Of a stretch of DNA of 39,706 nt, positions 1-39,706 are shown one piece after another. Location of the stretch: IMG/VR virus record IMGVR_UViG_3300046488_000043, positions 1 to 39,706 of that record. The stretch is one strand, 5' to 3'. The position numbers were made by a program, and so were the translations under genes. The notes under the pieces were generated by a model. It was not told the origin of the DNA, searched no databases, and worked only from the letters and a program-made list of their open reading frames with translations. This stretch comes from a virus. Position 1 is the first letter of the stretch. The number at the start of each line of letters is the position of its first letter.

Positions 1-122
1 CATTTGTAATGTTGTCTCATCGACACTATTACTTATCAAAGTGCGCTCAACCCCGCAACTTTTACGAGCCAATACTACGGGCTCCATTGCGGGTTTCAAT
101 GCTGTCTTAAATCCTTCCCATT
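1..122. repeat. 122-bp perfect direct repeat, copy 1
   Basis: Identical base for base to 38706-38827 in the same orientation. Beyond base 122 the two methyltransferase genes differ by many substitutions. The match runs right to the window edge, so the true repeat may be longer. Confidence 0.95.
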
Positions 123-606
123 CTTTGGCAAGTGGTGAGGTGCACTTAGGCGTATCAATGCCCATTGGTGTTGAGTGATCACGATCAATGCCACGAGCCT
201 CACTTAATACATTGTTCAATGAAACCGCACTTGCGGTTTCATTCCTTGTTGTCTCTTCCACGCCTAATCTCTTCTGAATAGCCTTACCAATATCTTGTGC
301 TTTTGGAAAGCCCGATGAATAAAGCCACATTAGTTGATCGCGTATTTCAAAGCCTGCTAACTCAACACTATAAGCAAGTTTGTGATATGTGCGTGCTGCA
401 CTGAATGCAAGTAGATAACCACCGGGTTTCAATACTCGTAAACATTCTTTGTATAGTTCTACTGTGCCAGTATGTGAGTCCCATTCTTTACCTAAAAAGT
501 CGATACCATATGGTGGATCTGTAATAATAGAGTCAAAGTGATTATCGGGGTAAGTTTTGAGAGTGATGAGATTATCACCCAAGTTGAGTTTATATTTTGT
601 ATTCAT
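1..606 (-). CDS. DNA methyltransferase paralogue, beta class (N-terminal part only)
   Basis: The gene runs off the left edge, so only about 202 N-terminal residues are visible. ATG is at 606-604, preceded by an AAAGGA ribosome-binding site. It carries the catalytic DPPYG motif near residue 30, followed by WDSHTG and LRVLKPGGY, as in N6-adenine/N4-cytosine methyltransferases whose motif IV precedes motif I. It should methylate a short DNA motif, perhaps protecting phage DNA. Its N-terminal two-thirds resembles but is clearly diverged from the methyltransferase at 37569-39332. Its last 122 visible bases are identical to 38706-38827, which include the start of the insertion that carries the HNH gene there. 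The AdoMet-binding motif and C-terminus are not visible. Family assignment is firm; sequence specificity is unknown. Confidence 0.85.
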   Translation of the reverse strand, partial: MNTKYKLNLGDNLITLKTYPDNHFDSIITDPPYGIDFLGKEWDSHTGTVELYKECLRVLKPGGYLLAFSAARTYHKLAYSVELAGFEIRDQLMWLYSSGFPKAQDIGKAIQKRLGVEETTRNETASAVSLNNVLSEARGIDRDHSTPMGIDTPKCTSPLAKEWEGFKTALKPAMEPVVLARKSCGVERTLISNSVDETTLQM

Positions 607-631
607 TTGTTCCTTTGTAGCAATACATAAT

Positions 632-639
632 TATTTATC
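632..639 (-). promoter_or_regulatory. T4-late-like promoter box for methyltransferase at 606
   Basis: GATAAATA on the minus strand, about 25 bases before the start codon. It lies just after a terminator, so the methyltransferase appears to have its own start of transcription. Confidence 0.5.
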
Positions 640-640
640 A

Positions 641-677
641 CAAAAAAGTCCCACAAAGCATAGGGCGATGTGGGACT
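641..677 (-). terminator. Rho-independent terminator of a small transcript
   Basis: A perfect 9-bp stem, AGTCCCACA paired with TGTGGGACT (647-655 with 669-677), is followed on the minus strand by six T. No gene lies between it and the promoter at 716-745, so it would end a roughly 70-nt RNA. Confidence 0.8.
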
Positions 678-709
678 AAAAGGTTGTTAGGAAATGAATA
701 AACCTAACA
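641..709 (-). ncRNA. Candidate small RNA A (about 70 nt)
   Basis: The sequence shows a promoter-like pair (740-745 and 716-721), a first stem (TTGTTAGG with CCTAACAA, 684-691 with 703-710) right at the expected transcript start, then a terminator stem with a T-run. There is no open reading frame of note between. A short RNA with two hairpins is the simplest reading; a leader of the downstream methyltransferase ended by attenuation is the alternative. Confidence 0.5.
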
Positions 710-715
710 AACTAT

Positions 716-745
716 AATATACTATATTTAGTATATATTTGTCAA
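716..745 (-). promoter_or_regulatory. Sigma-70-like promoter of small RNA A
   Basis: TTGACA at 745-740, an 18-bp spacer, then TATATT at 721-716 on the minus strand. It is a full match to the bacterial -35 element, unlike the T4-late-like boxes elsewhere, suggesting use by unmodified host polymerase. Confidence 0.55.
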
Positions 746-747
746 CC

Positions 748-783
748 AAAAAAATATCCCACAGCACTTAAACTTATGGGATA
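748..783 (-). terminator. Rho-independent terminator of a second small transcript
   Basis: Stem TATCCCA with TGGGATA (755-761 with 777-783), followed by seven T on the minus strand. It stands alone between a promoter box (801-808) and the sigma-70-like promoter. Confidence 0.75.
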
Positions 784-795
784 GGATAAACTTAC
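748..795 (-). ncRNA. Candidate small RNA B (about 50 nt)
   Basis: Bounded by a GCTAAATA box at 808-801 and the terminator at 783-748, with no coding capacity. The unit is very short and could be a fail-safe terminator rather than a functional RNA. Confidence 0.3.
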
Positions 796-800
796 AAAGA

Positions 801-808
801 TATTTAGC
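801..808 (-). promoter_or_regulatory. T4-late-like promoter box (variant) before small RNA B
   Basis: GCTAAATA on the minus strand. The same variant occurs before 8850 and 23612. No gene follows before the next terminator. Confidence 0.35.
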
Positions 809-814
809 ATTCAT

Positions 815-848
815 AAAAATGCCCCTCAAATGGCTGTAAAAGGGGCAT
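815..848 (-). terminator. Terminator of the secreted-protein gene
   Basis: Stem ATGCCCCT with AGGGGCAT (819-826 with 841-848) followed by TTTT on the minus strand. A further hairpin (ACTATCAC with GTGATAGT, 861-868 with 885-892) sits directly after the stop codon of the gene at 893. Confidence 0.75.
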
Positions 849-892
849 AGTGTGATAATAACTATCACGGTCACCTAAGGTAGGGTGATAGT

Positions 893-1231
893 TTAATGTG
901 TTGTATTTACAGGCACAGTATTTGTAATTGTTGCAGTTGGAACATTCACAACTGGACCAGTTACTCCGTTGTGGCTGGATTGAGTTGATGTTACAAATCC
1001 GTTCGAACCAGTTGCTGTTGCATTAGCAGTTGCTCCTGCGCCCGATACAAATGTATATGTTGATACAATTGGTGCATGACCAGAAGTAACAGAAGAGCTG
1101 CTGGAACTAAACGAACTGGAATTACCTGTGCTGTGCACTGATACGCTCGATGTTGAACCAGATACAGTTACCCCACCTGCAAATGCGGTGGATGTTGCCA
1201 ATAAGATTGTTGCTGCGATTAATGTTTTCAT
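893..1231 (-). CDS. Small secreted Ser/Thr/Val-rich protein
   Basis: The product has 112 residues and is not recognised. Residues 1-18 form a clear Sec signal peptide (Lys, hydrophobic core, cleavage after AFA). The mature part is low complexity, rich in Ser, Thr, Val and Gly, with no cysteine and no catalytic motif, so it should be periplasmic or exported. It is a single-gene unit: a GATAAATA box at 1286-1279, a perfect 5-prime hairpin, an AAAGGA ribosome-binding site, the gene, then two hairpins. A role in superinfection exclusion or host surface change would fit a secreted phage protein of this size but is only a guess. Confidence 0.75.
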   Translation of the reverse strand: MKTLIAATILLATSTAFAGGVTVSGSTSSVSVHSTGNSSSFSSSSSSVTSGHAPIVSTYTFVSGAGATANATATGSNGFVTSTQSSHNGVTGPVVNVPTATITNTVPVNTTH

Positions 1232-1258
1232 TTTGTTTATCCTTTAAGATTAAGTTAA

Positions 1259-1286
1259 GTAGCACTTTGCTACATAGATATTTATC
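1259..1286 (-). promoter_or_regulatory. T4-late-like promoter plus 5-prime hairpin for the secreted protein
   Basis: GATAAATA (1286-1279), five bases, then GTAGCA-N3-TGCTAC (1273-1259) on the minus strand. The hairpin would stand at the very start of the mRNA. The same module precedes the genes starting at 33072, 33483 and 35219. Confidence 0.6.
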
Positions 1287-1335
1287 ATCTACACAGCAAT
1301 TATAGCATCAAATGAATCACTTGTCAATGATTTGT

Positions 1336-1343
1336 GATAAATA
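1336..1343 (+). promoter_or_regulatory. T4-late-like promoter, plus strand
   Basis: GATAAATA ends six bases before the ATG at 1349. With T4-type spacing transcription would start at or beside the start codon, giving a leaderless or nearly leaderless mRNA. The flanking sequence (GATAAATATCTAT) repeats that of the divergent promoter at 1286-1279. Confidence 0.5.
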
Positions 1344-1348
1344 TCTAT

Positions 1349-1714
1349 ATGAGCCAAAAAGAAGATAAATTACAGCGTTATTTTGCAAAACATAATTATA
1401 CGCCCGAACAGATACTTGCATATCACGAAATACAAAAGAGATATAAGAATAATCGCATCCGTAAATTAAATGATAATTTATCAAGGGGAGCGACTACATT
1501 TAAGGGTAATCAGGAATTTACAGATAAGTTAGATGAAGTAACTTATTCGGTTATAAGTAATGTTGATCAGGTTCAGTATGTTGCTATCGGTAATGGCATT
1601 TTCGAATCGCGTATATTAAAACAACCACCTAAAGTAACAGAATATGAATTAGATCCCGAGACCCGCAAGTGGGTTGAGGTTATAGATGATGAGGATAATG
1701 GACATGAAGTATGA
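1349..1714 (+). CDS. Hypothetical protein, first gene of plus-strand operon
   Basis: The product has 121 residues when started at ATG 1349 (MSQKEDKLQRYF). An in-frame GTG lies at 1334, but it falls inside the promoter box, so ATG is preferred; no ribosome-binding site is visible before it. The protein is charged and helical in its first half (basic stretch RYKNNRIRKLN), with an acidic tail. I do not recognise the family. It overlaps the next gene by a few codons, so the three plus-strand genes probably form one operon ending at the terminator at 2277-2301. They face away from the rest of the phage genes. Confidence 0.7.
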   Translation: MSQKEDKLQRYFAKHNYTPEQILAYHEIQKRYKNNRIRKLNDNLSRGATTFKGNQEFTDKLDEVTYSVISNVDQVQYVAIGNGIFESRILKQPPKVTEYELDPETRKWVEVIDDEDNGHEV

Positions 1715-1967
1715 ATATCTCTGCACCAGTTGCAATAAATTAACAGAAGTAAATTGTAGTATTAAGGTAACAACTCCAGAAATTACATGCGAATGTGGTC
1801 ATACTGCATTAAAAAATTTCAGTGCTCAGATAGGTAGTAATACACGGGCGGAATATTTCGAGAATTTCTTCTTCGATCTTGTCCCATCACAGCGTGCTAA
1901 TAACACATTTCACATTCCATCAGATAAGTTACAAACTCATCGCAATGGATCAATTAAAAAAGTTTAA
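1698..1967 (+). CDS. Small zinc-ribbon protein (FmdB-like N-terminus)
   Basis: The open frame extends upstream to 1686. ATG at 1698 or 1704 fits best, because GAGG at 1689-1692 is correctly placed for 1698. The product is about 88-90 residues. It begins MKYEYLCTSC and has CxxC pairs (CTSC and, about 20 residues on, CxC) typical of a single zinc ribbon, as in FmdB-like small regulatory proteins and many phage zinc-ribbon proteins. The rest (YFENFFFDLVPSQ) is not recognised. It overlaps the preceding gene, suggesting coupled translation. It could bind nucleic acid or a protein partner; the partner is unknown. Confidence 0.65.
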   Translation: MDMKYEYLCTSCNKLTEVNCSIKVTTPEITCECGHTALKNFSAQIGSNTRAEYFENFFFDLVPSQRANNTFHIPSDKLQTHRNGSIKKV

Positions 1968-1979
1968 GGATAACATATA

Positions 1980-2273
1980 ATGTCATCATATCAGGAAACA
2001 CGCCTTGCAGTGTATAATGTGCAATATAAAAATCTATTTGTTAAAATGAAGTTTAATGATGTAACGGCATTTATGATTAAATATCCTACTACATTAGATG
2101 AAGCACTTAATACTATATTAGTTGATAGTAATACACTTTCATCTGTTGCATCTGCATTAATTGCATTAGATGGTATATATTCAGTTGAAGTTACTGACAG
2201 AAATACTGGTAGCGGTGTAGAATTAATTAGAGAACAATTAGTAATTAAACCGATTAAAAAGATTAAATCATAA
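1980..2273 (+). CDS. Hypothetical protein, last gene of plus-strand operon
   Basis: The product has 97 residues, with an AAGGATAA ribosome-binding site just before the ATG and only 12 bases after the previous gene. It has a small mixed alpha/beta appearance and a lysine-rich end (KPIKKIKS). No motif is recognised. A strong terminator follows the stop codon directly. Confidence 0.7.
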   Translation: MSSYQETRLAVYNVQYKNLFVKMKFNDVTAFMIKYPTTLDEALNTILVDSNTLSSVASALIALDGIYSVEVTDRNTGSGVELIREQLVIKPIKKIKS

Positions 2274-2276
2274 AAA

Positions 2277-2301
2277 TAGGGAGTTTAGCTCCCTGTTTTG
2301 T
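2277..2301 (+). terminator. Terminator of plus-strand operon
   Basis: AGGGAG, a five-base loop, CTCCCT, then GTTTTGTT. It separates the plus-strand operon from the convergent minus-strand genes. Confidence 0.75.
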
Positions 2302-2468
2302 TATTTCTTACCACCTCTATGTATATGAGATGAATGTGTTACTTTAGCACTTTCTCTTGCTTTGCTATATGCGATAGCAGCAGCCTGATTAGGTGGTGTT
2401 CCACTTTTAATTTCTGTCTTAATATTTTGTGCGATAACTTCTTTAGATGTTCCCGATTTTAATGGCAT
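2301..2468 (-). CDS. Small phage protein starting [10 protein letters not shown]
   Basis: The product has 55 residues: [20 protein letters not shown], then a lysine/alanine-rich middle, then [11 protein letters not shown]. An AAAGGAAT ribosome-binding site precedes the ATG. The pattern (MPLK, a helix with NIK, then [11 protein letters not shown]) recurs in very small proteins near structural or lysis genes of many phages, from memory of the family; the function is unknown. It is basic and probably binds nucleic acid or protein. It is the last gene of the minus-strand chain and converges on the terminator at 2277-2301. Confidence 0.75.
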
Positions 2469-2471
2469 AAT

Positions 2472-2705
2472 TTATTCCTTTGATATTTGTGGTTCGGTTG
2501 ATTCTTTAATTTTAACTCCTGTTGCACCCAATGCCAACAAGCCTCCATAAGCCAGCCCAAAATTAACCATATCAAAATGCTGAGTATGCCAAACCTCATA
2601 TCCAGTAAACAGTAAAAAAGTAAGAATACCAATAACCCATAAAATACGAGCGGGATCATAGGTCTCTCCATCAATGCCTGTTAGACTATGTTTAATAAAT
2701 TTCAT
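2472..2705 (-). CDS. Two-span membrane protein, holin candidate
   Basis: The product has 77 residues with two hydrophobic segments, about residues 21-40 (ILWVIGILTFLLFTGYEVW) and 46-66 (a Gly/Ala-rich VNFGLAYGGLLALGATGVKI). A short charged tail ends in ISKE. Its ATG overlaps the stop of the upstream gene (ATGA), so the two are coupled. Length and two-span topology fit class II holins, and similar short proteins with FNxxAFGxGLG-type second helices occur in many phages. It lies far from the lysozyme, so the holin role is an inference; the protein at 35043-35219 is a competing candidate. Confidence 0.65.
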   Translation of the reverse strand: MKFIKHSLTGIDGETYDPARILWVIGILTFLLFTGYEVWHTQHFDMVNFGLAYGGLLALGATGVKIKESTEPQISKE

Positions 2706-3028
2706 TTACTTCTTATATCCCGTATTGCATTCATAACTTCGAGCCGAAATTCTTTAAGACTATCATAAAGTCTATCATGTCCTGTTTTTTGTTCAGATCT
2801 AAGTAATTCAATATCCTTATCGATACGCTCGCCAAAACGGAAAAATTCCTCCTTATCGAGTTTTTCAGCAGTAGTTTTACTTACTGATGCAATTGAATCT
2901 TTTAATGTTCCTATTTTTTCATTCATTTCTGTCTTATCACTTTTTCTAATGCTAAGGAAAATAGGAACTAAGATTCCTAAAAGTGTTCCTACTGCTATTA
3001 CTGCTGTCCAAATCAACATCCAATCCAT
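2702..3028 (-). CDS. Membrane-anchored coiled-coil protein
   Basis: The product has 108 residues: one N-terminal transmembrane segment (about residues 4-26) followed by a charged helical, coiled-coil-like region (about residues 30-108). It starts at ATG 3028 after AAAAGGGC. It overlaps the holin candidate downstream. Two TATAAATA boxes and a hairpin (AAGTAT with ATACTT) lie upstream. It may assist lysis or be a membrane scaffold. No specific family is claimed. Confidence 0.65.
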   Translation of the reverse strand: MDWMLIWTAVIAVGTLLGILVPIFLSIRKSDKTEMNEKIGTLKDSIASVSKTTAEKLDKEEFFRFGERIDKDIELLRSEQKTGHDRLYDSLKEFRLEVMNAIRDIRSK

Positions 3029-3106
3029 TTTATATGTGCCCTTTTATGTTAGCGTGACCAATACCTGGCACTGTGTTATTAAAATAAAGTATATAATACT
3101 TTCTTA

Positions 3107-4924
3107 TTATGTATATGTATTTATATTTATATCGATTGTTACTGATGGCTCCTGTGTTATATCTGCCTCAATTGCCAATATTTGTGGTTCAACAATAGTA
3201 ACTGATTGAACTTGTGGTTCAACAATAGTAACTGATTGAATTGGATCGCTGATCGAAGTGATTTGTTGTGTAACTTTAACTGCTTGTAATGTTCCATCAC
3301 CTTTATGACCATATGCACTTATGAAGTATTGAATACATTTATGAATCCACCCGCCCTCAAACACATGGGAAAATCCTAACAATAATTCTGTTATAGATAT
3401 TTCCTTAGTTGTGAGTTTATTAACATTACTAATTAACCCGGTAATTACATTAATAGTTCTTGTTCCTGCTTTTGTAATATATACCATTATGTTCGATACA
3501 CCCACATGAATCTTATTTGTTGTTTTAGTGACATTACCTACAACATTGCTTGTAATTGATTTAGATATTGATACAACCTTCTTAACAGATGTGGTAGTTG
3601 CAATAGTTGCAGTAAGTGTTAGGAATTTTATAGCATTAGCTACAAGTGACGCAATTATACCAACTAAAGTATTAAATAATTTAGAGATAGTCTTCTTAAT
3701 ATTACCTGTTACAGTCAGAATATTCAACCACACTTTACTTGTTTGTTTAACTATAATTCCATTGATACCCACAGTGACACTCTTGACTTTAGTATTTGCC
3801 TTAACTATATTGCTTATGATTACTCCGATAACAGATTTAATTAAATTAACTAATTTTGTAACTGATGAAGTAATAGTTTCTGTAACAGATTTAATTAATT
3901 GAACTTGCTTAAATGAAGTTGCTGTCACATTAATATTAACACTCTCCACCTTAATGCTTGTCTTAGTGATGCTATTTGTAATTGTCTCTGCCACAGATTT
4001 AACTAAATTAGTTGTCTTGATAATATTACTGCTTAATATTTCGGTGATGGATTTAACTATCAACATTTGTTTAACAATAACACTATTAATACCCACAGTG
4101 ATACTTTTAACTTTAATATTTGCCTTAGTGATGCTATTTGTAACAGTTTCTGTTATAGTTTTAACTAACTGAGTTTGTTTAATAGTATTTGCGGTAACTC
4201 CCACAGATGCAGTTAATATCAATAGGTATGTTCGTATTGCATTAATAGTTGCTGTTAAAGATGAAGTTACACTAAACACTTTATTAATTTGCTTAATAAC
4301 GATTCCACCGATGCTTAAACTAATATTTTTAATCAATTGTGGTGCTTTTGTGATGCTACCTGTAATAGTTTCACTAACTGATTTAACTAACTTAGATGTT
4401 TTTGTGATGCTACCTGTAATAGTTTCACTAACTGATTTAACTAACTTAGATGTTTTTGTGATGCTACCTGTAACAGTTTCACTAATTGATTTAACTAAAT
4501 TAGATGTTTTAGTAATATTACCCGAAGTTATAGATGATACATTAACTGATTTAATATCATTCTTGTTAAATATCGCACTTATAGAAGATGATACTGATGT
4601 AATTTTCTGCGTAAGTTTAACCAAAGGTGATGTAATAACAACTGTCGTAGATAATAATTTATTAATTGCTCGTTGGATGGTAGATGAGGCAGTAGTTGTA
4701 ACTGCCGGCAGTGCTTTATTATCCCACTTATTAATATTACCTGTAGTTGGTGTAATAGATGTTTTAATTGTTATTGTATTTTTAGCCATTACAGGATTAA
4801 GTGTAATAGATGGTGTCATTGGTTTATTATCGGTTTTAATCACTAAAGGCGATGAAGACACTGACGCAGTTAATGTCATTGTAAATGCATTACCGTTTGC
4901 CTTAAATAGTAATAATAAACTCAT
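3107..4924 (-). CDS. Repeat-rich fibrous virion protein
   Basis: The product has 605 residues, built largely from degenerate 18-residue repeats of the type SKLVKSVSETITGSITKT, with alternating hydrophobic and Thr/Ser positions that suggest a beta-solenoid or fibrous fold. Three consecutive repeats are nearly identical in DNA (54-bp units, 4346-4507). A 10-residue repeat (SVTIVEPQVQ) lies near the C-terminus. There is no cysteine-rich or catalytic motif. The ATG overlaps the stop of the upstream structural gene (ATGA). It is probably a tail-fibre or decoration component at the end of the structural cluster. Open frames on the opposite strand are mirror images of the repeats. Confidence 0.75.
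   Translation of the reverse strand: MSLLLLFKANGNAFTMTLTASVSSSPLVIKTDNKPMTPSITLNPVMAKNTITIKTSITPTTGNINKWDNKALPAVTTTASSTIQRAINKLLSTTVVITSPLVKLTQKITSVSSSISAIFNKNDIKSVNVSSITSGNITKTSNLVKSISETVTGSITKTSKLVKSVSETITGSITKTSKLVKSVSETITGSITKAPQLIKNISLSIGGIVIKQINKVFSVTSSLTATINAIRTYLLILTASVGVTANTIKQTQLVKTITETVTNSITKANIKVKSITVGINSVIVKQMLIVKSITEILSSNIIKTTNLVKSVAETITNSITKTSIKVESVNINVTATSFKQVQLIKSVTETITSSVTKLVNLIKSVIGVIISNIVKANTKVKSVTVGINGIIVKQTSKVWLNILTVTGNIKKTISKLFNTLVGIIASLVANAIKFLTLTATIATTTSVKKVVSISKSITSNVVGNVTKTTNKIHVGVSNIMVYITKAGTRTINVITGLISNVNKLTTKEISITELLLGFSHVFEGGWIHKCIQYFISAYGHKGDGTLQAVKVTQQITSISDPIQSVTIVEPQVQSVTIVEPQILAIEADITQEPSVTIDININTYT
3118..3131 (-). promoter_or_regulatory. Double T4-late-like promoter box
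   Basis: Two overlapping TATAAATA boxes (3131-3124 and 3125-3118) near the 3-prime end of the repeat-protein gene, upstream of the membrane-protein pair. Confidence 0.55.
3181..3240. repeat. 30-bp tandem repeat, two units
   Basis: Units 3181-3210 and 3211-3240 differ at one base. They encode the 10-residue repeat VTIVEPQVQS of the fibrous protein. Confidence 0.95.
4346..4507. repeat. 54-bp tandem repeats, three units
   Basis: Three in-frame 54-bp units (starts 4346, 4400, 4454); the first two are identical and the third differs at a few positions. Each encodes 18 residues. Unit number could change by recombination without a frameshift. Confidence 0.95.
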
Positions 4925-5979
4925 TTACCTACTCCCAATAATGGTAATGTGCAACCAGTCGGGGATGCAGCATCTAAATTAGATGCTGCATTATACCAGA
5001 ACCAATTATTCCATAATTGCACACCTGCTGACGAATTTACTAATCCGTTACTATCATCAGACATAACTGATACCACAGATGTTCTTTGCCCCATTTTACC
5101 ATATTTATGGGCCCATGCGGTATTAAGTTTCATGCCTAAATTATTCTCTTGTGAACTTTTTAGGAATTGTGCATGTGTTATACTGGATGATATTAAATTA
5201 GCAGCAAATTGTGTTCCTGCATGTAGATTATATGTGCTAACTGTGTCACATACTAAAGTTGTGCCTAAGTGTTCAGCCACATGTAGATTATATGTCGATG
5301 CTGTATTACATACTAATGCCGCAACTAATACAGCACCACCTAATTTAAGTTCAAATGCAATACCACCCACATTAGGTAAAGTTCCACCAGCAAAAGTTAC
5401 ATTAGGCGATGTATCATTAGCAAGTATATAATTACTATGCTGTGTTAAAAATCCACCAGATATTGTCCCGTAGTTATTAGATAATGACCAACCTGCCTTA
5501 TCGGTGATTGTGGTAGCACTTGCAAAGGAATCACCACCCCATGCTGCATATGTAACATTGTTTGCCGATGCAAATGCACCTAATGTAATAGATACTGGAC
5601 TGATAACACTATATGCTATTGTAGATGATTGAACAATCGGATTTGCTGGATCTGCACCTGTTATAGTATCGGGCCCACCACAATTAAAATATAATGGACT
5701 AACTGTTGTAGATAATGTTATTGAGGCACTAAAGGATCCACTAAATGAAGGAACAATATAATAACAATAAGTGTAAAAACCGTTACTACTGGGGCCAACA
5801 ACACCGATTTGTGTGGCAGTTTGTCCATTGACTGTAACTGATGATACTAAACTCGTATTAGTAATAAAATTAATAATATAGAGATTATATTTAGTATATG
5901 TAATGGCTTGCGTAGAGAAGCCGGTACCGGCACCGGACCCACCAATCCCACCACCAGTGCCATTAATGGTAAATGCCAT
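4921..5979 (-). CDS. Virion structural protein, Gly-rich N-terminus
   Basis: The product has 352 residues. It begins with a glycine-rich stretch, then a predicted beta-sandwich of about 200 residues (Ser/Thr/Ile/Val-rich). Next come two copies of a STYNLHxxxxxxxxLVxxTxSTYNLH-like segment (around residues 225-255). The C-terminus contains WNNWFWYNAASN, an aromatic motif plausible for contact with a partner or ligand. No enzyme motif is present. It is translationally coupled to the repeat protein downstream and lies five bases after the next upstream gene. It is most likely a tail-tip or fibre-associated protein; the family is not identified. Confidence 0.7.
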   Translation of the reverse strand: MAFTINGTGGGIGGSGAGTGFSTQAITYTKYNLYIINFITNTSLVSSVTVNGQTATQIGVVGPSSNGFYTYCYYIVPSFSGSFSASITLSTTVSPLYFNCGGPDTITGADPANPIVQSSTIAYSVISPVSITLGAFASANNVTYAAWGGDSFASATTITDKAGWSLSNNYGTISGGFLTQHSNYILANDTSPNVTFAGGTLPNVGGIAFELKLGGAVLVAALVCNTASTYNLHVAEHLGTTLVCDTVSTYNLHAGTQFAANLISSSITHAQFLKSSQENNLGMKLNTAWAHKYGKMGQRTSVVSVMSDDSNGLVNSSAGVQLWNNWFWYNAASNLDAASPTGCTLPLLGVGK

Positions 5980-5983
5980 TTAA

Positions 5984-6823
5984 TTAACCCTGTGTATAAA
6001 CTACAGTGCCGGTTACGGTGCTCGCAGTTGTAGTTGATGGGATAAACACAAAGAATGGACAAGTTCCATTATATAATTGTGGGAAACCTGCAGTAAATGC
6101 ATCTAATGCATTACTTACACCACCCACAGGAATTTCTAATGAAGCAAGCACTCGGTATGCAACTAAAACAAATTGTCCGGATGTAGATGTTGCACTCGCC
6201 TGGAATGTATTAACTTGTTTTACTCCAACATCACCTGCCTGAAGACCGATTCTAAAGAATGATCCTTGTGCAGCAGTATTTGTTACTGGATCGATATTTG
6301 TTGCAGTTCTTGTGCCACCTGTTGCAGTGCTATTTGTATATGATAGTGTCCATGTCGGCGAACCATTACCTAATGTCGAAGAAACCTCAACTGCCAAATA
6401 TACACCTTGACCGTTTGCTGATCCAACAATGTCTCTTGCCGGGAATGCAGCACTTGTCACTGTTTGTGCAGTTGTTGCAGTCACCGATAATGCAGCACTA
6501 CCAGTAATATTATATCCTGTCTGCCATAATCTGTCGCACAATAATAATGTGCCGGGTTGGGTTGCTGCACCTGTAAATCTCATTAGATATGTATTACCAG
6601 AAACAGGATCAGTCCATGGCGGCGAACCAGCCACTAAGGATGAAGTATTAGAATATGTAATTCCACCCGATGTTGTTGTATCAGCTGCACCTGCTCCCGG
6701 GGCACCTGCCAAATACCACGAACTTGTTGGTCGCCCTGCTACTAATGTTGGTGATACTGATTTTGCATAATATGTTGGTGCTCTTGCTCCTGCAATTGCT
6801 CCATCTACTGTTGTGATAGCCAT
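5984..6823 (-). CDS. Virion structural protein
   Basis: The product has 279 residues and is rich in Ala, Gly, Ser and Thr, with the alternating hydrophobic pattern of beta structure throughout and no signal peptide. It begins MAITTVDGAIAGARAP. It is closely packed with neighbours (four bases to the next gene, about 12 to the previous one), so it is part of one late operon of tail-tip or fibre genes. I recognise the general style of phage structural protein, not a named family. Confidence 0.7.
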   Translation of the reverse strand: MAITTVDGAIAGARAPTYYAKSVSPTLVAGRPTSSWYLAGAPGAGAADTTTSGGITYSNTSSLVAGSPPWTDPVSGNTYLMRFTGAATQPGTLLLCDRLWQTGYNITGSAALSVTATTAQTVTSAAFPARDIVGSANGQGVYLAVEVSSTLGNGSPTWTLSYTNSTATGGTRTATNIDPVTNTAAQGSFFRIGLQAGDVGVKQVNTFQASATSTSGQFVLVAYRVLASLEIPVGGVSNALDAFTAGFPQLYNGTCPFFVFIPSTTTASTVTGTVVYTQG

Positions 6824-6835
6824 AATAATATATCC

Positions 6836-7273
6836 TTAAGTTGCCTGGAAAGTAATTGCACTAATTGGGAATAGTGGTGCTGGGTCACCCGAAGATATAG
6901 TCTTATTTGCTGATAGGTTACCAAAACAAATTAAATTACCCGATGTTGATGCATCAAATATACCGACCGAAGTAATAGTCCCCCACCCTGCTGTTGGTCC
7001 AGGAAATGTAACTACTCCATTATTGGATGTTAATCCCGATGTTCCCGAAGATGCAACAGTTGTAGTTGCACCCTGTGTTCCTGCCCAGTTTGCTAAACTC
7101 GATGTAATTGCAACTCGTGCATATGATCCACCGGATACTTCGGTTCCACCTCCTGCAGCCGATGGTGTTGCAGTAAATAATGCAACATATAATGTTGCCG
7201 GTGGACTATATGATTGTCCTCTGAATAGCCAATCGATTACTTTATTTTCTATATAATTACTTAATGTTGCCAT
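6836..7273 (-). CDS. Phage tail-fibre-like structural protein
   Basis: The product has 145 residues. It begins with a helix (MATLSNYIENKVIDWLFRG), then YxxPATLYVALFTATPS, SGGSYARVAI and, near the C-terminus, WGTITSVGIFDASTSGNLICFGNL. This string of motifs is common in a family of small phage virion proteins encoded among tail-fibre genes, judged from memory of the family. Function is presumably structural, at the tail tip. It shares the operon and packing of its neighbours. Confidence 0.7.
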   Translation of the reverse strand: MATLSNYIENKVIDWLFRGQSYSPPATLYVALFTATPSAAGGGTEVSGGSYARVAITSSLANWAGTQGATTTVASSGTSGLTSNNGVVTFPGPTAGWGTITSVGIFDASTSGNLICFGNLSANKTISSGDPAPLFPISAITFQAT

Positions 7274-7284
7274 TATAAATCCTC

Positions 7285-8358
7285 TTAAATATTTTTAACA
7301 TATACAATTGTGACATAAATTGATGCAACAGATGTGCCGCAAGTTAATGTCCACGCAGTATTTATCGAGGTTGCTGGTAGCGGTGTGCCGAATGGAATAG
7401 TAAAGCCCGAGCCTGCACCTGCATTAAACACATATGAATTTGTCCCATCACTTAATGTTACTGCTGTTGGTGTTGCACTACCGTTTGTCACAGTTAAAGA
7501 AGTAATATCACAATAAGTTGATGCAATCGCATTTAATACTGTGATGGCACTTGTTGATGATGTGATTGTAGTTCCTTGTGCACCTGTTAACGCCCTGACA
7601 TGTGAACCTACAGTGACCAATCGACCGACTTTATCGGTCATTAATGTTGTTACAGTGCCATTTGTTGATGCTGATGGATTTACAGTTGCAGCAATACCCC
7701 CCACTGGAATACTTGTGTCAATTGCAACACCATTAATTTCATTAAGCGATACTGGCGAATTACCTAAATTAGTTACAGATTCTAAAATACCATATGCAGT
7801 ATTGATATTTAATGTAGTTGTAGTGCTGGCACCTGTATTTTGGAATACTAAATTAAAATAATTTCCATTGCCTGTAAATGATCTACTAAATGGAACACCG
7901 GCAGCAATTGTATATACCCATGAATTACTCTTCCTTGTAGCACCACTGTCAATATATTGATTAATAGTAAGTGTCCCTGGTTGGTCGGTTGTAAGTAAGA
8001 TAGAAATATCTTGCTCATTGAAGATCGACTCAACCACACCAGTAAATGTTGCACTTGCTGCAAGTTGTGCAGTTGAACTATTATTTGTGCTTACTACAAA
8101 GTTTGTTGCACCCAATGCAACAAGTAATCCATTTGCACCACTACCCGCTGATAAGCTATTAATTGCACTACCGGTCCCATCATTAACCGAAGTTGCAACT
8201 TGCCCAGATGAATTTACAGATAGTTTATTAGTGCCGTTTAATGTTCCGTCCATTATTTTTACATATTGGATCTGAACTGTCCCTAATGTTCCATCAGTAA
8301 CTTCATCTGTGCCAACTACTACACCACTACCGGGTGTGATATTTACATTATCTGCCAT
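7285..8358 (-). CDS. Virion structural protein
   Basis: The product has 357 residues, entirely beta-type low-charge sequence with many Thr, Ser, Ala and Gly. It starts with MADNVNITPGSGVVVGTDEV, a region seen at the start of many phage surface proteins. An AAGGATAA ribosome-binding site precedes the ATG. No enzymatic motif is visible. Its position within the run of tail-tip genes suggests an adhesin, decoration or fibre component. Confidence 0.7.
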   Translation of the reverse strand: MADNVNITPGSGVVVGTDEVTDGTLGTVQIQYVKIMDGTLNGTNKLSVNSSGQVATSVNDGTGSAINSLSAGSGANGLLVALGATNFVVSTNNSSTAQLAASATFTGVVESIFNEQDISILLTTDQPGTLTINQYIDSGATRKSNSWVYTIAAGVPFSRSFTGNGNYFNLVFQNTGASTTTTLNINTAYGILESVTNLGNSPVSLNEINGVAIDTSIPVGGIAATVNPSASTNGTVTTLMTDKVGRLVTVGSHVRALTGAQGTTITSSTSAITVLNAIASTYCDITSLTVTNGSATPTAVTLSDGTNSYVFNAGAGSGFTIPFGTPLPATSINTAWTLTCGTSVASIYVTIVYVKNI

Positions 8359-8418
8359 ATTATTTTATCCTTAAGTGTAATTCATACCTATAGGAACATA
8401 ATATCTCTATAGATGTTA

Positions 8419-8442
8419 TTAGTCTGATATTTCACAGACTAA
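8419..8442 (-). terminator. Hairpin after structural gene (weak terminator)
   Basis: TTAGTCTG with CAGACTAA (8419-8426 with 8435-8442). There is no T-run on the minus strand, so it may be an mRNA-stabilising or processing hairpin rather than a terminator. Confidence 0.45.
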
Positions 8443-8451
8443 TGTCATATA

Positions 8452-8850
8452 TTAAGCAAATACTACTTTTGCTGTAATTTGTAATGAATCGCCTAAAAGC
8501 AAATTAACAACAGGAAATGTTGCACTAATACCCATATTACCAGAAGAAGTTGTAATCACATCGAATGTGCCAGCCTCATCTACTGCACGAGAGCCAGATG
8601 CTGTTACTGTGCCAACTGTCTGATATGTGTCGTTAGTAACCGAAGTTGTTACTCTTGAAGATGTGCCAGTTGCACGCCCCTCTGTAAGTTCTGTTGATAA
8701 TGCGGTATCTGCTACAACTGCTGTTCGTGCAGCACCTGTTGCTCCTGTGCCTAATGCGATAAATTTAGGTTCTGTTCCTGCACCGATAATACGGTTGGTT
8801 ACAATATCGCGACCTTTGTTTGTGAATACTGTTGCTGTGCCGAATGCCAT
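8452..8850 (-). CDS. Virion protein, tail-fibre-associated type
   Basis: The product has 132 residues and begins MAFGTATVFTNKGRDIVTNR. A GTGATGAARTA segment, a TGTSSRVTTS segment and a final ITAKVVFA follow. Small proteins with this start (a gene telling where the ground level is for the downstream fold, with KGRxxxTNR) are common near tail-fibre genes of phages. The likely role is structural. Its unit has a promoter box (8909-8902) and a hairpin upstream, and a hairpin follows it. Confidence 0.65.
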   Translation of the reverse strand: MAFGTATVFTNKGRDIVTNRIIGAGTEPKFIALGTGATGAARTAVVADTALSTELTEGRATGTSSRVTTSVTNDTYQTVGTVTASGSRAVDEAGTFDVITTSSGNMGISATFPVVNLLLGDSLQITAKVVFA

Positions 8851-8879
8851 ATGAATAATTCCTTATAAGTTAATTTCTA

Positions 8880-8909
8880 ATGAGATGCATCTCATATTAT
8901 ATATTTAGC
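8880..8909 (-). promoter_or_regulatory. Promoter box plus palindromic hairpin
   Basis: GCTAAATA at 8909-8902, overlapping the stop codon of the upstream gene, followed by the 16-base palindrome ATGAGATGCATCTCAT (8880-8895) and an AAGGAAT ribosome-binding site for the gene starting at 8850. Confidence 0.5.
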
Positions 8910-9132
8910 GATTACAATAATCTCTAAACTTCCACCATATATTAATGAATGGATTACTATGTTTGCGTGCTAAAATGCCCAAATCTTCTACTTGTTTTGG
9001 ATTAGGACAAACTTCATTCATATATCCATGCCAATTCTTTTCAACTCTTTGTTCTAATGTGCAACCACATCGAGTAACAACTCCACTAAACTCGACTACC
9101 TTAATTGCTGCTGATGCAATAAATTCACTCAT
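8905..9132 (-). CDS. Hypothetical 75-aa protein
   Basis: The product has 75 residues with cysteines at CGC and VCP and an aromatic end (NIWWKFRDYCNR). Its ATG overlaps the stop codon of the preceding gene (TAATG), so it is translationally coupled to a structural gene. Unlike the beta-rich neighbours it looks alpha-helical and charged. Family and role are unknown. Confidence 0.6.
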   Translation of the reverse strand: MSEFIASAAIKVVEFSGVVTRCGCTLEQRVEKNWHGYMNEVCPNPKQVEDLGILARKHSNPFINIWWKFRDYCNR

Positions 9133-9536
9133 TATCGTGTTACCTCCCTAACAATAGTAATTGTCCCTTCTAATGCTCTTGTGATTGCACCAGTTATATC
9201 TGTAATTTCAATATCATATACTAAATCAATTGAATCGCCTGTAAAAATAATACCTGTTGTATCTGCCGGTAATAAATTTAACTGGAAAACACCACCTGTT
9301 GCATTTGTAATAACAAAATGCACATCGGGACTGATATTTGTTGCTGTAAATACTGGTGAATAATCATCAATATCTTTACGCCACATTGTTTGTATGGTAG
9401 CATTTGTTAAATCAACAGGAATATATGGATTAGTTATTGCATCCCATGGTAATGTGTTAAATGTTAATTGCTTAATCGTAAAAATAATAGGGGTTGTTGT
9501 GCCCTGATCTATACTAAAATTCTGAATTGCTGCCAT
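9132..9536 (-). CDS. Virion structural protein, small beta-domain
   Basis: The product has 134 residues. The pattern FSIDQGTTTPIIFTIK, then PVDLTNATIQTMWRK, FQLNLLPADT, LVYDIEITD and GTITIVREVTR at the end matches a small immunoglobulin-like domain found in many phage tail-tip or fibre proteins. No active site is present. A TATAAATA box at 9561-9554 and GAGGAAT ribosome-binding site precede the ATG. It is coupled to the 75-aa gene downstream. Confidence 0.7.
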   Translation of the reverse strand: MAAIQNFSIDQGTTTPIIFTIKQLTFNTLPWDAITNPYIPVDLTNATIQTMWRKDIDDYSPVFTATNISPDVHFVITNATGGVFQLNLLPADTTGIIFTGDSIDLVYDIEITDITGAITRALEGTITIVREVTR

Positions 9537-9553
9537 AATATTCCTCTTTATAC

Positions 9554-9561
9554 TATTTATA
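9554..9561 (-). promoter_or_regulatory. T4-late-like promoter box
   Basis: Perfect TATAAATA on the minus strand, about 20 bases before the start of the gene at 9536. Confidence 0.6.
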
Positions 9562-9565
9562 TGTT

Positions 9566-11392
9566 TTAACTTACAGTTGCTACACTACCCGTAGATGAAT
9601 ATGTGCCATCGATTGTTAAATTACAAGTTGGGCTACCACTAAATTGCTGTTTTTTCACTTCTAAATATAATGTATATGCGTGACCGGGAATAAGTAATCC
9701 ACGGAATCCAGCAATAAATGTATCATCACCATTTGCAATAAATTTTGCATTACCGTAAATACCACCACTTCCGTTTGCATATATAAGCATAGGAACAGTT
9801 CCACCAGGAACATCTGCTGATATAGTATTATCATATAATCTTGTTCGCTGCCATACTTGCAACTCACCTGATGTAGTAACAGTATTTACAGTAACAAGTA
9901 ATCCCGAACCAGACCCACCACCAATAATTGCATTAGATACTGTATATGTTGCTGTCGTAGTCCATCCACCGTTTACATTATTTAATGCTACCGAGGTAAC
10001 AATACCACCTGCAACAGTTACATTGACAGTTGTATTTTGTGGTCCATATCCCAATCCACCATTTGTCAATGTTTTAGTCGAAATAGATCCACCACCACCA
10101 ACTGTATTCACTGTTAATATAAATCCATTACCTGCTCCACCGATTGAGGTATTTGCACACGATAATGTATCACCCGCAGTATAACCAAAACCACTATTTG
10201 TTATTGTTACTGTTGTAATAACGCCATTCGTAACAACAATAGTTGCAGCAGCAGCAGCAAAACCAGTTCCACCAGATAATTGCACACCCGTGTAAGTGAC
10301 AGTCGGTTGAATAGATACACCAGTATAGTTTCCATTTGTATATCCAGTGCCACCATTAGTTAAGGTTTGTGTCAATAATACACCGCCCTGTACAACACCA
10401 CTCACTGTGCAAGTCATAAAACAAGCAGCAGTAACCACATCGTTTGCTAATGGCGTAAATGTTGCATAAGATCCATAGTACCATGTATTATATGCTGATA
10501 CTGTTGGGCTATTAACGCCACCACCCACTGATGTTCCGGAACTACCCACGGTGCTTGCTGATGTATTAGCTGATGTAATAGTTTGTTGAATGGCACGCAT
10601 ACCTTGTGTAGATAACCCAAAATCGTTTGTGCTACCACCATATACTAAACTTTGTGCAGTATTATTTGCAGTATAGGATGGGAAAGTGAATGCAGCCGTG
10701 CTACCATTTATTTCGTTTGTAAGATAAACATATAATTGATCAACTGTATAATCAGTTGTTTTACCATTTAGCGTAAACTGAATACCTGTAACAGTTGCAT
10801 CCGATGGCACACCTAAATCTGCCATAGTAAACCGTAAGTTAGTCGAATCATATGTTGCTGTGCAAACTGCAAAATTACTATCATTTACCCTTGCATAATC
10901 CGGGTTAGTCCAGACAGTTACGCCATATGGTAGGCCTCTGTCTGTTATAGTCGAAGTAAAATAGGATGGGCCAACCGAAGTTGCTATACCACCACTTGTT
11001 GTATACCAGACCTGACATTGTAAATAATTAATTGAGGTTGTAACAGTTCCACTTGATGTTACTTCATAAATCTCAGCATAAAATGTATTGAAGTTAGATC
11101 CATAATTCCATGGTGTTGTAAATGGTCCAACTGTGCCGACTGCATTAATTGTTCTTACCCAAAAGTAATATGTATTTGCAGTTGATAGATTTGTGGCAGT
11201 ATAGTGATTAGCCTCGATGGTTGCAAGTTTAGTTGCACCGCTTGTTGTATTGGATGTATTATACCAAACTTCATACTGATCGCTGATAAATGGGCTTGCA
11301 TTCCATTTTAATGTTGTGCCACCGACTGCATTAGTTGCAGTTAATCCAGTTAATTTTGCCGGGGCCCTTGGTCGTATTGCTAATGTGCTCAT
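9566..11392 (-). CDS. Fibronectin-III-containing virion protein
   Basis: The product has 608 residues. Residues about 10-95 form a fibronectin type III domain (PAKLTGLTATNAVGGTTLKW, then YEVWYNTSN, then YYFWVRTINAVG). A jelly-roll-like region follows (to about residue 300). A glycine-rich repeat block with SKTLTNGGLGYGPQNTT-like units follows (about residues 350-490). The C-terminal domain is beta-rich. This looks like a tail-tip or fibre protein that can bind host surface sugars. The ATG overlaps the stop of the upstream gene (TAATG). It is co-expressed with J and the small protein between. Confidence 0.75.
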   Translation of the reverse strand: MSTLAIRPRAPAKLTGLTATNAVGGTTLKWNASPFISDQYEVWYNTSNTTSGATKLATIEANHYTATNLSTANTYYFWVRTINAVGTVGPFTTPWNYGSNFNTFYAEIYEVTSSGTVTTSINYLQCQVWYTTSGGIATSVGPSYFTSTITDRGLPYGVTVWTNPDYARVNDSNFAVCTATYDSTNLRFTMADLGVPSDATVTGIQFTLNGKTTDYTVDQLYVYLTNEINGSTAAFTFPSYTANNTAQSLVYGGSTNDFGLSTQGMRAIQQTITSANTSASTVGSSGTSVGGGVNSPTVSAYNTWYYGSYATFTPLANDVVTAACFMTCTVSGVVQGGVLLTQTLTNGGTGYTNGNYTGVSIQPTVTYTGVQLSGGTGFAAAAATIVVTNGVITTVTITNSGFGYTAGDTLSCANTSIGGAGNGFILTVNTVGGGGSISTKTLTNGGLGYGPQNTTVNVTVAGGIVTSVALNNVNGGWTTTATYTVSNAIIGGGSGSGLLVTVNTVTTSGELQVWQRTRLYDNTISADVPGGTVPMLIYANGSGGIYGNAKFIANGDDTFIAGFRGLLIPGHAYTLYLEVKKQQFSGSPTCNLTIDGTYSSTGSVATVS

Positions 11393-11835
11393 TATGTTGC
11401 TACCACTGTGTAAACTGCTTGTTGATAAGGAAATGCATCAAATGTAATTACATACGAACCTGCAATAGTTGTATTAAGCGAAAATGACCCCGATGTTTCT
11501 GTAATCGGTGCTGGTATATCTAAACCCAATGGAACAACAATGTAAATATTTGTTGGATTAGGTAAACTTGCACTAAATGTTGCCGTTGAAGTTCCATTAG
11601 CAGTTATTGCTAAAGTATTCCACGAACCTGCTGTGCTGAATAAGGGTCGTGCAGTTTTTACACCTGCTACATAATAAAATGTATCTGCTGTATCTGTTTG
11701 CAATCCGGTATATGCAGTAGTTCCGGGTGGTGTATTATTAGTTAACGCATTTGCATCATTATCTAAATCCACCGCTACTTGAGAAACTATTACACCTGTT
11801 GTATTATCTGCTATATTATAATAATTAAATGTCAT
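11392..11835 (-). CDS. Virion structural protein between J and fibre gene
   Basis: The product has 147 residues of beta-type sequence beginning MTFNYYNIADNTTGVIVSQV. It sits seven bases after the J stop codon and overlaps the next gene start by one base. It is probably a small accessory protein of the tail tip. No family is recognised. Confidence 0.65.
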   Translation of the reverse strand: MTFNYYNIADNTTGVIVSQVAVDLDNDANALTNNTPPGTTAYTGLQTDTADTFYYVAGVKTARPLFSTAGSWNTLAITANGTSTATFSASLPNPTNIYIVVPLGLDIPAPITETSGSFSLNTTIAGSYVITFDAFPYQQAVYTVVAT

Positions 11836-11842
11836 CTTATAT

Positions 11843-14800
11843 TTACCTTAACAAACACTGATAATAAATCTCGCGTGTATCAGCAGTAATAGAACATGGG
11901 GTTGAGCTACTATTAGTAGAAATTACTAATGTGCCAGAAGCAATAATCTGTATTGTATATGCAACACCGGGTGATAAATTTGCTGATAGGAATAACTGGT
12001 TTAGTCCTCCACCACCATTCACATTTACTACATTACTGATATTAACTGTTCCACTATTAACACCACCGTTATTAAATGCCGATGCTGTTGAATTACCCAC
12101 AACTGCACCGGAACCATTGGGCACGATTGCAGTTGAGCCGATTACAGCACTATCGGAATTTCTGATAATAACTAATTGCCAATTTGGTGTGCCCACCACA
12201 TTAAGTGTCGATGTTAATGTAACTGTTCCATTATTAATACCACCATTACTAAATGATGATACTGCAACAGCACCATTTACTCGTGTGTTGGTTGATAAGT
12301 TAGCCGATATAAATGTCGGAAATGGTCCTGTTAATCCTGTTGGATTAGGTGCAGTAACAACTAATGATGCAACTATATACGGTGATATTGTTGTCGATCC
12401 AACACCACTACTACTTGCTAATGTTACACTTGCATTGCTAACAAAAAAGCGTGTATCACTAATGCATCCGTTTGCAAGTTTAATACTATTTACGGTTAAA
12501 TCATTAATCTGTGCATTCGTAACTGCTAAATTCTGAATAGCAGCAGTTGCAATAGTGGCACTACCCATTTGTGCAGCATTTGTAATAACCGCACTACCTG
12601 TTACTAATGATGGTGCACTAATAGTTCCTGGAAATATCTGTGTTGTCCCATCAATGATAATCTTACCATTAGCTGGGCTAATAGATGTTCCACCGGTATA
12701 CACTGCTAATATACGCTTTTGTGTTCCTGTTGCAGTTGTGATAGATGTAGTTGTGTGTAATGTGGTTGGGGCGGTTGTTTCGTCCCAATATACATATAAT
12801 GAACCACTTGTCCATGCTGCATTACCTGCACTTACAGAATATGTTGCTGGTGATCCGGTTCCCCCTGTCTTCTGTGCAGTGCCGGCACTCCAACTAATAC
12901 TATTTGTTGATGGTGTATTAGGTGTAAATGTGAATCCAGGAAATACATAATCATTGAATGTAACAGGTAATGCAGTTGCACCGCTTGTTTGTGTCGAATA
13001 ACTTAATCCTGTATTACCAAAACCATCATAACAAGCAACTTTAACATAGTATGTTGTGCCTGCCACTGCAACTGGATAACTAATCGAACTGTTTGGGCCT
13101 GTGTAAAAACATGTTCCAGTTCCCGCAACCGATCCGCTTGGTGTAAATCCGCTTGTAGTGCTAATATGGTATTCATACCCAACAACATCCACATCTGCAC
13201 TTTGTCTTACTGCATTAATGAATAGATAATCATATCCAACAGTAGTAGTAATGTTAGGTGCACCTGGTGTTGGATTGCTGAATGTCGAATTATCAACAGT
13301 GCCTACTACATTATATACATTTACTGCTGCAACTTCGATGCCCGGTGTTCTAAATGCAGTTGTATTATCGGTTGTATTCTTAAAATAATCATATACATAT
13401 GTTGCAACTAATGAACTATCTGTTCGTTTAAGTGTTGCACCATTATATGCACGCACACGATAATTGCTGAACATATTGCTCTTAGTAAAATCAGCACCTG
13501 CACCATCCACACAAGTCCACACCAATTCCAAATCGCTTTGGTTAAATGTTGTTCCGGTTGTTCCTTTAACATATAATGCAGTTACTGTGGGTGGTGCTGC
13601 TGGTGTAAATGTGTTTGTAGCAGTTGCCGATGGCACACCTAAATTACTATATGCGGTAATCTTAATAATAATACTATTGAGCGGTGTTCCTTGTCCATTA
13701 TCCTTCACATTATTTTGGAATGTATATTGATAGGTAGGCTGATATACCTGTTCACCACGAACCTTAGTTGCACCATTATAAATATCAACCTCATACCACC
13801 CGAATGTTGGGTCAGTTGTAAAATCAGTTGATGCACCATTTAAGCAAGTCCACACAACATCTAAATCTAATGTTGAGAATATTGTGCCGCCACCACGAAC
13901 CTGTAATGCACTAATAGATGCACCACTTAATGCACTCCATGTTCCTGTAACGGCACTGCCGGTCTTATTATAGGTATCTCGTGCATATACATTAACTTTA
14001 ATACTATTTCTGGGGCCGCCATCTCTTACATTATCATCATAGCTATAATCGAAGAACGGATTAAGTGTATAAAATGTCTTAAATAATGCACCACCCGGTA
14101 CGACCAATTCGACTTTATAATCTTGCAATATAAAACCTACAGTATTTGCCGGCGGTGTCCATGATGTGTGTAATGAACTTGTTCCTGTAAAAGTTAAACC
14201 GGTTGGAACACCGATACCGCTACCAGTGCCCGGTGACATGTCTAATGTATAAGAACTATTAAGTGTAGGTGAAGTTACCCCCACTGCATTTATAGCATTG
14301 ATATAGAATGTATAAACGCCACCCAGCGTTGCATCAATCCGTGTCGATGGAATAACACAAGTTTGTGTCATTGTAATACCATTATCTTTCTTCCAACTTA
14401 CTCTATATGAAGTTGCACTCTGATCTGCTGGTGCAGTCCAACTTAGCATCAAATAACGCTTAACAATACTATTAGGGTCAGTCGATGTTTGTGGGGTTAC
14501 AATTAAATTAGTCGGCGAATTAATCGAAATAAGTTTAGGTTGTGCCCAATACACAGGTGATGGTAGGATAACTCCAGTCTCAATGCGTGCATATTTTGTC
14601 GGATCATATTGAACACCACGAATTGTGTAGATAAGTGGTTGAATTTCCACCATCGATATACAACGGAACGGGCGTGGACTAATAGCACCACTGATAACAA
14701 ATGCTGTTCCTGCACCACCCGAAATAGATGCACTAATGCTAATAGTTGCAGTTGTTCCTGCACCAGTTGTGATGGTTCTTGTTTCAATTGAAGAACCATC

Positions 14801-16927
14801 AGATGATATACAATCAATTGTCCATGTGCCAGTTGTAATAGTAACAGGTTCATCTAATACTAAAGTTGTGCCACTTGCACTAATTAATCGGCCTTCCTGT
14901 GTTACCTGTGCATAATCCACATCCATTACATTGAACACTTCGCCCGGTTCAAAGTCTGCATATTGTGGGCCGACCTGACATTCAACAAATTCTGTATTAT
15001 TAATACTTGTATCAACTACCCATCTTGCATCTCTGCGTGCCTGTCCTTCAGTAGTTGCACCATATGATACAATTTCAGAGGTAGTATAACCATAGCGTGT
15101 AATATTTGCACTACTTGCAGTCTCTGTAATTGTCTTTGGTAAGCAATTGTCTGTAATATCTGAATAAGTTGCATTACACGCAGTAAAGCGTGTGCGACCA
15201 TCGGATGCACTATAAGTGAACATACCATTTAACACTTGAGAATTACCTAAAATTCGTGTGTAGGTAGTAGGTCTATCCTGACTTAAACGGATATATCCAT
15301 TATGAATATAAAGCATTGCACGGAATGTAGATGCAATTGCCTGTAATGTCTTCCATGCATCATCGCGAACCATTAATTGTGCATCGAATGTAAATCTATT
15401 TTCGAATGTGCCGGTGCCCTTACCATCATCGACTAACGCATCACAATATACTGCTGCATTATAGAAACTAAATACATCAATCTGGCTTGTATCAATATAA
15501 CTACCCAATCCATATCGACTATTCTTAATAAGCTCTAACAATAACCAAACCGGATTATTAGTCCATACTTTAGTTGATGCAAATGCACCACCCCATGATC
15601 CAGTATATACCTTAGTCGATGCATTATAATTAGATGGAACAGAACAAAGAATCCCACCCCAGTCTGCTGCCATTGTTGGGATTTGGTTATTTGTTGAATC
15701 GGCGCCAACAGTTAATGCATAAAGTGCTCGGTCATTATATGGTAATGCAACTTCCTGAATATTGGTAAAAGATTTTAGTTTAAGTGCATTAATAAGATAA
15801 TTAGATGAACTATCTGCTGTATTTCTAACAACCTTAAATTCCCATCCACCTGTTCCCGGATTTTGTAATCTATATGCAACCTGGAATGGACCACCACTCA
15901 TTTCTGTGATAGTAGGACTCACTATTGCAGCCCATGTTCCGGCAGTTACTCTGGTATACAAAGTGAAGTTTACACTTGTTCCGCTTGCATCACCGGTGCT
16001 TGCATCAATTTGTTGTAATCCTGCATTAAATTCTAATGTAACACGCACAGCATTAATACCACTTGCAACTGTTTCTGTAACAGGTGATACTGTTGTTACT
16101 GCAATATTAATAATCGACTCTGCTTCGACTGCACTAAATCCTGTGATAACAGATTGTGATGGCTGTCCCACTCTTGTATCAACAGTAATATTTGTATAAT
16201 TATAAGATAAATCGCTATTCTGTAATGGTGTATTATCGAAGAAGATGGATTGTGCTGGATGACTTGTATTCCATGGCCCAAATGTTTCGCCTTCACTAAC
16301 TAAATTCAATACACGGGCTATCTGATTAGTTCTTACTGTATTGGGTGCTTGGACAGCAGCACGCGGGCTACTCTTACCGCCACCGCCACCATTGTGAACC
16401 CGAATCTTATCAGCAACATAAGCATGAACATCAGCAACTTCGAGATTGTAAACATAGTCGTATTCTACTCCTGCATCAATGCTTAGTATGGTTGTTTTTT
16501 CGCCATATTCTGTGTATAAAACATCACCGACTGCCAATTCGGATGCCAATGCAAACCCTTTGTCTGCATTAACCGACTGTTTACTTGGTGTTAAAATATA
16601 ATGGTTACCGGTTACATTAAGAATACCTTTTTCATGCGTAATAATAAGTAATGGTGATGTATATCCAACTTCGCCGAATGTGTGAATATATGTTGCTGTA
16701 ACTTGCTTAATGCAAACTTCGCCTGGCATATTTAATTCATCTGGTTCTAATGAACTAATATCGAATGCATATACTTCATCGCCAACAATTAATGTTTCAA
16801 TTGATTTATAACCAGTCGGCGTATTAATCTTAACACCTGCTGGAAAACATCCTCCACCACCTCCACCTTCTCCATAAATAGACTGAAGTGATTCACCAAA
16901 TAGACCGTTTGTATCATTAATATTCAT
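11843..16927 (-). CDS. J-like tail tip/host-specificity protein with Hint domain
   Basis: The product has 1694 residues. Its position after I, and the run of J-type domains beginning ARVLNLVSEGETFGPW near residue 204, identify the lambda J family: the central tail-tip protein that contacts the host receptor. Fibronectin-type segments follow (for example around 870-900), then a C-terminal domain with AAIQNLAVTNAQINDLTVNS. Residues 27-179 are an inserted Hint (intein-like) domain: GGGGGG|CFPAGVKINT at the start, TGNH (106-109, block B), and VHN|GGGGG at the end. The residue after Asn179 is Gly, not Cys, Ser or Thr, so normal intein splicing is not expected. The ATG overlaps the I stop (ATGA). 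The poly-Gly tract on both sides is the usual flexible linker of J proteins. Confidence 0.9.
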   Translation of the reverse strand: MNINDTNGLFGESLQSIYGEGGGGGGCFPAGVKINTPTGYKSIETLIVGDEVYAFDISSLEPDELNMPGEVCIKQVTATYIHTFGEVGYTSPLLIITHEKGILNVTGNHYILTPSKQSVNADKGFALASELAVGDVLYTEYGEKTTILSIDAGVEYDYVYNLEVADVHAYVADKIRVHNGGGGGKSSPRAAVQAPNTVRTNQIARVLNLVSEGETFGPWNTSHPAQSIFFDNTPLQNSDLSYNYTNITVDTRVGQPSQSVITGFSAVEAESIINIAVTTVSPVTETVASGINAVRVTLEFNAGLQQIDASTGDASGTSVNFTLYTRVTAGTWAAIVSPTITEMSGGPFQVAYRLQNPGTGGWEFKVVRNTADSSSNYLINALKLKSFTNIQEVALPYNDRALYALTVGADSTNNQIPTMAADWGGILCSVPSNYNASTKVYTGSWGGAFASTKVWTNNPVWLLLELIKNSRYGLGSYIDTSQIDVFSFYNAAVYCDALVDDGKGTGTFENRFTFDAQLMVRDDAWKTLQAIASTFRAMLYIHNGYIRLSQDRPTTYTRILGNSQVLNGMFTYSASDGRTRFTACNATYSDITDNCLPKTITETASSANITRYGYTTSEIVSYGATTEGQARRDARWVVDTSINNTEFVECQVGPQYADFEPGEVFNVMDVDYAQVTQEGRLISASGTTLVLDEPVTITTGTWTIDCISSDGSSIETRTITTGAGTTATISISASISGGAGTAFVISGAISPRPFRCISMVEIQPLIYTIRGVQYDPTKYARIETGVILPSPVYWAQPKLISINSPTNLIVTPQTSTDPNSIVKRYLMLSWTAPADQSATSYRVSWKKDNGITMTQTCVIPSTRIDATLGGVYTFYINAINAVGVTSPTLNSSYTLDMSPGTGSGIGVPTGLTFTGTSSLHTSWTPPANTVGFILQDYKVELVVPGGALFKTFYTLNPFFDYSYDDNVRDGGPRNSIKVNVYARDTYNKTGSAVTGTWSALSGASISALQVRGGGTIFSTLDLDVVWTCLNGASTDFTTDPTFGWYEVDIYNGATKVRGEQVYQPTYQYTFQNNVKDNGQGTPLNSIIIKITAYSNLGVPSATATNTFTPAAPPTVTALYVKGTTGTTFNQSDLELVWTCVDGAGADFTKSNMFSNYRVRAYNGATLKRTDSSLVATYVYDYFKNTTDNTTAFRTPGIEVAAVNVYNVVGTVDNSTFSNPTPGAPNITTTVGYDYLFINAVRQSADVDVVGYEYHISTTSGFTPSGSVAGTGTCFYTGPNSSISYPVAVAGTTYYVKVACYDGFGNTGLSYSTQTSGATALPVTFNDYVFPGFTFTPNTPSTNSISWSAGTAQKTGGTGSPATYSVSAGNAAWTSGSLYVYWDETTAPTTLHTTTSITTATGTQKRILAVYTGGTSISPANGKIIIDGTTQIFPGTISAPSLVTGSAVITNAAQMGSATIATAAIQNLAVTNAQINDLTVNSIKLANGCISDTRFFVSNASVTLASSSGVGSTTISPYIVASLVVTAPNPTGLTGPFPTFISANLSTNTRVNGAVAVSSFSNGGINNGTVTLTSTLNVVGTPNWQLVIIRNSDSAVIGSTAIVPNGSGAVVGNSTASAFNNGGVNSGTVNISNVVNVNGGGGLNQLFLSANLSPGVAYTIQIIASGTLVISTNSSSTPCSITADTREIYYQCLLR

Positions 16928-17496
16928 AGTGGAACATTCTCAACTGTAAGTCCTGCGGATAATACCACACAACTTGCTCTACGCATTCTACCTAAAATAA
17001 CAGGAACAGGGCCGCCCTGTTCAGTTACATTAACTGTTCCATTAAAAATAAAGGATGGGTTTTGGCCTGCTTGTGTTGTTGGTGCACTTAACTGTGGTTT
17101 AGGTGCAAGTAATTCTGCAACACCACCAAATATAAGTGATGCACCCATTGGATACAAATATGGTGCAAGCACTGGAAAGAAATATCCAATAACAATAAGA
17201 ACAACACCAATGATAATTCGTGCCACTGCGGATTTACCTTCAATTACGGGAACCAAATGAATTTCTTTTGTATTACCCAATGTGAATGCAACTTCATTTT
17301 CGCCCATATCATCTTTCTTATTACGCTTACCTTTATATACATGAAATTTACCATTGCGGATGCGTTCCTTGAATTTCTGGCCGAGTTTACAGAATAATCC
17401 TTGCATAACAAGCAATGTAGTTTCTGCTGTAATCATAATAGGTTCTTTGCCATATTTCTTAGCCAAATCACCATGTAAATATATTGCTCGCTCCAT
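16924..17496 (-). CDS. Tail assembly protein I-like
   Basis: The product has 190 residues: an N-terminal ubiquitin-like part (AIYLHGDLAKKYGKEPI), a hydrophobic Gly/Ile/Val-rich helix pair near residues 90-130, and the conserved end GPVPVILGRMRRASCVVLSA typical of lambda I (tail assembly). In lambda, I acts in assembly of the tail tip together with J, K and L and is not needed as a bulk structural subunit. Its ATG overlaps K (TAATG) and its stop overlaps J (ATGA), keeping the lambda order K-I-J. Confidence 0.85.
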   Translation of the reverse strand: MERAIYLHGDLAKKYGKEPIMITAETTLLVMQGLFCKLGQKFKERIRNGKFHVYKGKRNKKDDMGENEVAFTLGNTKEIHLVPVIEGKSAVARIIIGVVLIVIGYFFPVLAPYLYPMGASLIFGGVAELLAPKPQLSAPTTQAGQNPSFIFNGTVNVTEQGGPVPVILGRMRRASCVVLSAGLTVENVPL

Positions 17497-18260
17497 TATT
17501 TTAATTCCTTAAGTTTATATCGTTTCACAACATATTTATCCCAAATTGCATAAGGTTCTTGCACAGGGAATCTACCAAACATATGATGTGCAACTGTATT
17601 TTCATCTAACATAACACCACAGTGGTTTACTACCGGTGATCGTATCTTATAAAATACAACATCGCCACGCTTACGGGGTTCAGAAGTAATATCAATTGCC
17701 TGCCATGCCTGTGCCTGTTCTTCTAATAAGTTCTCTGGAATATGTTTAGTGCCATCATCTCTTGTATAATCTAAGAACCAGTCAAAATCACGGGGATAAT
17801 ATGGTAGATCAATATTATATTCTTTATACATCCAATCTGTCATGAACGCTAAACAGTCCTGTGAGCTATGAATAAATTCTCTATCCATTAATGATGGCCT
17901 GTGTGATCTATCGCCGAACCAAAATGGTATAGTTACATTCTCGCCTTCAGTAATAACAATTCCCCATTCTACTGCTGTATCTATTTGCCCTTGCATGTCT
18001 GCTTTAGATGGTATGCGTGGATCTTCTGTGGGCGGTTTATCTGGGTCATATGGGTGACTATGAATAATTGCCTTAACTTTATTCTCTACAAGTGCCATCG
18101 GATCGATACTAAATGATCGAAGTTTATCATCAGCAATATTATCATATGCAATAAAGAGGTTATCATCGGTCACAATGCCACATCCTTCTTCAGGATAAAC
18201 CTTTAACATATGATCAATAACATCTTGCCAATTAGAAATGTAATTAGTTGCAGTAGTCAT
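17496..18260 (-). CDS. Tail tip peptidase K-like (JAMM plus NlpC/P60)
   Basis: The product has 254 residues. An N-terminal Mov34/JAMM domain has Glu24/Glu25 and the zinc motif HSHP (67-70) with SKAD (85-88). A C-terminal NlpC/P60 domain has Cys136 in QDCLAFMTDW and His213 in VVNHCGVML, followed by HH 225-226. In lambda-type phages K is a tail-tip assembly protein whose two peptidase-like domains may process a tail protein and open the peptidoglycan at entry. All the key residues appear present, so it looks active. It is coupled to L upstream and I downstream (TAATG at both ends). Confidence 0.9.
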   Translation of the reverse strand: MTTATNYISNWQDVIDHMLKVYPEEGCGIVTDDNLFIAYDNIADDKLRSFSIDPMALVENKVKAIIHSHPYDPDKPPTEDPRIPSKADMQGQIDTAVEWGIVITEGENVTIPFWFGDRSHRPSLMDREFIHSSQDCLAFMTDWMYKEYNIDLPYYPRDFDWFLDYTRDDGTKHIPENLLEEQAQAWQAIDITSEPRKRGDVVFYKIRSPVVNHCGVMLDENTVAHHMFGRFPVQEPYAIWDKYVVKRYKLKELK

Positions 18261-18796
18261 TATCCGCGGAACCTTACGGTTGATAGGCCGGGTGCATACA
18301 TATTATTACCACCTGTGTCATCTTTTAATACCTGACTATTAGGTATTTTAATAAATGGTAAATCTAATGCAGTTGCAAGTGTCCATTCAATAGTAAATTT
18401 ATCATGTTTAGTCTTTTGTTCAATATAATAAACCTCTAATGGTAGATATTGGGTCGAATCAGGTGTGGTTCCGTTATCTAAAAACTTTGCAAGTGTTCTG
18501 ACACGAGTAACCTTGCCCCGCACCATATCGCTAAGCGACTGAACATATGGCTGAACAACCTTTGTGACATTAGATACTGCTAACTTTGGGCGTGGTGGTT
18601 GATCACTTGTTACTTCAAAGTTAGTCCCTTTAATAGGGAATGGTATAAATGTCCCAAAAGATCCAAATCCCACTGCTGAATCGCTTGCATTAGTAAATCT
18701 AAATACAGATGAACCTAATGCAGTAAGGTCAATAATGAATCCTTCCCAATAAGGGCTTGGATTCATTGTATTCAATTCTTGTTTTAATGTAGTCAT
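18260..18796 (-). CDS. Minor tail protein L-like, short form
   Basis: The product has 178 residues. PSPYWEGFIIDLTALG, PIKGTNFEVTSDQPPRPKL and LEVYYIEQKTKHDKFTIEWTLATALD match the first domain of lambda L. Lambda L is about 230 residues and ends in a domain with four cysteines binding an iron-sulfur cluster; here the protein stops at STVRFRG and has no cysteine at all. The stop overlaps the start of K. The gap before its start (18797-18935) is unusually long for this block. Confidence 0.8.
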   Translation of the reverse strand: MTTLKQELNTMNPSPYWEGFIIDLTALGSSVFRFTNASDSAVGFGSFGTFIPFPIKGTNFEVTSDQPPRPKLAVSNVTKVVQPYVQSLSDMVRGKVTRVRTLAKFLDNGTTPDSTQYLPLEVYYIEQKTKHDKFTIEWTLATALDLPFIKIPNSQVLKDDTGGNNMYAPGLSTVRFRG

Positions 18797-18935
18797 CTAA
18801 TTTATTCCTGGTTAATTTAATTGTAATTTGGACTTGTTATATACATGGGTAGTGGGGGAGACTGCACTATAATATTATATATTCTTTTCTCTCACATAGC
18901 ACATTCACAAACATCTCTTAGAGATATGTGAGTTA
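18797..18935. other. Non-coding gap between M and L with repeat and hairpin
   Basis: 139 bases without a gene in an otherwise compact tail operon. It holds one copy of a two-block dispersed repeat (18816-18851 and 18861-18879, shared with 35958-36020). A nested hairpin follows: CTCACAT with ATGTGAG (18891-18897 with 18926-18932) enclosing ATCTC with GAGAT. No promoter box of the TATAAATA type is present. Confidence 0.7.
18816..18879. repeat. Dispersed repeat, copy 1
   Basis: 36 bases identical to 35958-35993, a short divergent spacer, then 19 bases matching 36002-36020 with one mismatch. Confidence 0.9.
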
Positions 18936-19280
18936 TCATAACCATACTTGTTTAACTTTCTGTTGAATCGTATATATACTACCTGCCATTGCATTAATAC
19001 TTCGTGGCCCTTCTAATATGTATTTCTTACTCACAGTATCAAATGGACTTGTCCATGTAAAGTAATCACCTGTTTCTAATGAATCTAAGAAACTGTTTAC
19101 TGTATTAGTATCAGTTTGGTTTAGATTCTGCCATTCGATACTAATATGATCACGCAAAAAGTTAATTCCATTTGGAACACGCTGTAGATAACCGTTACCC
19201 ATTACTACTTCAACCATATTCTGTTCAATTGATTTTGTTGTGTTTTGTGAAGGCACAACTCCCGGAAATGTTGCTGGCAT
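18936..19280 (-). CDS. Minor tail protein M-like
   Basis: The product has 114 residues. MPATFPGVVPS at the start, FLRDHISIEWQNLNQTD, FLDSLETGDYFTW and PRSINAMAGSIYTIQQKVKQV match the lambda M family, a small tail-tip protein that sits between the tape measure end and L. It lies five bases after the tape measure gene, as expected. Confidence 0.85.
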   Translation of the reverse strand: MPATFPGVVPSQNTTKSIEQNMVEVVMGNGYLQRVPNGINFLRDHISIEWQNLNQTDTNTVNSFLDSLETGDYFTWTSPFDTVSKKYILEGPRSINAMAGSIYTIQQKVKQVWL

Positions 19281-19285
19281 ATTTT

Positions 19286-21787
19286 TTATCCTATTTGCAT
19301 ACTTACTTTATTATTACTTCCACCTGGGCGATTTGCCTTAGCCATATTATCATTAAAGCGTTGATCAATCATGGTTACAATTGTTCTTGCAAGTTTCTGT
19401 TGATCTTCTGGCTTACTATTATCGCCCTGTGAAGTTATTGTGATATTATTCACAATGTTCATTGAACCTGTGCTACCTGAACTTAGTTGATTAGTTGGGG
19501 TAATAGTGCCTGCTCCTTTGGGTGTCCATCGTTCTGGGCCACGCTCCCCAACTAAAATAGATTGTCCATTGTTACCATTTGCACCAATTACTGCACCTTC
19601 AGCAGCCATTACGACAGATGCATCAACTGCTGCTCCTGCACCAGAACTTGCTGCACCACCCCCGCCAAATAAACCGCTAAATAGCCCACCAATACCCCCG
19701 CTACTATTCATTGCAGCCTTCATTGCATTAATCATTGGGGTTACAACCATGATTTGGAATATAAGTTTAGCAATCTGATCTAACATACTACTAACCATAC
19801 CAGCAAATCCATTCTTACCTGTTGTGATAAGTGAATATAATGTATCACTAAAGTTTTGTAGACCGGTTGTGGTAATCTTCTCTAAACCCTTTTCCATTGT
19901 GCCTAATCCAGTCACAAACCCATCTATACCATTGTTCAACCAATCTTTGTTTGCATCGATTAATGTCTGTGTTGATTTGTGAACCTTAGCAATAGCATCT
20001 GCTTGTTTCTGATAAGCAGCAGTTTCGGCATCGATTGTCCAAATATTATCTTGCTTGAGTTTAGTAATTGTATCTAATGTTGCTTTTTCAATCTTTCTAA
20101 TCTCTGCTTCTTCTTTAATTGCTTCTACGGCCATGTGCTTATGATGAATTTCGTCAATAATCGATTGATTATAACTAAATGCAGTATCATTGAGTTTCTT
20201 AGTAAGTTCAATCGATACTAAATTCTGTCTTGTTTGCTCGTCGATTGCCTTAGATTTTTCTTTAATAGCAGCAATTTCTTTTGCAATGCGTTCTAATTCC
20301 GCAGTAGAATATGTGGCCTTTAATGTGCCACCGTCTTTTGCAATCTTATTATTCTCTTCTTCAATCTTTGCTTTCTCTTTTGCAAATTCAATATCGAGAC
20401 GCTTTAATTGTTCGCCCGCCTTTTGTTCTTCATTTAAGTGCTGTTCTCTCTCCAATACCTTCTCTAAAGTAGTAAGATATTTAAGATACATATCGGTTGC
20501 TTCACCGACCGCACCCTTAACTACTACTTGTTTGGTGTCGCCACCGCCATTGCTCTTATTACCAGATTTATTTGCTGCAACAGTATGACCATCATGTGCT
20601 TCCCATAGATGTGCAATACTTGTGCCAGTATCTTCTGCACTTTTCTTAATGTCTGCGAAATATTCAACCCACACATTCTTAGCACCAGTTAAATCTCTAT
20701 TTGCTAACATCATGAGCGAAGCAGCAACAGCACCTATTGCTTTACCGACAGCAGTCATGATAAGATCTAATGATTGAAGCAATGTCATTAATACTTTAAT
20801 AGCAACCATAAGTAACCATGTTGCTCCTTCAATTGCACCAAATACACCCGCAACTAATCCGCCTGATTCGTATGAACGATTAAACCACTGAACTAAGTTT
20901 GTAAAGGCTGGAACAACAATTTCAACGAGCTTAGAACCAACATCGGACATAATACCGTGCATTCTTGTATTTGCTTTTGTATTCTCTTCAACTGCGTGAA
21001 TACTTTCTGTGCTAATACCAATCCCTTCAGCAGTTAATTCATTAGATGTTTTTTGTGCATCATTAATTGCTTCTAATGCTGGTAGATTCTTTTCCCAACC
21101 CTTACCCAATACCTGTGTCATGGCAGCAAAATCGGCTGTTGATTGTGTGCCATGCTCCCATGAGTGAATTGCTTCCTCTGTTAATTCGGTTGCGGATTTT
21201 AGGACACCATTGTGATCTTTAACTTCTAATCCTAATTGATGGAATGCAGCACCCGTTCCTTTAAGTGGATCATTTGCATTCCATGCTGCTTTAGCAACTT
21301 TAGTATATACTCCCTCGACTGCCTCTAATGAAGAACCAGCCTTTTGTGCTGCCATTTGCATTAACATTGCCTGAGTGGCACTATAACCAAATGCAACACC
21401 TAAATTATTAGCCTGTTCAATCTTTTCGGCCCATTCAAATGCCATTGCAATACCGACCGCACCTAATACAACTGCAAATGCAGCGGCAGCGGCAGTCCCA
21501 GCAAGCAATGCTGACCCAATTTCACCTAAGCCACTAATTGTTTTAACATTAAGGGTGGCCAAATGCTCCATTGATTCTAACATCTTACCAATGGTATTAT
21601 TGAATCTACTGATATGTTCTACTGCTTCACCGACAGCACCACCCATGCCTGCAAAGATAGTTTCCAGATGTTCGCCAGCCTCAGCAGCATGGTCAGTTTC
21701 CTTACCCATCTTTTTAACTGCCTCAGTGCCTTTATCTACCTGACTGTGGTCTACCTTAAATAGTGCATCAAAAATTGCATTTGCCAT
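19286..21787 (-). CDS. Tape measure protein
   Basis: The product has 833 residues, the longest tail-lumen protein, setting tail length. Sequence is largely alpha-helical with heptad-like stretches and hydrophobic segments at about 92-115 (Ala-rich) and 325-360. The last third has a charged coiled-coil region, then a C-terminus with SSGGIGGLFSGLFGGGGAA and ILVGERGPERWTPKGAG, the latter like the GExGPE motif at the end of lambda H. It follows the two overlapping chaperone frames, as always in this family, and precedes M. Confidence 0.9.
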   Translation of the reverse strand: MANAIFDALFKVDHSQVDKGTEAVKKMGKETDHAAEAGEHLETIFAGMGGAVGEAVEHISRFNNTIGKMLESMEHLATLNVKTISGLGEIGSALLAGTAAAAAFAVVLGAVGIAMAFEWAEKIEQANNLGVAFGYSATQAMLMQMAAQKAGSSLEAVEGVYTKVAKAAWNANDPLKGTGAAFHQLGLEVKDHNGVLKSATELTEEAIHSWEHGTQSTADFAAMTQVLGKGWEKNLPALEAINDAQKTSNELTAEGIGISTESIHAVEENTKANTRMHGIMSDVGSKLVEIVVPAFTNLVQWFNRSYESGGLVAGVFGAIEGATWLLMVAIKVLMTLLQSLDLIMTAVGKAIGAVAASLMMLANRDLTGAKNVWVEYFADIKKSAEDTGTSIAHLWEAHDGHTVAANKSGNKSNGGGDTKQVVVKGAVGEATDMYLKYLTTLEKVLEREQHLNEEQKAGEQLKRLDIEFAKEKAKIEEENNKIAKDGGTLKATYSTAELERIAKEIAAIKEKSKAIDEQTRQNLVSIELTKKLNDTAFSYNQSIIDEIHHKHMAVEAIKEEAEIRKIEKATLDTITKLKQDNIWTIDAETAAYQKQADAIAKVHKSTQTLIDANKDWLNNGIDGFVTGLGTMEKGLEKITTTGLQNFSDTLYSLITTGKNGFAGMVSSMLDQIAKLIFQIMVVTPMINAMKAAMNSSGGIGGLFSGLFGGGGAASSGAGAAVDASVVMAAEGAVIGANGNNGQSILVGERGPERWTPKGAGTITPTNQLSSGSTGSMNIVNNITITSQGDNSKPEDQQKLARTIVTMIDQRFNDNMAKANRPGGSNNKVSMQIG

Positions 21788-21793
21788 CTTATA

Positions 21794-22195
21794 TTATTCC
21801 TTATTATTCAGTTCTTGTTGGTGTGCAAGTTCATCTAAATATGCTTTATCAATATCCTTTATTATTCTAATATCAATATAGCGTAAATCCTCTTCCATAA
21901 TAGACATATAGTCTTTAATATTACTATCACTTATCGGTTGTGGCCCACTATCTATATTTATACGAGACCTTCCTACTTCTTGCCATTGAATATAAATCCA
22001 TTGCTCATATGCATTTAATTCTATTTGTGTGGGAATATCTTTACCATTAAGTATAGTGGGTATAGATTTACCTAATTTTTTAATAAACTCCAATTGTTGT
22101 GCCAGAGAACCTTGCTTAGTTGGATAATTAAGAATTATATAGTTGCTTATATAGATCTGTGTATTATTTTTTGCTTGGTCGAAAAAAGTTAGCAC
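21794..22195 (-). CDS. Tail assembly chaperone, T extension (frameshift product)
   Basis: About 133 residues open in the frame that overlaps the end of the G gene by 32 bases; the nominal start is GTG 22195, but no ribosome-binding site precedes it. In lambda-type phages the second frame is made only as a G-T fusion by ribosomal frameshifting, and the fusion loads the tape measure protein. Here the T frame is +1 (equivalently -2) relative to G. The shift must occur between the T-frame stop at 22228-22226 and the G stop at 22164. Two six-base homopolymers on the minus strand, T6 (22187-22182) and A6 (22172-22167), are candidate slip sites. Confidence 0.75.
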   Translation of the reverse strand: MLTFFDQAKNNTQIYISNYIILNYPTKQGSLAQQLEFIKKLGKSIPTILNGKDIPTQIELNAYEQWIYIQWQEVGRSRINIDSGPQPISDSNIKDYMSIMEEDLRYIDIRIIKDIDKAYLDELAHQQELNNKE

Positions 22196-22601
22196 GCTCT
22201 TGAGCGAACGCCTCCACTTGTTCCATTATCATATTTGCTTCTGGCTTAGTGAATAATTCTTTTGCATATTCGGGACTATAAGGGGCACCAAATGCCTCAT
22301 CATTGTCCCAACCAACAATAAATGATACTACCATGTCTCTCTTCAATGCAGCAATCTTCTCTAATTCTTCCGGCTTTAGGTCAGTAAGTTTCTTACCAGC
22401 ATAGGGTAACATCTTTCTCTCTGCTTCTCTATATTGTTTACTATCGGTTCCGACTACTTTAAGTTTAACTCCAGTTGGATTAACAAATTCATAGATGGGT
22501 TGACCACCAGGTGTCTTACCAATTTCTTGTTGTTCGCCCATAAGTTCCAATTCGCTAACCTTTGCAAATAGATCCATAATACTTACTGTTTTCTTTGTCA
22601 T
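22164..22601 (-). CDS. Tail assembly chaperone G-like
   Basis: The product has 145 residues, highly charged and helical, beginning MTKKTVSIMDLFAKVSELEL and ending ERANFFRPSKK. Position (tail tube - this - T frame - tape measure), size and the overlapping second frame identify the tail chaperone G. It coats the tape measure protein before tail tube assembly. An AAGGAGA ribosome-binding site and a GATAAATA box (22642-22635) lie upstream, behind a terminator that closes the tail tube gene. Confidence 0.8.
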   Translation of the reverse strand: MTKKTVSIMDLFAKVSELELMGEQQEIGKTPGGQPIYEFVNPTGVKLKVVGTDSKQYREAERKMLPYAGKKLTDLKPEELEKIAALKRDMVVSFIVGWDNDEAFGAPYSPEYAKELFTKPEANMIMEQVEAFAQERANFFRPSKK

Positions 22602-22634
22602 AAGTTTCTCCTTAAGTGTAAATGACTACAAAAC

Positions 22635-22642
22635 TATTTATC
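22635..22642 (-). promoter_or_regulatory. T4-late-like promoter box for G-T-H operon
   Basis: GATAAATA on the minus strand, directly after a terminator T-run and about 34 bases before the start of G. Confidence 0.6.
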
Positions 22643-22665
22643 AAAAAAATAGGCCCCGAAGGGCC
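22643..22665 (-). terminator. Terminator of the tail tube gene
   Basis: GGCCC, loop, GGGCC (22652-22656 with 22661-22665) with a UUCG-like loop, followed by a run of seven T on the minus strand. Confidence 0.85.
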
Positions 22666-22685
22666 ATATCTTTTCTTAATGTAGA

Positions 22686-23612
22686 TTAAGTGCGTGTTAC
22701 AACAATATTAGAAGCACTTGTTGAATCATAAAAACCGACAAATGGCATTGACATAACAACCGGACCATTACCTTGCACTGTCTTAGCAGCACCATGGTAA
22801 CGCACATTAGGAATTAGAAATTCATGTGAGTTTGTGCTATTGTTCAGTGTAAAATCTAATGTAGTCGATGTGCTATTGATAAACTTATTATACATAACTG
22901 CATCTTCTAAATAAACCTGTGCTGTTCCAGTAATTTCTAAGAAGTTCTGGCTAAAATCACGGATTGTATTAGAGCCTAATGCAAAGTTACTTGTTGTTTT
23001 ATTTTCGATGGTAATATCTAAAGACATAAATGAAGCAAATGCTGTTCCACCTTCCTTAAATGTACCGCCGTTATGAACAAATGGTAAAGCAACTTGTGCA
23101 GCGGTATAGAAACCACCGGGACCTGTACCTGCAGTTGTATCAACTGAGACTGTAGTAACAGTAGGACTATCTTTACCAACAAAGGTAAACTTAGCAGTAA
23201 CAATACCGTTAGTAGCAAGTTTAAGTTGAAGTTTATCAACAATCATACCATTATATTGGAAAAACTGTGCAATGTCTAATTGTGCATGTTCGATTGTAAA
23301 CGATTTGCGTGTATTACCAATCTTCAGGACATTAGTGTTGAATACATTACTCATCATTGATTCTAAGAATGAATCAAAGTTAAGTGGACTATAAGCAACA
23401 TCAATATCGCCACCGATGTGTGTATTACCTGTTACCGATGGGCGATACATTCTATCACCCTGAATAGACTGATCTAAATACTTGTCATGAACTGTATTTA
23501 CGGTAAAACCTGTGAATGGAATGTCTAAGAGTGCTGGTGTAGCTGGTGTTGTTCCAAATACTGTTTCAACTACTGCACCAATGGCACTGCGACTACCTAC
23601 TGCGATTGTCAT
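22686..23612 (-). CDS. Major tail tube protein
   Basis: The product has 308 residues. GSRSAIGAVVETVFGTTPATP near the N-terminus and the all-beta pattern after it match phage tail tube proteins of long-tailed phages. It should form the hexameric rings of the tail tube. It sits between the connector genes (plus an HNH endonuclease) and the chaperone pair, and it has its own promoter box, 5-prime hairpin and strong terminator, consistent with very high late expression. Confidence 0.85.
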   Translation of the reverse strand: MTIAVGSRSAIGAVVETVFGTTPATPALLDIPFTGFTVNTVHDKYLDQSIQGDRMYRPSVTGNTHIGGDIDVAYSPLNFDSFLESMMSNVFNTNVLKIGNTRKSFTIEHAQLDIAQFFQYNGMIVDKLQLKLATNGIVTAKFTFVGKDSPTVTTVSVDTTAGTGPGGFYTAAQVALPFVHNGGTFKEGGTAFASFMSLDITIENKTTSNFALGSNTIRDFSQNFLEITGTAQVYLEDAVMYNKFINSTSTTLDFTLNNSTNSHEFLIPNVRYHGAAKTVQGNGPVVMSMPFVGFYDSTSASNIVVTRT

Positions 23613-23635
23613 AATATATTATTCCTTATAAAATT

Positions 23636-23654
23636 AATGTTTTGGCCAAACATT
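23636..23654 (-). promoter_or_regulatory. 5-prime hairpin of tail tube mRNA
   Basis: AATGTTT with AAACATT around GGCC, just downstream of the promoter box at 23673-23666 and before the AAGGAAT ribosome-binding site. Confidence 0.5.
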
Positions 23655-23665
23655 GTATGTGTTAA

Positions 23666-23690
23666 TATTTAGCATACTCATATATTTAGC
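23666..23690 (-). promoter_or_regulatory. Two promoter boxes upstream of tail tube gene
   Basis: GCTAAATA at 23690-23683 (inside the end of the HNH gene) and again at 23673-23666 on the minus strand. Confidence 0.5.
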
Positions 23691-24031
23691 AAATGTCTAT
23701 TTCTAAATGCCTTCCGTTGATTAAATGCTCGTTGTTTTGCAATTGCTCTTCTAATCCATCTCTTATATTTAATTACTTTGTATCGTCTATGTTCACAATT
23801 AAGTGAATCGATTAGGAAACATTCAACACTAAATATCTGATTTAAGAAGCCCATCTTATATAACAACAAGTGGGCCAAATAATGTTCTCTTATTGTTAAA
23901 CTAACTAAATTATCTAAGTTATCTTCTCCACCACAACTGCGTGGGACTATATGATGCCTTTCGGTATAACCATAAGTATGCCTATATTCAGCACGCTTTA
24001 TAAGTTGATCATATATCTTAGCATAATCCAT
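23678..24031 (-). CDS. HNH homing endonuclease (free-standing)
   Basis: The product has 117 residues. The HNH core is RHHIVPRSCGGEDNLDNLVSL with His26-His27, Asn41 and, after it, H50 in REHYLAHLLL. The C-terminus is basic (RRYKVIKYKRWIRR), as for DNA binding. Its ATG overlaps the stop of the tail terminator gene (TAATG). It is an intruder between two structural genes and probably cuts the matching site in related phages to spread. There is no sign of an intron. Confidence 0.85.
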   Translation of the reverse strand: MDYAKIYDQLIKRAEYRHTYGYTERHHIVPRSCGGEDNLDNLVSLTIREHYLAHLLLYKMGFLNQIFSVECFLIDSLNCEHRRYKVIKYKRWIRRAIAKQRAFNQRKAFRNRHLLNI

Positions 24032-24450
24032 TATGCATTATCGTAATATTGCCATGATACAACAATAGGTAGATGATAAAAAGTGGCCTGGGTGAGAGAA
24101 CTTGAAGGTAGTCTATAGACTTTATCTACTAATACTTTAGTTGACCCACCTGTATAATATGTGCCACGCTTATATTTGCTCATTATTAAATCTGCCATAG
24201 TTGCAGCATCAATGTTACCACTATTTTGTGGATAAAATAAATCTACCTGGTAAAGACCTTGGTCCATTCTTAATCCAACTTGACCAATCCCGATAACTTG
24301 AGTTTGTGCTGGCAGTAAAGTCGAACGACACCATGGTTTAGTTGCAGTTACCTGTGATTTAATATTTTCTTGTGTAAATGTAGGTAAACCAGTGGTAGTC
24401 TTTAATATTGTATCAAATATTTGTTGTATAGATGTGTATGATTGACTCAT
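24031..24450 (-). CDS. Tail terminator-like protein
   Basis: The product has 139 residues. The start (SIQQIFDTIL), LLPAQTQVIGIG, GLYQVDLFYPQNSG and HLPIVVSWQYYDNA match small phage proteins of the tail-terminator class (related in role to lambda U), which cap the tail tube and join it to the head. It overlaps the preceding connector gene (ATGA) and is followed by the inserted HNH gene before the tail tube gene. Confidence 0.7.
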   Translation of the reverse strand: MSQSYTSIQQIFDTILKTTTGLPTFTQENIKSQVTATKPWCRSTLLPAQTQVIGIGQVGLRMDQGLYQVDLFYPQNSGNIDAATMADLIMSKYKRGTYYTGGSTKVLVDKVYRLPSSSLTQATFYHLPIVVSWQYYDNA

Positions 24451-24752
24451 TCAATTCCCGCCTTCTGTTTTGCAATAGCAATAATATCATCTGCTTCTAA
24501 CATCGTAGTCTGAATCATTGCATGTGGCTTAATATATTCTGTGCCCAATTCTAAATATACAATATAATCTTGTGTATTTTTTAGATAATATACATCATTA
24601 TCTTTCTCGATATAATATCCTTGTTGTGCAGCACCTGTTTTAACTGGTGTTCTTGCAGCCACCCTACGCATAAATTCATTCATAAATTCTGCCATGAATG
24701 TATCCATCTTCTTAGCAAAATCATTAGCAATAGTTTCGTTTGTATTAGACAT
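24447..24752 (-). CDS. Head-tail connector protein, HK97 gp10-like
   Basis: The product has 101 residues from ATG 24752, which overlaps the previous stop codon (TAATG); an upstream in-frame TTG at 24776 is less likely. The motif RTPVKTGAAQQGYYIEKD and YIVYLELGTEYIKPHAMI are typical of HK97 gp10/lambda Z-like neck proteins that complete the joint between head and tail. It is surrounded by other connector genes in the expected order. Confidence 0.75.
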   Translation of the reverse strand: MSNTNETIANDFAKKMDTFMAEFMNEFMRRVAARTPVKTGAAQQGYYIEKDNDVYYLKNTQDYIVYLELGTEYIKPHAMIQTTMLEADDIIAIAKQKAGIE

Positions 24753-25078
24753 TATGTAATAGTTAAGGTATAGCAAATGGTTGTGTCTTCCATTCTAATT
24801 GTATTAACATCAACTACGCTATAGATATGCTTATGTGAATCTGTTAATACATCGAATAGTTCGGGGACATATTTTGCACTATATTGGATAGTTATTGTTC
24901 TTGCATCTGATGACATAGGTGATGGACCACCATTATCAATATTGCGTAAGAATTGTTTATCAGCAGTCCCTTTTAGATGTGCTAATATTTTAGTTCCACG
25001 ACTGCAAGTGAATGGCTCGCCTAATAATGCAATAACATCATTAATATCTTTTCTAAATGACATTGATTCTGCCGACAT
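24752..25078 (-). CDS. Head-tail joining protein
   Basis: The product has 108 residues, small and mainly beta, with TITIQYSAKYVPELFDVLTDSHKH in its second half and a short hydrophobic end. Position between the adaptor and gp10-like genes and its size fit a head-closure or joining protein (comparable in role to lambda FII or the HK97 head-closure protein). Sequence alone does not fix which. A TATAAATA match (25095-25088) lies just before the start codon. Confidence 0.55.
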   Translation of the reverse strand: MSAESMSFRKDINDVIALLGEPFTCSRGTKILAHLKGTADKQFLRNIDNGGPSPMSSDARTITIQYSAKYVPELFDVLTDSHKHIYSVVDVNTIRMEDTTICYTLTIT

Positions 25079-25079
25079 A

Positions 25080-25526
25080 TTAAGTCCTATTTATAATTAA
25101 CCAGTTAAATTTATCTGCATTACCACCACCTGCATTACTCTTTACAATAAAACTTACGCCAGGAACAATATCAGATGATAATGTATATAGAGCCGCTGAA
25201 CCCATTGCATCTGCGTGTGATACAAAAATTAATGAATCTGCCCTAACATTTGTTGTATTAATAACAACTGCACCGGGGCCAATTACTAATTGTGCCTGGC
25301 CTGCTGATGCATCACCTGCATTCACTCCATCAATTGCACTCATTGTAATTTCATTACAACTAATAGAGTATGCATTAATGTTATTTGCTAATACATCACC
25401 ATTGAATGTGCCTTTATATTCTGGAATAGGTTCTGCCATTAATGCAGCATTTTCTGTAGTTAATTGGGATGCAACTGCACCTTTCCTCCAATCGACTATA
25501 TGCGTATTGGTTGATTTTGTTGTCAT
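25080..25526 (-). CDS. Capsid decoration/trimeric beta-domain protein
   Basis: The product has 148 residues. The second half (QLVIGPGAVVINTTNVRADSL, ALYTLSSDIVPGVSFIVKSN, NWLIIN) matches a beta domain that often ends phage surface proteins. It lies between the adaptor and the joining protein gene, so a capsid decoration or fibre role at the head or neck is likely. A CTCC-complement ribosome-binding site (AAGGAGA) precedes the ATG. Confidence 0.6.
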   Translation of the reverse strand: MTTKSTNTHIVDWRKGAVASQLTTENAALMAEPIPEYKGTFNGDVLANNINAYSISCNEITMSAIDGVNAGDASAGQAQLVIGPGAVVINTTNVRADSLIFVSHADAMGSAALYTLSSDIVPGVSFIVKSNAGGGNADKFNWLIINRT

Positions 25527-25535
25527 ATTATCTCC

Positions 25536-26117
25536 TTAAAGACTTAGATAAGTCGGGTTACTACTCTTCTTCAATAATGGATAGATAATCTTTTCTACCT
25601 TCCAAAATCCTGTATAGCGTTCTGTATCAATATCGCGGCCATATGTAGTGCTAATGCCTGTGCTGCCGGCCTTAATTTGTTTATTTGTAGTAAACTTCAA
25701 TAGATTTGGCTGTGGGAAAATATCTACACCATTAATATACATTAATGCAACTTCACATACTGCCTTCTTTAATTGATCGGGAATATAACCTGTTTGTAAA
25801 ACTTGTATCTGATTGATAACCATTGTGAATCGTGGAAACAATAATGCCTGCAAATATGCCTGTTGTGGATATTGTTGACTAATACCTTGACTACGCGGGA
25901 TACTATAAAATTCTTGTCCATATAAAATATCAATACTCTGTGTTGCTTGAATTAATGCTTCCTGTTGCTTAGATATATCGGTAAGCTGTGTCCATGCTTT
26001 ATTACCAAATTGAATATGGTAATTTGTTGCATATGTTAGATCAACATATGAATTAGCGTTAGTTAACCCTGCTCCAGTTTCAACTACCATTGTAATGCCG
26101 GGAAATTCTGTAGTCAT
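25536..26117 (-). CDS. Head-tail adaptor (DnaT-like domain family)
   Basis: The product has 193 residues. VVETGAGLTNANSYVDLTYA, EALIQATQSIDILYGQEF and LKKAVCEVALMYINGVD match a phage adaptor family annotated as DnaT-like. It follows the coat gene, as adaptors that bind the portal do. It has a perfect TATAAATA box at 26146-26139 and AGGAG ribosome-binding site. A strong terminator lies just upstream. Confidence 0.75.
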   Translation of the reverse strand: MTTEFPGITMVVETGAGLTNANSYVDLTYATNYHIQFGNKAWTQLTDISKQQEALIQATQSIDILYGQEFYSIPRSQGISQQYPQQAYLQALLFPRFTMVINQIQVLQTGYIPDQLKKAVCEVALMYINGVDIFPQPNLLKFTTNKQIKAGSTGISTTYGRDIDTERYTGFWKVEKIIYPLLKKSSNPTYLSL

Positions 26118-26138
26118 AATAGTGTGCTCCTCTTCTTA

Positions 26139-26146
26139 TATTTATA
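26139..26146 (-). promoter_or_regulatory. T4-late-like promoter box for connector operon
   Basis: Perfect TATAAATA right after the coat-gene terminator; it would drive the adaptor and the connector genes downstream. Confidence 0.65.
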
Positions 26147-26152
26147 CAAAGC

Positions 26153-26176
26153 AAAATAGGGACCGAAGCCCCTATT
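26153..26176 (-). terminator. Terminator of the major coat gene
   Basis: AATAGGG with CCCTATT (26155-26161 with 26170-26176), a CUUCGG-type stable loop, then TTTT on the minus strand. Confidence 0.85.
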
Positions 26177-26195
26177 CTAATGAGTCAATTAGGGA

Positions 26196-27410
26196 TTAAC
26201 CTAATAGCAATGCAGCAAACTCTGGCTTGTTAGCCAACGAACCCCATGCAGCACCAACTTCATAGTGAACCTGACGATATACTTTGTATTCTGCAACCTG
26301 ATAAGAGATTCCAGAAACCTCATCGTATACTAATTCAACAGCAGCAGCAGCATCACCACCGGCTGGCATAATTGGTGCACGAGTTGCAAGCATAAGTGCA
26401 GTTGGGTGCAATACCATGTTACCCTTATAGTTGTTACCAACAGTCATTGTAACTGCATCAGCAAGTGTTTGTTGCAAACCAGGTGCAGCAATAGTCATAA
26501 CTTGACCGGCAGCAGTAACACCAGAAACAACAACATATACATTTGCATCACCAGCAAAAGTAACAATGTCACCAGCAACCACTGTGCCAGAACCTGTCTT
26601 CAACTTAATTGCAGTTTCGCCAACAGCATAAGCAGTTCCACCAACAGAACCAGTGCCATCAGATGCATATGTAGCAGCACCAGTGCCCTTTGTGTGTGCA
26701 TTCTTATCAATTTGTGCGGACTTGTGGAACTTTAAGTTAAGCACTTCATTGATGATACCCTTGCGTAAGAATGCATCTGTTCCAGCTTCATTAGCCTTCC
26801 AAAGCGAACTTTGTTTACCTGTCATATTTGCATATGCAGCAAAGCCCATGATAATTCTACGGTCATCTTCTGGTGCACCATTGTTATCTAAAATAAGATG
26901 TGCATTAGCAAAGTCGCTAAAATCACCAACTGTGTTGAATGGGCTTGTGCCTGCTGCACCTGTAGCACGAGATGAACCACCATTAAGCATTGTAGCAACC
27001 AAAGATGCTTCGATTGTGTTGTCCAATGTTCTGAATGCTTGTGTAAACTGATCACGGAAGATAACTTCGAAGTTACTACCAACAGCGCGTTGTTCTTCAC
27101 CTGTCCACTGAATTGGTGCAGCATATGAATTAGCAATAACCAAATCTTTGTAAAGGATTGTCTGACCACCTGTGTTAGGCACAACATTGGATGGTGCAAT
27201 TGCAGTCAATCCAACTGGCTGTGTTACTGGTGAACGAACAGTTTGTCCAACTGCTGCCTGTGCTTCAGATGCATCACGAGTTGCTGCTGTGATCAAACCA
27301 ATTTGTTCACGAGCGACACGGTCGCGTGCTTCATAGATAATCGGGATAAGAGCCGATAGTGTTGTGGCACCTGCACCTGCATAGTTTGTGCCGCCCTGAA
27401 TATTTGCCAT
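26196..27410 (-). CDS. Major capsid protein, P22 coat-like
   Basis: The product has 404 residues. The C-terminal part with NMVLHPTALMLATRAPIMP, YDEVSGISYQVAEYKVYRQVHYEV and the N-terminal EARDRVAREQIGLI match the P22 coat (gp5) family, an HK97-fold coat protein with an inserted beta domain (here around residues 230-320, Gly/Thr/Val-rich). It assembles with the scaffold at 28163-28765 and the portal. Three promoter boxes lie upstream and a strong terminator follows, as expected for the most abundant virion protein. Confidence 0.9.
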   Translation of the reverse strand: MANIQGGTNYAGAGATTLSALIPIIYEARDRVAREQIGLITAATRDASEAQAAVGQTVRSPVTQPVGLTAIAPSNVVPNTGGQTILYKDLVIANSYAAPIQWTGEEQRAVGSNFEVIFRDQFTQAFRTLDNTIEASLVATMLNGGSSRATGAAGTSPFNTVGDFSDFANAHLILDNNGAPEDDRRIIMGFAAYANMTGKQSSLWKANEAGTDAFLRKGIINEVLNLKFHKSAQIDKNAHTKGTGAATYASDGTGSVGGTAYAVGETAIKLKTGSGTVVAGDIVTFAGDANVYVVVSGVTAAGQVMTIAAPGLQQTLADAVTMTVGNNYKGNMVLHPTALMLATRAPIMPAGGDAAAAVELVYDEVSGISYQVAEYKVYRQVHYEVGAAWGSLANKPEFAALLLG

Positions 27411-27442
27411 AATTTATAACTCCTTAAGAATATTATGTTCTG

Positions 27443-27529
27443 TATTTATATTTCGAAATATGTATACCTACAATGTTATTTATATTCTGTAAGAATTTAA
27501 CAGATATAATGATTGCAATAGTATTTATG
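27443..27529 (-). promoter_or_regulatory. Triple T4-late-like promoter upstream of coat gene
   Basis: Three boxes on the minus strand: CATAAATA 27529-27522, TATAAATA 27484-27477 and TATAAATA 27450-27443. Then follows a CTTAAGGAG ribosome-binding site. The 119-base gap otherwise holds a small palindrome (ATATTTCGAAATAT) and no gene. Confidence 0.65.
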
Positions 27530-28105
27530 TTATTTGACATTGTTGGGTTTTGTATTATATTTTAACCCTGTTAATCCCTTATTCCAGGGAACACTGCCTT
27601 TTCTGGCTGCACTATGTTCGGATGATCGAGGTGGTTTGGCTACACCTTTAAGTTTTGCCGATATTTTAGCATTTGTTTCTGGTAATACTATTTGTAGTTT
27701 ACGAGCCTCTCTTAATAACTCTTTAGTATTCTCTGTGCATTTATGCCCCGGTTTACCTTTGTTAGGTGAAGGTAAACCTTTTCTACTATCGATAAAAGAT
27801 TGTGTATGTTTATATCCACTAATACCTTCGCCGCCAGCGGTTAAGTTGAATAGTGTGCCTTTGCCTAAATCTTCTCTGCCATAAAATGCAATCCAAAACA
27901 CTTCCATATCTAAGGCAGTTTGCTCATCTGCCTGATTAAAAATAATAGGCTGCAACGAAGCCCCGTCTCTGAATCGTTTGCGTAATGTATTACCCAATCG
28001 AGAACGCGATTTATTATGACTCCATGCTCGTTTATCGCATCCTTTACCTACATAAATCGGTGTACCATCTATATCTCTATACAAATAAGTATAATATTGT
28101 GTCAT
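27530..28105 (-). CDS. GIY-YIG homing endonuclease
   Basis: The product has 191 residues from ATG 28105 (an in-frame TTG at 28117 lies upstream). The nuclease core is YYTYLYRDIDGTPIYVGKG (residues about 4-22), the YxY/YVG form of the GIY-YIG signature. The C-terminal half has NUMOD3-type DNA-binding repeats (GLPSPNKGKPGHK, ARKGSVPWNKGLTG). It stands free between the scaffold and coat genes. The promoter box (28154-28147) is followed by a hairpin with a T-run before the start codon, which may keep its expression low. Confidence 0.9.
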   Translation of the reverse strand: MTQYYTYLYRDIDGTPIYVGKGCDKRAWSHNKSRSRLGNTLRKRFRDGASLQPIIFNQADEQTALDMEVFWIAFYGREDLGKGTLFNLTAGGEGISGYKHTQSFIDSRKGLPSPNKGKPGHKCTENTKELLREARKLQIVLPETNAKISAKLKGVAKPPRSSEHSAARKGSVPWNKGLTGLKYNTKPNNVK

Positions 28106-28118
28106 AAGTTTATCCAAT

Positions 28119-28146
28119 AAAAAAGCGTAACATCTCTGCTACGCTT
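28119..28146 (-). terminator. Hairpin with T-run before endonuclease gene
   Basis: AAGCGTA with TACGCTT (28123-28129 with 28140-28146), then six T on the minus strand. It can end the scaffold transcript or attenuate transcription from the promoter box directly upstream. Confidence 0.7.
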
Positions 28147-28154
28147 TATTTATC
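28147..28154 (-). promoter_or_regulatory. T4-late-like promoter box before endonuclease gene
   Basis: GATAAATA on the minus strand, immediately upstream of the hairpin with T-run. Confidence 0.5.
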
Positions 28155-28162
28155 TTTTATCT

Positions 28163-28765
28163 TTACCCGACGAGCCTACGCCCCGCTTTAATAGCAATTC
28201 TTTGATCCTTAGATGACATAGATGCCCATTCATCTATGGAAATAAGATTACCATTTGCTTTTGAAGAACCATCTGCTGCCATTCTTGCTTTAGTTGTACC
28301 TACACGAGTCTCGAATAGAAACCCATATTTGCTCTTAAGTTTAGAAACTGCTGCTGATAATGCTGTATCATCCACTGATTCGGTGTCTTCATCATATTCA
28401 ATGAGTGATTTATCTAATTGTTTAATAGCAAGTTCGATTGCATCACCATTAATACCCATTGCAGTAAGTTTAGATGTTGCTGCTGATGCAATAGCACCTG
28501 CCTTAGCCTTTTCTGCATACTTACTAATTTTAGAACTAACTTCCTCCAATTGATTCTTAAGATATTCGGTAACCTCTGGATTATCTTTTGGATCTTCCTT
28601 CTTTACTGTTGCTTTCTTGGATGAATCTCTTTCGGTAATTAATTGTTTATTAATATTGCGTTGTTTAGTTGCCTCCGCTTCTAACTCTGCAGCCTTAGCC
28701 TTCCAATCAATTTGTTGTTCCTGTGAACCTTCAACTTTTGTATCTTCTACTTTATTTTCTTCCAT
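28163..28765 (-). CDS. Scaffolding protein
   Basis: The product has 200 residues, acidic and strongly helical, with coiled-coil character between about residues 20 and 110 (KAAELEAEATKQRN, YLKNQLEEVSSKISKYAEKAKAG). It lies between portal and coat genes, the standard place for the phage scaffold that guides capsid assembly and then leaves. The C-terminal ISIDEWASMSSKDQRIAIKA is of the helix-turn type by which scaffolds bind coat protein. A GGAGAT ribosome-binding site and a hairpin (ATGCTA with TAGCAT) precede the start. Confidence 0.8.
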   Translation of the reverse strand: MEENKVEDTKVEGSQEQQIDWKAKAAELEAEATKQRNINKQLITERDSSKKATVKKEDPKDNPEVTEYLKNQLEEVSSKISKYAEKAKAGAIASAATSKLTAMGINGDAIELAIKQLDKSLIEYDEDTESVDDTALSAAVSKLKSKYGFLFETRVGTTKARMAADGSSKANGNLISIDEWASMSSKDQRIAIKAGRRLVG

Positions 28766-28826
28766 TTTGTGTTATCTCCATAACATAATGCTAAATCCAT
28801 AGCATATATAGACTATCTATATTCTT

Positions 28827-28834
28827 TATTTATC
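28827..28834 (-). promoter_or_regulatory. T4-late-like promoter box for scaffold
   Basis: GATAAATA on the minus strand just before the end of the portal gene's 3-prime flank, with a hairpin between it and the scaffold start codon. Confidence 0.55.
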
Positions 28835-28837
28835 CTC

Positions 28838-30478
28838 TTAAGCATTAGGAATGCCATTGGTTGATGTTCCTGTCTGTGGTTCTGGTGCCTTGGGTGGTGC
28901 AACTGCTGATGGTAATCCTACATTAGTCTTAGCATTAATCTCCATTACTTCTGCAATCTTAGCATCTGCTTCTTGTTCTGTTAAACCTTTTTCTTCCATA
29001 AAGTAATCTTTAATAGAAGCACGATTATTATCAATACGCAATGTCCAAATATTCTCTTGTTCCATTAGATTGACTGGTAGATTAGGTGGTGCAAATTCTG
29101 CTTGTAAATATCCATCAGTAAGTTGTCCTGGATAGATAACCTTTGTAATCTCATAGAAACGACGCAAACTCGATTGCATCATCTGTGCACGCATATCACG
29201 CAATTGAAGATTGTTTAATTCTTCCACAACTAATTGGAATCCACTGTTTGCTTTACCGCCACCACCATAGTTTAAGTTGACAGACCAATCATTAGCAACT
29301 GCTTGCACATAATTAGTGATGATAGTATCTAATGCTGCTAAATCTGTGTCTGGACCAACAAACTCTGCTTTACCAGCAGTTCCACCACCATCTAATCCTA
29401 ATTTAGCAATACTACCTAATCCACCCAACATAGATTGTTTGCGTGTTTGATAGAACGGAATATCATTATAGATTGCACCACCTGGGCTATTACCTAATTG
29501 TGCTGCTGGAATAAGTTGATCACCTGCATTATTATCATCATTAATAAGATCACCAGTAATAAACAAAGTCTTTTGCTTTTGGAATGCAATAGCAAACTCT
29601 GTATCAGTTAATGCTAAATTTACAACTTCTTGTAATGCAATAAGATCTTCAGAAGGGCGAACCCAAAAGTCTTTGCGTGGCTTACGAGTATCATAGAAGA
29701 ATGATGCTGGAACTATTCCATAAGGATTAGGTTCACGACTAATAACAGTTTCAATATTTTGTTGATTACTACTATAACGCGAATCATTTTGTTCATTTAC
29801 TTGAATTTCAATAATTTCTTCTGGTGTCCATACACAATAAGACCAATTCTTTGGGCGATTGCTATAACCTTTATCTAAATCATAGGAAATATCGTCTAAA
29901 ATATAAGCAAGTTCTGTAATCTTTGTTCGTGCTTCATTCATCTTTACAACAGTATTACCATAATGTAAGATTGTGAATAATAGTTGATCACCACGAGTAT
30001 AATCAAAGCGATATTGACCATTCTGTGTAGTGGTTCCATCAGGAACAGATAATTGTTGTAAGACGATAGTTGAGCCACATAAGCGTGTATATACATCAAT
30101 ATTTTGCATTACTTCATTCCAGTCTGCATTCTCTAACATTTCTTGATAAACTGGGTCTACCACAGGTTCATTATTGACACCTGTAATAATATTAAGCTGT
30201 GGTGGCTTATTAAATAGTAAACCACTTTTATCTACAATAGATTTAATAACATTTCTTACACGCGGCACAATACCGCGGTGCTTCCATTCTTTGCGTTTAC
30301 CAAACCCATTCATTGCACCATCTAACATAGAGATAACATAATCACGCTGATCACCTTCGTAGTAATCAACCAACTTTTGCATATCTATTGCTTCATCATC
30401 AAAAAAATCATCATAATCGATGGTTTTGCCTGGAATAAGATTATCGTTGTCATCGTCTTGCATATTAGGTGTTGTCAT
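28838..30478 (-). CDS. Portal protein
   Basis: The product has 546 residues. The segments VDYYEGDQRDYVIS, RVRNVIKSIVDKSGLLFNKPP, LCGSTIVLQQLS, VVNLALTDTEFAIAFQKQK and the helical end with QEADAKIAEVMEIN are those of phage portal proteins of the SPP1/HK97-type fold. Twelve copies form the DNA entry channel at one capsid vertex. It follows the large terminase, as usual, and has its own CATAAATA box. Confidence 0.85.
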   Translation of the reverse strand: MTTPNMQDDDNDNLIPGKTIDYDDFFDDEAIDMQKLVDYYEGDQRDYVISMLDGAMNGFGKRKEWKHRGIVPRVRNVIKSIVDKSGLLFNKPPQLNIITGVNNEPVVDPVYQEMLENADWNEVMQNIDVYTRLCGSTIVLQQLSVPDGTTTQNGQYRFDYTRGDQLLFTILHYGNTVVKMNEARTKITELAYILDDISYDLDKGYSNRPKNWSYCVWTPEEIIEIQVNEQNDSRYSSNQQNIETVISREPNPYGIVPASFFYDTRKPRKDFWVRPSEDLIALQEVVNLALTDTEFAIAFQKQKTLFITGDLINDDNNAGDQLIPAAQLGNSPGGAIYNDIPFYQTRKQSMLGGLGSIAKLGLDGGGTAGKAEFVGPDTDLAALDTIITNYVQAVANDWSVNLNYGGGGKANSGFQLVVEELNNLQLRDMRAQMMQSSLRRFYEITKVIYPGQLTDGYLQAEFAPPNLPVNLMEQENIWTLRIDNNRASIKDYFMEEKGLTEQEADAKIAEVMEINAKTNVGLPSAVAPPKAPEPQTGTSTNGIPNA

Positions 30479-30497
30479 TTGGTTGTTCCTTTGTCTA

Positions 30498-30505
30498 TAT
30501 TTATG
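30498..30505 (-). promoter_or_regulatory. T4-late-like promoter box for portal
   Basis: CATAAATA on the minus strand, filling the gap between the terminase stop and the portal ribosome-binding site (AAAGGAA). Confidence 0.55.
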
Positions 30506-31801
30506 TTATCTTAATACTGTAATCTTCGCGGCGTGTTTCGTTGGCGCCCAGACATAGGATATAAAATACCCTAATGCATCTGGGTGGTGGTCAATATCGC
30601 CGGCCTTATCGGGCTTGCCATCGATGTAACCCTGTTGTTCTATACATGCAGTTAGTCTGGGGCAAGTAACATCATTGATAAACAATGTTCTGCTGTTTAG
30701 TGAGTTACAAAACTTTAAGTTTACTGCACCTACTCTATCTGCAATAGGAATATGCCCCTTATAGTGGTGCACATTATCATTACCAAATGCACTCTTTAAT
30801 GCCATTACATCGGTCTTAGACATAGTGGTAAAATCACTACGCTGAATATCACCACTCCCATCAACAAAACATTTAATGGCTCTATTGGGGTATCTGCGTT
30901 TAATCTCTCTAATAAGATGTTCTGTATTCTGACAGCCATATATTTCATCTACAATGTGCGGTATTTGGCCAATAATAATGCCAACAGTAGTTGCCATTTT
31001 GCCCACATTAAAGTCGATACCTATGCTTAATGGTGCATTTGGATGTTTAGCAATTGTTTCTGTTGAGCGATTATGCACCCTATCATATGCATAATATACA
31101 TTACCTTCAGCAAAATTAATAAATTCATTACCTATATATGCAGCAAATTGTTTAGCAGTTAATTGTTGTCGCATCATTTCTATATATCCATCATCGATAA
31201 ACGGATTATCATCGACATAAATGTCAATCATCTCTCTGTCAGCACCTGCTTGCTCAACAAAGAATTTATAAGCCCATTGGAACCCTTCTTTAGTTGAAGT
31301 AACACATCCTTGCATCACATTACCCGATGTTAAACGCGATACCATTTTTTGCCATGCTTCTTTACATAGATCATATCCGCTTGTATCAAATTCATCTGCT
31401 ATAAACCATGCTACAGAGAAACCCCTAATACGATTCCAATTTTCACTACTCCTTAGGTAGATAACAACATCGCCTTCTAAGAAATGTAATTCAACTCGTG
31501 CATTGGTTGCCGATGAGCGTATTTCAAACCAGCATTTACCGGGTGTCTTTTTATCTGCCCACCCTAATAGAGATAACACTTCTTCCATAGTGGGTATAAG
31601 AACACCTGCAAGCATAGATGCAGTTGGTTCTAACATAAGTCCATTATATCCGATATTAAGCGAAGCTAAGTGAATTGCTTTTAAGCAAGCAACAAATGTT
31701 TTTCCACTTCTGTATGAACCCATAAGACCTAAGAACCTCACTTTGTCATTAAAGAGAAATTCTATCTGTGGTTTCATTAATTCAATATTAGGTATTGTCA
31801 T
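30506..31801 (-). CDS. Terminase large subunit
   Basis: The product has 431 residues from ATG 31801 (MTIPNIELMKPQ); earlier in-frame starts at 31807 and 31813 overlap the small-subunit gene further. The ATPase half has Walker A GSYRSGKT (28-35) and Walker B VAWFIADEFD (131-140, Asp137-Glu138). The nuclease half starts at SIGIDFNVGKMATTVG and ends with DIDHHPDALGYFISY. It pumps DNA into the prohead and cuts it. All key residues look intact. Confidence 0.92.
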   Translation of the reverse strand: MTIPNIELMKPQIEFLFNDKVRFLGLMGSYRSGKTFVACLKAIHLASLNIGYNGLMLEPTASMLAGVLIPTMEEVLSLLGWADKKTPGKCWFEIRSSATNARVELHFLEGDVVIYLRSSENWNRIRGFSVAWFIADEFDTSGYDLCKEAWQKMVSRLTSGNVMQGCVTSTKEGFQWAYKFFVEQAGADREMIDIYVDDNPFIDDGYIEMMRQQLTAKQFAAYIGNEFINFAEGNVYYAYDRVHNRSTETIAKHPNAPLSIGIDFNVGKMATTVGIIIGQIPHIVDEIYGCQNTEHLIREIKRRYPNRAIKCFVDGSGDIQRSDFTTMSKTDVMALKSAFGNDNVHHYKGHIPIADRVGAVNLKFCNSLNSRTLFINDVTCPRLTACIEQQGYIDGKPDKAGDIDHHPDALGYFISYVWAPTKHAAKITVLR

Positions 31802-32204
31802 CTTCATCCACAATGGGTTTCTTTTTAGATATTACAGAAACAGTGAATCCACTATTACTAACACTAATATCATCGGATGTTAATTCATTGCTAAAATTAG
31901 ATTCTGCTTTAAGCATTCTTGCAAGTCTATCACGCTCTGCTTGCCCATATTTAAGATCTTGTGCCACAGATAAAGATAACTGATAGAATTGGGTAAGTCC
32001 GCGTCTGCGACCTTTCTCCATCGCTGCTGTAATTTCGGGATATTCTAATTTCTTTGTGCTGAATACTGCTGCTGCAATACCTAAACCTGCAGCAATTGTT
32101 TGGTTATTAAAACCCATTGAAGCATCATCTTCGATCTGTTTTAATATTGTTGGTGTGGGTATCCATTTTGGACCACCGCGTGGTTTACTAATTTTTTCTG
32201 ACAT
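31788..32204 (-). CDS. Terminase small subunit
   Basis: The product has 138 residues with a helix-turn-helix-like start (LKQIEDDASMGFNNQTIAAGLGIAAAVF), a basic helix (EKGRRRGLTQFYQ) and an acidic tail. It overlaps the large-subunit gene directly downstream, which together with the fold pattern gives the assignment. It should recognise the packaging site, which has not been located. A TATAAATA box and hairpin precede it. Confidence 0.8.
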   Translation of the reverse strand: MSEKISKPRGGPKWIPTPTILKQIEDDASMGFNNQTIAAGLGIAAAVFSTKKLEYPEITAAMEKGRRRGLTQFYQLSLSVAQDLKYGQAERDRLARMLKAESNFSNELTSDDISVSNSGFTVSVISKKKPIVDEDDNT

Positions 32205-32229
32205 TTGTTAACTCCATAACAGTAATTAA

Positions 32230-32266
32230 CCACTAACTCCATAGTGGCTGCTTTATGTTATTTATA
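32230..32266 (-). promoter_or_regulatory. T4-late-like promoter plus hairpin for terminase genes
   Basis: Perfect TATAAATA (32266-32259), then CCACTA with TAGTGG (32230-32235 with 32242-32247) on the minus strand. A GGAGTTAACAA ribosome-binding region precedes the start at 32204. Confidence 0.6.
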
Positions 32267-32276
32267 CAAATGTGAA

Positions 32277-32573
32277 TTATTGAAGGAACACTCTATCTAA
32301 TTGAAGCAATGTGAATCTATTATTTAAGTTGTGTTTACATAAATTAACTGCTTCATTGACTGGTAAACCACCCACTTGTGCAAATGCAACTGAATTAGTA
32401 ATTTCCTGACATAACAGATCTGACATTAATGTGCATTTCTTCATGGCATTGCCATATACAATTGCATCAAAATCATAACACTTAACAAAGCCACTTACAA
32501 GTGCTTCATAATAAGGTATAATCTTTTCATCGATATATGCTAATTCCTTTAGGGTATAGTTTTTGCGGTTCAT
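32277..32573 (-). CDS. Hypothetical protein upstream of terminase
   Basis: The product has 98 residues from ATG 32573 (MNRKNYTLKELAYIDEK), chosen because an AAGGATTAAT ribosome-binding site precedes it; the open frame reaches further upstream into the neighbouring gene. It is mostly helical, with three cysteines, and no recognised domain. Lying just before the terminase small subunit it could belong to the packaging operon or to the preceding early-type genes. Confidence 0.65.
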   Translation of the reverse strand: MNRKNYTLKELAYIDEKIIPYYEALVSGFVKCYDFDAIVYGNAMKKCTLMSDLLCQEITNSVAFAQVGGLPVNEAVNLCKHNLNNRFTLLQLDRVFLQ

Positions 32574-32598
32574 ATTAATCCTTATATAGTAATATTTA

Positions 32599-33072
32599 TT
32601 AAACTGCTGTATAGTCGAATAGTTGGGAAAATAAGGTTGGTTCCTGATCGAGTGATGCATTTAACATTCTGCGTCTGTCCTGTTCTTTACGCATTTCTCT
32701 ATCACCCATATAGTCCTCAATATCTAATCCATCATCCATGTAGATATTAAATACTTCACTGAATGTTGTTTCACTATTATTTAATAGTTTAACTAACATT
32801 TTATTTATTTTAAGGATCTGGTCTTCAGATAAATCAGCGTGTTTGCCACCATCCTTAAATGTATATGCCCATTTAATAATCTGATATAGTGATTCCATAT
32901 CATTTTTATTCCAGTCTGGTATGCTGGATTGATCGGTGTATATTTTCATTAGGGCTAAATGCACATCTTTAATTGTGCTGCGTTCTGTATCGCTGAATAC
33001 ACAGTAAACAATCCCTTTGCGGATTGTTCCTGTGTGGATACTTGTAAATTCGCGTGTTTTGTATAGTTTCAT
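32599..33072 (-). CDS. Hypothetical 157-aa protein
   Basis: The product has 157 residues, charged, with helical stretches (LSEDQILKINKMLVKLLNN) and an acidic centre (YMDDGLDIEDYMGDREM) followed by a basic patch (RKEQDRRRM). Family not recognised. Its promoter module is the best example of the TATAAATA plus GTAGCA-N3-TGCTAC arrangement, followed by an AAGGGAAA ribosome-binding site. Confidence 0.7.
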   Translation of the reverse strand: MKLYKTREFTSIHTGTIRKGIVYCVFSDTERSTIKDVHLALMKIYTDQSSIPDWNKNDMESLYQIIKWAYTFKDGGKHADLSEDQILKINKMLVKLLNNSETTFSEVFNIYMDDGLDIEDYMGDREMRKEQDRRRMLNASLDQEPTLFSQLFDYTAV

Positions 33073-33093
33073 TGTATTTCCCTTAAGTATAAA

Positions 33094-33119
33094 GTAGCAT
33101 TCTGCTACATGTATTTATA
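33094..33119 (-). promoter_or_regulatory. T4-late-like promoter plus 5-prime hairpin
   Basis: TATAAATA (33119-33112) followed three bases later by GTAGCA-N3-TGCTAC (33108-33094) on the minus strand. Confidence 0.65.
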
Positions 33120-33225
33120 CAAATAAGGGAAAAACTGGGTGATATGGTGTAAAAAGTTAACAAATTTATTACTGTAATAGTAAGTGATATTTGTCTATAC
33201 ATCACAATTAAGGATTACAATTTAC

Positions 33226-33483
33226 TTATAGCACCTCAGTTTTCACAATGTATGTCTTGAATAATAATATATTCTTTGTGTCGGATACTTTAATCAATAA
33301 TGTGTATGTGTCAAATGCAATAATCTGTCCAGCGACTTTTTGTCCATCATATAAATCAAAAACTAAGGTTGCCTTATCATAAACTGCCTGCTTAAAAAAT
33401 TTGGATTGAACATTATTCATATGTGTGGGATTCGTTGTCCCTTTCTTCTGTTCTGTTAATGTAATGTTATTGATAGTGTTCAT
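33226..33483 (-). CDS. Sm-like protein resembling Hfq
   Basis: The product has 85 residues. Residues 26-58 align without a gap to residues 8-40 of E. coli Hfq. Gln26 matches Gln8, Phe29 matches Phe11, Gly47 Gly29, Gly52 Gly34, and Phe57-Asp58 Phe39-Asp40 in the Sm1 motif DGQKVAGQIIAFD. A shorter Sm2-like strand LLFKTYIV (73-80) replaces VYKHAIS, keeping the lysine but not the histidine. The rim arginines of Hfq (RRER) are replaced by VYDK. It is probably a ring-forming RNA-binding protein; the target RNAs are unknown. A promoter plus hairpin module precedes it. I place it by pattern, not by a search. Confidence 0.65.
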   Translation of the reverse strand: MNTINNITLTEQKKGTTNPTHMNNVQSKFFKQAVYDKATLVFDLYDGQKVAGQIIAFDTYTLLIKVSDTKNILLFKTYIVKTEVL

Positions 33484-33499
33484 AATCTTATCCTTTAAG

Positions 33500-33524
33500 T
33501 AGCATATTGCTAATGTTATTTATC
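33500..33524 (-). promoter_or_regulatory. Promoter plus 5-prime hairpin of the Hfq-like gene
   Basis: GATAAATA (33524-33517), then TAGCA-N3-TGCTA (33512-33500) and an AAAGGATAA ribosome-binding site, all on the minus strand. Confidence 0.6.
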
Positions 33525-33536
33525 ACTAAATTGTGT

Positions 33537-33776
33537 TTATGTATTGCTTAAGGCTAATTGTTGAAGATTCAGTGCTGCCAATGCTAATAGTGCATTATCA
33601 CATCCTGCAGTAAATACTTCTGTATATTCTTTATCACCATAATAAACAACTATATGATCTATATTACCACTTTCTGCTAACTCTGTGAGTGTCTGAATAA
33701 ACTCTAATATAAGTGTTTTATGTGCTATTTTCTTTGCATCTGCAATATTTGATAATTTAATAAGTTTTGGTTCCAT
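33537..33776 (-). CDS. Hypothetical 79-aa protein
   Basis: The product has 79 residues from ATG 33776 (MEPKLIKLSNIADAKK); an in-frame GTG at 33785 lies just upstream. Helix-strand pattern with IDHIVVYYGDKEYTEVF in the middle and an Ala/Leu-rich end. It overlaps the upstream gene by about 50 bases. No family is recognised. Confidence 0.6.
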   Translation of the reverse strand: MEPKLIKLSNIADAKKIAHKTLILEFIQTLTELAESGNIDHIVVYYGDKEYTEVFTAGCDNALLALAALNLQQLALSNT

Positions 33777-34006
33777 ATAGTCCACTTTATTTGTGATTTG
33801 GCCTTATATGCTGCTGCGGGCCAAAAATGTTTCTTTAATATAATAGCAATCCCAATTAATTCACTATCATCCAATATTTCAATTTCTAAATCAGATAGAC
33901 GATCATATTGCCCGATGAATATATCTGCTAATTCTCTATCAACTATATCGATAGGGGATCGCATTAATGCTTCATATAAATCATCTAAGTAACCCCAATC
34001 ATTCAT
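33725..34006 (-). CDS. Hypothetical 93-aa protein
   Basis: The product has 93 residues. The acidic N-terminal half (MNDWGYLDDLYEALMRSP, DLEIEILDDSEL) precedes a more basic C-terminal half. Its start overlaps the stop of the Rz1-like gene (ATGA), so it is coupled to the lysis genes. Family and role unknown. Confidence 0.6.
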   Translation of the reverse strand: MNDWGYLDDLYEALMRSPIDIVDRELADIFIGQYDRLSDLEIEILDDSELIGIAIILKKHFWPAAAYKAKSQIKWTIWNQNLLNYQILQMQRK

Positions 34007-34287
34007 TTACAACTTGTCAATGCCGCAAGTAATTCTATTTCATATGCTGTATGAAGTTCAATATCTGCAAGTATTGCCTTTGTTTTTACAAATATATTAT
34101 CACTCTGTTTAAGATGTGGAATATTGTAAGTCGGTTGTGTGGGTGTCTCTGTTTTACATGCAATTGCAATAGGAACTTCACTCCGCTGTATTTGTGTTGG
34201 TTCTGCTGGGACAGATGCACATCCTGCTATGGTTGCAAGTATAAGTGCATCCATTGATAACATTCCACCATATTTAATGTGCTTCAT
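34003..34287 (-). CDS. Outer-membrane spanin lipoprotein, Rz1-like
   Basis: The product has 94 residues from ATG 34287, with AAAGGA correctly placed upstream; the frame also opens at a TTG further up. A signal peptide ends in the lipobox LATIAGC, so Cys23 would be lipid-modified and placed in the outer membrane. The mature part (ASVPAEPTQIQRSEVPIAIA, ADIELHTAYEIELLAALTSC) resembles Rz1-like proteins. With the Rz-like protein at 34664-35041 it would join inner and outer membranes and complete lysis. Rz1 is often nested within Rz; here they are separate with two small genes between. Confidence 0.75.
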   Translation of the reverse strand: MKHIKYGGMLSMDALILATIAGCASVPAEPTQIQRSEVPIAIACKTETPTQPTYNIPHLKQSDNIFVKTKAILADIELHTAYEIELLAALTSCK

Positions 34288-34510
34288 TAGAGCGTTCCTT
34301 TGCAAGTAATATCAGTAATTGCGGAACCATATCAGCAAGTTGCTCAGTTGAATTATATTTCTTTAAGCAATCAATTGCAAGTTCTTGCCATTCATTCTTT
34401 TCAATGTGAAGTTTCTTTAATTCAATCTGTAAATTTAACATATCTACATTGTATTTGTTAATGATTGTATCAACATATTCCTGTGAATACTTTCTCTTAT
34501 TTGCTGCCAT
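34274..34510 (-). CDS. Small helical protein in lysis cluster
   Basis: The product has 78 residues from ATG 34510 (MAANKRKYSQEYVD), preceded by AAAGGAGC. The frame is open further upstream but lacks a ribosome-binding site there. The basic start and coiled-coil-like middle (MLNLQIELKKLHIEKNEWQEL) have no recognised family. It overlaps both neighbours. Confidence 0.65.
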   Translation of the reverse strand: MAANKRKYSQEYVDTIINKYNVDMLNLQIELKKLHIEKNEWQELAIDCLKKYNSTEQLADMVPQLLILLAKERSNEAH

Positions 34511-34667
34511 TTTCGTGCTCCTTTCTAAACTTTGTTTCTTCATAAGTTTCTATTTCGTTTACAAGCGGGGTATTAAATCCCAATACCTTAGCCATCATTG
34601 CTGCGAATGGTTGTTTAACATTACCTGCTAATACATCTATTAGATAATCATCTTTACTATAGATCAT
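34497..34667 (-). CDS. Small 56-aa protein overlapping Rz-like gene
   Basis: The product has 56 residues beginning MIYSKDDYLIDVLAGNVKQP and ending HENGSK. Its ATG overlaps the stop codon of the Rz-like gene (ATGA), which supports translation by coupling, and its end overlaps the next gene start. It is mixed helical with a conserved-looking FAAMMAKVLGFNTPL segment. Function is unknown. Confidence 0.6.
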   Translation of the reverse strand: MIYSKDDYLIDVLAGNVKQPFAAMMAKVLGFNTPLVNEIETYEETKFRKEHENGSK

Positions 34668-35041
34668 TGTGTAATAACCTTATTAATAAGTCGATTTGCT
34701 GATTCACACATATTAGTATTTTGTGGGGTAGCACTTAGTATTGTTTGTGCATTACTGGTATGTAAATTCGCCGAATTTCGTGCAATTTTAAGGTCTACTT
34801 CTGCTTTCTGTTCCCTTACTACTGCTGCATTTTTTAATGTATCAATTGCAGTGTTCTGTTCAGTAATTGCTGATTGAAGTTTAACAACATTATCCTTTTC
34901 GGTTTGCACATCTTTATGTAGTTGAATTGCTTCGGATTTAAGAGTATTGTTTTGGTTATACAAATGCCCTACATAAGCACAAGCTAATGCAATTACTATA
35001 TACACCCAATAGTTCTTTAAGAATGTTAAGAAGATTAGCAT
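34664..35041 (-). CDS. Inner-membrane spanin, Rz-like
   Basis: The product has 125 residues from ATG 35041, with AAAGGATTAAT before it; the frame is open further upstream. A single N-terminal transmembrane helix (about residues 8-26, NYWVYIVIALACAYVGHLY) precedes a long coiled-coil region (NNTLKSEAIQLHKDVQTEKD and beyond), the topology of Rz. The C-terminal end (NMCESANRLINKV) should contact the lipoprotein partner across the periplasm. Confidence 0.75.
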   Translation of the reverse strand: MLIFLTFLKNYWVYIVIALACAYVGHLYNQNNTLKSEAIQLHKDVQTEKDNVVKLQSAITEQNTAIDTLKNAAVVREQKAEVDLKIARNSANLHTSNAQTILSATPQNTNMCESANRLINKVITQ

Positions 35042-35042
35042 A

Positions 35043-35219
35043 TTAATCCTTTGTAGATGTTGGTGTGATTTTAATTTCTGCAAATGCTTTTATTAATGCA
35101 CGGTATTTAATAGCATCACATGAATCAACATAGATCTTTGCAATAACTAATGCAATCCAAAGAATACATGCTGTTATAAGAAGAACTGTGAATGCTGTAG
35201 AAATGATTGTTGCGAACAT
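35043..35219 (-). CDS. 58-aa single-span membrane protein, holin candidate
   Basis: The product has 58 residues: MFATIISTAFTVLLITACIL begins a hydrophobic segment of about 27 residues, followed by a charged tail ending TPTSTKD. It is too short for most tracks but has an AAAGGATAAAAATT ribosome-binding site and a full promoter plus hairpin module. Position next to spanin and lysozyme makes it a holin or antiholin candidate; the two-span protein at 2472-2705 is the other. Confidence 0.65.
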   Translation of the reverse strand: MFATIISTAFTVLLITACILWIALVIAKIYVDSCDAIKYRALIKAFAEIKITPTSTKD

Positions 35220-35244
35220 AATTTTTATCCTTTAATAAGTTTAA

Positions 35245-35272
35245 GTAGCATCTTGCTACAACTATATTTATA
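35245..35272 (-). promoter_or_regulatory. T4-late-like promoter plus 5-prime hairpin of lysis cluster
   Basis: TATAAATA (35272-35265), then GTAGCA-N3-TGCTAC (35259-35245) on the minus strand. It would drive the holin candidate, spanins and small genes. Confidence 0.65.
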
Positions 35273-35317
35273 TGAATCTTACATAAGTATATGGATATAA
35301 CCTAAAAAGGATCACTT

Positions 35318-35758
35318 ATGGAAAAATTACAAGCACTCATTACATATCACGAAGGTCGTAAAAATGTCATCTATAAAGATACACGCGGATACCTTACAGG
35401 GGGTATCGGACATTTAATCACATCACCGGGATATGTTGTAGGACAAGCAATAACAGATGAACAAATAGATAGTTGGTTTATTGCTGATGTTCAGATTGCA
35501 ATTGATACTGCTAAGAAATATTTAGGTGAAGATGCATTTAACAAATTATCAGATGAACGCCAAACATGTCTTATCGATATGTGTTTTAATATGGGTCCAA
35601 AGATTAATCAGTTTATAACCCTTAAAGCATCATTACTTTTGGGTAGATACGATCTTGCTGCTAATGCAATGATGAACAGTGCGTGGTATTCACAAGTAGG
35701 TCGAAGGGGCAGTGAATTAATTACTATTATGAAGAGTAGTGTTATTACTATTGTCTAA
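35318..35758 (+). CDS. Endolysin, T4-lysozyme type (GH24)
   Basis: The product has 146 residues. The GH24 signature is complete: Glu12 in YHEGRKN, Asp21 in YKDTRG, and Thr27 in YLTGGIGH, as Glu11-Asp20-Thr26 of T4 lysozyme. It cleaves the bond between N-acetylmuramic acid and N-acetylglucosamine in peptidoglycan. There is no signal peptide, so release needs a holin. An AAAAAGGATCACTT ribosome-binding site precedes the ATG. It is transcribed opposite to the rest of the lysis cluster. The stop codon is followed by a short direct repeat (GTCTAACCCTT twice). Confidence 0.9.
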   Translation: MEKLQALITYHEGRKNVIYKDTRGYLTGGIGHLITSPGYVVGQAITDEQIDSWFIADVQIAIDTAKKYLGEDAFNKLSDERQTCLIDMCFNMGPKINQFITLKASLLLGRYDLAANAMMNSAWYSQVGRRGSELITIMKSSVITIV

Positions 35759-35765
35759 CCCTTGT

Positions 35766-35957
35766 CTAACCCTTGTATAGTGCATATTCAGAGAATGTCC
35801 ATCCGTGCTTATATAATATTTTTCGTAATACATTCGGATTTAATTCAGATCGTTTAGAGATAGATGATTTATAAGCCATTATAGCATTATATACTTCTTC
35901 TCGTGGTGCACGAGTAAGGTATCTAAACAGTTTATCTTGTTCATCTTCTTCTATCAT
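35766..35957 (-). CDS. Hypothetical 63-aa protein
   Basis: The product has 63 residues, MIEEDEQDKLFRYLTRAPRE, then a helical middle and KILYKHGWTFSEYALYKG at the end. It resembles a small helix-turn-helix-like fold without a sure family. Its start is inside one copy of the dispersed repeat and its stop nearly meets that of the convergent lysozyme gene. Confidence 0.55.
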   Translation of the reverse strand: MIEEDEQDKLFRYLTRAPREEVYNAIMAYKSSISKRSELNPNVLRKILYKHGWTFSEYALYKG

Positions 35958-36020
35958 TTTAATTGTAATTTGGACTTGTTATATACATGGGTACTGTTAC
36001 TACTGCACCATAATATTATA
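35958..36020. repeat. Dispersed repeat, copy 2
   Basis: 36 bases identical to 18816-18851, plus 19 bases matching 18861-18879 with one mismatch. It spans the stop of the polymerase-like gene and ends at the start of the 63-aa gene. A further 14-base piece (GTTATATACATGGG) recurs at 36108-36121. Confidence 0.9.
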
Positions 36021-37406
36021 ATCATTTGCCTGTTTATTCTTAAAATGCTGTTGCATCCATGTAAGTTGTGTAATAAGTGTCTGAGACTCTTGCCCTACTT
36101 TACCGAAGTTATATACATGGGGTAAGTGAGTGTGTGGGGGTGTATTATGTTGGTGACTTAACTTAACTTCTTTAGGCGTAGCCGAAGTAAGTGTATCAGT
36201 CAATGAGGATGAGTTTACGAATCCGAAGTGCGATACACTTACTGGTGATGCGTTAGCATCGCCGACTATCTCACACACATGCTCTGCATCTATCTCTATC
36301 TTGAATCCTGTCTTATTCATAATATGTGCTTTAAGTGCTACTTCATCAACCATCATCTCTGTTGACCAACCGTCATGTTCTAAGAAACACTTGTTATTTG
36401 TCTTACTGAAATAATCATTTGCTGCATTAAGCACTTGTCTCTCTAAGTCGAAGTAACGAGCCCACTTCTGTTTACTGCTAATAGGTAACATCTTATTGTT
36501 GCCATTCTTATCAGTGATGGATCGGCGCGACATTGTTGGTTTAATAGCAGTCCAGCATTCCTTTATATCACTTCTAAGTGTAGTAAGCCATTCATCTTGC
36601 TTTAACCACTCAATGCGATTACTGTCGTGATTCATTAGCTTGCTTAAAGCAAATTCGGGAGAGTTACCTAAGCGTGCACCACAAAATAATGCATTGATAA
36701 GGATCTTGCTTGTTTTAGATGAATAGCCCTTTGCTTCATATAACTCTGCTTCATTAGTGATTCTATCTCTGTGTGATGTTCTATCTGCGAGATATGACTG
36801 CAAACCAAACAAGTATTCATCCATACCTTGATGTTGTGCATGTTGTAATATAAGTGTTGGTGCACAGCAACGAATATCATAATGATATTTCAATCCGTGA
36901 TTATTAAGAATCTCTGTTTTATATTCGCGCTTAATGTTCTGTAGCGGATGCCATAGTCTATTAGACTTATCAGTATACACAAATACTTTACAGTTTAGTT
37001 CATTGGCATGTTCTGCTTCTACCATTTTACTAACAACAAAGTGATCAAAATATCGTGTTGGTTCTTTAATCTGTTTTTGTTTAAGTTCTATTTGTTCATC
37101 TGGTGTAAATGCCTTATCTAAGTTGCCCTTAAGCACTGATTCGATATATGCTGCACCTGTAACATTTAATATGTATTTTTTAGATATGCCTGCGACTGCA
37201 CTATAATGGTGATCTGTACAAATAAGAAGTATCGATTTAAGCCACTTGCTTAAATCACCTTGTGATTGGCCGAATCTTTTATCGATTGCCTGTTGTGAGC
37301 GTTGTTGTGGTTCGGTTGGGCTGAATACGCCCTTAGTATAACCATACGCAAGTCTTACTGTTTTAAGAACCCTTACATTATTAAAGTTGGGTTGATATTT
37401 TATCAT
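36000..37406 (-). CDS. Putative single-subunit polymerase-like protein
   Basis: The product has 468 residues and is not a family I can name. Three blocks resemble the palm/fingers motifs of the PolA/T7 RNA polymerase superfamily. Block A-like: YHYDIRCCAPTLILQHA (Asp177). Block B-like: R213 to G243, with K234 and N238 in KTSKILINALFCGARLG. Block C-like: FLEHDGW with His344-Asp345-Gly346, the form seen in single-subunit RNA polymerases. Spacing (177 to 345) is short but possible. No exonuclease, primase or helicase motif is visible. The C-terminal 80 residues are low-complexity and His/Thr-rich. It has its own promoter box and hairpin. A replication or transcription enzyme is inferred from the motifs only. 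Confidence 0.45.
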   Translation of the reverse strand: MIKYQPNFNNVRVLKTVRLAYGYTKGVFSPTEPQQRSQQAIDKRFGQSQGDLSKWLKSILLICTDHHYSAVAGISKKYILNVTGAAYIESVLKGNLDKAFTPDEQIELKQKQIKEPTRYFDHFVVSKMVEAEHANELNCKVFVYTDKSNRLWHPLQNIKREYKTEILNNHGLKYHYDIRCCAPTLILQHAQHQGMDEYLFGLQSYLADRTSHRDRITNEAELYEAKGYSSKTSKILINALFCGARLGNSPEFALSKLMNHDSNRIEWLKQDEWLTTLRSDIKECWTAIKPTMSRRSITDKNGNNKMLPISSKQKWARYFDLERQVLNAANDYFSKTNNKCFLEHDGWSTEMMVDEVALKAHIMNKTGFKIEIDAEHVCEIVGDANASPVSVSHFGFVNSSSLTDTLTSATPKEVKLSHQHNTPPHTHLPHVYNFGKVGQESQTLITQLTWMQQHFKNKQANDYNIMVQ

Positions 37407-37425
37407 TGATAATCCTTTTACTGTT

Positions 37426-37456
37426 TTGTGTTACCTCTAACACAAGTGTATTTATC
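37426..37456 (-). promoter_or_regulatory. Promoter box plus 5-prime hairpin for polymerase-like gene
   Basis: GATAAATA (37456-37449), then a perfect 8-bp stem TTGTGTTA with TAACACAA (37426-37433 with 37438-37445) on the minus strand and an AAAAGGAT ribosome-binding site. Confidence 0.6.
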
Positions 37457-37568
37457 CTTTTTGTCGTAAGACAGCCCCTTATCGTTAAATAAGAGGCTGA
37501 ATAGGTGTTTTTGTTTATACAATAAAAGAAACTACAAGCATTGCACTTGCAATGTTATTTATCCTTTT
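37457..37568 (-). other. Non-coding segment with two hairpins between methyltransferase and polymerase-like gene
   Basis: The segment starts at a GATAAATA box (37563-37556), followed by a stem CATTGC with GCAATG (37539-37544 with 37549-37554). A second, strong 11-bp stem lies at 37472-37482 with 37489-37499. No T-run follows on the minus strand. It may be a small RNA or a processed leader; nothing coding is seen. Confidence 0.45.
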
Positions 37569-39332
37569 TTATTCACCAAACAACTCTTTTGATAACCCAC
37601 TATTATTCCACGACTCAATCCTTGTTGCTGCTATTGCCACATACTTTGGATCTAACTCACAACCGGTAAAGTGGTGTCCTAACTTGACTGCTGCCATACC
37701 TGTTGAACCAGACCCCATAAATGGATCTAAGACTTTACGCTGTAGTTCAGGTGTCGATGGTGGTGTGACTAACTTGATAAGATATTCCATTAGTGCCACT
37801 GGCTTCACGGTTGGGTGGTTGTTGCCGATTTGTGGTTTAGTGGAGTGATCTGCTTGTGTTCCGCGTGTTTGATCATCTTCACTGCATATGCGTTGATCAC
37901 CAATGTCAAACCCACTATGTCTCTCTTTGCGGCTAACCTTTGGACAATAGAAATACTTCTGATAACCTTCCGCAACTTCACCGATGACATTCGATGGATA
38001 GCGACCGGCATTGTGTGGTTCGATAATAGGTGTATCCTCATCTGCTGGAACATAACCTTGATGATCGCAAAACTTTGATATGTTACCTGCTGATTGTTGT
38101 GGCTTAAATGCACCTTGTTCACCCCACGGCACTCTCGTAGCGTCAATGTTCATAGCACCGAGACCGTTCTTTAATACATTATCAATCGTTGAGCCTTTGT
38201 ATGGTTTGCGTGCCATAACGATGGGCTCGTGTGCTGGTTTAGCGGTTGCGGCCAGGGAGAGTGTGTGCTTCTTGTTTGTAGCATTCACGAGAGCAATACA
38301 TTCCGTGTGGGTGTCTTTCAACTTCAACAGTGCGTCTTTCAAACTCTTTAGCACAGACTCGGCAGCCGATTGTTTGCCATCTTGACTTATCAGGGCCGGG
38401 ATGATGCTCTCTTGTATGCTCTTCGATAGCGAGTATCTCAAGGTTGTCAATAGCGTTGTTATGCTTGTTGCCGTCTCTGTGGTGGACATGCTCTCTACTT
38501 GTAAGAGGGCGACCGATGTGCTGCTCCATAACTGAACGATGTTCAAGATCGTTTCTTCTATCTCCAATAATGCGGACATATTCGCCGCTTGTGTCGCGTC
38601 TTGCTGGTGTTGACTGAGCATCACCATTGCACTTTGTTGAGCAGTATTTCTTTCCGAACCTGAGTATTGGGTTACCACATTGTTGACATATGAGCATAGC
38701 GCCTCCATTTGTAATGTTGTCTCATCGACACTATTACTTATCAAAGTGCGCTCAACCCCGCAACTTTTACGAGCCAATACTACGGGCTCCATTGCGGGTT
38801 TCAATGCTGTCTTAAATCCTTCCCATTGTTTTGCGAGCGGCGATGTGCAGACTGGTTGTGTAATGGTTGAATGTCTTTCGAGTCCTAATGTCTCATCGGT
38901 ATCATTTGCATTACTTTCTCTATTCTTAGATTCGTTTTGAATGCCACCATACTGTTTTAATAGGCGTACATCTTCTTGTTCAACACCCAATCGCTTCTGT
39001 ATCGCCTTACCAATATCCTGTGCCTTTGGAAAGCCTGAACTGTAAAGCCACATTAGTTGATCGCGTATTTCAAAGCCTGCCAATTCAATATTAGATGCTA
39101 ATTGATGATATGTTCTTGCTGCACTGAATGCAAGCATATATCCACCTGGCTTCAATACTCTAAGACATTCTTTATATAGTTCTAATGTGCCAGTGTGTTG
39201 ATCCCAATCCTTACCTAAGAATGCTATTCCATATGGTGGATCAGTAATGATTGAGTCGAAAGTGTTATCGGGATAGTTCTTTAGTGTGGCGAGATTATCG
39301 CCGAGGTGTAGGTTATATGGATTTGTCATCAT
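37569..39332 (-). CDS. DNA methyltransferase, beta class, carrying an overprinted HNH gene
   Basis: The product has 587 residues. The catalytic motif DPPYG is at residues 31-35, the AdoMet motif LDPFMGSGSTGMAA at 535-548, preceded by NHPTVKP (505-511): an N6-adenine or N4-cytosine methyltransferase of the beta order. Residues about 178-190 (LKPAMEPVVLARK) and 364-376 (AKPAHEPIVMARK) are a duplicated segment. It brackets about 185 extra residues of low-complexity helical sequence, whose DNA encodes an HNH endonuclease in another frame (38239-38697). Without the insert the protein would be about 400 residues, the usual size. Two possible starts (39332, 39329) are adjacent. Confidence 0.88.
   Translation of the reverse strand: MMTNPYNLHLGDNLATLKNYPDNTFDSIITDPPYGIAFLGKDWDQHTGTLELYKECLRVLKPGGYMLAFSAARTYHQLASNIELAGFEIRDQLMWLYSSGFPKAQDIGKAIQKRLGVEQEDVRLLKQYGGIQNESKNRESNANDTDETLGLERHSTITQPVCTSPLAKQWEGFKTALKPAMEPVVLARKSCGVERTLISNSVDETTLQMEALCSYVNNVVTQYSGSERNTAQQSAMVMLSQHQQDATQAANMSALLEIEETILNIVQLWSSTSVALLQVESMSTTETATSITTLLTTLRYSLSKSIQESIIPALISQDGKQSAAESVLKSLKDALLKLKDTHTECIALVNATNKKHTLSLAATAKPAHEPIVMARKPYKGSTIDNVLKNGLGAMNIDATRVPWGEQGAFKPQQSAGNISKFCDHQGYVPADEDTPIIEPHNAGRYPSNVIGEVAEGYQKYFYCPKVSRKERHSGFDIGDQRICSEDDQTRGTQADHSTKPQIGNNHPTVKPVALMEYLIKLVTPPSTPELQRKVLDPFMGSGSTGMAAVKLGHHFTGCELDPKYVAIAATRIESWNNSGLSKELFGE
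38239..38697 (-). CDS. HNH endonuclease overprinted within methyltransferase gene
   Basis: The product has 152 residues, read in the -1 frame of the methyltransferase gene on the same strand. A zinc finger (Cys4, Cys7, Cys19, Cys23) is followed by the HNH core SREHVHHRDGNKHNNAIDNL (68-87: His72-His73, Asn81/Asn85, then His94) and a second zinc finger (Cys112, Cys115, Cys135, Cys139). A strong GGAGG ribosome-binding site lies four bases before the ATG. It is very likely a homing endonuclease. The methyltransferase frame stays open through the whole gene. Confidence 0.9.
   Translation of the reverse strand: MLICQQCGNPILRFGKKYCSTKCNGDAQSTPARRDTSGEYVRIIGDRRNDLEHRSVMEQHIGRPLTSREHVHHRDGNKHNNAIDNLEILAIEEHTREHHPGPDKSRWQTIGCRVCAKEFERRTVEVERHPHGMYCSRECYKQEAHTLPGRNR
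38706..38827. repeat. 122-bp perfect direct repeat, copy 2
   Basis: Second copy of the sequence at 1-122. It covers the methyltransferase codons just before the embedded HNH gene and reaches the first base of that gene's GGAGG ribosome-binding site. Confidence 0.95.
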
Positions 39333-39706
39333 TGATATCTATGCTTAATAATGTTTCGAGCGGAACTGATTCAAGTGGGGATTGAGTGACTGTCACATCC
39401 ACTTTGGTTACAGCATCTTCTTTGTTGTAAATCTTATCTAAGTGTATCTTTGCTGGTAGAATGTCTTTCTCCAGAGCATCATCAAGAAGTGATGATCTTA
39501 TGCGAGTACCAATGATTGCTCTACCACGTTCATATACTTCACATAGGTTTGGGTCTTCATCTATATAGTGAGCACCACATCCAAATAAAGCACAGATCTT
39601 CTGTGCTGATATACCAGCGGCGGCTAGTTCATAGATCGTGTTAGGTTCAAGTATAAGATTTGGTCTATTACCAATCTCTTGTGATATAACCGCTAGGTTA
39701 CGTTTG
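39313..39706 (-). CDS. HTH/terminase-small-like protein (C-terminal part)
   Basis: The start lies beyond the right edge; about 130 residues are visible, ending SIDINDDKSI. NTIYELAAAGISAQKICALFG is a helix-turn-helix-like element. It is followed by YERGRAIIGTRIRSSLLDDA and an ending in which KIHLDKIYNKED resembles the small-terminase-like DNA-binding proteins often found in phages. It overlaps the methyltransferase start by 20 bases, so the two are in one operon. Since a terminase small subunit is already at 31788-32204, this is more likely a regulator or an accessory DNA-binding protein. Confidence 0.65.
   Translation of the reverse strand, partial: KRNLAVISQEIGNRPNLILEPNTIYELAAAGISAQKICALFGCGAHYIDEDPNLCEVYERGRAIIGTRIRSSLLDDALEKDILPAKIHLDKIYNKEDAVTKVDVTVTQSPLESVPLETLLSIDINDDKSI

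Follow-up and report, generated by a model that had tools for sequence, protein, structure and literature searches.

Two DNA methyltransferase genes of the viral record IMGVR_UViG_3300046488_000043 share a perfect repeat of 122 bp but differ at many positions elsewhere in their N-terminal halves, which raises the question of how this short identity arose. The window analyzed here is the whole record (39,706 bases, classed as linear), and its left edge is a contig end. Nearly all of the large genes read leftward. Methyltransferase 1 lies in the right-hand part of the record, and the start of methyltransferase 2 lies at the left end (1–606, minus strand). The latter is represented by its N-terminal 202 codons as a 3′-open ORF truncated by the contig end, and it was recognized by both Pfam (N6_N4_Mtase, E 5.8e-6) and PHROG (DNA methyltransferase, E 5.5e-28).

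We confirmed that positions 1–122 match 38706–38827 exactly, as the initial annotation had claimed. A 122-base identical run would be expected by chance with a probability of only ~7e-14 at 78% identity. The abrupt change in identity was likewise borne out, and it falls where a mobile HNH element has inserted: ungapped 20-bp blocks counted from the edge gave 20/20 in six blocks, followed by 14, 10, 7 and 4 of 20. Beyond the tract, the N-terminal halves of the two methyltransferases show about 71–78% DNA identity (gapped identity 0.71 over 312 columns, taken from the 330 bp that precede the insertion point), and 119 of 157 residues before the tract are identical in the two proteins. Judged by homologous insertions, the 122 bp consist of two parts. 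The first 90 bp of the window (1–90, minus strand, equivalent to 38706–38795) are the 5′ end of the element within methyltransferase 2, comprising the downstream-flank copy and the leader. The remaining 32 bp (91–122, minus strand) are upstream host-gene flank, identical to 38796–38827 (minus strand) in methyltransferase 1, and form a putative co-conversion tract. Identity between the two genes is thus 90/90 in the element, 32/33 in the near flank and 71% across 330 bp. With 90 of its 122 bp belonging to the element itself, the repeat shows that at least the 5′ end of this element is present in the left-edge gene. Recent homing that co-converted a short flank is thereby supported.

To define the element, we analyzed methyltransferase 1 (37569–39332, minus strand). 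The element (38235–38795, minus strand) follows ...KTALKP and comprises 561 bp, equal to 187 codons of the methyltransferase frame, flanked by two LKPAxEPxVxARK copies that match at 27 of 45 bases. Its 5′ end thus resembles the residues that follow the site. The initial annotation had spoken of an HNH insertion here. The insert does not interrupt this gene: the ORF stays open from 39332 to 37569 and encodes 587 aa without a stop, the element being out of frame and ORF-preserving. The 187 extra codons of the methyltransferase frame form an S/T-rich stretch. The structural model of the whole protein had a mean pLDDT of 56.3, with block means of 28–55 in the insert region (residues 181–370). It matched beta-class N6-adenine methyltransferases such as CcrM and M.BceJIV; the fold search was weak because the model is poor, and low ranks were ignored. 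Across the HNH stretch, the third frame of the same strand and all three antisense frames contain stops. With the HNH protein held fixed, 237 of 20000 codon permutations left the methyltransferase frame open, as did 0 of 20000 draws based on the codon usage of the phage; an open methyltransferase frame by chance is therefore unlikely. When the insert alone was translated in the methyltransferase frame and searched by tblastn, no match was returned, which fits a constraint acting mainly through the other, HNH frame.

The nested gene (38239–38697, minus strand, 152 aa) occupies the +2 frame of methyltransferase 1 and encodes an HNH endonuclease, as indicated by Pfam HNH_3 (35.3 bits against a gathering cut-off of 24.8) and further by PHROG HNH (E 9e-23). 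Its AlphaFold model reached a mean pLDDT of 84.9. A sequence search for PDB chains found none. The best fold match was I-HmuI (PDB 1u3e; Foldseek E 0.016; VIA-align Z 7.3, rmsd 3.4 over 71 residues), a match that is supportive only, since Z below 8 can reflect a common arrangement. I-HmuI is an intron-encoded HNH homing endonuclease; it shares the HNH fold with the window protein, whereas no intron was found around the latter. In Aeromonas phage Aeh1, the HNH gene mobE is inserted in a conserved phage gene, nrdA, and splits it, whereas the methyltransferase frame in the window stays open. Pairs of Zn-binding cysteines surround the HNH core: Cys 4, 7, 19 and 23 together with Cys 112, 115, 135 and 139 are invariant in five copies, and the C-terminal four are invariant in 37 copies, some of which are cut short at the N-terminus.

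This arrangement has a published counterpart. Arsenault, Gosselin and Gogarten (2025, PMC11855218) describe the ShiLan domain, whose predecessor appears in Gosselin et al. 2023 (PMC9957025), as an out-of-frame HNH in unbroken methyltransferase ORFs of mycobacteriophages, with an insertion 5′ end that resembles the residues after the insertion site. Only these two papers were found for the ShiLan domain name in the open literature without preprints. According to these descriptions, the ShiLan domain shares with the window element a third-frame HNH in an unbroken phage methyltransferase ORF, a site after GTALKP, a 5′ end similar to the 11 residues that follow this site, and Zn-binding Cys pairs. 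It also shares the absence of intron or intein signs and the spread between diverged methyltransferases. The two differ in element size (561 bp in the window versus about 202 codons as reported for ShiLan), and the window HNH shows 34–37% identity to the mycobacteriophage copies. They also differ in the start, which is an ATG with GGAGG in the window and a leaderless GTG in the proposal of PMC11855218. Another counterpart is gene 59 of Cylindrospermopsis phage Cr-LKS3, which likewise contains a nested HNH in the same frame, at the same site and with GGAGG; its HNH is 41% identical to that of the window over 99% of the latter. The phage and the methyltransferase are different ones, and the gene is annotated only as a DNA methylase. 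The window element is thus of the known ShiLan type in a new setting, with a much wider range and a testable correction to its translation.

Resemblance between the 5′ end of the element and its downstream flank, which PMC11855218 discusses for group I introns, could point to an intein or to an intron of group I or II. This is very improbable and we rejected it. Rfam, including its intron models, gave no match at E up to 1 across 37400–39706, and no Hint or intein family was found in the 587-aa methyltransferase 1 (Pfam, E 0.01). Moreover, the insert is open in frame and contains a whole number of codons.

To determine how far such elements extend, we searched 50,697 phage records with the window HNH by tblastn and obtained 16 records with at least 80% coverage. 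They comprise Cr-LKS3 and mycobacteriophages, and all 16 matches lie under genes annotated as methyltransferase, methylase or (in one case) hypothetical protein. In each of the 7 records inspected, the ORF is unbroken and the HNH occupies its +2 frame. Such endonucleases are hidden under the methyltransferase annotations of phage genomes. Alignment scans of viral_contigs (80 loci kept of 273 relatives) and genome_contigs (15 loci) yielded 95 fetched loci; plasmids gave four weak HNH matches, none with 80% coverage. A second frame is open across the HNH match in 51 of the 95, and in 48 of the 95 the HNH is nested in an unbroken methyltransferase ORF (45 by phmmer, L073 by Pfam, L081 and L086 by PHROGs). 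The remaining three are short ORFs (L066 and L083, without a Pfam match, and L107). The +2 frame found in the window recurs in 44 of the 48 nested loci. The out-of-frame HNH element is thus widespread beyond mycobacteriophages: a cyanophage has it, and so do dozens of viral contigs from the environment.

Open-frame scoring covered 41 of the 44 nested loci and 49 of the 51 others, rows with a stop or N codon in the match being skipped. The methyltransferase frame was open in 41/41 nested loci against 12.6 expected, and the same offset was open in 2/49 of the others against 2.75 expected. Since the nested set was chosen by the open frame itself, the only independent check is the broken-frame scan, which found no methyltransferase pieces around a broken frame in the other 51 loci with a profile of one methyltransferase type. 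In an HNH tree built by a quick method from all 95 loci, the window, Cr-LKS3 and Filuzino, the nested +2 rows formed one group (support 88) with one long-branch outsider (L069). By eye, two versions of LKPAxExxxxAxKP bracket the element in the methyltransferase frame in 44 of 46 rows, 37 of which the pattern caught; the exceptions are L048, cut by a contig end, and L071, in which this arrangement is not seen. The four loci with the HNH in the +1 frame (L070, L073, L081 and L086; HNH near 3001–3390) involve other methyltransferase types or another site and fall outside the +2 group of the tree. They possibly represent a second origin of the same strategy, and the Pacc40 case described in PMC11855218 may be a parallel to them.

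As a separate observation, some of the same methyltransferases carry further in-frame insertions (L006, 1413–3737; L007, 1660–4704; L010, 684–3566), which by eye and as published are a LAGLIDADG stretch (Mantra) or an intein (Starcevich, ShiLan).

Mobility of the family was assessed by comparing 203 pairs of nested loci that had a pattern-found insertion start and a blastn piece of >300 bp in the insert. Among Cr-LKS3, L025, L026, L029, L031 and L052, the element is 90–95% identical in 15 of 15 pairs. In the same pairs, identity is 73–97% in the last 33 bp before the element, 52–82% in the 330 bp before it and 51–65% in the methyltransferase after it. Near-identical elements thus sit between diverged flanks in unrelated phages. 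The higher identity of the element could partly reflect dual-frame constraint, yet the gap between 90–95% and 51–65% is large. A highly similar element with a short piece of similar flank fits what homing with short co-conversion would leave. These comparisons extend the published evidence of ShiLan-type mobility beyond mycobacteriophages. Movement between diverged methyltransferases is apparent for the family, and for the window copies only through the 122-bp tract.

Taken together, these results make it rather likely that methyltransferase 1 contains a ShiLan-type homing element and that a common source supplied it to the left-edge gene not long ago; recent receipt is suggested by the 90 bp of element and the 32 bp of identical flank in that gene. 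In the mechanism we propose, the 561-bp element would have entered after ...KTALKP with the methyltransferase frame kept free of stops. The HNH endonuclease would cut uninserted methyltransferase genes at the conserved stretch coding for LKPAxEPIVxARKP, and repair from an inserted copy would install the element with a short piece of flank. The first 90 bp of the left-edge gene and its 32-bp flank would then come from the same source, the direction and place of the transfer being putative. The initial annotation had proposed that the second gene also carries the insert and that the repeat reflects co-conversion beside a homing endonuclease. For the insert, the first 90 of its 561 bp are seen in the left-edge gene. 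For the co-conversion, the 32 bp of identical flank are in agreement, but most of the tract (90 bp) is the element and not host DNA.

Ordinary gene conversion between the paralogues, with no nuclease involved, would also produce an identical tract, and genes that are 71–78% identical are similar enough for recombination. We consider this improbable, given that the tract coincides with the insertion site and begins only 32 bp upstream of it, and that the same profile occurs between unrelated phages with the element as the shared part. An assembly-graph or strain effect deserves more weight, and we regard it as a serious possibility, somewhat short of an even chance; the initial annotation had itself offered an assembly break as an alternative. 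In this case, a single methyltransferase locus would exist as two alleles of the N-terminal part, or two phages would co-occur. The contig would run from allele 1 through the shared element into allele 2 and stop on re-entering the shared element. Positions 1–38705 would thereby form a closed circle of 38,705 bp containing a single methyltransferase, while 38828–39706 would be a branch from another strain. In line with this, the contig ends within the repeat, joining 1 to 38705 preserves the methyltransferase frame, and the repeat length of 122 equals k−1 for k = 123, a value used in some public assembly pipelines. A second full-length copy was found in 0 of 30 related records (second matches were below 100 residues), an absence to be read with the caveat that such repeats would also break assemblies, and each of the 16 annotated phage records (at least 80% coverage) has one place for the element. 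On the other side, no replication or regulation gene was recognized among the ORFs scanned with PHROGs, so that the record may lack an early region. By capsid protein, the 15 nearest records listed are 20–56 kb long, and HK639, 5 LV-2017 and DMCA among them have 47–52 kb, so that a complete genome of 38.7 kb is not clearly favored, although their capsid identity is only 43–46%. The missing gene classes and these longer relatives together indicate that the record may be incomplete.

Whether the left-edge methyltransferase is a paralogue in the same genome is, in our estimate, about an even question. A clear second methyltransferase N-terminus occurs in few of 24 records, for example G022, where it is without the element. 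If real, the two-copy case would be a transfer between paralogues caught shortly after the event. A wider claim appears doubtful: that an overprinted, frame-neutral homing endonuclease jumped within one genome between two paralogues, and that an open host frame, like introns and inteins, offers such an endonuclease a harmless place in a coding gene, as a third solution. This strategy would have two or more origins (+2 in 44/95; +1 in 4/95, in other methyltransferases or at another site), in DNA-methyltransferase genes in every locus examined. An exact 30-mer of the shared tract returned 0 matches, not even the window's own record, and is uninformative on sister contigs. Megablast of 30506–38705 against the phage collection gave no match, and peptide-pattern scans of viral_contigs with methyltransferase 1 and with the large terminase found no close kin of the phage. 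A terminal direct repeat of 20–1499 bp was not found in the record.

How the hidden endonuclease is translated is an open question of the 2025 ShiLan description; the passages of PMC11855218 on initiation report no detectable RBS and propose leaderless initiation at a GTG 18 bp in. In the window, a Shine-Dalgarno-like GGAGG (38702–38706, minus strand) lies 4 nt before the HNH ATG, and its first G is the last base of the 122-bp repeat. We counted such motifs in 36 of the 46 nested copies in hand, leaving out near-duplicates and unclear starts. GGAG, GAGG or AGGA precedes the HNH start in 26 of the 36 (controls: 53/900 in the leader and 506/5248 inside the HNH), and GGAGG or AGGAG in 18 (controls: 6/900 and 83/5248, respectively); near-copies remain among the 36, and the counts are not independent. 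A Shine-Dalgarno 4-mer is absent from 10 of the 36 starts. GGAGG before the HNH start is common to three distant lineages, namely the window, Cr-LKS3 and the mycobacteriophages; in the last, it precedes a later GTG, giving proteins of 169–170 aa. This later start with GGAGG would be a simpler reading than the leaderless GTG. The HNH is probably translated from its own internal ribosome-binding site, as these motifs suggest; with a Shine-Dalgarno-like site ahead of most HNH starts, internal initiation can be tested directly.

Several features around the methyltransferases and elsewhere in the window were observed separately. A perfect hairpin (218–243) lies in the coding part of methyltransferase 2, and methyltransferase 1 has none; it includes a 9-mer, which we take to be the Pasteurellaceae uptake-sequence core, present once in the window against 0.19 expected. 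The adjoining stretch 607–760 (minus strand) contains a promoter-like TTGACA-18-TATATT (11/12). By eye, a GTCCCACA...TGTGGGAC hairpin with a T run lies 3′ of that promoter, just before methyltransferase 2, and could be an attenuator or a small RNA; Rfam gave no match in this stretch. A 130-aa ORF upstream of methyltransferase 1 proved not to be a copy of the small terminase, and a 468-aa ORF (36000–37406) had no phage relative in the search. Two more endonuclease-like ORFs lie amid the head genes (23678–24031 and 27530–28117, both minus strand), one of them HNH by Pfam and the other GIY-YIG-looking by eye without a Pfam match. A 605-aa T/S/K-rich repetitive ORF (3107–4924, minus strand) contains 54-bp repeats, and a 223-aa ORF (4311–4982, plus strand) is open opposite to it. 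Finally, the tail-fibre J-like protein (11843–16927, minus strand; PHROG central tail fiber J) has an N-terminal part that by eye resembles a Hint/intein-type domain (CFPAGVKINTP...VHNG).

What the first reader, a model, noticed from the sequence alone, without database searches (positions are those of the whole stretch)
600..37570. T4-like late promoter boxes (TATAAATA) throughout a lambda-type siphovirus
Boxes with TATAAATA, GATAAATA, CATAAATA or GCTAAATA lie on the coding strand 10-60 bases before gene starts at about twenty places (for example 9561, 22642, 26146, 32266, 33119, 35272, 37456), commonly in the short gaps after terminators. T4 late promoters have this -10 element and no -35 element and need gp55 with the sliding clamp. 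Their presence with lambda-type tail genes would mean either a gp55-like factor outside the window or another system that converged on the same motif.
Basis: partly seen in the sequence, partly recalled or inferred. Interest (0 to 1): 0.75.

Follow-up and report, generated by a model that had tools for sequence, protein, structure and literature searches.

The report
T4-type late promoters in small siphoviruses
A family of small lambda-like bacterial viruses seems to start its virus-particle genes from the distinctive switch sequence of the unrelated T4-type phages, although most of its members, some of them apparently complete, carry no recognisable copy of the protein that reads that switch, so they may borrow it from another phage in the same cell.

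Summary
In the window 20 N[A/C]TAAATA boxes lie in intergenic gaps on the coding strand (2 antisense; shuffles 3.7, none of 400 reaches 20). The excess is purely positional: over the whole window the motif is not above chance. T4's own late region behaves alike in the same test (12 against 2.3). Pooled boxes have no -35 element, several leaders begin with a hairpin at the predicted +1, and the A/C alternative at -12 matches published T4-type late promoters. Relatives found by portal, terminase or coat carry the boxes too: 15 of 27 stretches strongly, 5 weakly, 7 not. They include a prophage in Sapientia aquatica and a closed 36.3-kb genome. One relative (L065) encodes a true gp55 next to its portal (E=4e-26), nearest to gp55 of jumbo phages. 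gp55 was not found in 37 of 38 records or genomes searched, closed ones included, and no gp45 was found. Best reading: genuine T4-type late promoters read by a gp55-class sigma. Who supplies it is open: an own but missing or unrecognised gene, or a co-infecting T4-type/jumbo phage (a virophage-like dependence). No transcript data exist.

The parts
632..639 (-). late-promoter box GATAAATA before DNA methylase gene 1-606
   Evidence: follows a terminator-like hairpin by eye
725..732 (-). box ACTAAATA in the gap 607-892
801..808 (-). box GCTAAATA in the gap 607-892
1279..1286 (-). box GATAAATA before gene 893-1231; leader hairpin GTAGCA-AAG-TGCTAC begins at predicted +1; a 12/12 sigma-70 consensus promoter (1327-1299) lies just upstream
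23666..23673 (-). box GCTAAATA before tail protein gene 22686-23612
27443..27450 (-). box TATAAATA before P22-type coat gene 26196-27410 (proximal of three)
27477..27484 (-). box TATAAATA before coat gene (second of three)
27522..27529 (-). box CATAAATA before coat gene (third of three)
28147..28154 (-). box GATAAATA before homing endonuclease gene 27530-28117; followed by a hairpin
28827..28834 (-). box GATAAATA before scaffold-like gene 28163-28765; leader hairpin at predicted +1
30498..30505 (-). box CATAAATA before portal gene 28838-30478
33517..33524 (-). box GATAAATA before gene 33226-33483; hairpin TAGCA-ATA-TGCTA
37556..37563 (-). box GATAAATA just after the DNA methylase gene 37569-39332; leader hairpin at predicted +1
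8902..8909 (-). extra box GCTAAATA overlapping the 3' end of gene 8905-9132, upstream of gene 8452-8850; not among the 20 counted
30506..31813 (-). large terminase; 58% and 52% identical to L002 and L003
28838..30478 (-). portal; the marker used to find the family
   Evidence: (weak hit)
26196..27410 (-). P22-type major coat protein
19286..21787 (-). tail tape measure
11843..16927 (-). lambda J-like host-specificity protein

Best explanation
The boxes are T4-type late promoters: a -10 octamer N[A/C]TAAATA at -13 to -6 with no -35 element, each driving a short operon of virion or lysis genes, read by host RNA polymerase carrying a gp55-class sigma. Shown: enrichment, strand, position, lack of -35, conservation across relatives, and a gp55 gene next to the portal in one relative (L065). 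Early genes probably use host sigma-70 (a perfect consensus promoter lies at 1327-1299). Hairpins at the predicted 5' ends probably protect the late messages (inference).
For: 20 boxes against 3.7 in shuffles, 0 of 400; the same test gives 12 against 2.3 for T4's late region and 12 against 1.3 for cyanophage ACG-2014d. Top 7-mer without prior choice. No -35: TTGACA with at most 1 mismatch in 4 of 129 pooled boxes, 8 of 129 in shuffled regions. In 15 of 27 family stretches (window included) at most 2 of 400 shuffles reach the count, also at 52% GC (G24: 6 sense, 0 antisense). The CTAAATA version in L003 (8 sense, 0 antisense) parallels the T4-type phage Aeh1 (PMC1524935 and PMC2988020, passages). 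gp55 in L065: phrog_234 E=4e-26, T4 gp55 by phmmer E=7e-7, with AATAAATA before its TerS-like and portal genes. Terminase relatives outside the family (MED4-184, KBS-S-2A) lack the boxes (0 and 1). Leader hairpins begin at the +1 predicted from the T4 spacing at 1286, 28834, 35272, 37456 and 37563.
Against: No transcript starts. gp55 was not found in the window or in 37 of 38 records or genomes searched; gp45 in none of 31. In L065 itself the boxes are too few to be significant (2 against 0.84, 91 of 400). Seven of 27 family stretches show no enrichment. gp33 was not searched.
Confidence: 0.75

Rival explanations
1. Helper dependence: the small siphoviruses carry no late sigma and depend on gp55 (and clamp) of a co-infecting T4-type or Rak2-like jumbo phage, as virophages Sputnik and mavirus share late promoters with their giant viruses. 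Their integrated or entering genomes would make particles only in cells taken by such a phage. This is a sub-case of the best explanation, about the source of gp55.
For: Closed genomes G11 (36,342 b after removing a 127-nt end overlap, 14 boxes against 3.4, 0 of 400) and G20 (33,180 b, 7 against 3.0, 10 of 400) have no gp55 match, no gp45 match, no sigma-70 region 2 match and, among 26 of their non-structural proteins, no Pfam polymerase, helicase or primase. The Sapientia prophage (15 boxes against 3.3) and its host genome match neither gp55 nor gp45. The window's leader hairpin TAGCA-N3-TGCTACTT behind a box was found at only 3 places in viral contigs, one inside a gene and two (L031, L032) in real box contexts; L032's contig is a jumbo-phage fragment (DNA polymerase 47% identical to Sinorhizobium phage Phosso, 42% to 121Q). 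HNH endonucleases of the window, G02, G08, G20 and Sapientia are kin of T4 mobB/mobC and of one on L032's contig. L065's gp55 branches with jumbo gp55. Rak2-like phage CBB has gp55 and a TATAAATA-like late motif but no recognised gp33 or gp45 (PMC5259590, passages).
Against: No co-infection or dependence data. L065 has its own gp55. A very diverged sigma could be missed. The Sapientia prophage carries an integrase and a VirE-like helicase, as ordinary temperate phages do; a 99-N gap lies inside it. Homing endonucleases spread widely, and the shared hairpin is short.
Confidence: 0.25
2. Each phage has its own late factor, either a gp55 in the part of the genome missing from the fragment or one too diverged for profiles.
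For: The window is open at both ends; L065 shows that the family can carry gp55 beside the portal; gp55 is short and variable; G11, G20 and Sapientia have many unknown small proteins.
Against: phrog_234, and a nine-sequence gp55 profile run without filters on 21 genomes or fragments, find only L065; the next best is E=0.87 (L065 is itself in that profile). Clustering of 18 genomes or fragments shows no non-structural gene common to the box-bearing ones.
Confidence: 0.45
3. A different, non-gp55 factor (host alternative sigma or single-subunit phage RNA polymerase) converged on the motif.
For: No gp55 in most genomes. The window has a 468-aa protein (36000-37406) with polymerase-like motifs by eye, with kin in G20, G24 and G27.
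Against: No relative of that protein was found in the box-bearing Sapientia prophage or G11. Motif, lack of -35 and the A/C alternative at -12 all match gp55 promoters. The hosts probably differ widely, as GC of box-bearing stretches runs from 29 to 58%. The RNA polymerase Pfam search found nothing, but its control did not ring, so it is uninformative.
Confidence: 0.12
4. Chance in AT-rich gaps, or an RNA-level leader element rather than a promoter.
For: Whole-window counts are not above chance; hairpins follow some boxes.
Against: Shuffles of the same gaps, strand bias 20 to 2, enrichment at higher GC, presence in relatives, boxes directly after terminators.
Confidence: 0.03

Closest known systems
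T4 late promoters (gp55/gp33/gp45 system, T4-related phages; Aeh1 variant CTAAATA)
   Same: Octamer N[A/C]TAAATA, no -35 element, before virion genes, similar enrichment in the same test
   Different: Found in small siphoviruses with P22-type coat and lambda-type tail genes; gp55 seen in one relative only; no gp45 found
Rak2-like jumbo phages (K64-1, CBB, 121Q) with gp55 and a TATAAATA-like late motif
   Same: gp55 close to that of L065 (K64-1 40%, L109 46%); boxes in K64-1 (16 against 6.1) and in G13 (16 against 2.0); box plus TAGCA/TGCTA hairpin shared between the window and G13/G12
   Different: About 350-kb phages with their own DNA polymerase; unrelated virion genes
Virophages Sputnik and mavirus (late promoters shared with the giant virus)
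   Same: Small virus with own capsid genes and the late-promoter type of a larger virus; integrated form possible
   Different: Eukaryotic; dependence on the larger virus established there, here not at all
Cyanophage KBS-S-2A and Prochlorococcus phage MED4-184 (nearest named terminases, 35 to 37%)
   Same: About 40-kb siphoviruses, related terminase and tail genes
   Different: No box excess (1 and 0 in gaps); KBS-S-2A is annotated with its own RNA polymerase sigma factor

Membership tests
T4-type late promoter | TATAAATA-like -10 octamer upstream of late genes on the coding strand | tested here: met
   20 boxes against 3.7, 0 of 400; before terminase, portal, coat and tail genes
T4-type late promoter | no -35 element | tested here: met
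   flat composition upstream of 129 pooled boxes; TTGACA-like in 4, shuffled 8
T4-type late promoter | transcript start 6-7 nt after the box | not testable with these tools
   only indirect: several leader hairpins begin at the predicted +1
T4-type late promoter | gp55 encoded by the phage | tested here: inconclusive
   no match in the window (open-ended) or closed relatives; present in relative L065
T4-type late promoter | gp45 sliding clamp | tested here: not met
   no phrog_223 match in 31 records or genomes; a host or helper clamp could serve (inference), and most records are fragments
T4-type late promoter | gp33 co-activator | not tested
   no profile was fetched; gp33 varies greatly (PMC2988020, passages)
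T4-like phage (Straboviridae/Kyanoviridae) | T4-type head and contractile tail genes | tested here: not met
   P22-type coat, lambda-type tail genes
virophage-like satellite | own capsid genes with helper-type late promoters | tested here: met
virophage-like satellite | lacks own late transcription factor | tested here: inconclusive
   no gp55 or sigma-70 region 2 in closed G11 and G20 within profile sensitivity
virophage-like satellite | multiplies only with a helper phage | not testable with these tools
   needs culture

The most novel reading that the evidence does not exclude
A widespread lineage of 33-40 kb siphoviruses and prophages, complete with head and tail genes, is a bacterial counterpart of virophages: its late genes sit behind T4-type late promoters and fire only when a T4-type or Rak2-like jumbo phage in the same cell supplies gp55 and the clamp; a few members (L065) have taken the helper's gp55 for themselves.
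Probability: 0.22. Interest if true: 0.93.

Novelty: new variant of a known kind. Interest (0 to 1): 0.74.

Why it matters
In the papers read here the gp55 late-promoter system is described only for T4-related and jumbo phages. Finding it, boxes and in one case gp55, in small lambda-tailed siphoviruses and in an integrated prophage means either that a whole transcription strategy moved between phage types or that these phages live off other phages' late machinery. The second would add a new way for phages to parasitise phages and is directly testable with the Sapientia lysogen.

Tried and rejected
Whole-window motif counts: not above chance, so rejected as evidence. Near-DNA search in named phages: no match. 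Terminase and 468-aa protein scans of viral contigs with single sequences: no relatives. Portal against named phages: no match. Structure prediction of the 468-aa protein, alone and with two relatives: mean pLDDT 34 and 37.5, useless, so no fold search was made; PDB profile search: nothing credible; its polymerase likeness rests on motifs read by eye. Rfam: nothing in the window or phage stretches except one tRNA in L031. Permutation control for the motif: the window ranks 1 of 105, but shifted copies of the motif are themselves permutations, so shuffles were preferred. Attachment-site repeats of the Sapientia prophage: none of 13 nt or more found in the zones compared, so its borders are unknown. 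MIJ3 49-kb stretch: no box excess (5 against 11.9), but it holds mostly small hypothetical genes. Single-subunit RNA polymerase Pfam search: the control did not ring, so it shows nothing. Portal profile on the contig of L109: no match, and no control.

Rows left out before the count of 27: near-duplicates or overlapping pieces (L001, L007, L009, L011, L013, L015, L016, G07, L050, L054-L057, L059-L061, L064), L051, L052, L066 and the weak terminase hits L018-L028. L066 (73% GC) has 3 sense and 0 antisense boxes in all, none in called gaps.
Full report
What the window is. It is an open-ended IMG/VR virus record of 39,706 b. Nearly all genes are on the minus strand and make a siphovirus: terminase, portal, P22-type coat, head-tail adaptor, tape measure, lambda-type tail tip genes and J. 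No named phage is close in DNA; the nearest named terminases are 35 to 37% identical and the nearest coat 47%; the portal has no match among 50,697 phage records.

The observation. The motif is not in excess over the whole window. It is in excess in gene gaps on the coding strand: 20 against 2 antisense, shuffles 3.7 +- 1.8, none of 400 reaching 20; 15 of 23 gaps have it. Without choosing a motif, ATAAATA is the most enriched 7-mer of the gaps. The same procedure on T4's late region gives 12 against 2.3, on cyanophage ACG-2014d 12 against 1.3, on jumbo phage K64-1 16 against 6.1, and on the two named terminase relatives MED4-184 and KBS-S-2A 0 against 2.1 and 1 against 0.4, so it recognises known late promoters and can stay silent.

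Anatomy. Pooled over 17 genomes or fragments, 129 boxes show information almost only in the octamer; position -13 is any base but mostly G or T, -12 is A (81%) or C (19%; the search pattern allowed only A and C there). There is no -35 element: 4 of 129 have a TTGACA-like hexamer at the right distance, 8 of 129 in shuffled sequence. The median distance to the start codon is 48 nt. With the T4 spacing the predicted +1 falls 13 nt after the box start; at 1286, 28834, 35272, 37456 and 37563 the leader hairpin begins there, and 8 of 20 leaders fold better than shuffles at z below -1.5 (mononucleotide shuffles, mean z -0.73, so this is not general). A perfect sigma-70 promoter (TTGACA-17-TATAAT) at 1327-1299 stands just upstream of the box at 1286, which suggests early sigma-70 and late use of one gene.

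The family. Portal, terminase and coat searches brought in relatives with conserved gene order. Of 27 stretches tested, the window included, 15 have boxes that at most 2 of 400 shuffles reach, 5 are borderline (7 to 29 of 400: L047, L049, G20, G23, G18) and 7 show none (L048, L065, L010, L004, G29, L069, L070). The excess holds at higher GC, where chance is small: G24 at 52% GC has 6 in gaps against 0.24. L003 uses CTAAATA (8 in gaps, 0 antisense, 0 in coding), the form described for the T4-type phage Aeh1 (PMC1524935, passages; PMC2988020, passages). One relative is a prophage in Sapientia aquatica SA-152 (contig NZ_SMYL01000009.1, about 107-144 kb by GC, tyrosine integrase at 107003-108049): 15 boxes against 3.3, several right after terminators by eye. 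G11, G20 and G29 have exact 127-nt end overlaps, so they are read here as closed genomes of 36.3, 33.2 and 34.4 kb; the first two have boxes (G20 only borderline), the third has none.

L065, a 6-kb relative (portal 30% identical), encodes a 153-aa gp55 directly after its portal: phrog_234 E=4e-26, T4 gp55 by phmmer E=7e-7. Its TerS-like and portal genes each have an AATAAATA box 34-38 nt before the start codon, though two boxes are not significant alone (91 of 400). Its gp55 is nearest to jumbo phages (MIJ3 40%, K64-1 40%; L109, a K64-1-like contig, 46%) and branches with them (L065 has a long branch, so its exact place is unsure). In all other records gp55 was not found: 1 of 38 records or genomes together; with a nine-sequence profile without filters the next best among 21 genomes or fragments is E=0.87 (L065 is itself in that profile). 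gp45 (phrog_223): 0 of 15 and 0 of 16. Sigma-70 region 2: 0 of 23. Among 26 non-structural proteins of closed G11 and G20 Pfam names endonuclease I, HNH, a methyltransferase, a thymidylate synthase domain and others, but no polymerase, helicase or primase (a few of their non-structural proteins were not in the 26). Absence by profile is not proof.

Links to larger phages. The window's hairpin leader pattern occurs at three places in viral contigs: one is antisense inside a gene, two are genuine box-hairpin leaders. L032's contig (G13) is a 63-kb jumbo-phage fragment by its DNA polymerase (47% to Phosso) and has 16 boxes against 2.0; it showed no gp55 or gp45 either. HNH endonucleases of five family genomes are kin of T4 mobB/mobC and of one on G13, and the window's lysozyme is kin of K64-1 and T4 tail lysozymes. 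A Rak2-like phage, CBB, is reported with gp55, a TATAAATA-like late motif at 35 places and no recognised gp33 or gp45 (PMC5259590, passages). So gp55 without a recognisable clamp or gp33 has a precedent.

Judgement. That these are T4-type late promoters I hold at 0.75; what is missing is transcript data. The source of gp55 is open. For the window a gene beyond its ends is the simple answer. For the closed genomes and the prophage (apart from its 99-N gap) it is not available, leaving a diverged sigma or a helper phage. The helper reading resembles virophages, which share late promoter motifs with their giant viruses (PMC6428243, passages), but nothing here shows dependence. On print: searches of the held library gave no paper, by title and start of abstract, that reports such promoters in siphoviruses or satellites; subscription papers are not held. 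PMC12595487 (abstract and part of introduction) reports islands moved by jumbo phages, a different matter. PMC3037559 was seen only in passages.

Noticed in passing
window 36000-37406 (-): A 468-aa protein with no PHROG, Pfam or PDB match has relatives in G20, G24 and G27 (21 to 23% in two) and shared motifs (YDxxAxxPT, LIHDGF) that by eye recall family-A polymerases; two structure predictions failed.
   Followed up: partly
window 1327-1299 (-): A perfect sigma-70 consensus promoter stands directly upstream of the late box at 1286: an early/late tandem.
   Followed up: no
L071 / G015:C58 about 107000-144000: A prophage of this family is integrated in Sapientia aquatica SA-152 with tyrosine integrase and a VirE-like helicase; it has a 99-N gap and no attachment repeat was found.
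   Followed up: partly
L031 9816-9900 and L032 3724-3640: Two contigs share a long leader after the box (hairpin, then about 30 more alike bases), possibly a structured RNA not in Rfam.
   Followed up: no
window 23678-24031, 27530-28117 and relatives: HNH homing endonucleases related to T4 mobB/mobC recur across the family, which suggests exchange with T4-type phages.
   Followed up: partly
G21, G23, G24, G27: These share portal, terminase and boxes with the window but have another set of tail genes and a 310-aa protein in the coat's place; possibly another tail type.
   Followed up: no
window 1-606 and 37569-39332: Two DNA methylase genes lie near the two ends of the record and share a family (phrog_67).
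   Followed up: no
window 39313-39705 and 31788-32204: Two short proteins both look by eye like HTH/small-terminase types; the record may hold two such genes.
   Followed up: no
L030 7779-8708 (KBS-S-2A): A terminase relative without a box excess is annotated with its own RNA polymerase sigma factor.
   Followed up: no

Follow-up and report, generated by a model that had tools for sequence, protein, structure and literature searches.

Hfq is a ring-shaped bacterial protein that handles regulatory RNA; its earliest known role was that of a host factor borrowed by the RNA phage Q-beta. In the proximal pore of the Hfq ring, residue 42 provides the stacking surface for an RNA base, which is recognised by Q8, K56 and the amine side chain of residue 41; H57 contacts the ribose and is thought to favour RNA over DNA (PMC10628458). 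The aromatic residue at position 42 is a tyrosine in S. aureus Hfq. In cyanobacteria, Hfq has lost key RNA residues and works by way of a pilus protein (PMC10989914). Hfq-like domains have also been described on mobile elements, namely Thermococcus plasmids and the Pyrobaculum spherical virus (PMC3543421), and an Hfq-like fold has been reported or annotated for proteins encoded by the mycobacteriophages Adephagia (gp39), Tonenili and Phabba. A further point of comparison is phage T4, in which late promoters read TATAAATA and the ribosome site of gene e is masked in read-through RNA (PMC3014915).

Here we examine an open reading frame (ORF) at positions 33226..33483 of the minus strand of the virus record IMGVR_UViG_3300046488_000043, for which a preliminary description had proposed a phage-encoded Hfq-like Sm protein. 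The window analysed is the whole 39,706-base sequence of this record.

Results

Gene and genomic context

The minus strand of the window carries a dense operon of siphovirus type, with genes for a terminase, a major head protein, a tape measure protein and a J-like tail fibre. On the side of the Hfq-like ORF facing away from the terminase operon there are spanin-like genes and a lysozyme gene on the plus strand, which places the ORF between the lysis and terminase genes. No tRNA genes were found in the window.

The ORF (33226..33483, minus strand, stop codon included) encodes 85 amino acids from an ATG start, with a Shine-Dalgarno sequence, AAAGGA, 7 nt 5′ of the ATG (33491..33496, minus strand). 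In coding score, its own frame reaches 0.09 bits per codon and the five alternative frames range from –0.35 to –1.62; the codon use of the ORF matches that of neighbouring genes. Together with its position in the dense minus-strand operon and its own leader and promoter element, these sequence features make it look like a real gene. The encoded N-terminus is about 17 residues longer than that of Hfq, and the C-terminal tail of Hfq is absent. An internal start at Met22 would restore the usual Hfq N-terminus; the nearest AAAGGGA lies ~18 nt upstream of that codon, and Met1 is therefore preferred as the start.

Elsewhere in the record, the ends at 1-604 and 37569-39332 are similar (144 nt at 96% and 300 nt at 81% identity), apparently as two copies of a DNA methyltransferase region. 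The minus strand also encodes a 468-aa protein (36000-37406), for which Pfam gave no match, PHROG no meaningful one and tblastn none in phages, and a 605-aa protein (3107-4924) that matches no family and whose gene contains repeated 54-nt units. The protein in the portal position (28838-30478, minus strand) matched nothing in 50,697 phage records; the sole relative found is on contig L008, which also carries the nearest terminase (43% identity) flanked by genes that are likewise related.

Homology to Hfq and predicted fold

The Pfam Hfq family PF17209 matches residues 25-79 (33247..33411, minus strand) with 27.5 bits (E 2.4e-6), a margin of 0.5 bits over the curated cut-off of 27 bits. The Hfq equivalog profile TIGR02383 gives 26.9 bits (E 3.1e-6), far short of its cut-off of 61.7 bits, and the protein is therefore not filed as an Hfq equivalog; the match to the cyanobacterial Hfq profile NF047718 is weak (15.3 bits, cut-off 52). 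Among sequences of solved structures, B. subtilis Hfq is the best match (E 0.0082) and all matches with E < 0.9 are Hfq, while a tblastn search of plasmids has annotated Hfqs among its best matches. Alignment by hhalign to three Hfqs yields an E value of 9.3e-6. The phage protein is 23-28% identical to ordinary Hfqs. A hidden Markov model built from five ordinary Hfqs scores it at 22.5 bits, compared with 15.4 bits for the best of 20,000 shuffles of the protein itself; in the top rows of this control, the sole other unshuffled sequence is one stop-to-stop minus-strand frame from the same locus. PHROG returned weak matches to families of unknown function (phrog_26902, E 9e-4); phrog_26902 is absent from Tonenili and two cyanophages.

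The fold was predicted with AlphaFold for one chain in single-sequence mode, without an alignment. The model contains a helix at residues 24-35 followed by four strands, an arrangement of N-terminal helix and bent Sm beta-sheet like that of the PF17209 family. Block means of pLDDT are 71-84 over residues 31-80, and pLDDT is 73-84 in the core, with a whole-model mean of 61 and low values at the C-terminus. The fifth strand, which in Hfq makes the ring contact, is not seen in this single-sequence model. Among the matches listed by Foldseek, 50 of 50 are Hfq entries, as are 48 of the 50 listed by VIA-align (best Z 5.9, rmsd 3.2 over 54 residues); the remaining two VIA-align rows belong to Spindlin, an unrelated Tudor-like protein, and to an Sm protein from a spliceosome entry.

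The sequence, profile and fold scores are individually modest, yet concordant on Hfq. PF17209, hhalign, the shuffle control, Foldseek and VIA-align all agree with the Hfq/Sm assignment of the preliminary description, and Hfq ranks first in both profile and structure searches. As far as Hfq/Sm homology alone is concerned, we are confident that the product of the ORF belongs, as a divergent member, to the Hfq branch of the Sm fold.

Residues at the RNA-contacting surfaces of Hfq

In a gapless alignment with a constant offset of 18 (Hfq number plus 18 gives the phage number), the six residues singled out earlier as retained are all present: Q8 (Q26), F11 (F29), G29 (G47), G34 (G52), F39 (F57) and D40 (D58). 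The changes noted at the same time also hold in this alignment, since the rim residues R16, R17 and R19 correspond to V34, Y35 and K37, departing from the arginine patch of the Gram-negative type, and the YKHA (Sm2) motif reads F-K-T-Y, with its histidine replaced by Thr77. The proximal U-binding surface, which had been described as kept, is so in part. Three of the four pocket residues are retained (Q8 as Gln26, the aromatic residue 42 as Tyr60, the residue found in S. aureus Hfq, and K56 as Lys76), whereas Thr59 occupies position 41 and Thr77 replaces H57, which contacts the ribose in Hfq. Not mentioned previously were the extra N-terminal residues, the missing C-terminal tail and a changed distal face, in which Y/F25 is Asp43, I/F30 is Gln48 and Q33 is Ala51.

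With three of four pocket residues kept but position 41 and H57 changed, a weakened proximal RNA site is plausible; judged from these residues, the protein probably binds A/U-rich RNA. The role of a classical annealer of small RNAs and mRNAs appears unlikely, because the distal-face and rim residues required for annealing are mostly lost.

Compared with bacterial Hfq, whose nearest solved examples come from B. subtilis (YmaH) and Listeria, the phage protein thus shares the helix and Sm strands, the six conserved residues, the aromatic residue at position 42 and K56, and differs in its low identity, in its residues at H57, position 41, the distal face and the rim, and in being encoded in a phage operon. 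It resembles cyanobacterial Hfq in combining the Hfq fold with a loss of key RNA residues, but unlike that protein it retains Q8, aromatic 42 and K56.

Relatives in phage, virus and genome collections

We found no close relatives by tblastn in the 50,697 phage records or by pattern search in IMG/VR or the genome collection; the latter absence is weak evidence, as pattern searches reach close relatives only. PF17209 had no match in 50 phage or virus records, most of them found through the terminase. Several apparent viral Hfqs were set aside. In one contig (L002, 4007-5222) miaA directly precedes hfq, and in MT835489 (L099, MT835489.1, 65-3252) the order is mutL-miaA-hfq, both indicating bacterial chromosome; two Salmonella records with Hfq are 500-kb bacterial contigs. 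The Hfq of contig L003 and of Acinetobacter 'phage' records looks host-type. The full Hfqs of phage and virus collections that can be placed by their neighbours lie in host chromosome.

Adephagia gp39 does not align with the present protein and has no Pfam Hfq match, and the Tonenili record has no PF17209 match. The Thermococcus and Pyrobaculum Hfq-like proteins, which we set apart by their description only, are archaeal, and most of the plasmid-borne ones are fused to a zinc finger.

ATAAATA elements and 5′ leaders

The promoter and leader assignments that follow are based on sequence pattern and folding prediction only. There are 26 copies of the heptamer ATAAATA on the minus strand, which is the gene strand, and 3 on the plus strand; dinucleotide shuffles give about 15 and 11, respectively. 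Nineteen of the 26 gene-strand copies lie ≤100 nt upstream of gene starts, in regions that together span 12% of the window; no other 7-mer is as common in these regions as ATAAATA (18 of 47 starts). The Hfq-like gene has such an element at 33517..33523 (minus strand); further minus-strand examples are at 33112-33118, 35265-35271, 32259-32265 and 37449-37455. On contig L008, ATAAATA occurs seven times on the gene strand, at positions before gene starts, and never on the other strand. These elements resemble the T4 late promoter TATAAATA and may be promoters of a similar kind. In contrast to T4, the present phage has siphovirus-type tail genes, and no gp55-type late sigma factor was recognised among the window proteins scanned, in a record that may be incomplete. 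Separately, a perfect 14-nt inverted repeat (1274-1287 and 1335-1348) spans two divergent ATAAATA elements between a minus-strand and a plus-strand gene.

The 5′ hairpins mentioned in the preliminary description were found as sequence features, in the form of palindromes in leaders. The palindrome TAGCAnnnTGCTA has four exact copies (1260-1272, 33095-33107, 33500-33512 and 35246-35258), each preceded by ATAAATA and followed by the ribosome site of a gene on the minus strand. One of these genes is the Hfq-like gene (TAGCAATATGCTA, 33500..33512, minus strand) and another is the next gene of the operon (TAGCAGAATGCTA, 33095..33107, minus strand); some other genes have a different hairpin after ATAAATA. 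In the Hfq-like gene the leader RNA would form a weak hairpin of 5 pairs, at –3.2 kcal/mol not better than shuffles. The candidate small RNAs proposed alongside found no support, a search of the window against Rfam returning no RNA family. A search for the leader pattern in IMG/VR returned 11 contigs, mostly one repeated sequence with no obvious gene start after the pattern; L092 and L093 carry ATAAATA, a hairpin and then an ATG, and the pattern is therefore not specific to the present phage.

For the read-through RNA immediately 3′ of the Hfq-like gene, covering 33077-33132, folding prediction gives a long stem (–22.7 kcal/mol, z –5.65). Its 5′ arm (33124..33132, minus strand) would pair with a 3′ arm (33077..33085, minus strand) that contains the ribosome site of the next gene, which encodes a 157-aa protein with no family match (32599..33072, minus strand), so that this site is predicted to be hidden in read-through mRNA. 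The ATAAATA element at 33112..33118 (minus strand) lies inside the stem, and a transcript initiated there would accordingly lack the masking arm. The same arrangement, with ATAAATA within a stem masking the ribosome site in read-through RNA, is described for T4 gene e (PMC3014915). The masking arm carries a U5 tract, which we mention, as speculation, as a possible site for an Hfq-like ring.

Discussion

We favour a reading in which the phage encodes a divergent Hfq-family Sm ring that is made late, binds A/U-rich RNA at its proximal side and affects mRNA stability or translation, and assign this statement as a whole a probability of about 0.45. The protein would be expressed from its own late-type ATAAATA promoter and assemble into an Sm ring, probably of six subunits, whose proximal pore may bind short A/U-rich single-stranded RNA via Gln26, Tyr60 and Lys76. 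By this means it could influence the stability or translation of A/U-rich mRNA of the phage, and possibly of the host, rather than serve in general annealing of small RNAs to mRNAs. Counting against this reading are the small Pfam margin and the widely missed TIGR02383 cut-off, the changes at position 41, H57, the distal face and the rim, a model with a low-confidence C-terminus that does not show the fifth strand, and the absence of close relatives from the collections searched.

The partial loss of RNA-contact residues alongside retention of the core fold residues would also suit a protein directed at the host, one that upsets host small-RNA regulation by entering the host Hfq ring, competing with it or attaching to a host protein, with little RNA binding of its own. 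Cyanobacterial Hfq offers a precedent for action through a protein partner, and in T4 dmd mutants host Hfq has an effect on the silencing of late genes (PMC3014915). With 23-28% identity to ordinary Hfq, mixed rings with the host protein are uncertain, and the joint retention of Q8, aromatic 42 and K56 would be unneeded for such a function, which we consider somewhat doubtful. An Sm-fold protein with a role outside RNA regulation, such as phage DNA binding or a structural adaptor, is unlikely by our estimate: it would account for the loss of H57, with its presumed preference for RNA over DNA, and for a gene located between lysis and terminase genes, but the similarity is to RNA-binding Hfq and not to phage structural families. 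That the ORF has no relation to Hfq at all, the match arising by chance from a small beta-barrel or a non-coding frame, seems to us highly improbable. The slim Pfam margin, the moderate model confidence (mean pLDDT 61) and the single Spindlin row would fit such an origin; against it, Hfq comes first in sequence, profile and fold searches, the score is out of reach of shuffles and the frame is coding-like.

An extension of the favoured reading makes the Hfq-like ring the protein partner of the phage's own leader RNAs. The ring would bind the U tract and the A/U-rich leaders of ATAAATA promoters and thereby control the timing of late-gene translation, beginning with the masked next gene. We think this improbable as it stands; if true, the phage would possess a self-contained system of riboregulation, Hfq included.

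Hfq-like domains are already known from mycobacteriophages, archaeal plasmids and an archaeal virus, and what is new here, as read from its sequence, is a divergent phage-borne Hfq-family protein. Given that the mycobacteriophage proteins lack sequence similarity or a Pfam match where tested and that the other cases are archaeal, we count it as a variant of a known theme. Since the placeable Hfq matches of phage and virus collections sit in host chromosome, a gene within a phage operon is a cleaner case. An Hfq-family protein encoded by a DNA phage would show that a virus can itself supply a protein for RNA handling, and the altered surfaces of this one would serve as a natural experiment on what each part of Hfq is needed for.

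Follow-up and report, generated by a model that had tools for sequence, protein, structure and literature searches.

The window analysed here, a 39,706-nt stretch of viral DNA (IMG/VR record IMGVR_UViG_3300046488_000043), carries on its minus strand an open reading frame (ORF) resembling beta-class DNA N6-adenine methyltransferases (MTases), and inside it, in another frame, an ORF resembling HNH homing endonucleases. The features of the locus are as follows.

37569–39332, minus strand: MTase-like ORF (host gene), 587 aa, read through the insert
38802–39332, minus strand: N-terminal part of the MTase, codons 1–177, with DPPYG
after codon 178 (between codons 178 and 179): insertion point GTALK/P (marked by the slash), from alignment with empty MTases
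38763–38801, next codon included, minus strand: left motif copy, KPAMEPVVLARK / KPAMEPVVLARKS
38238–38798, minus strand: insertion element, 561 nt = 187 codons, register set by empty-site MTases, placement ambiguous within a flanking repeat of ~36 nt
38702–38706, minus strand: Shine-Dalgarno GGAGG, inside MTase codons, 4 nt before the HNH ATG
38239–38697, minus strand: hidden HNH homing endonuclease-like ORF, 152 aa, −1 frame, wholly within the MTase ORF
38202–38240, next codon included, minus strand: right motif copy, KPAHEPIVMARK / KPAHEPIVMARKP, modelled as a core strand
37569–38237, minus strand: C-terminal part of the MTase, codons 366–587, with the AdoMet motif DPFMGSGSTG
1–606, minus strand: second copy of the MTase, truncated at the contig end; bases 1–93 belong to a second copy of the insert, as its 5′ edge

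Pfam matched N6_N4_Mtase to two stretches of the MTase (1.1e-28), and DPPY precedes an FxGxG-type motif in a protein with the MTase fold, as in beta-class DNA MTases. The beta-class N6-adenine MTases CcrM, M.BceJIV, RsrI and M1.HpyAVI have the same fold and motif order but, unlike the window MTase, carry no such insert. The inner ORF, offset by 635 nt in the MTase ORF (2 mod 3, i.e. the −1/+2 frame), matched HNH_3 beyond the cut-off (9e-9). Its HNH motif is central, with a zinc finger on either side, and the CxxC pairs and HNH residues are invariant in the window and its relatives. The HNH core is shared with I-HmuI-type homing endonucleases (best neighbour of solved structure 1u3e, a weak match at E 0.29); the gene for I-HmuI is carried by a group I intron, whereas there is none around the window HNH. 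The sequence-only reading of this locus had described a zinc finger–HNH–zinc finger ORF with a GGAGG ribosome-binding site (RBS), lying wholly inside the MTase in the −1 frame of the same strand and bracketed by a duplicated protein segment, with the MTase frame crossing it stop-free to reach the AdoMet motif. All of this is borne out by the ORF list, the HNH_3 match, the spacing of GGAGG and ATG, the coordinates and offset above, DPFMGSGSTG downstream and KPAxEPxxxARK motif copies on both sides.

The G+C content is 47% in the insert, 42% in the rest of the MTase gene and 37% in the window. Across the window HNH the host frame contains no stop and the third frame 15; synonymous-codon shuffling gave a mean of 1.97 host-frame stops, with only 1.7% of shuffles stop-free. 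Downstream of the MTase lies a 468-aa ORF (36000–37406, minus strand) with no Pfam or PHROG match, and a lambda-like siphovirus structural module (terminase, portal-like, major head protein, tape measure, central tail fibre J) occupies positions 11843–31813 on the minus strand.

Relatives share the site and the frame

In a tblastn search of phage genomes, 16 records matched over 80% or more of the HNH, 15 of them from Mycobacterium phages and one from Cylindrospermopsis phage Cr-LKS3. The match lies under an annotated methylase in each, save one duplicate record annotated there as a hypothetical protein, and in the four loci that were translated the HNH occupies the same −1 frame (4/4). These loci were pooled with those from a scan in which viral contigs and bacterial genomes were searched with alignments. 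Alignments were required because neither the window HNH nor the window MTase, used as a single query sequence against IMG/VR, gave any match; the host-frame insert alone found no relative in phage records. Loci were classed as embedded when MTase profiles matched on both sides, or on the C-terminal side where the contig ends nearby, an open frame not being required. The pooled set comprises 49 embedded loci, 51 free-standing relatives and 2 partial cases. As the sequence-only reading had proposed, MTase inserts were thereby searched for −1-frame HNH ORFs, and all 49 embedded loci have the same site and frame relation. Their HNHs are ~34–54% identical to that of the window, and in most of them the methylase resumes directly past the HNH stop. 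Some embedded loci are metagenomic and may contain assembly errors; complete isolate genomes show the same arrangement.

Host-frame stops are avoided, whereas selection on the protein acts on the HNH

The 49 embedded copies contain 0 host-frame stops versus 59.7 expected from synonymous shuffles, while the corresponding frame of the 51 free-standing relatives contains 191, versus 184.6 expected. With one embedded copy kept per cluster at 90, 60 or 45% identity, 0 stops were found against 47.7, 23.9 and 10.3 expected, the last for the 7 loci left at 45%. Since the deficit persists at every level of clustering, shared ancestry is not its explanation; nor can chance or faulty assembly account for one arrangement that recurs in 49 loci with no host-frame stop. 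Read most simply, these counts mean that ribosomes have to traverse the insert in the host frame.

An overlap-aware substitution count provided dN/dS for both frames. Values of 0.14–0.26 show the HNH protein to be under strong purifying selection. In the host frame, close pairs give a ratio of 0.49 (95% 0.25–0.74) and more distant pairs one of 0.79 (0.71–0.87). Free-standing HNHs, counted in the equivalent virtual frame, give 0.62, and a simulation with neutral host amino acids and moderate transition bias about 0.8. Because the HNH value is low and the host-frame ratio of the more distant pairs matches the neutral simulation, selection is seen to preserve the HNH protein, but of the host frame only its openness, the amino acids there being nearly neutral and little constrained; the close-pair ratio makes a weak amino-acid constraint possible. 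The idea that both frames are maintained thus stands as far as the stop-free host frame goes, and gives way where it implies equality, the HNH protein being strongly conserved and the host residues almost unconstrained. Host-frame protein conservation was dropped as a proof of dual coding, since ratios below 1 also occur in free-standing HNHs and in neutral simulations.

Two motif copies flank the insert

The majority of MTase relatives are without the insert, and such empty genes (most of L122–L200) carry a single motif, KPALEPITVARKP. Comparison of phage MISSy with Palpatine and Murphy reveals a 606-nt in-frame insertion at the motif point. Inserted genes have the motif on either side of the insert: every left copy retains the Pro and Glu of KPxxE, though the P and R of PxxxARKP are often lost from it, and the right copy tends to the opposite, with PxxxARKP kept and KPxxE eroded. 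The duplication first noticed in the window therefore flanks the insert family-wide, but in most relatives the copies have diverged complementarily, and the window is unusual in that its right copy is complete.

In the embedded loci the MTase halves retain their catalytic motifs and have dN/dS values of 0.20 and 0.28, which may partly reflect the time before insertion. AlphaFold2 placed the right copy in a confident strand (residues 371–375; mean pLDDT of 92 over residues 371–380) and the left copy in a loop, and modelled residues 191–357 mostly as long helices at low to moderate confidence. The modelled insert-bearing MTase matches M.BceJIV, CcrM and RsrI over the whole chain, its halves forming one fold.

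Expression signals of the HNH

A Shine-Dalgarno sequence of at least GGAG precedes the HNH start in 31 of 50 embedded copies, as against 5.8% in shifted control windows; the other 19 have no clear Shine-Dalgarno under the criteria used. For the HNH of phage ShiLan (L203), no detectable RBS was reported (PMC11855218), yet it too has a Shine-Dalgarno, in CTGGAGGACGAGTG. In-frame stops often lie 3–45 nt upstream of the Shine-Dalgarno-preceded starts, so that the HNH at those loci is not a frameshift product of the MTase, a long fusion being excluded. Where an RBS is present, leaderless initiation is not required, which bears on an open question of the earlier work (PMC11855218).

The insert moves independently of its host gene

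The inserts of Cr-LKS3 (L003) and L017 are 3.8% diverged, whereas their host halves have dS values of 1.1 and 1.3. Divergence was taken from HMM-aligned halves; a comparison of fixed 360-nt flanks was set aside because inteins shift the register. Other insert/host pairs behave likewise, the inserts being far more alike than the hosts, and the insert thus moves independently of the host gene across the family.

The two MTase copies of the window share 122 identical bases (93 of insert and 29 of the flank before it) and are about 82% identical upstream of these. The second copy ends at the contig start, its visible part stopping short of the HNH. Judged from these bases, the pair looks like the product of a recent transfer with co-conversion between paralogues, or of a single source having invaded twice. 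If two full copies exist, an assembler would also be expected to break the contig within the repeat.

Other hidden HNH genes in methyltransferases

HNHs hidden at other MTase sites (L012, L021, L024, L025, L032, L036, L061 and L064) have 0 host-frame stops against about 25 expected; L129, L195 and L175 are further cases, picked by an open-frame criterion. A second, different HNH lies in the MTase C-half of L012 (4863–5243), L032 (4099–4500) and L036 (2103–2489; L038 is a near copy), in the same frame relation and with no host stop. In L021 (2104–2541), L025 (3810–4385), L024 (2145–2639), L129 (3498–4001) and L195 (3507–3989), HNHs are overprinted on MTases in the +1 frame at other sites, with the host frame open. 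L061 and L064 (both 3001–3384) have a +1-frame HNH near the C-terminus of a different DNA MTase family. The alternative-frame HNH of L175 (2804–3493) lies within an MTase insertion that is intein-like by eye (CLSEDSEVLT...VFVTGNS) and in which Pfam calls no intein.

Within the host MTase family, L004 (Mantra, 1413–3737) has an in-frame LAGLIDADG insertion at another site, and the N-halves of L005 (Starcevich) and L117 have intein-like insertions at other sites. This MTase family is a multiple-homing target.

Discussion

We consider it highly likely that the window holds a ShiLan-type out-of-frame HNH element, a selfish homing gene at the conserved GTALK/P of a phage MTase, and that the element's frame transparency explains why it is tolerated. 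In 2023 the ShiLan domain was described as an enigmatic methylase insertion (PMC9957025) and recognised in 2025 as an out-of-frame HNH from about ten mycobacteriophages (PMC11855218), and a later phage announcement contains another such insertion (PMC12613952). The sequence-only reading had supposed a homing-type HNH that enters a host gene without intron or intein by leaving the host frame open, with which the comparative data from 49 loci agree. It had also foreseen that the host-frame sequence might stand in databases as an unexplained MTase insertion, which is how the ShiLan domain was first noted (PMC9957025). Its view of the solution as unusual is superseded, since the kind was already published (PMC9957025, PMC11855218).

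The window element displays every testable ShiLan-family feature: site, zinc fingers, open frame and independent movement. It differs in several details. The ShiLan HNH start was proposed at a GTG 18 nt in, whereas in the window it is an ATG preceded by GGAGG, some 100 nt from the beginning of the insert; the window has TAAA where ShiLan has TAAC; and its right motif copy is complete and begins with Pro, compared with Thr/Ser in the ShiLan type. Unlike ShiLan, the window phage is low in G+C and has two MTase copies sharing an insert edge in one contig. Pacc40 gp60 (PMC11855218) is likewise a phage methylase that stays open in its own frame while an alternative one contains an HNH-like ORF, but its methylase family, site and endonuclease are other than those of the window.

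Based on these findings, we propose a plausible mechanism in which we infer DNA cleavage, HNH translation and activity of the interrupted MTase. Translation of the HNH would begin within the MTase message, at a start codon with a Shine-Dalgarno of its own, and the product presumably cuts insert-free MTase alleles at GTALK/P; its catalytic residues are intact in the window element. Repair from the occupied allele would then copy the element with some flank. The element is frame-transparent: its length is divisible by three, the MTase frame runs through it stop-free, and the KPxxEPxxxARKP strand recurs beyond it. The MTase would accordingly be made with a mostly helical extension of ~187 residues before the restored strand, and the host would survive because of this transparency.

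Among other accounts, the interrupted MTase might be dead or dispensable, its frame staying open just to let ribosomes through to the HNH and the genes downstream. MTases of the host family are non-essential in mycobacteriophages (PMC11855218), and some embedded hosts appear broken further downstream (L047, phage OwlsT2W). The low dN/dS of the halves, even if partly pre-insertion history, the kept catalytic motifs and the complementary residues preserved by the two motif copies make this improbable. A functional MTase domain in the host frame, with the HNH as a secondary product, would suit the long modelled helices and the close-pair ratio of 0.49; it is scarcely credible given the invariant catalytic and zinc residues and dN/dS of about 0.17 of the HNH, the near-neutral host-frame amino acids and the many MTase relatives that do without the insert.

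The insert might instead be removed. HNH endonucleases are frequently found in group I introns, and the sequence past the site resembles the insert start (PMC11855218), which would suit an unrecognised self-splicing intron carrying the HNH, with the open host frame incidental. Yet the HNH occupies 459 of the 561 nt, leaving no room outside it for an intron core, and a spliced intron needs no stop-free host frame, where 0 stops stand against about 60 expected. The sequence-only reading had named a group I intron core as evidence against itself, and Rfam searches for introns were negative for the window stretch at E values up to 5 and for 14 relatives at the gathering threshold; we regard an intron as very unlikely. 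Removal from the protein, as an odd intein, would account for the open host frame and the conserved site, and the same MTases host intein-like insertions at another site (L005, L117). However, Pfam matched neither Hint nor any other splicing domain to the host frame, the window insert starts with Pro and is followed by Pro rather than Cys, Ser or Thr, and the nearly neutral host-frame residues would be impossible for a splicing domain, so that we give an intein hardly any credence. The ShiLan-type reading accommodates these observations best.

New here are the breadth of the family, the stop-avoidance test and the split between selection on the protein and on openness, together with the RBS, the complementary motif copies and the hidden HNHs at other MTase sites. 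We lean towards the broader view that frame-transparent overprinting is a third general way besides introns and inteins, which evolved on several occasions among HNH lineages, using several sites and either of the alternative frames, and in which selection is directed mainly against host-frame stops.

An intron or intein is what normally allows a homing gene to spare its host gene. The element described here appears to need neither; avoiding stops in the second frame suffices. Such inserts lead annotators to miss endonucleases and to report puzzling MTase domains. What had been described from about ten mycobacteriophages thus becomes a statistically supported, widespread strategy in phages of diverse base composition.
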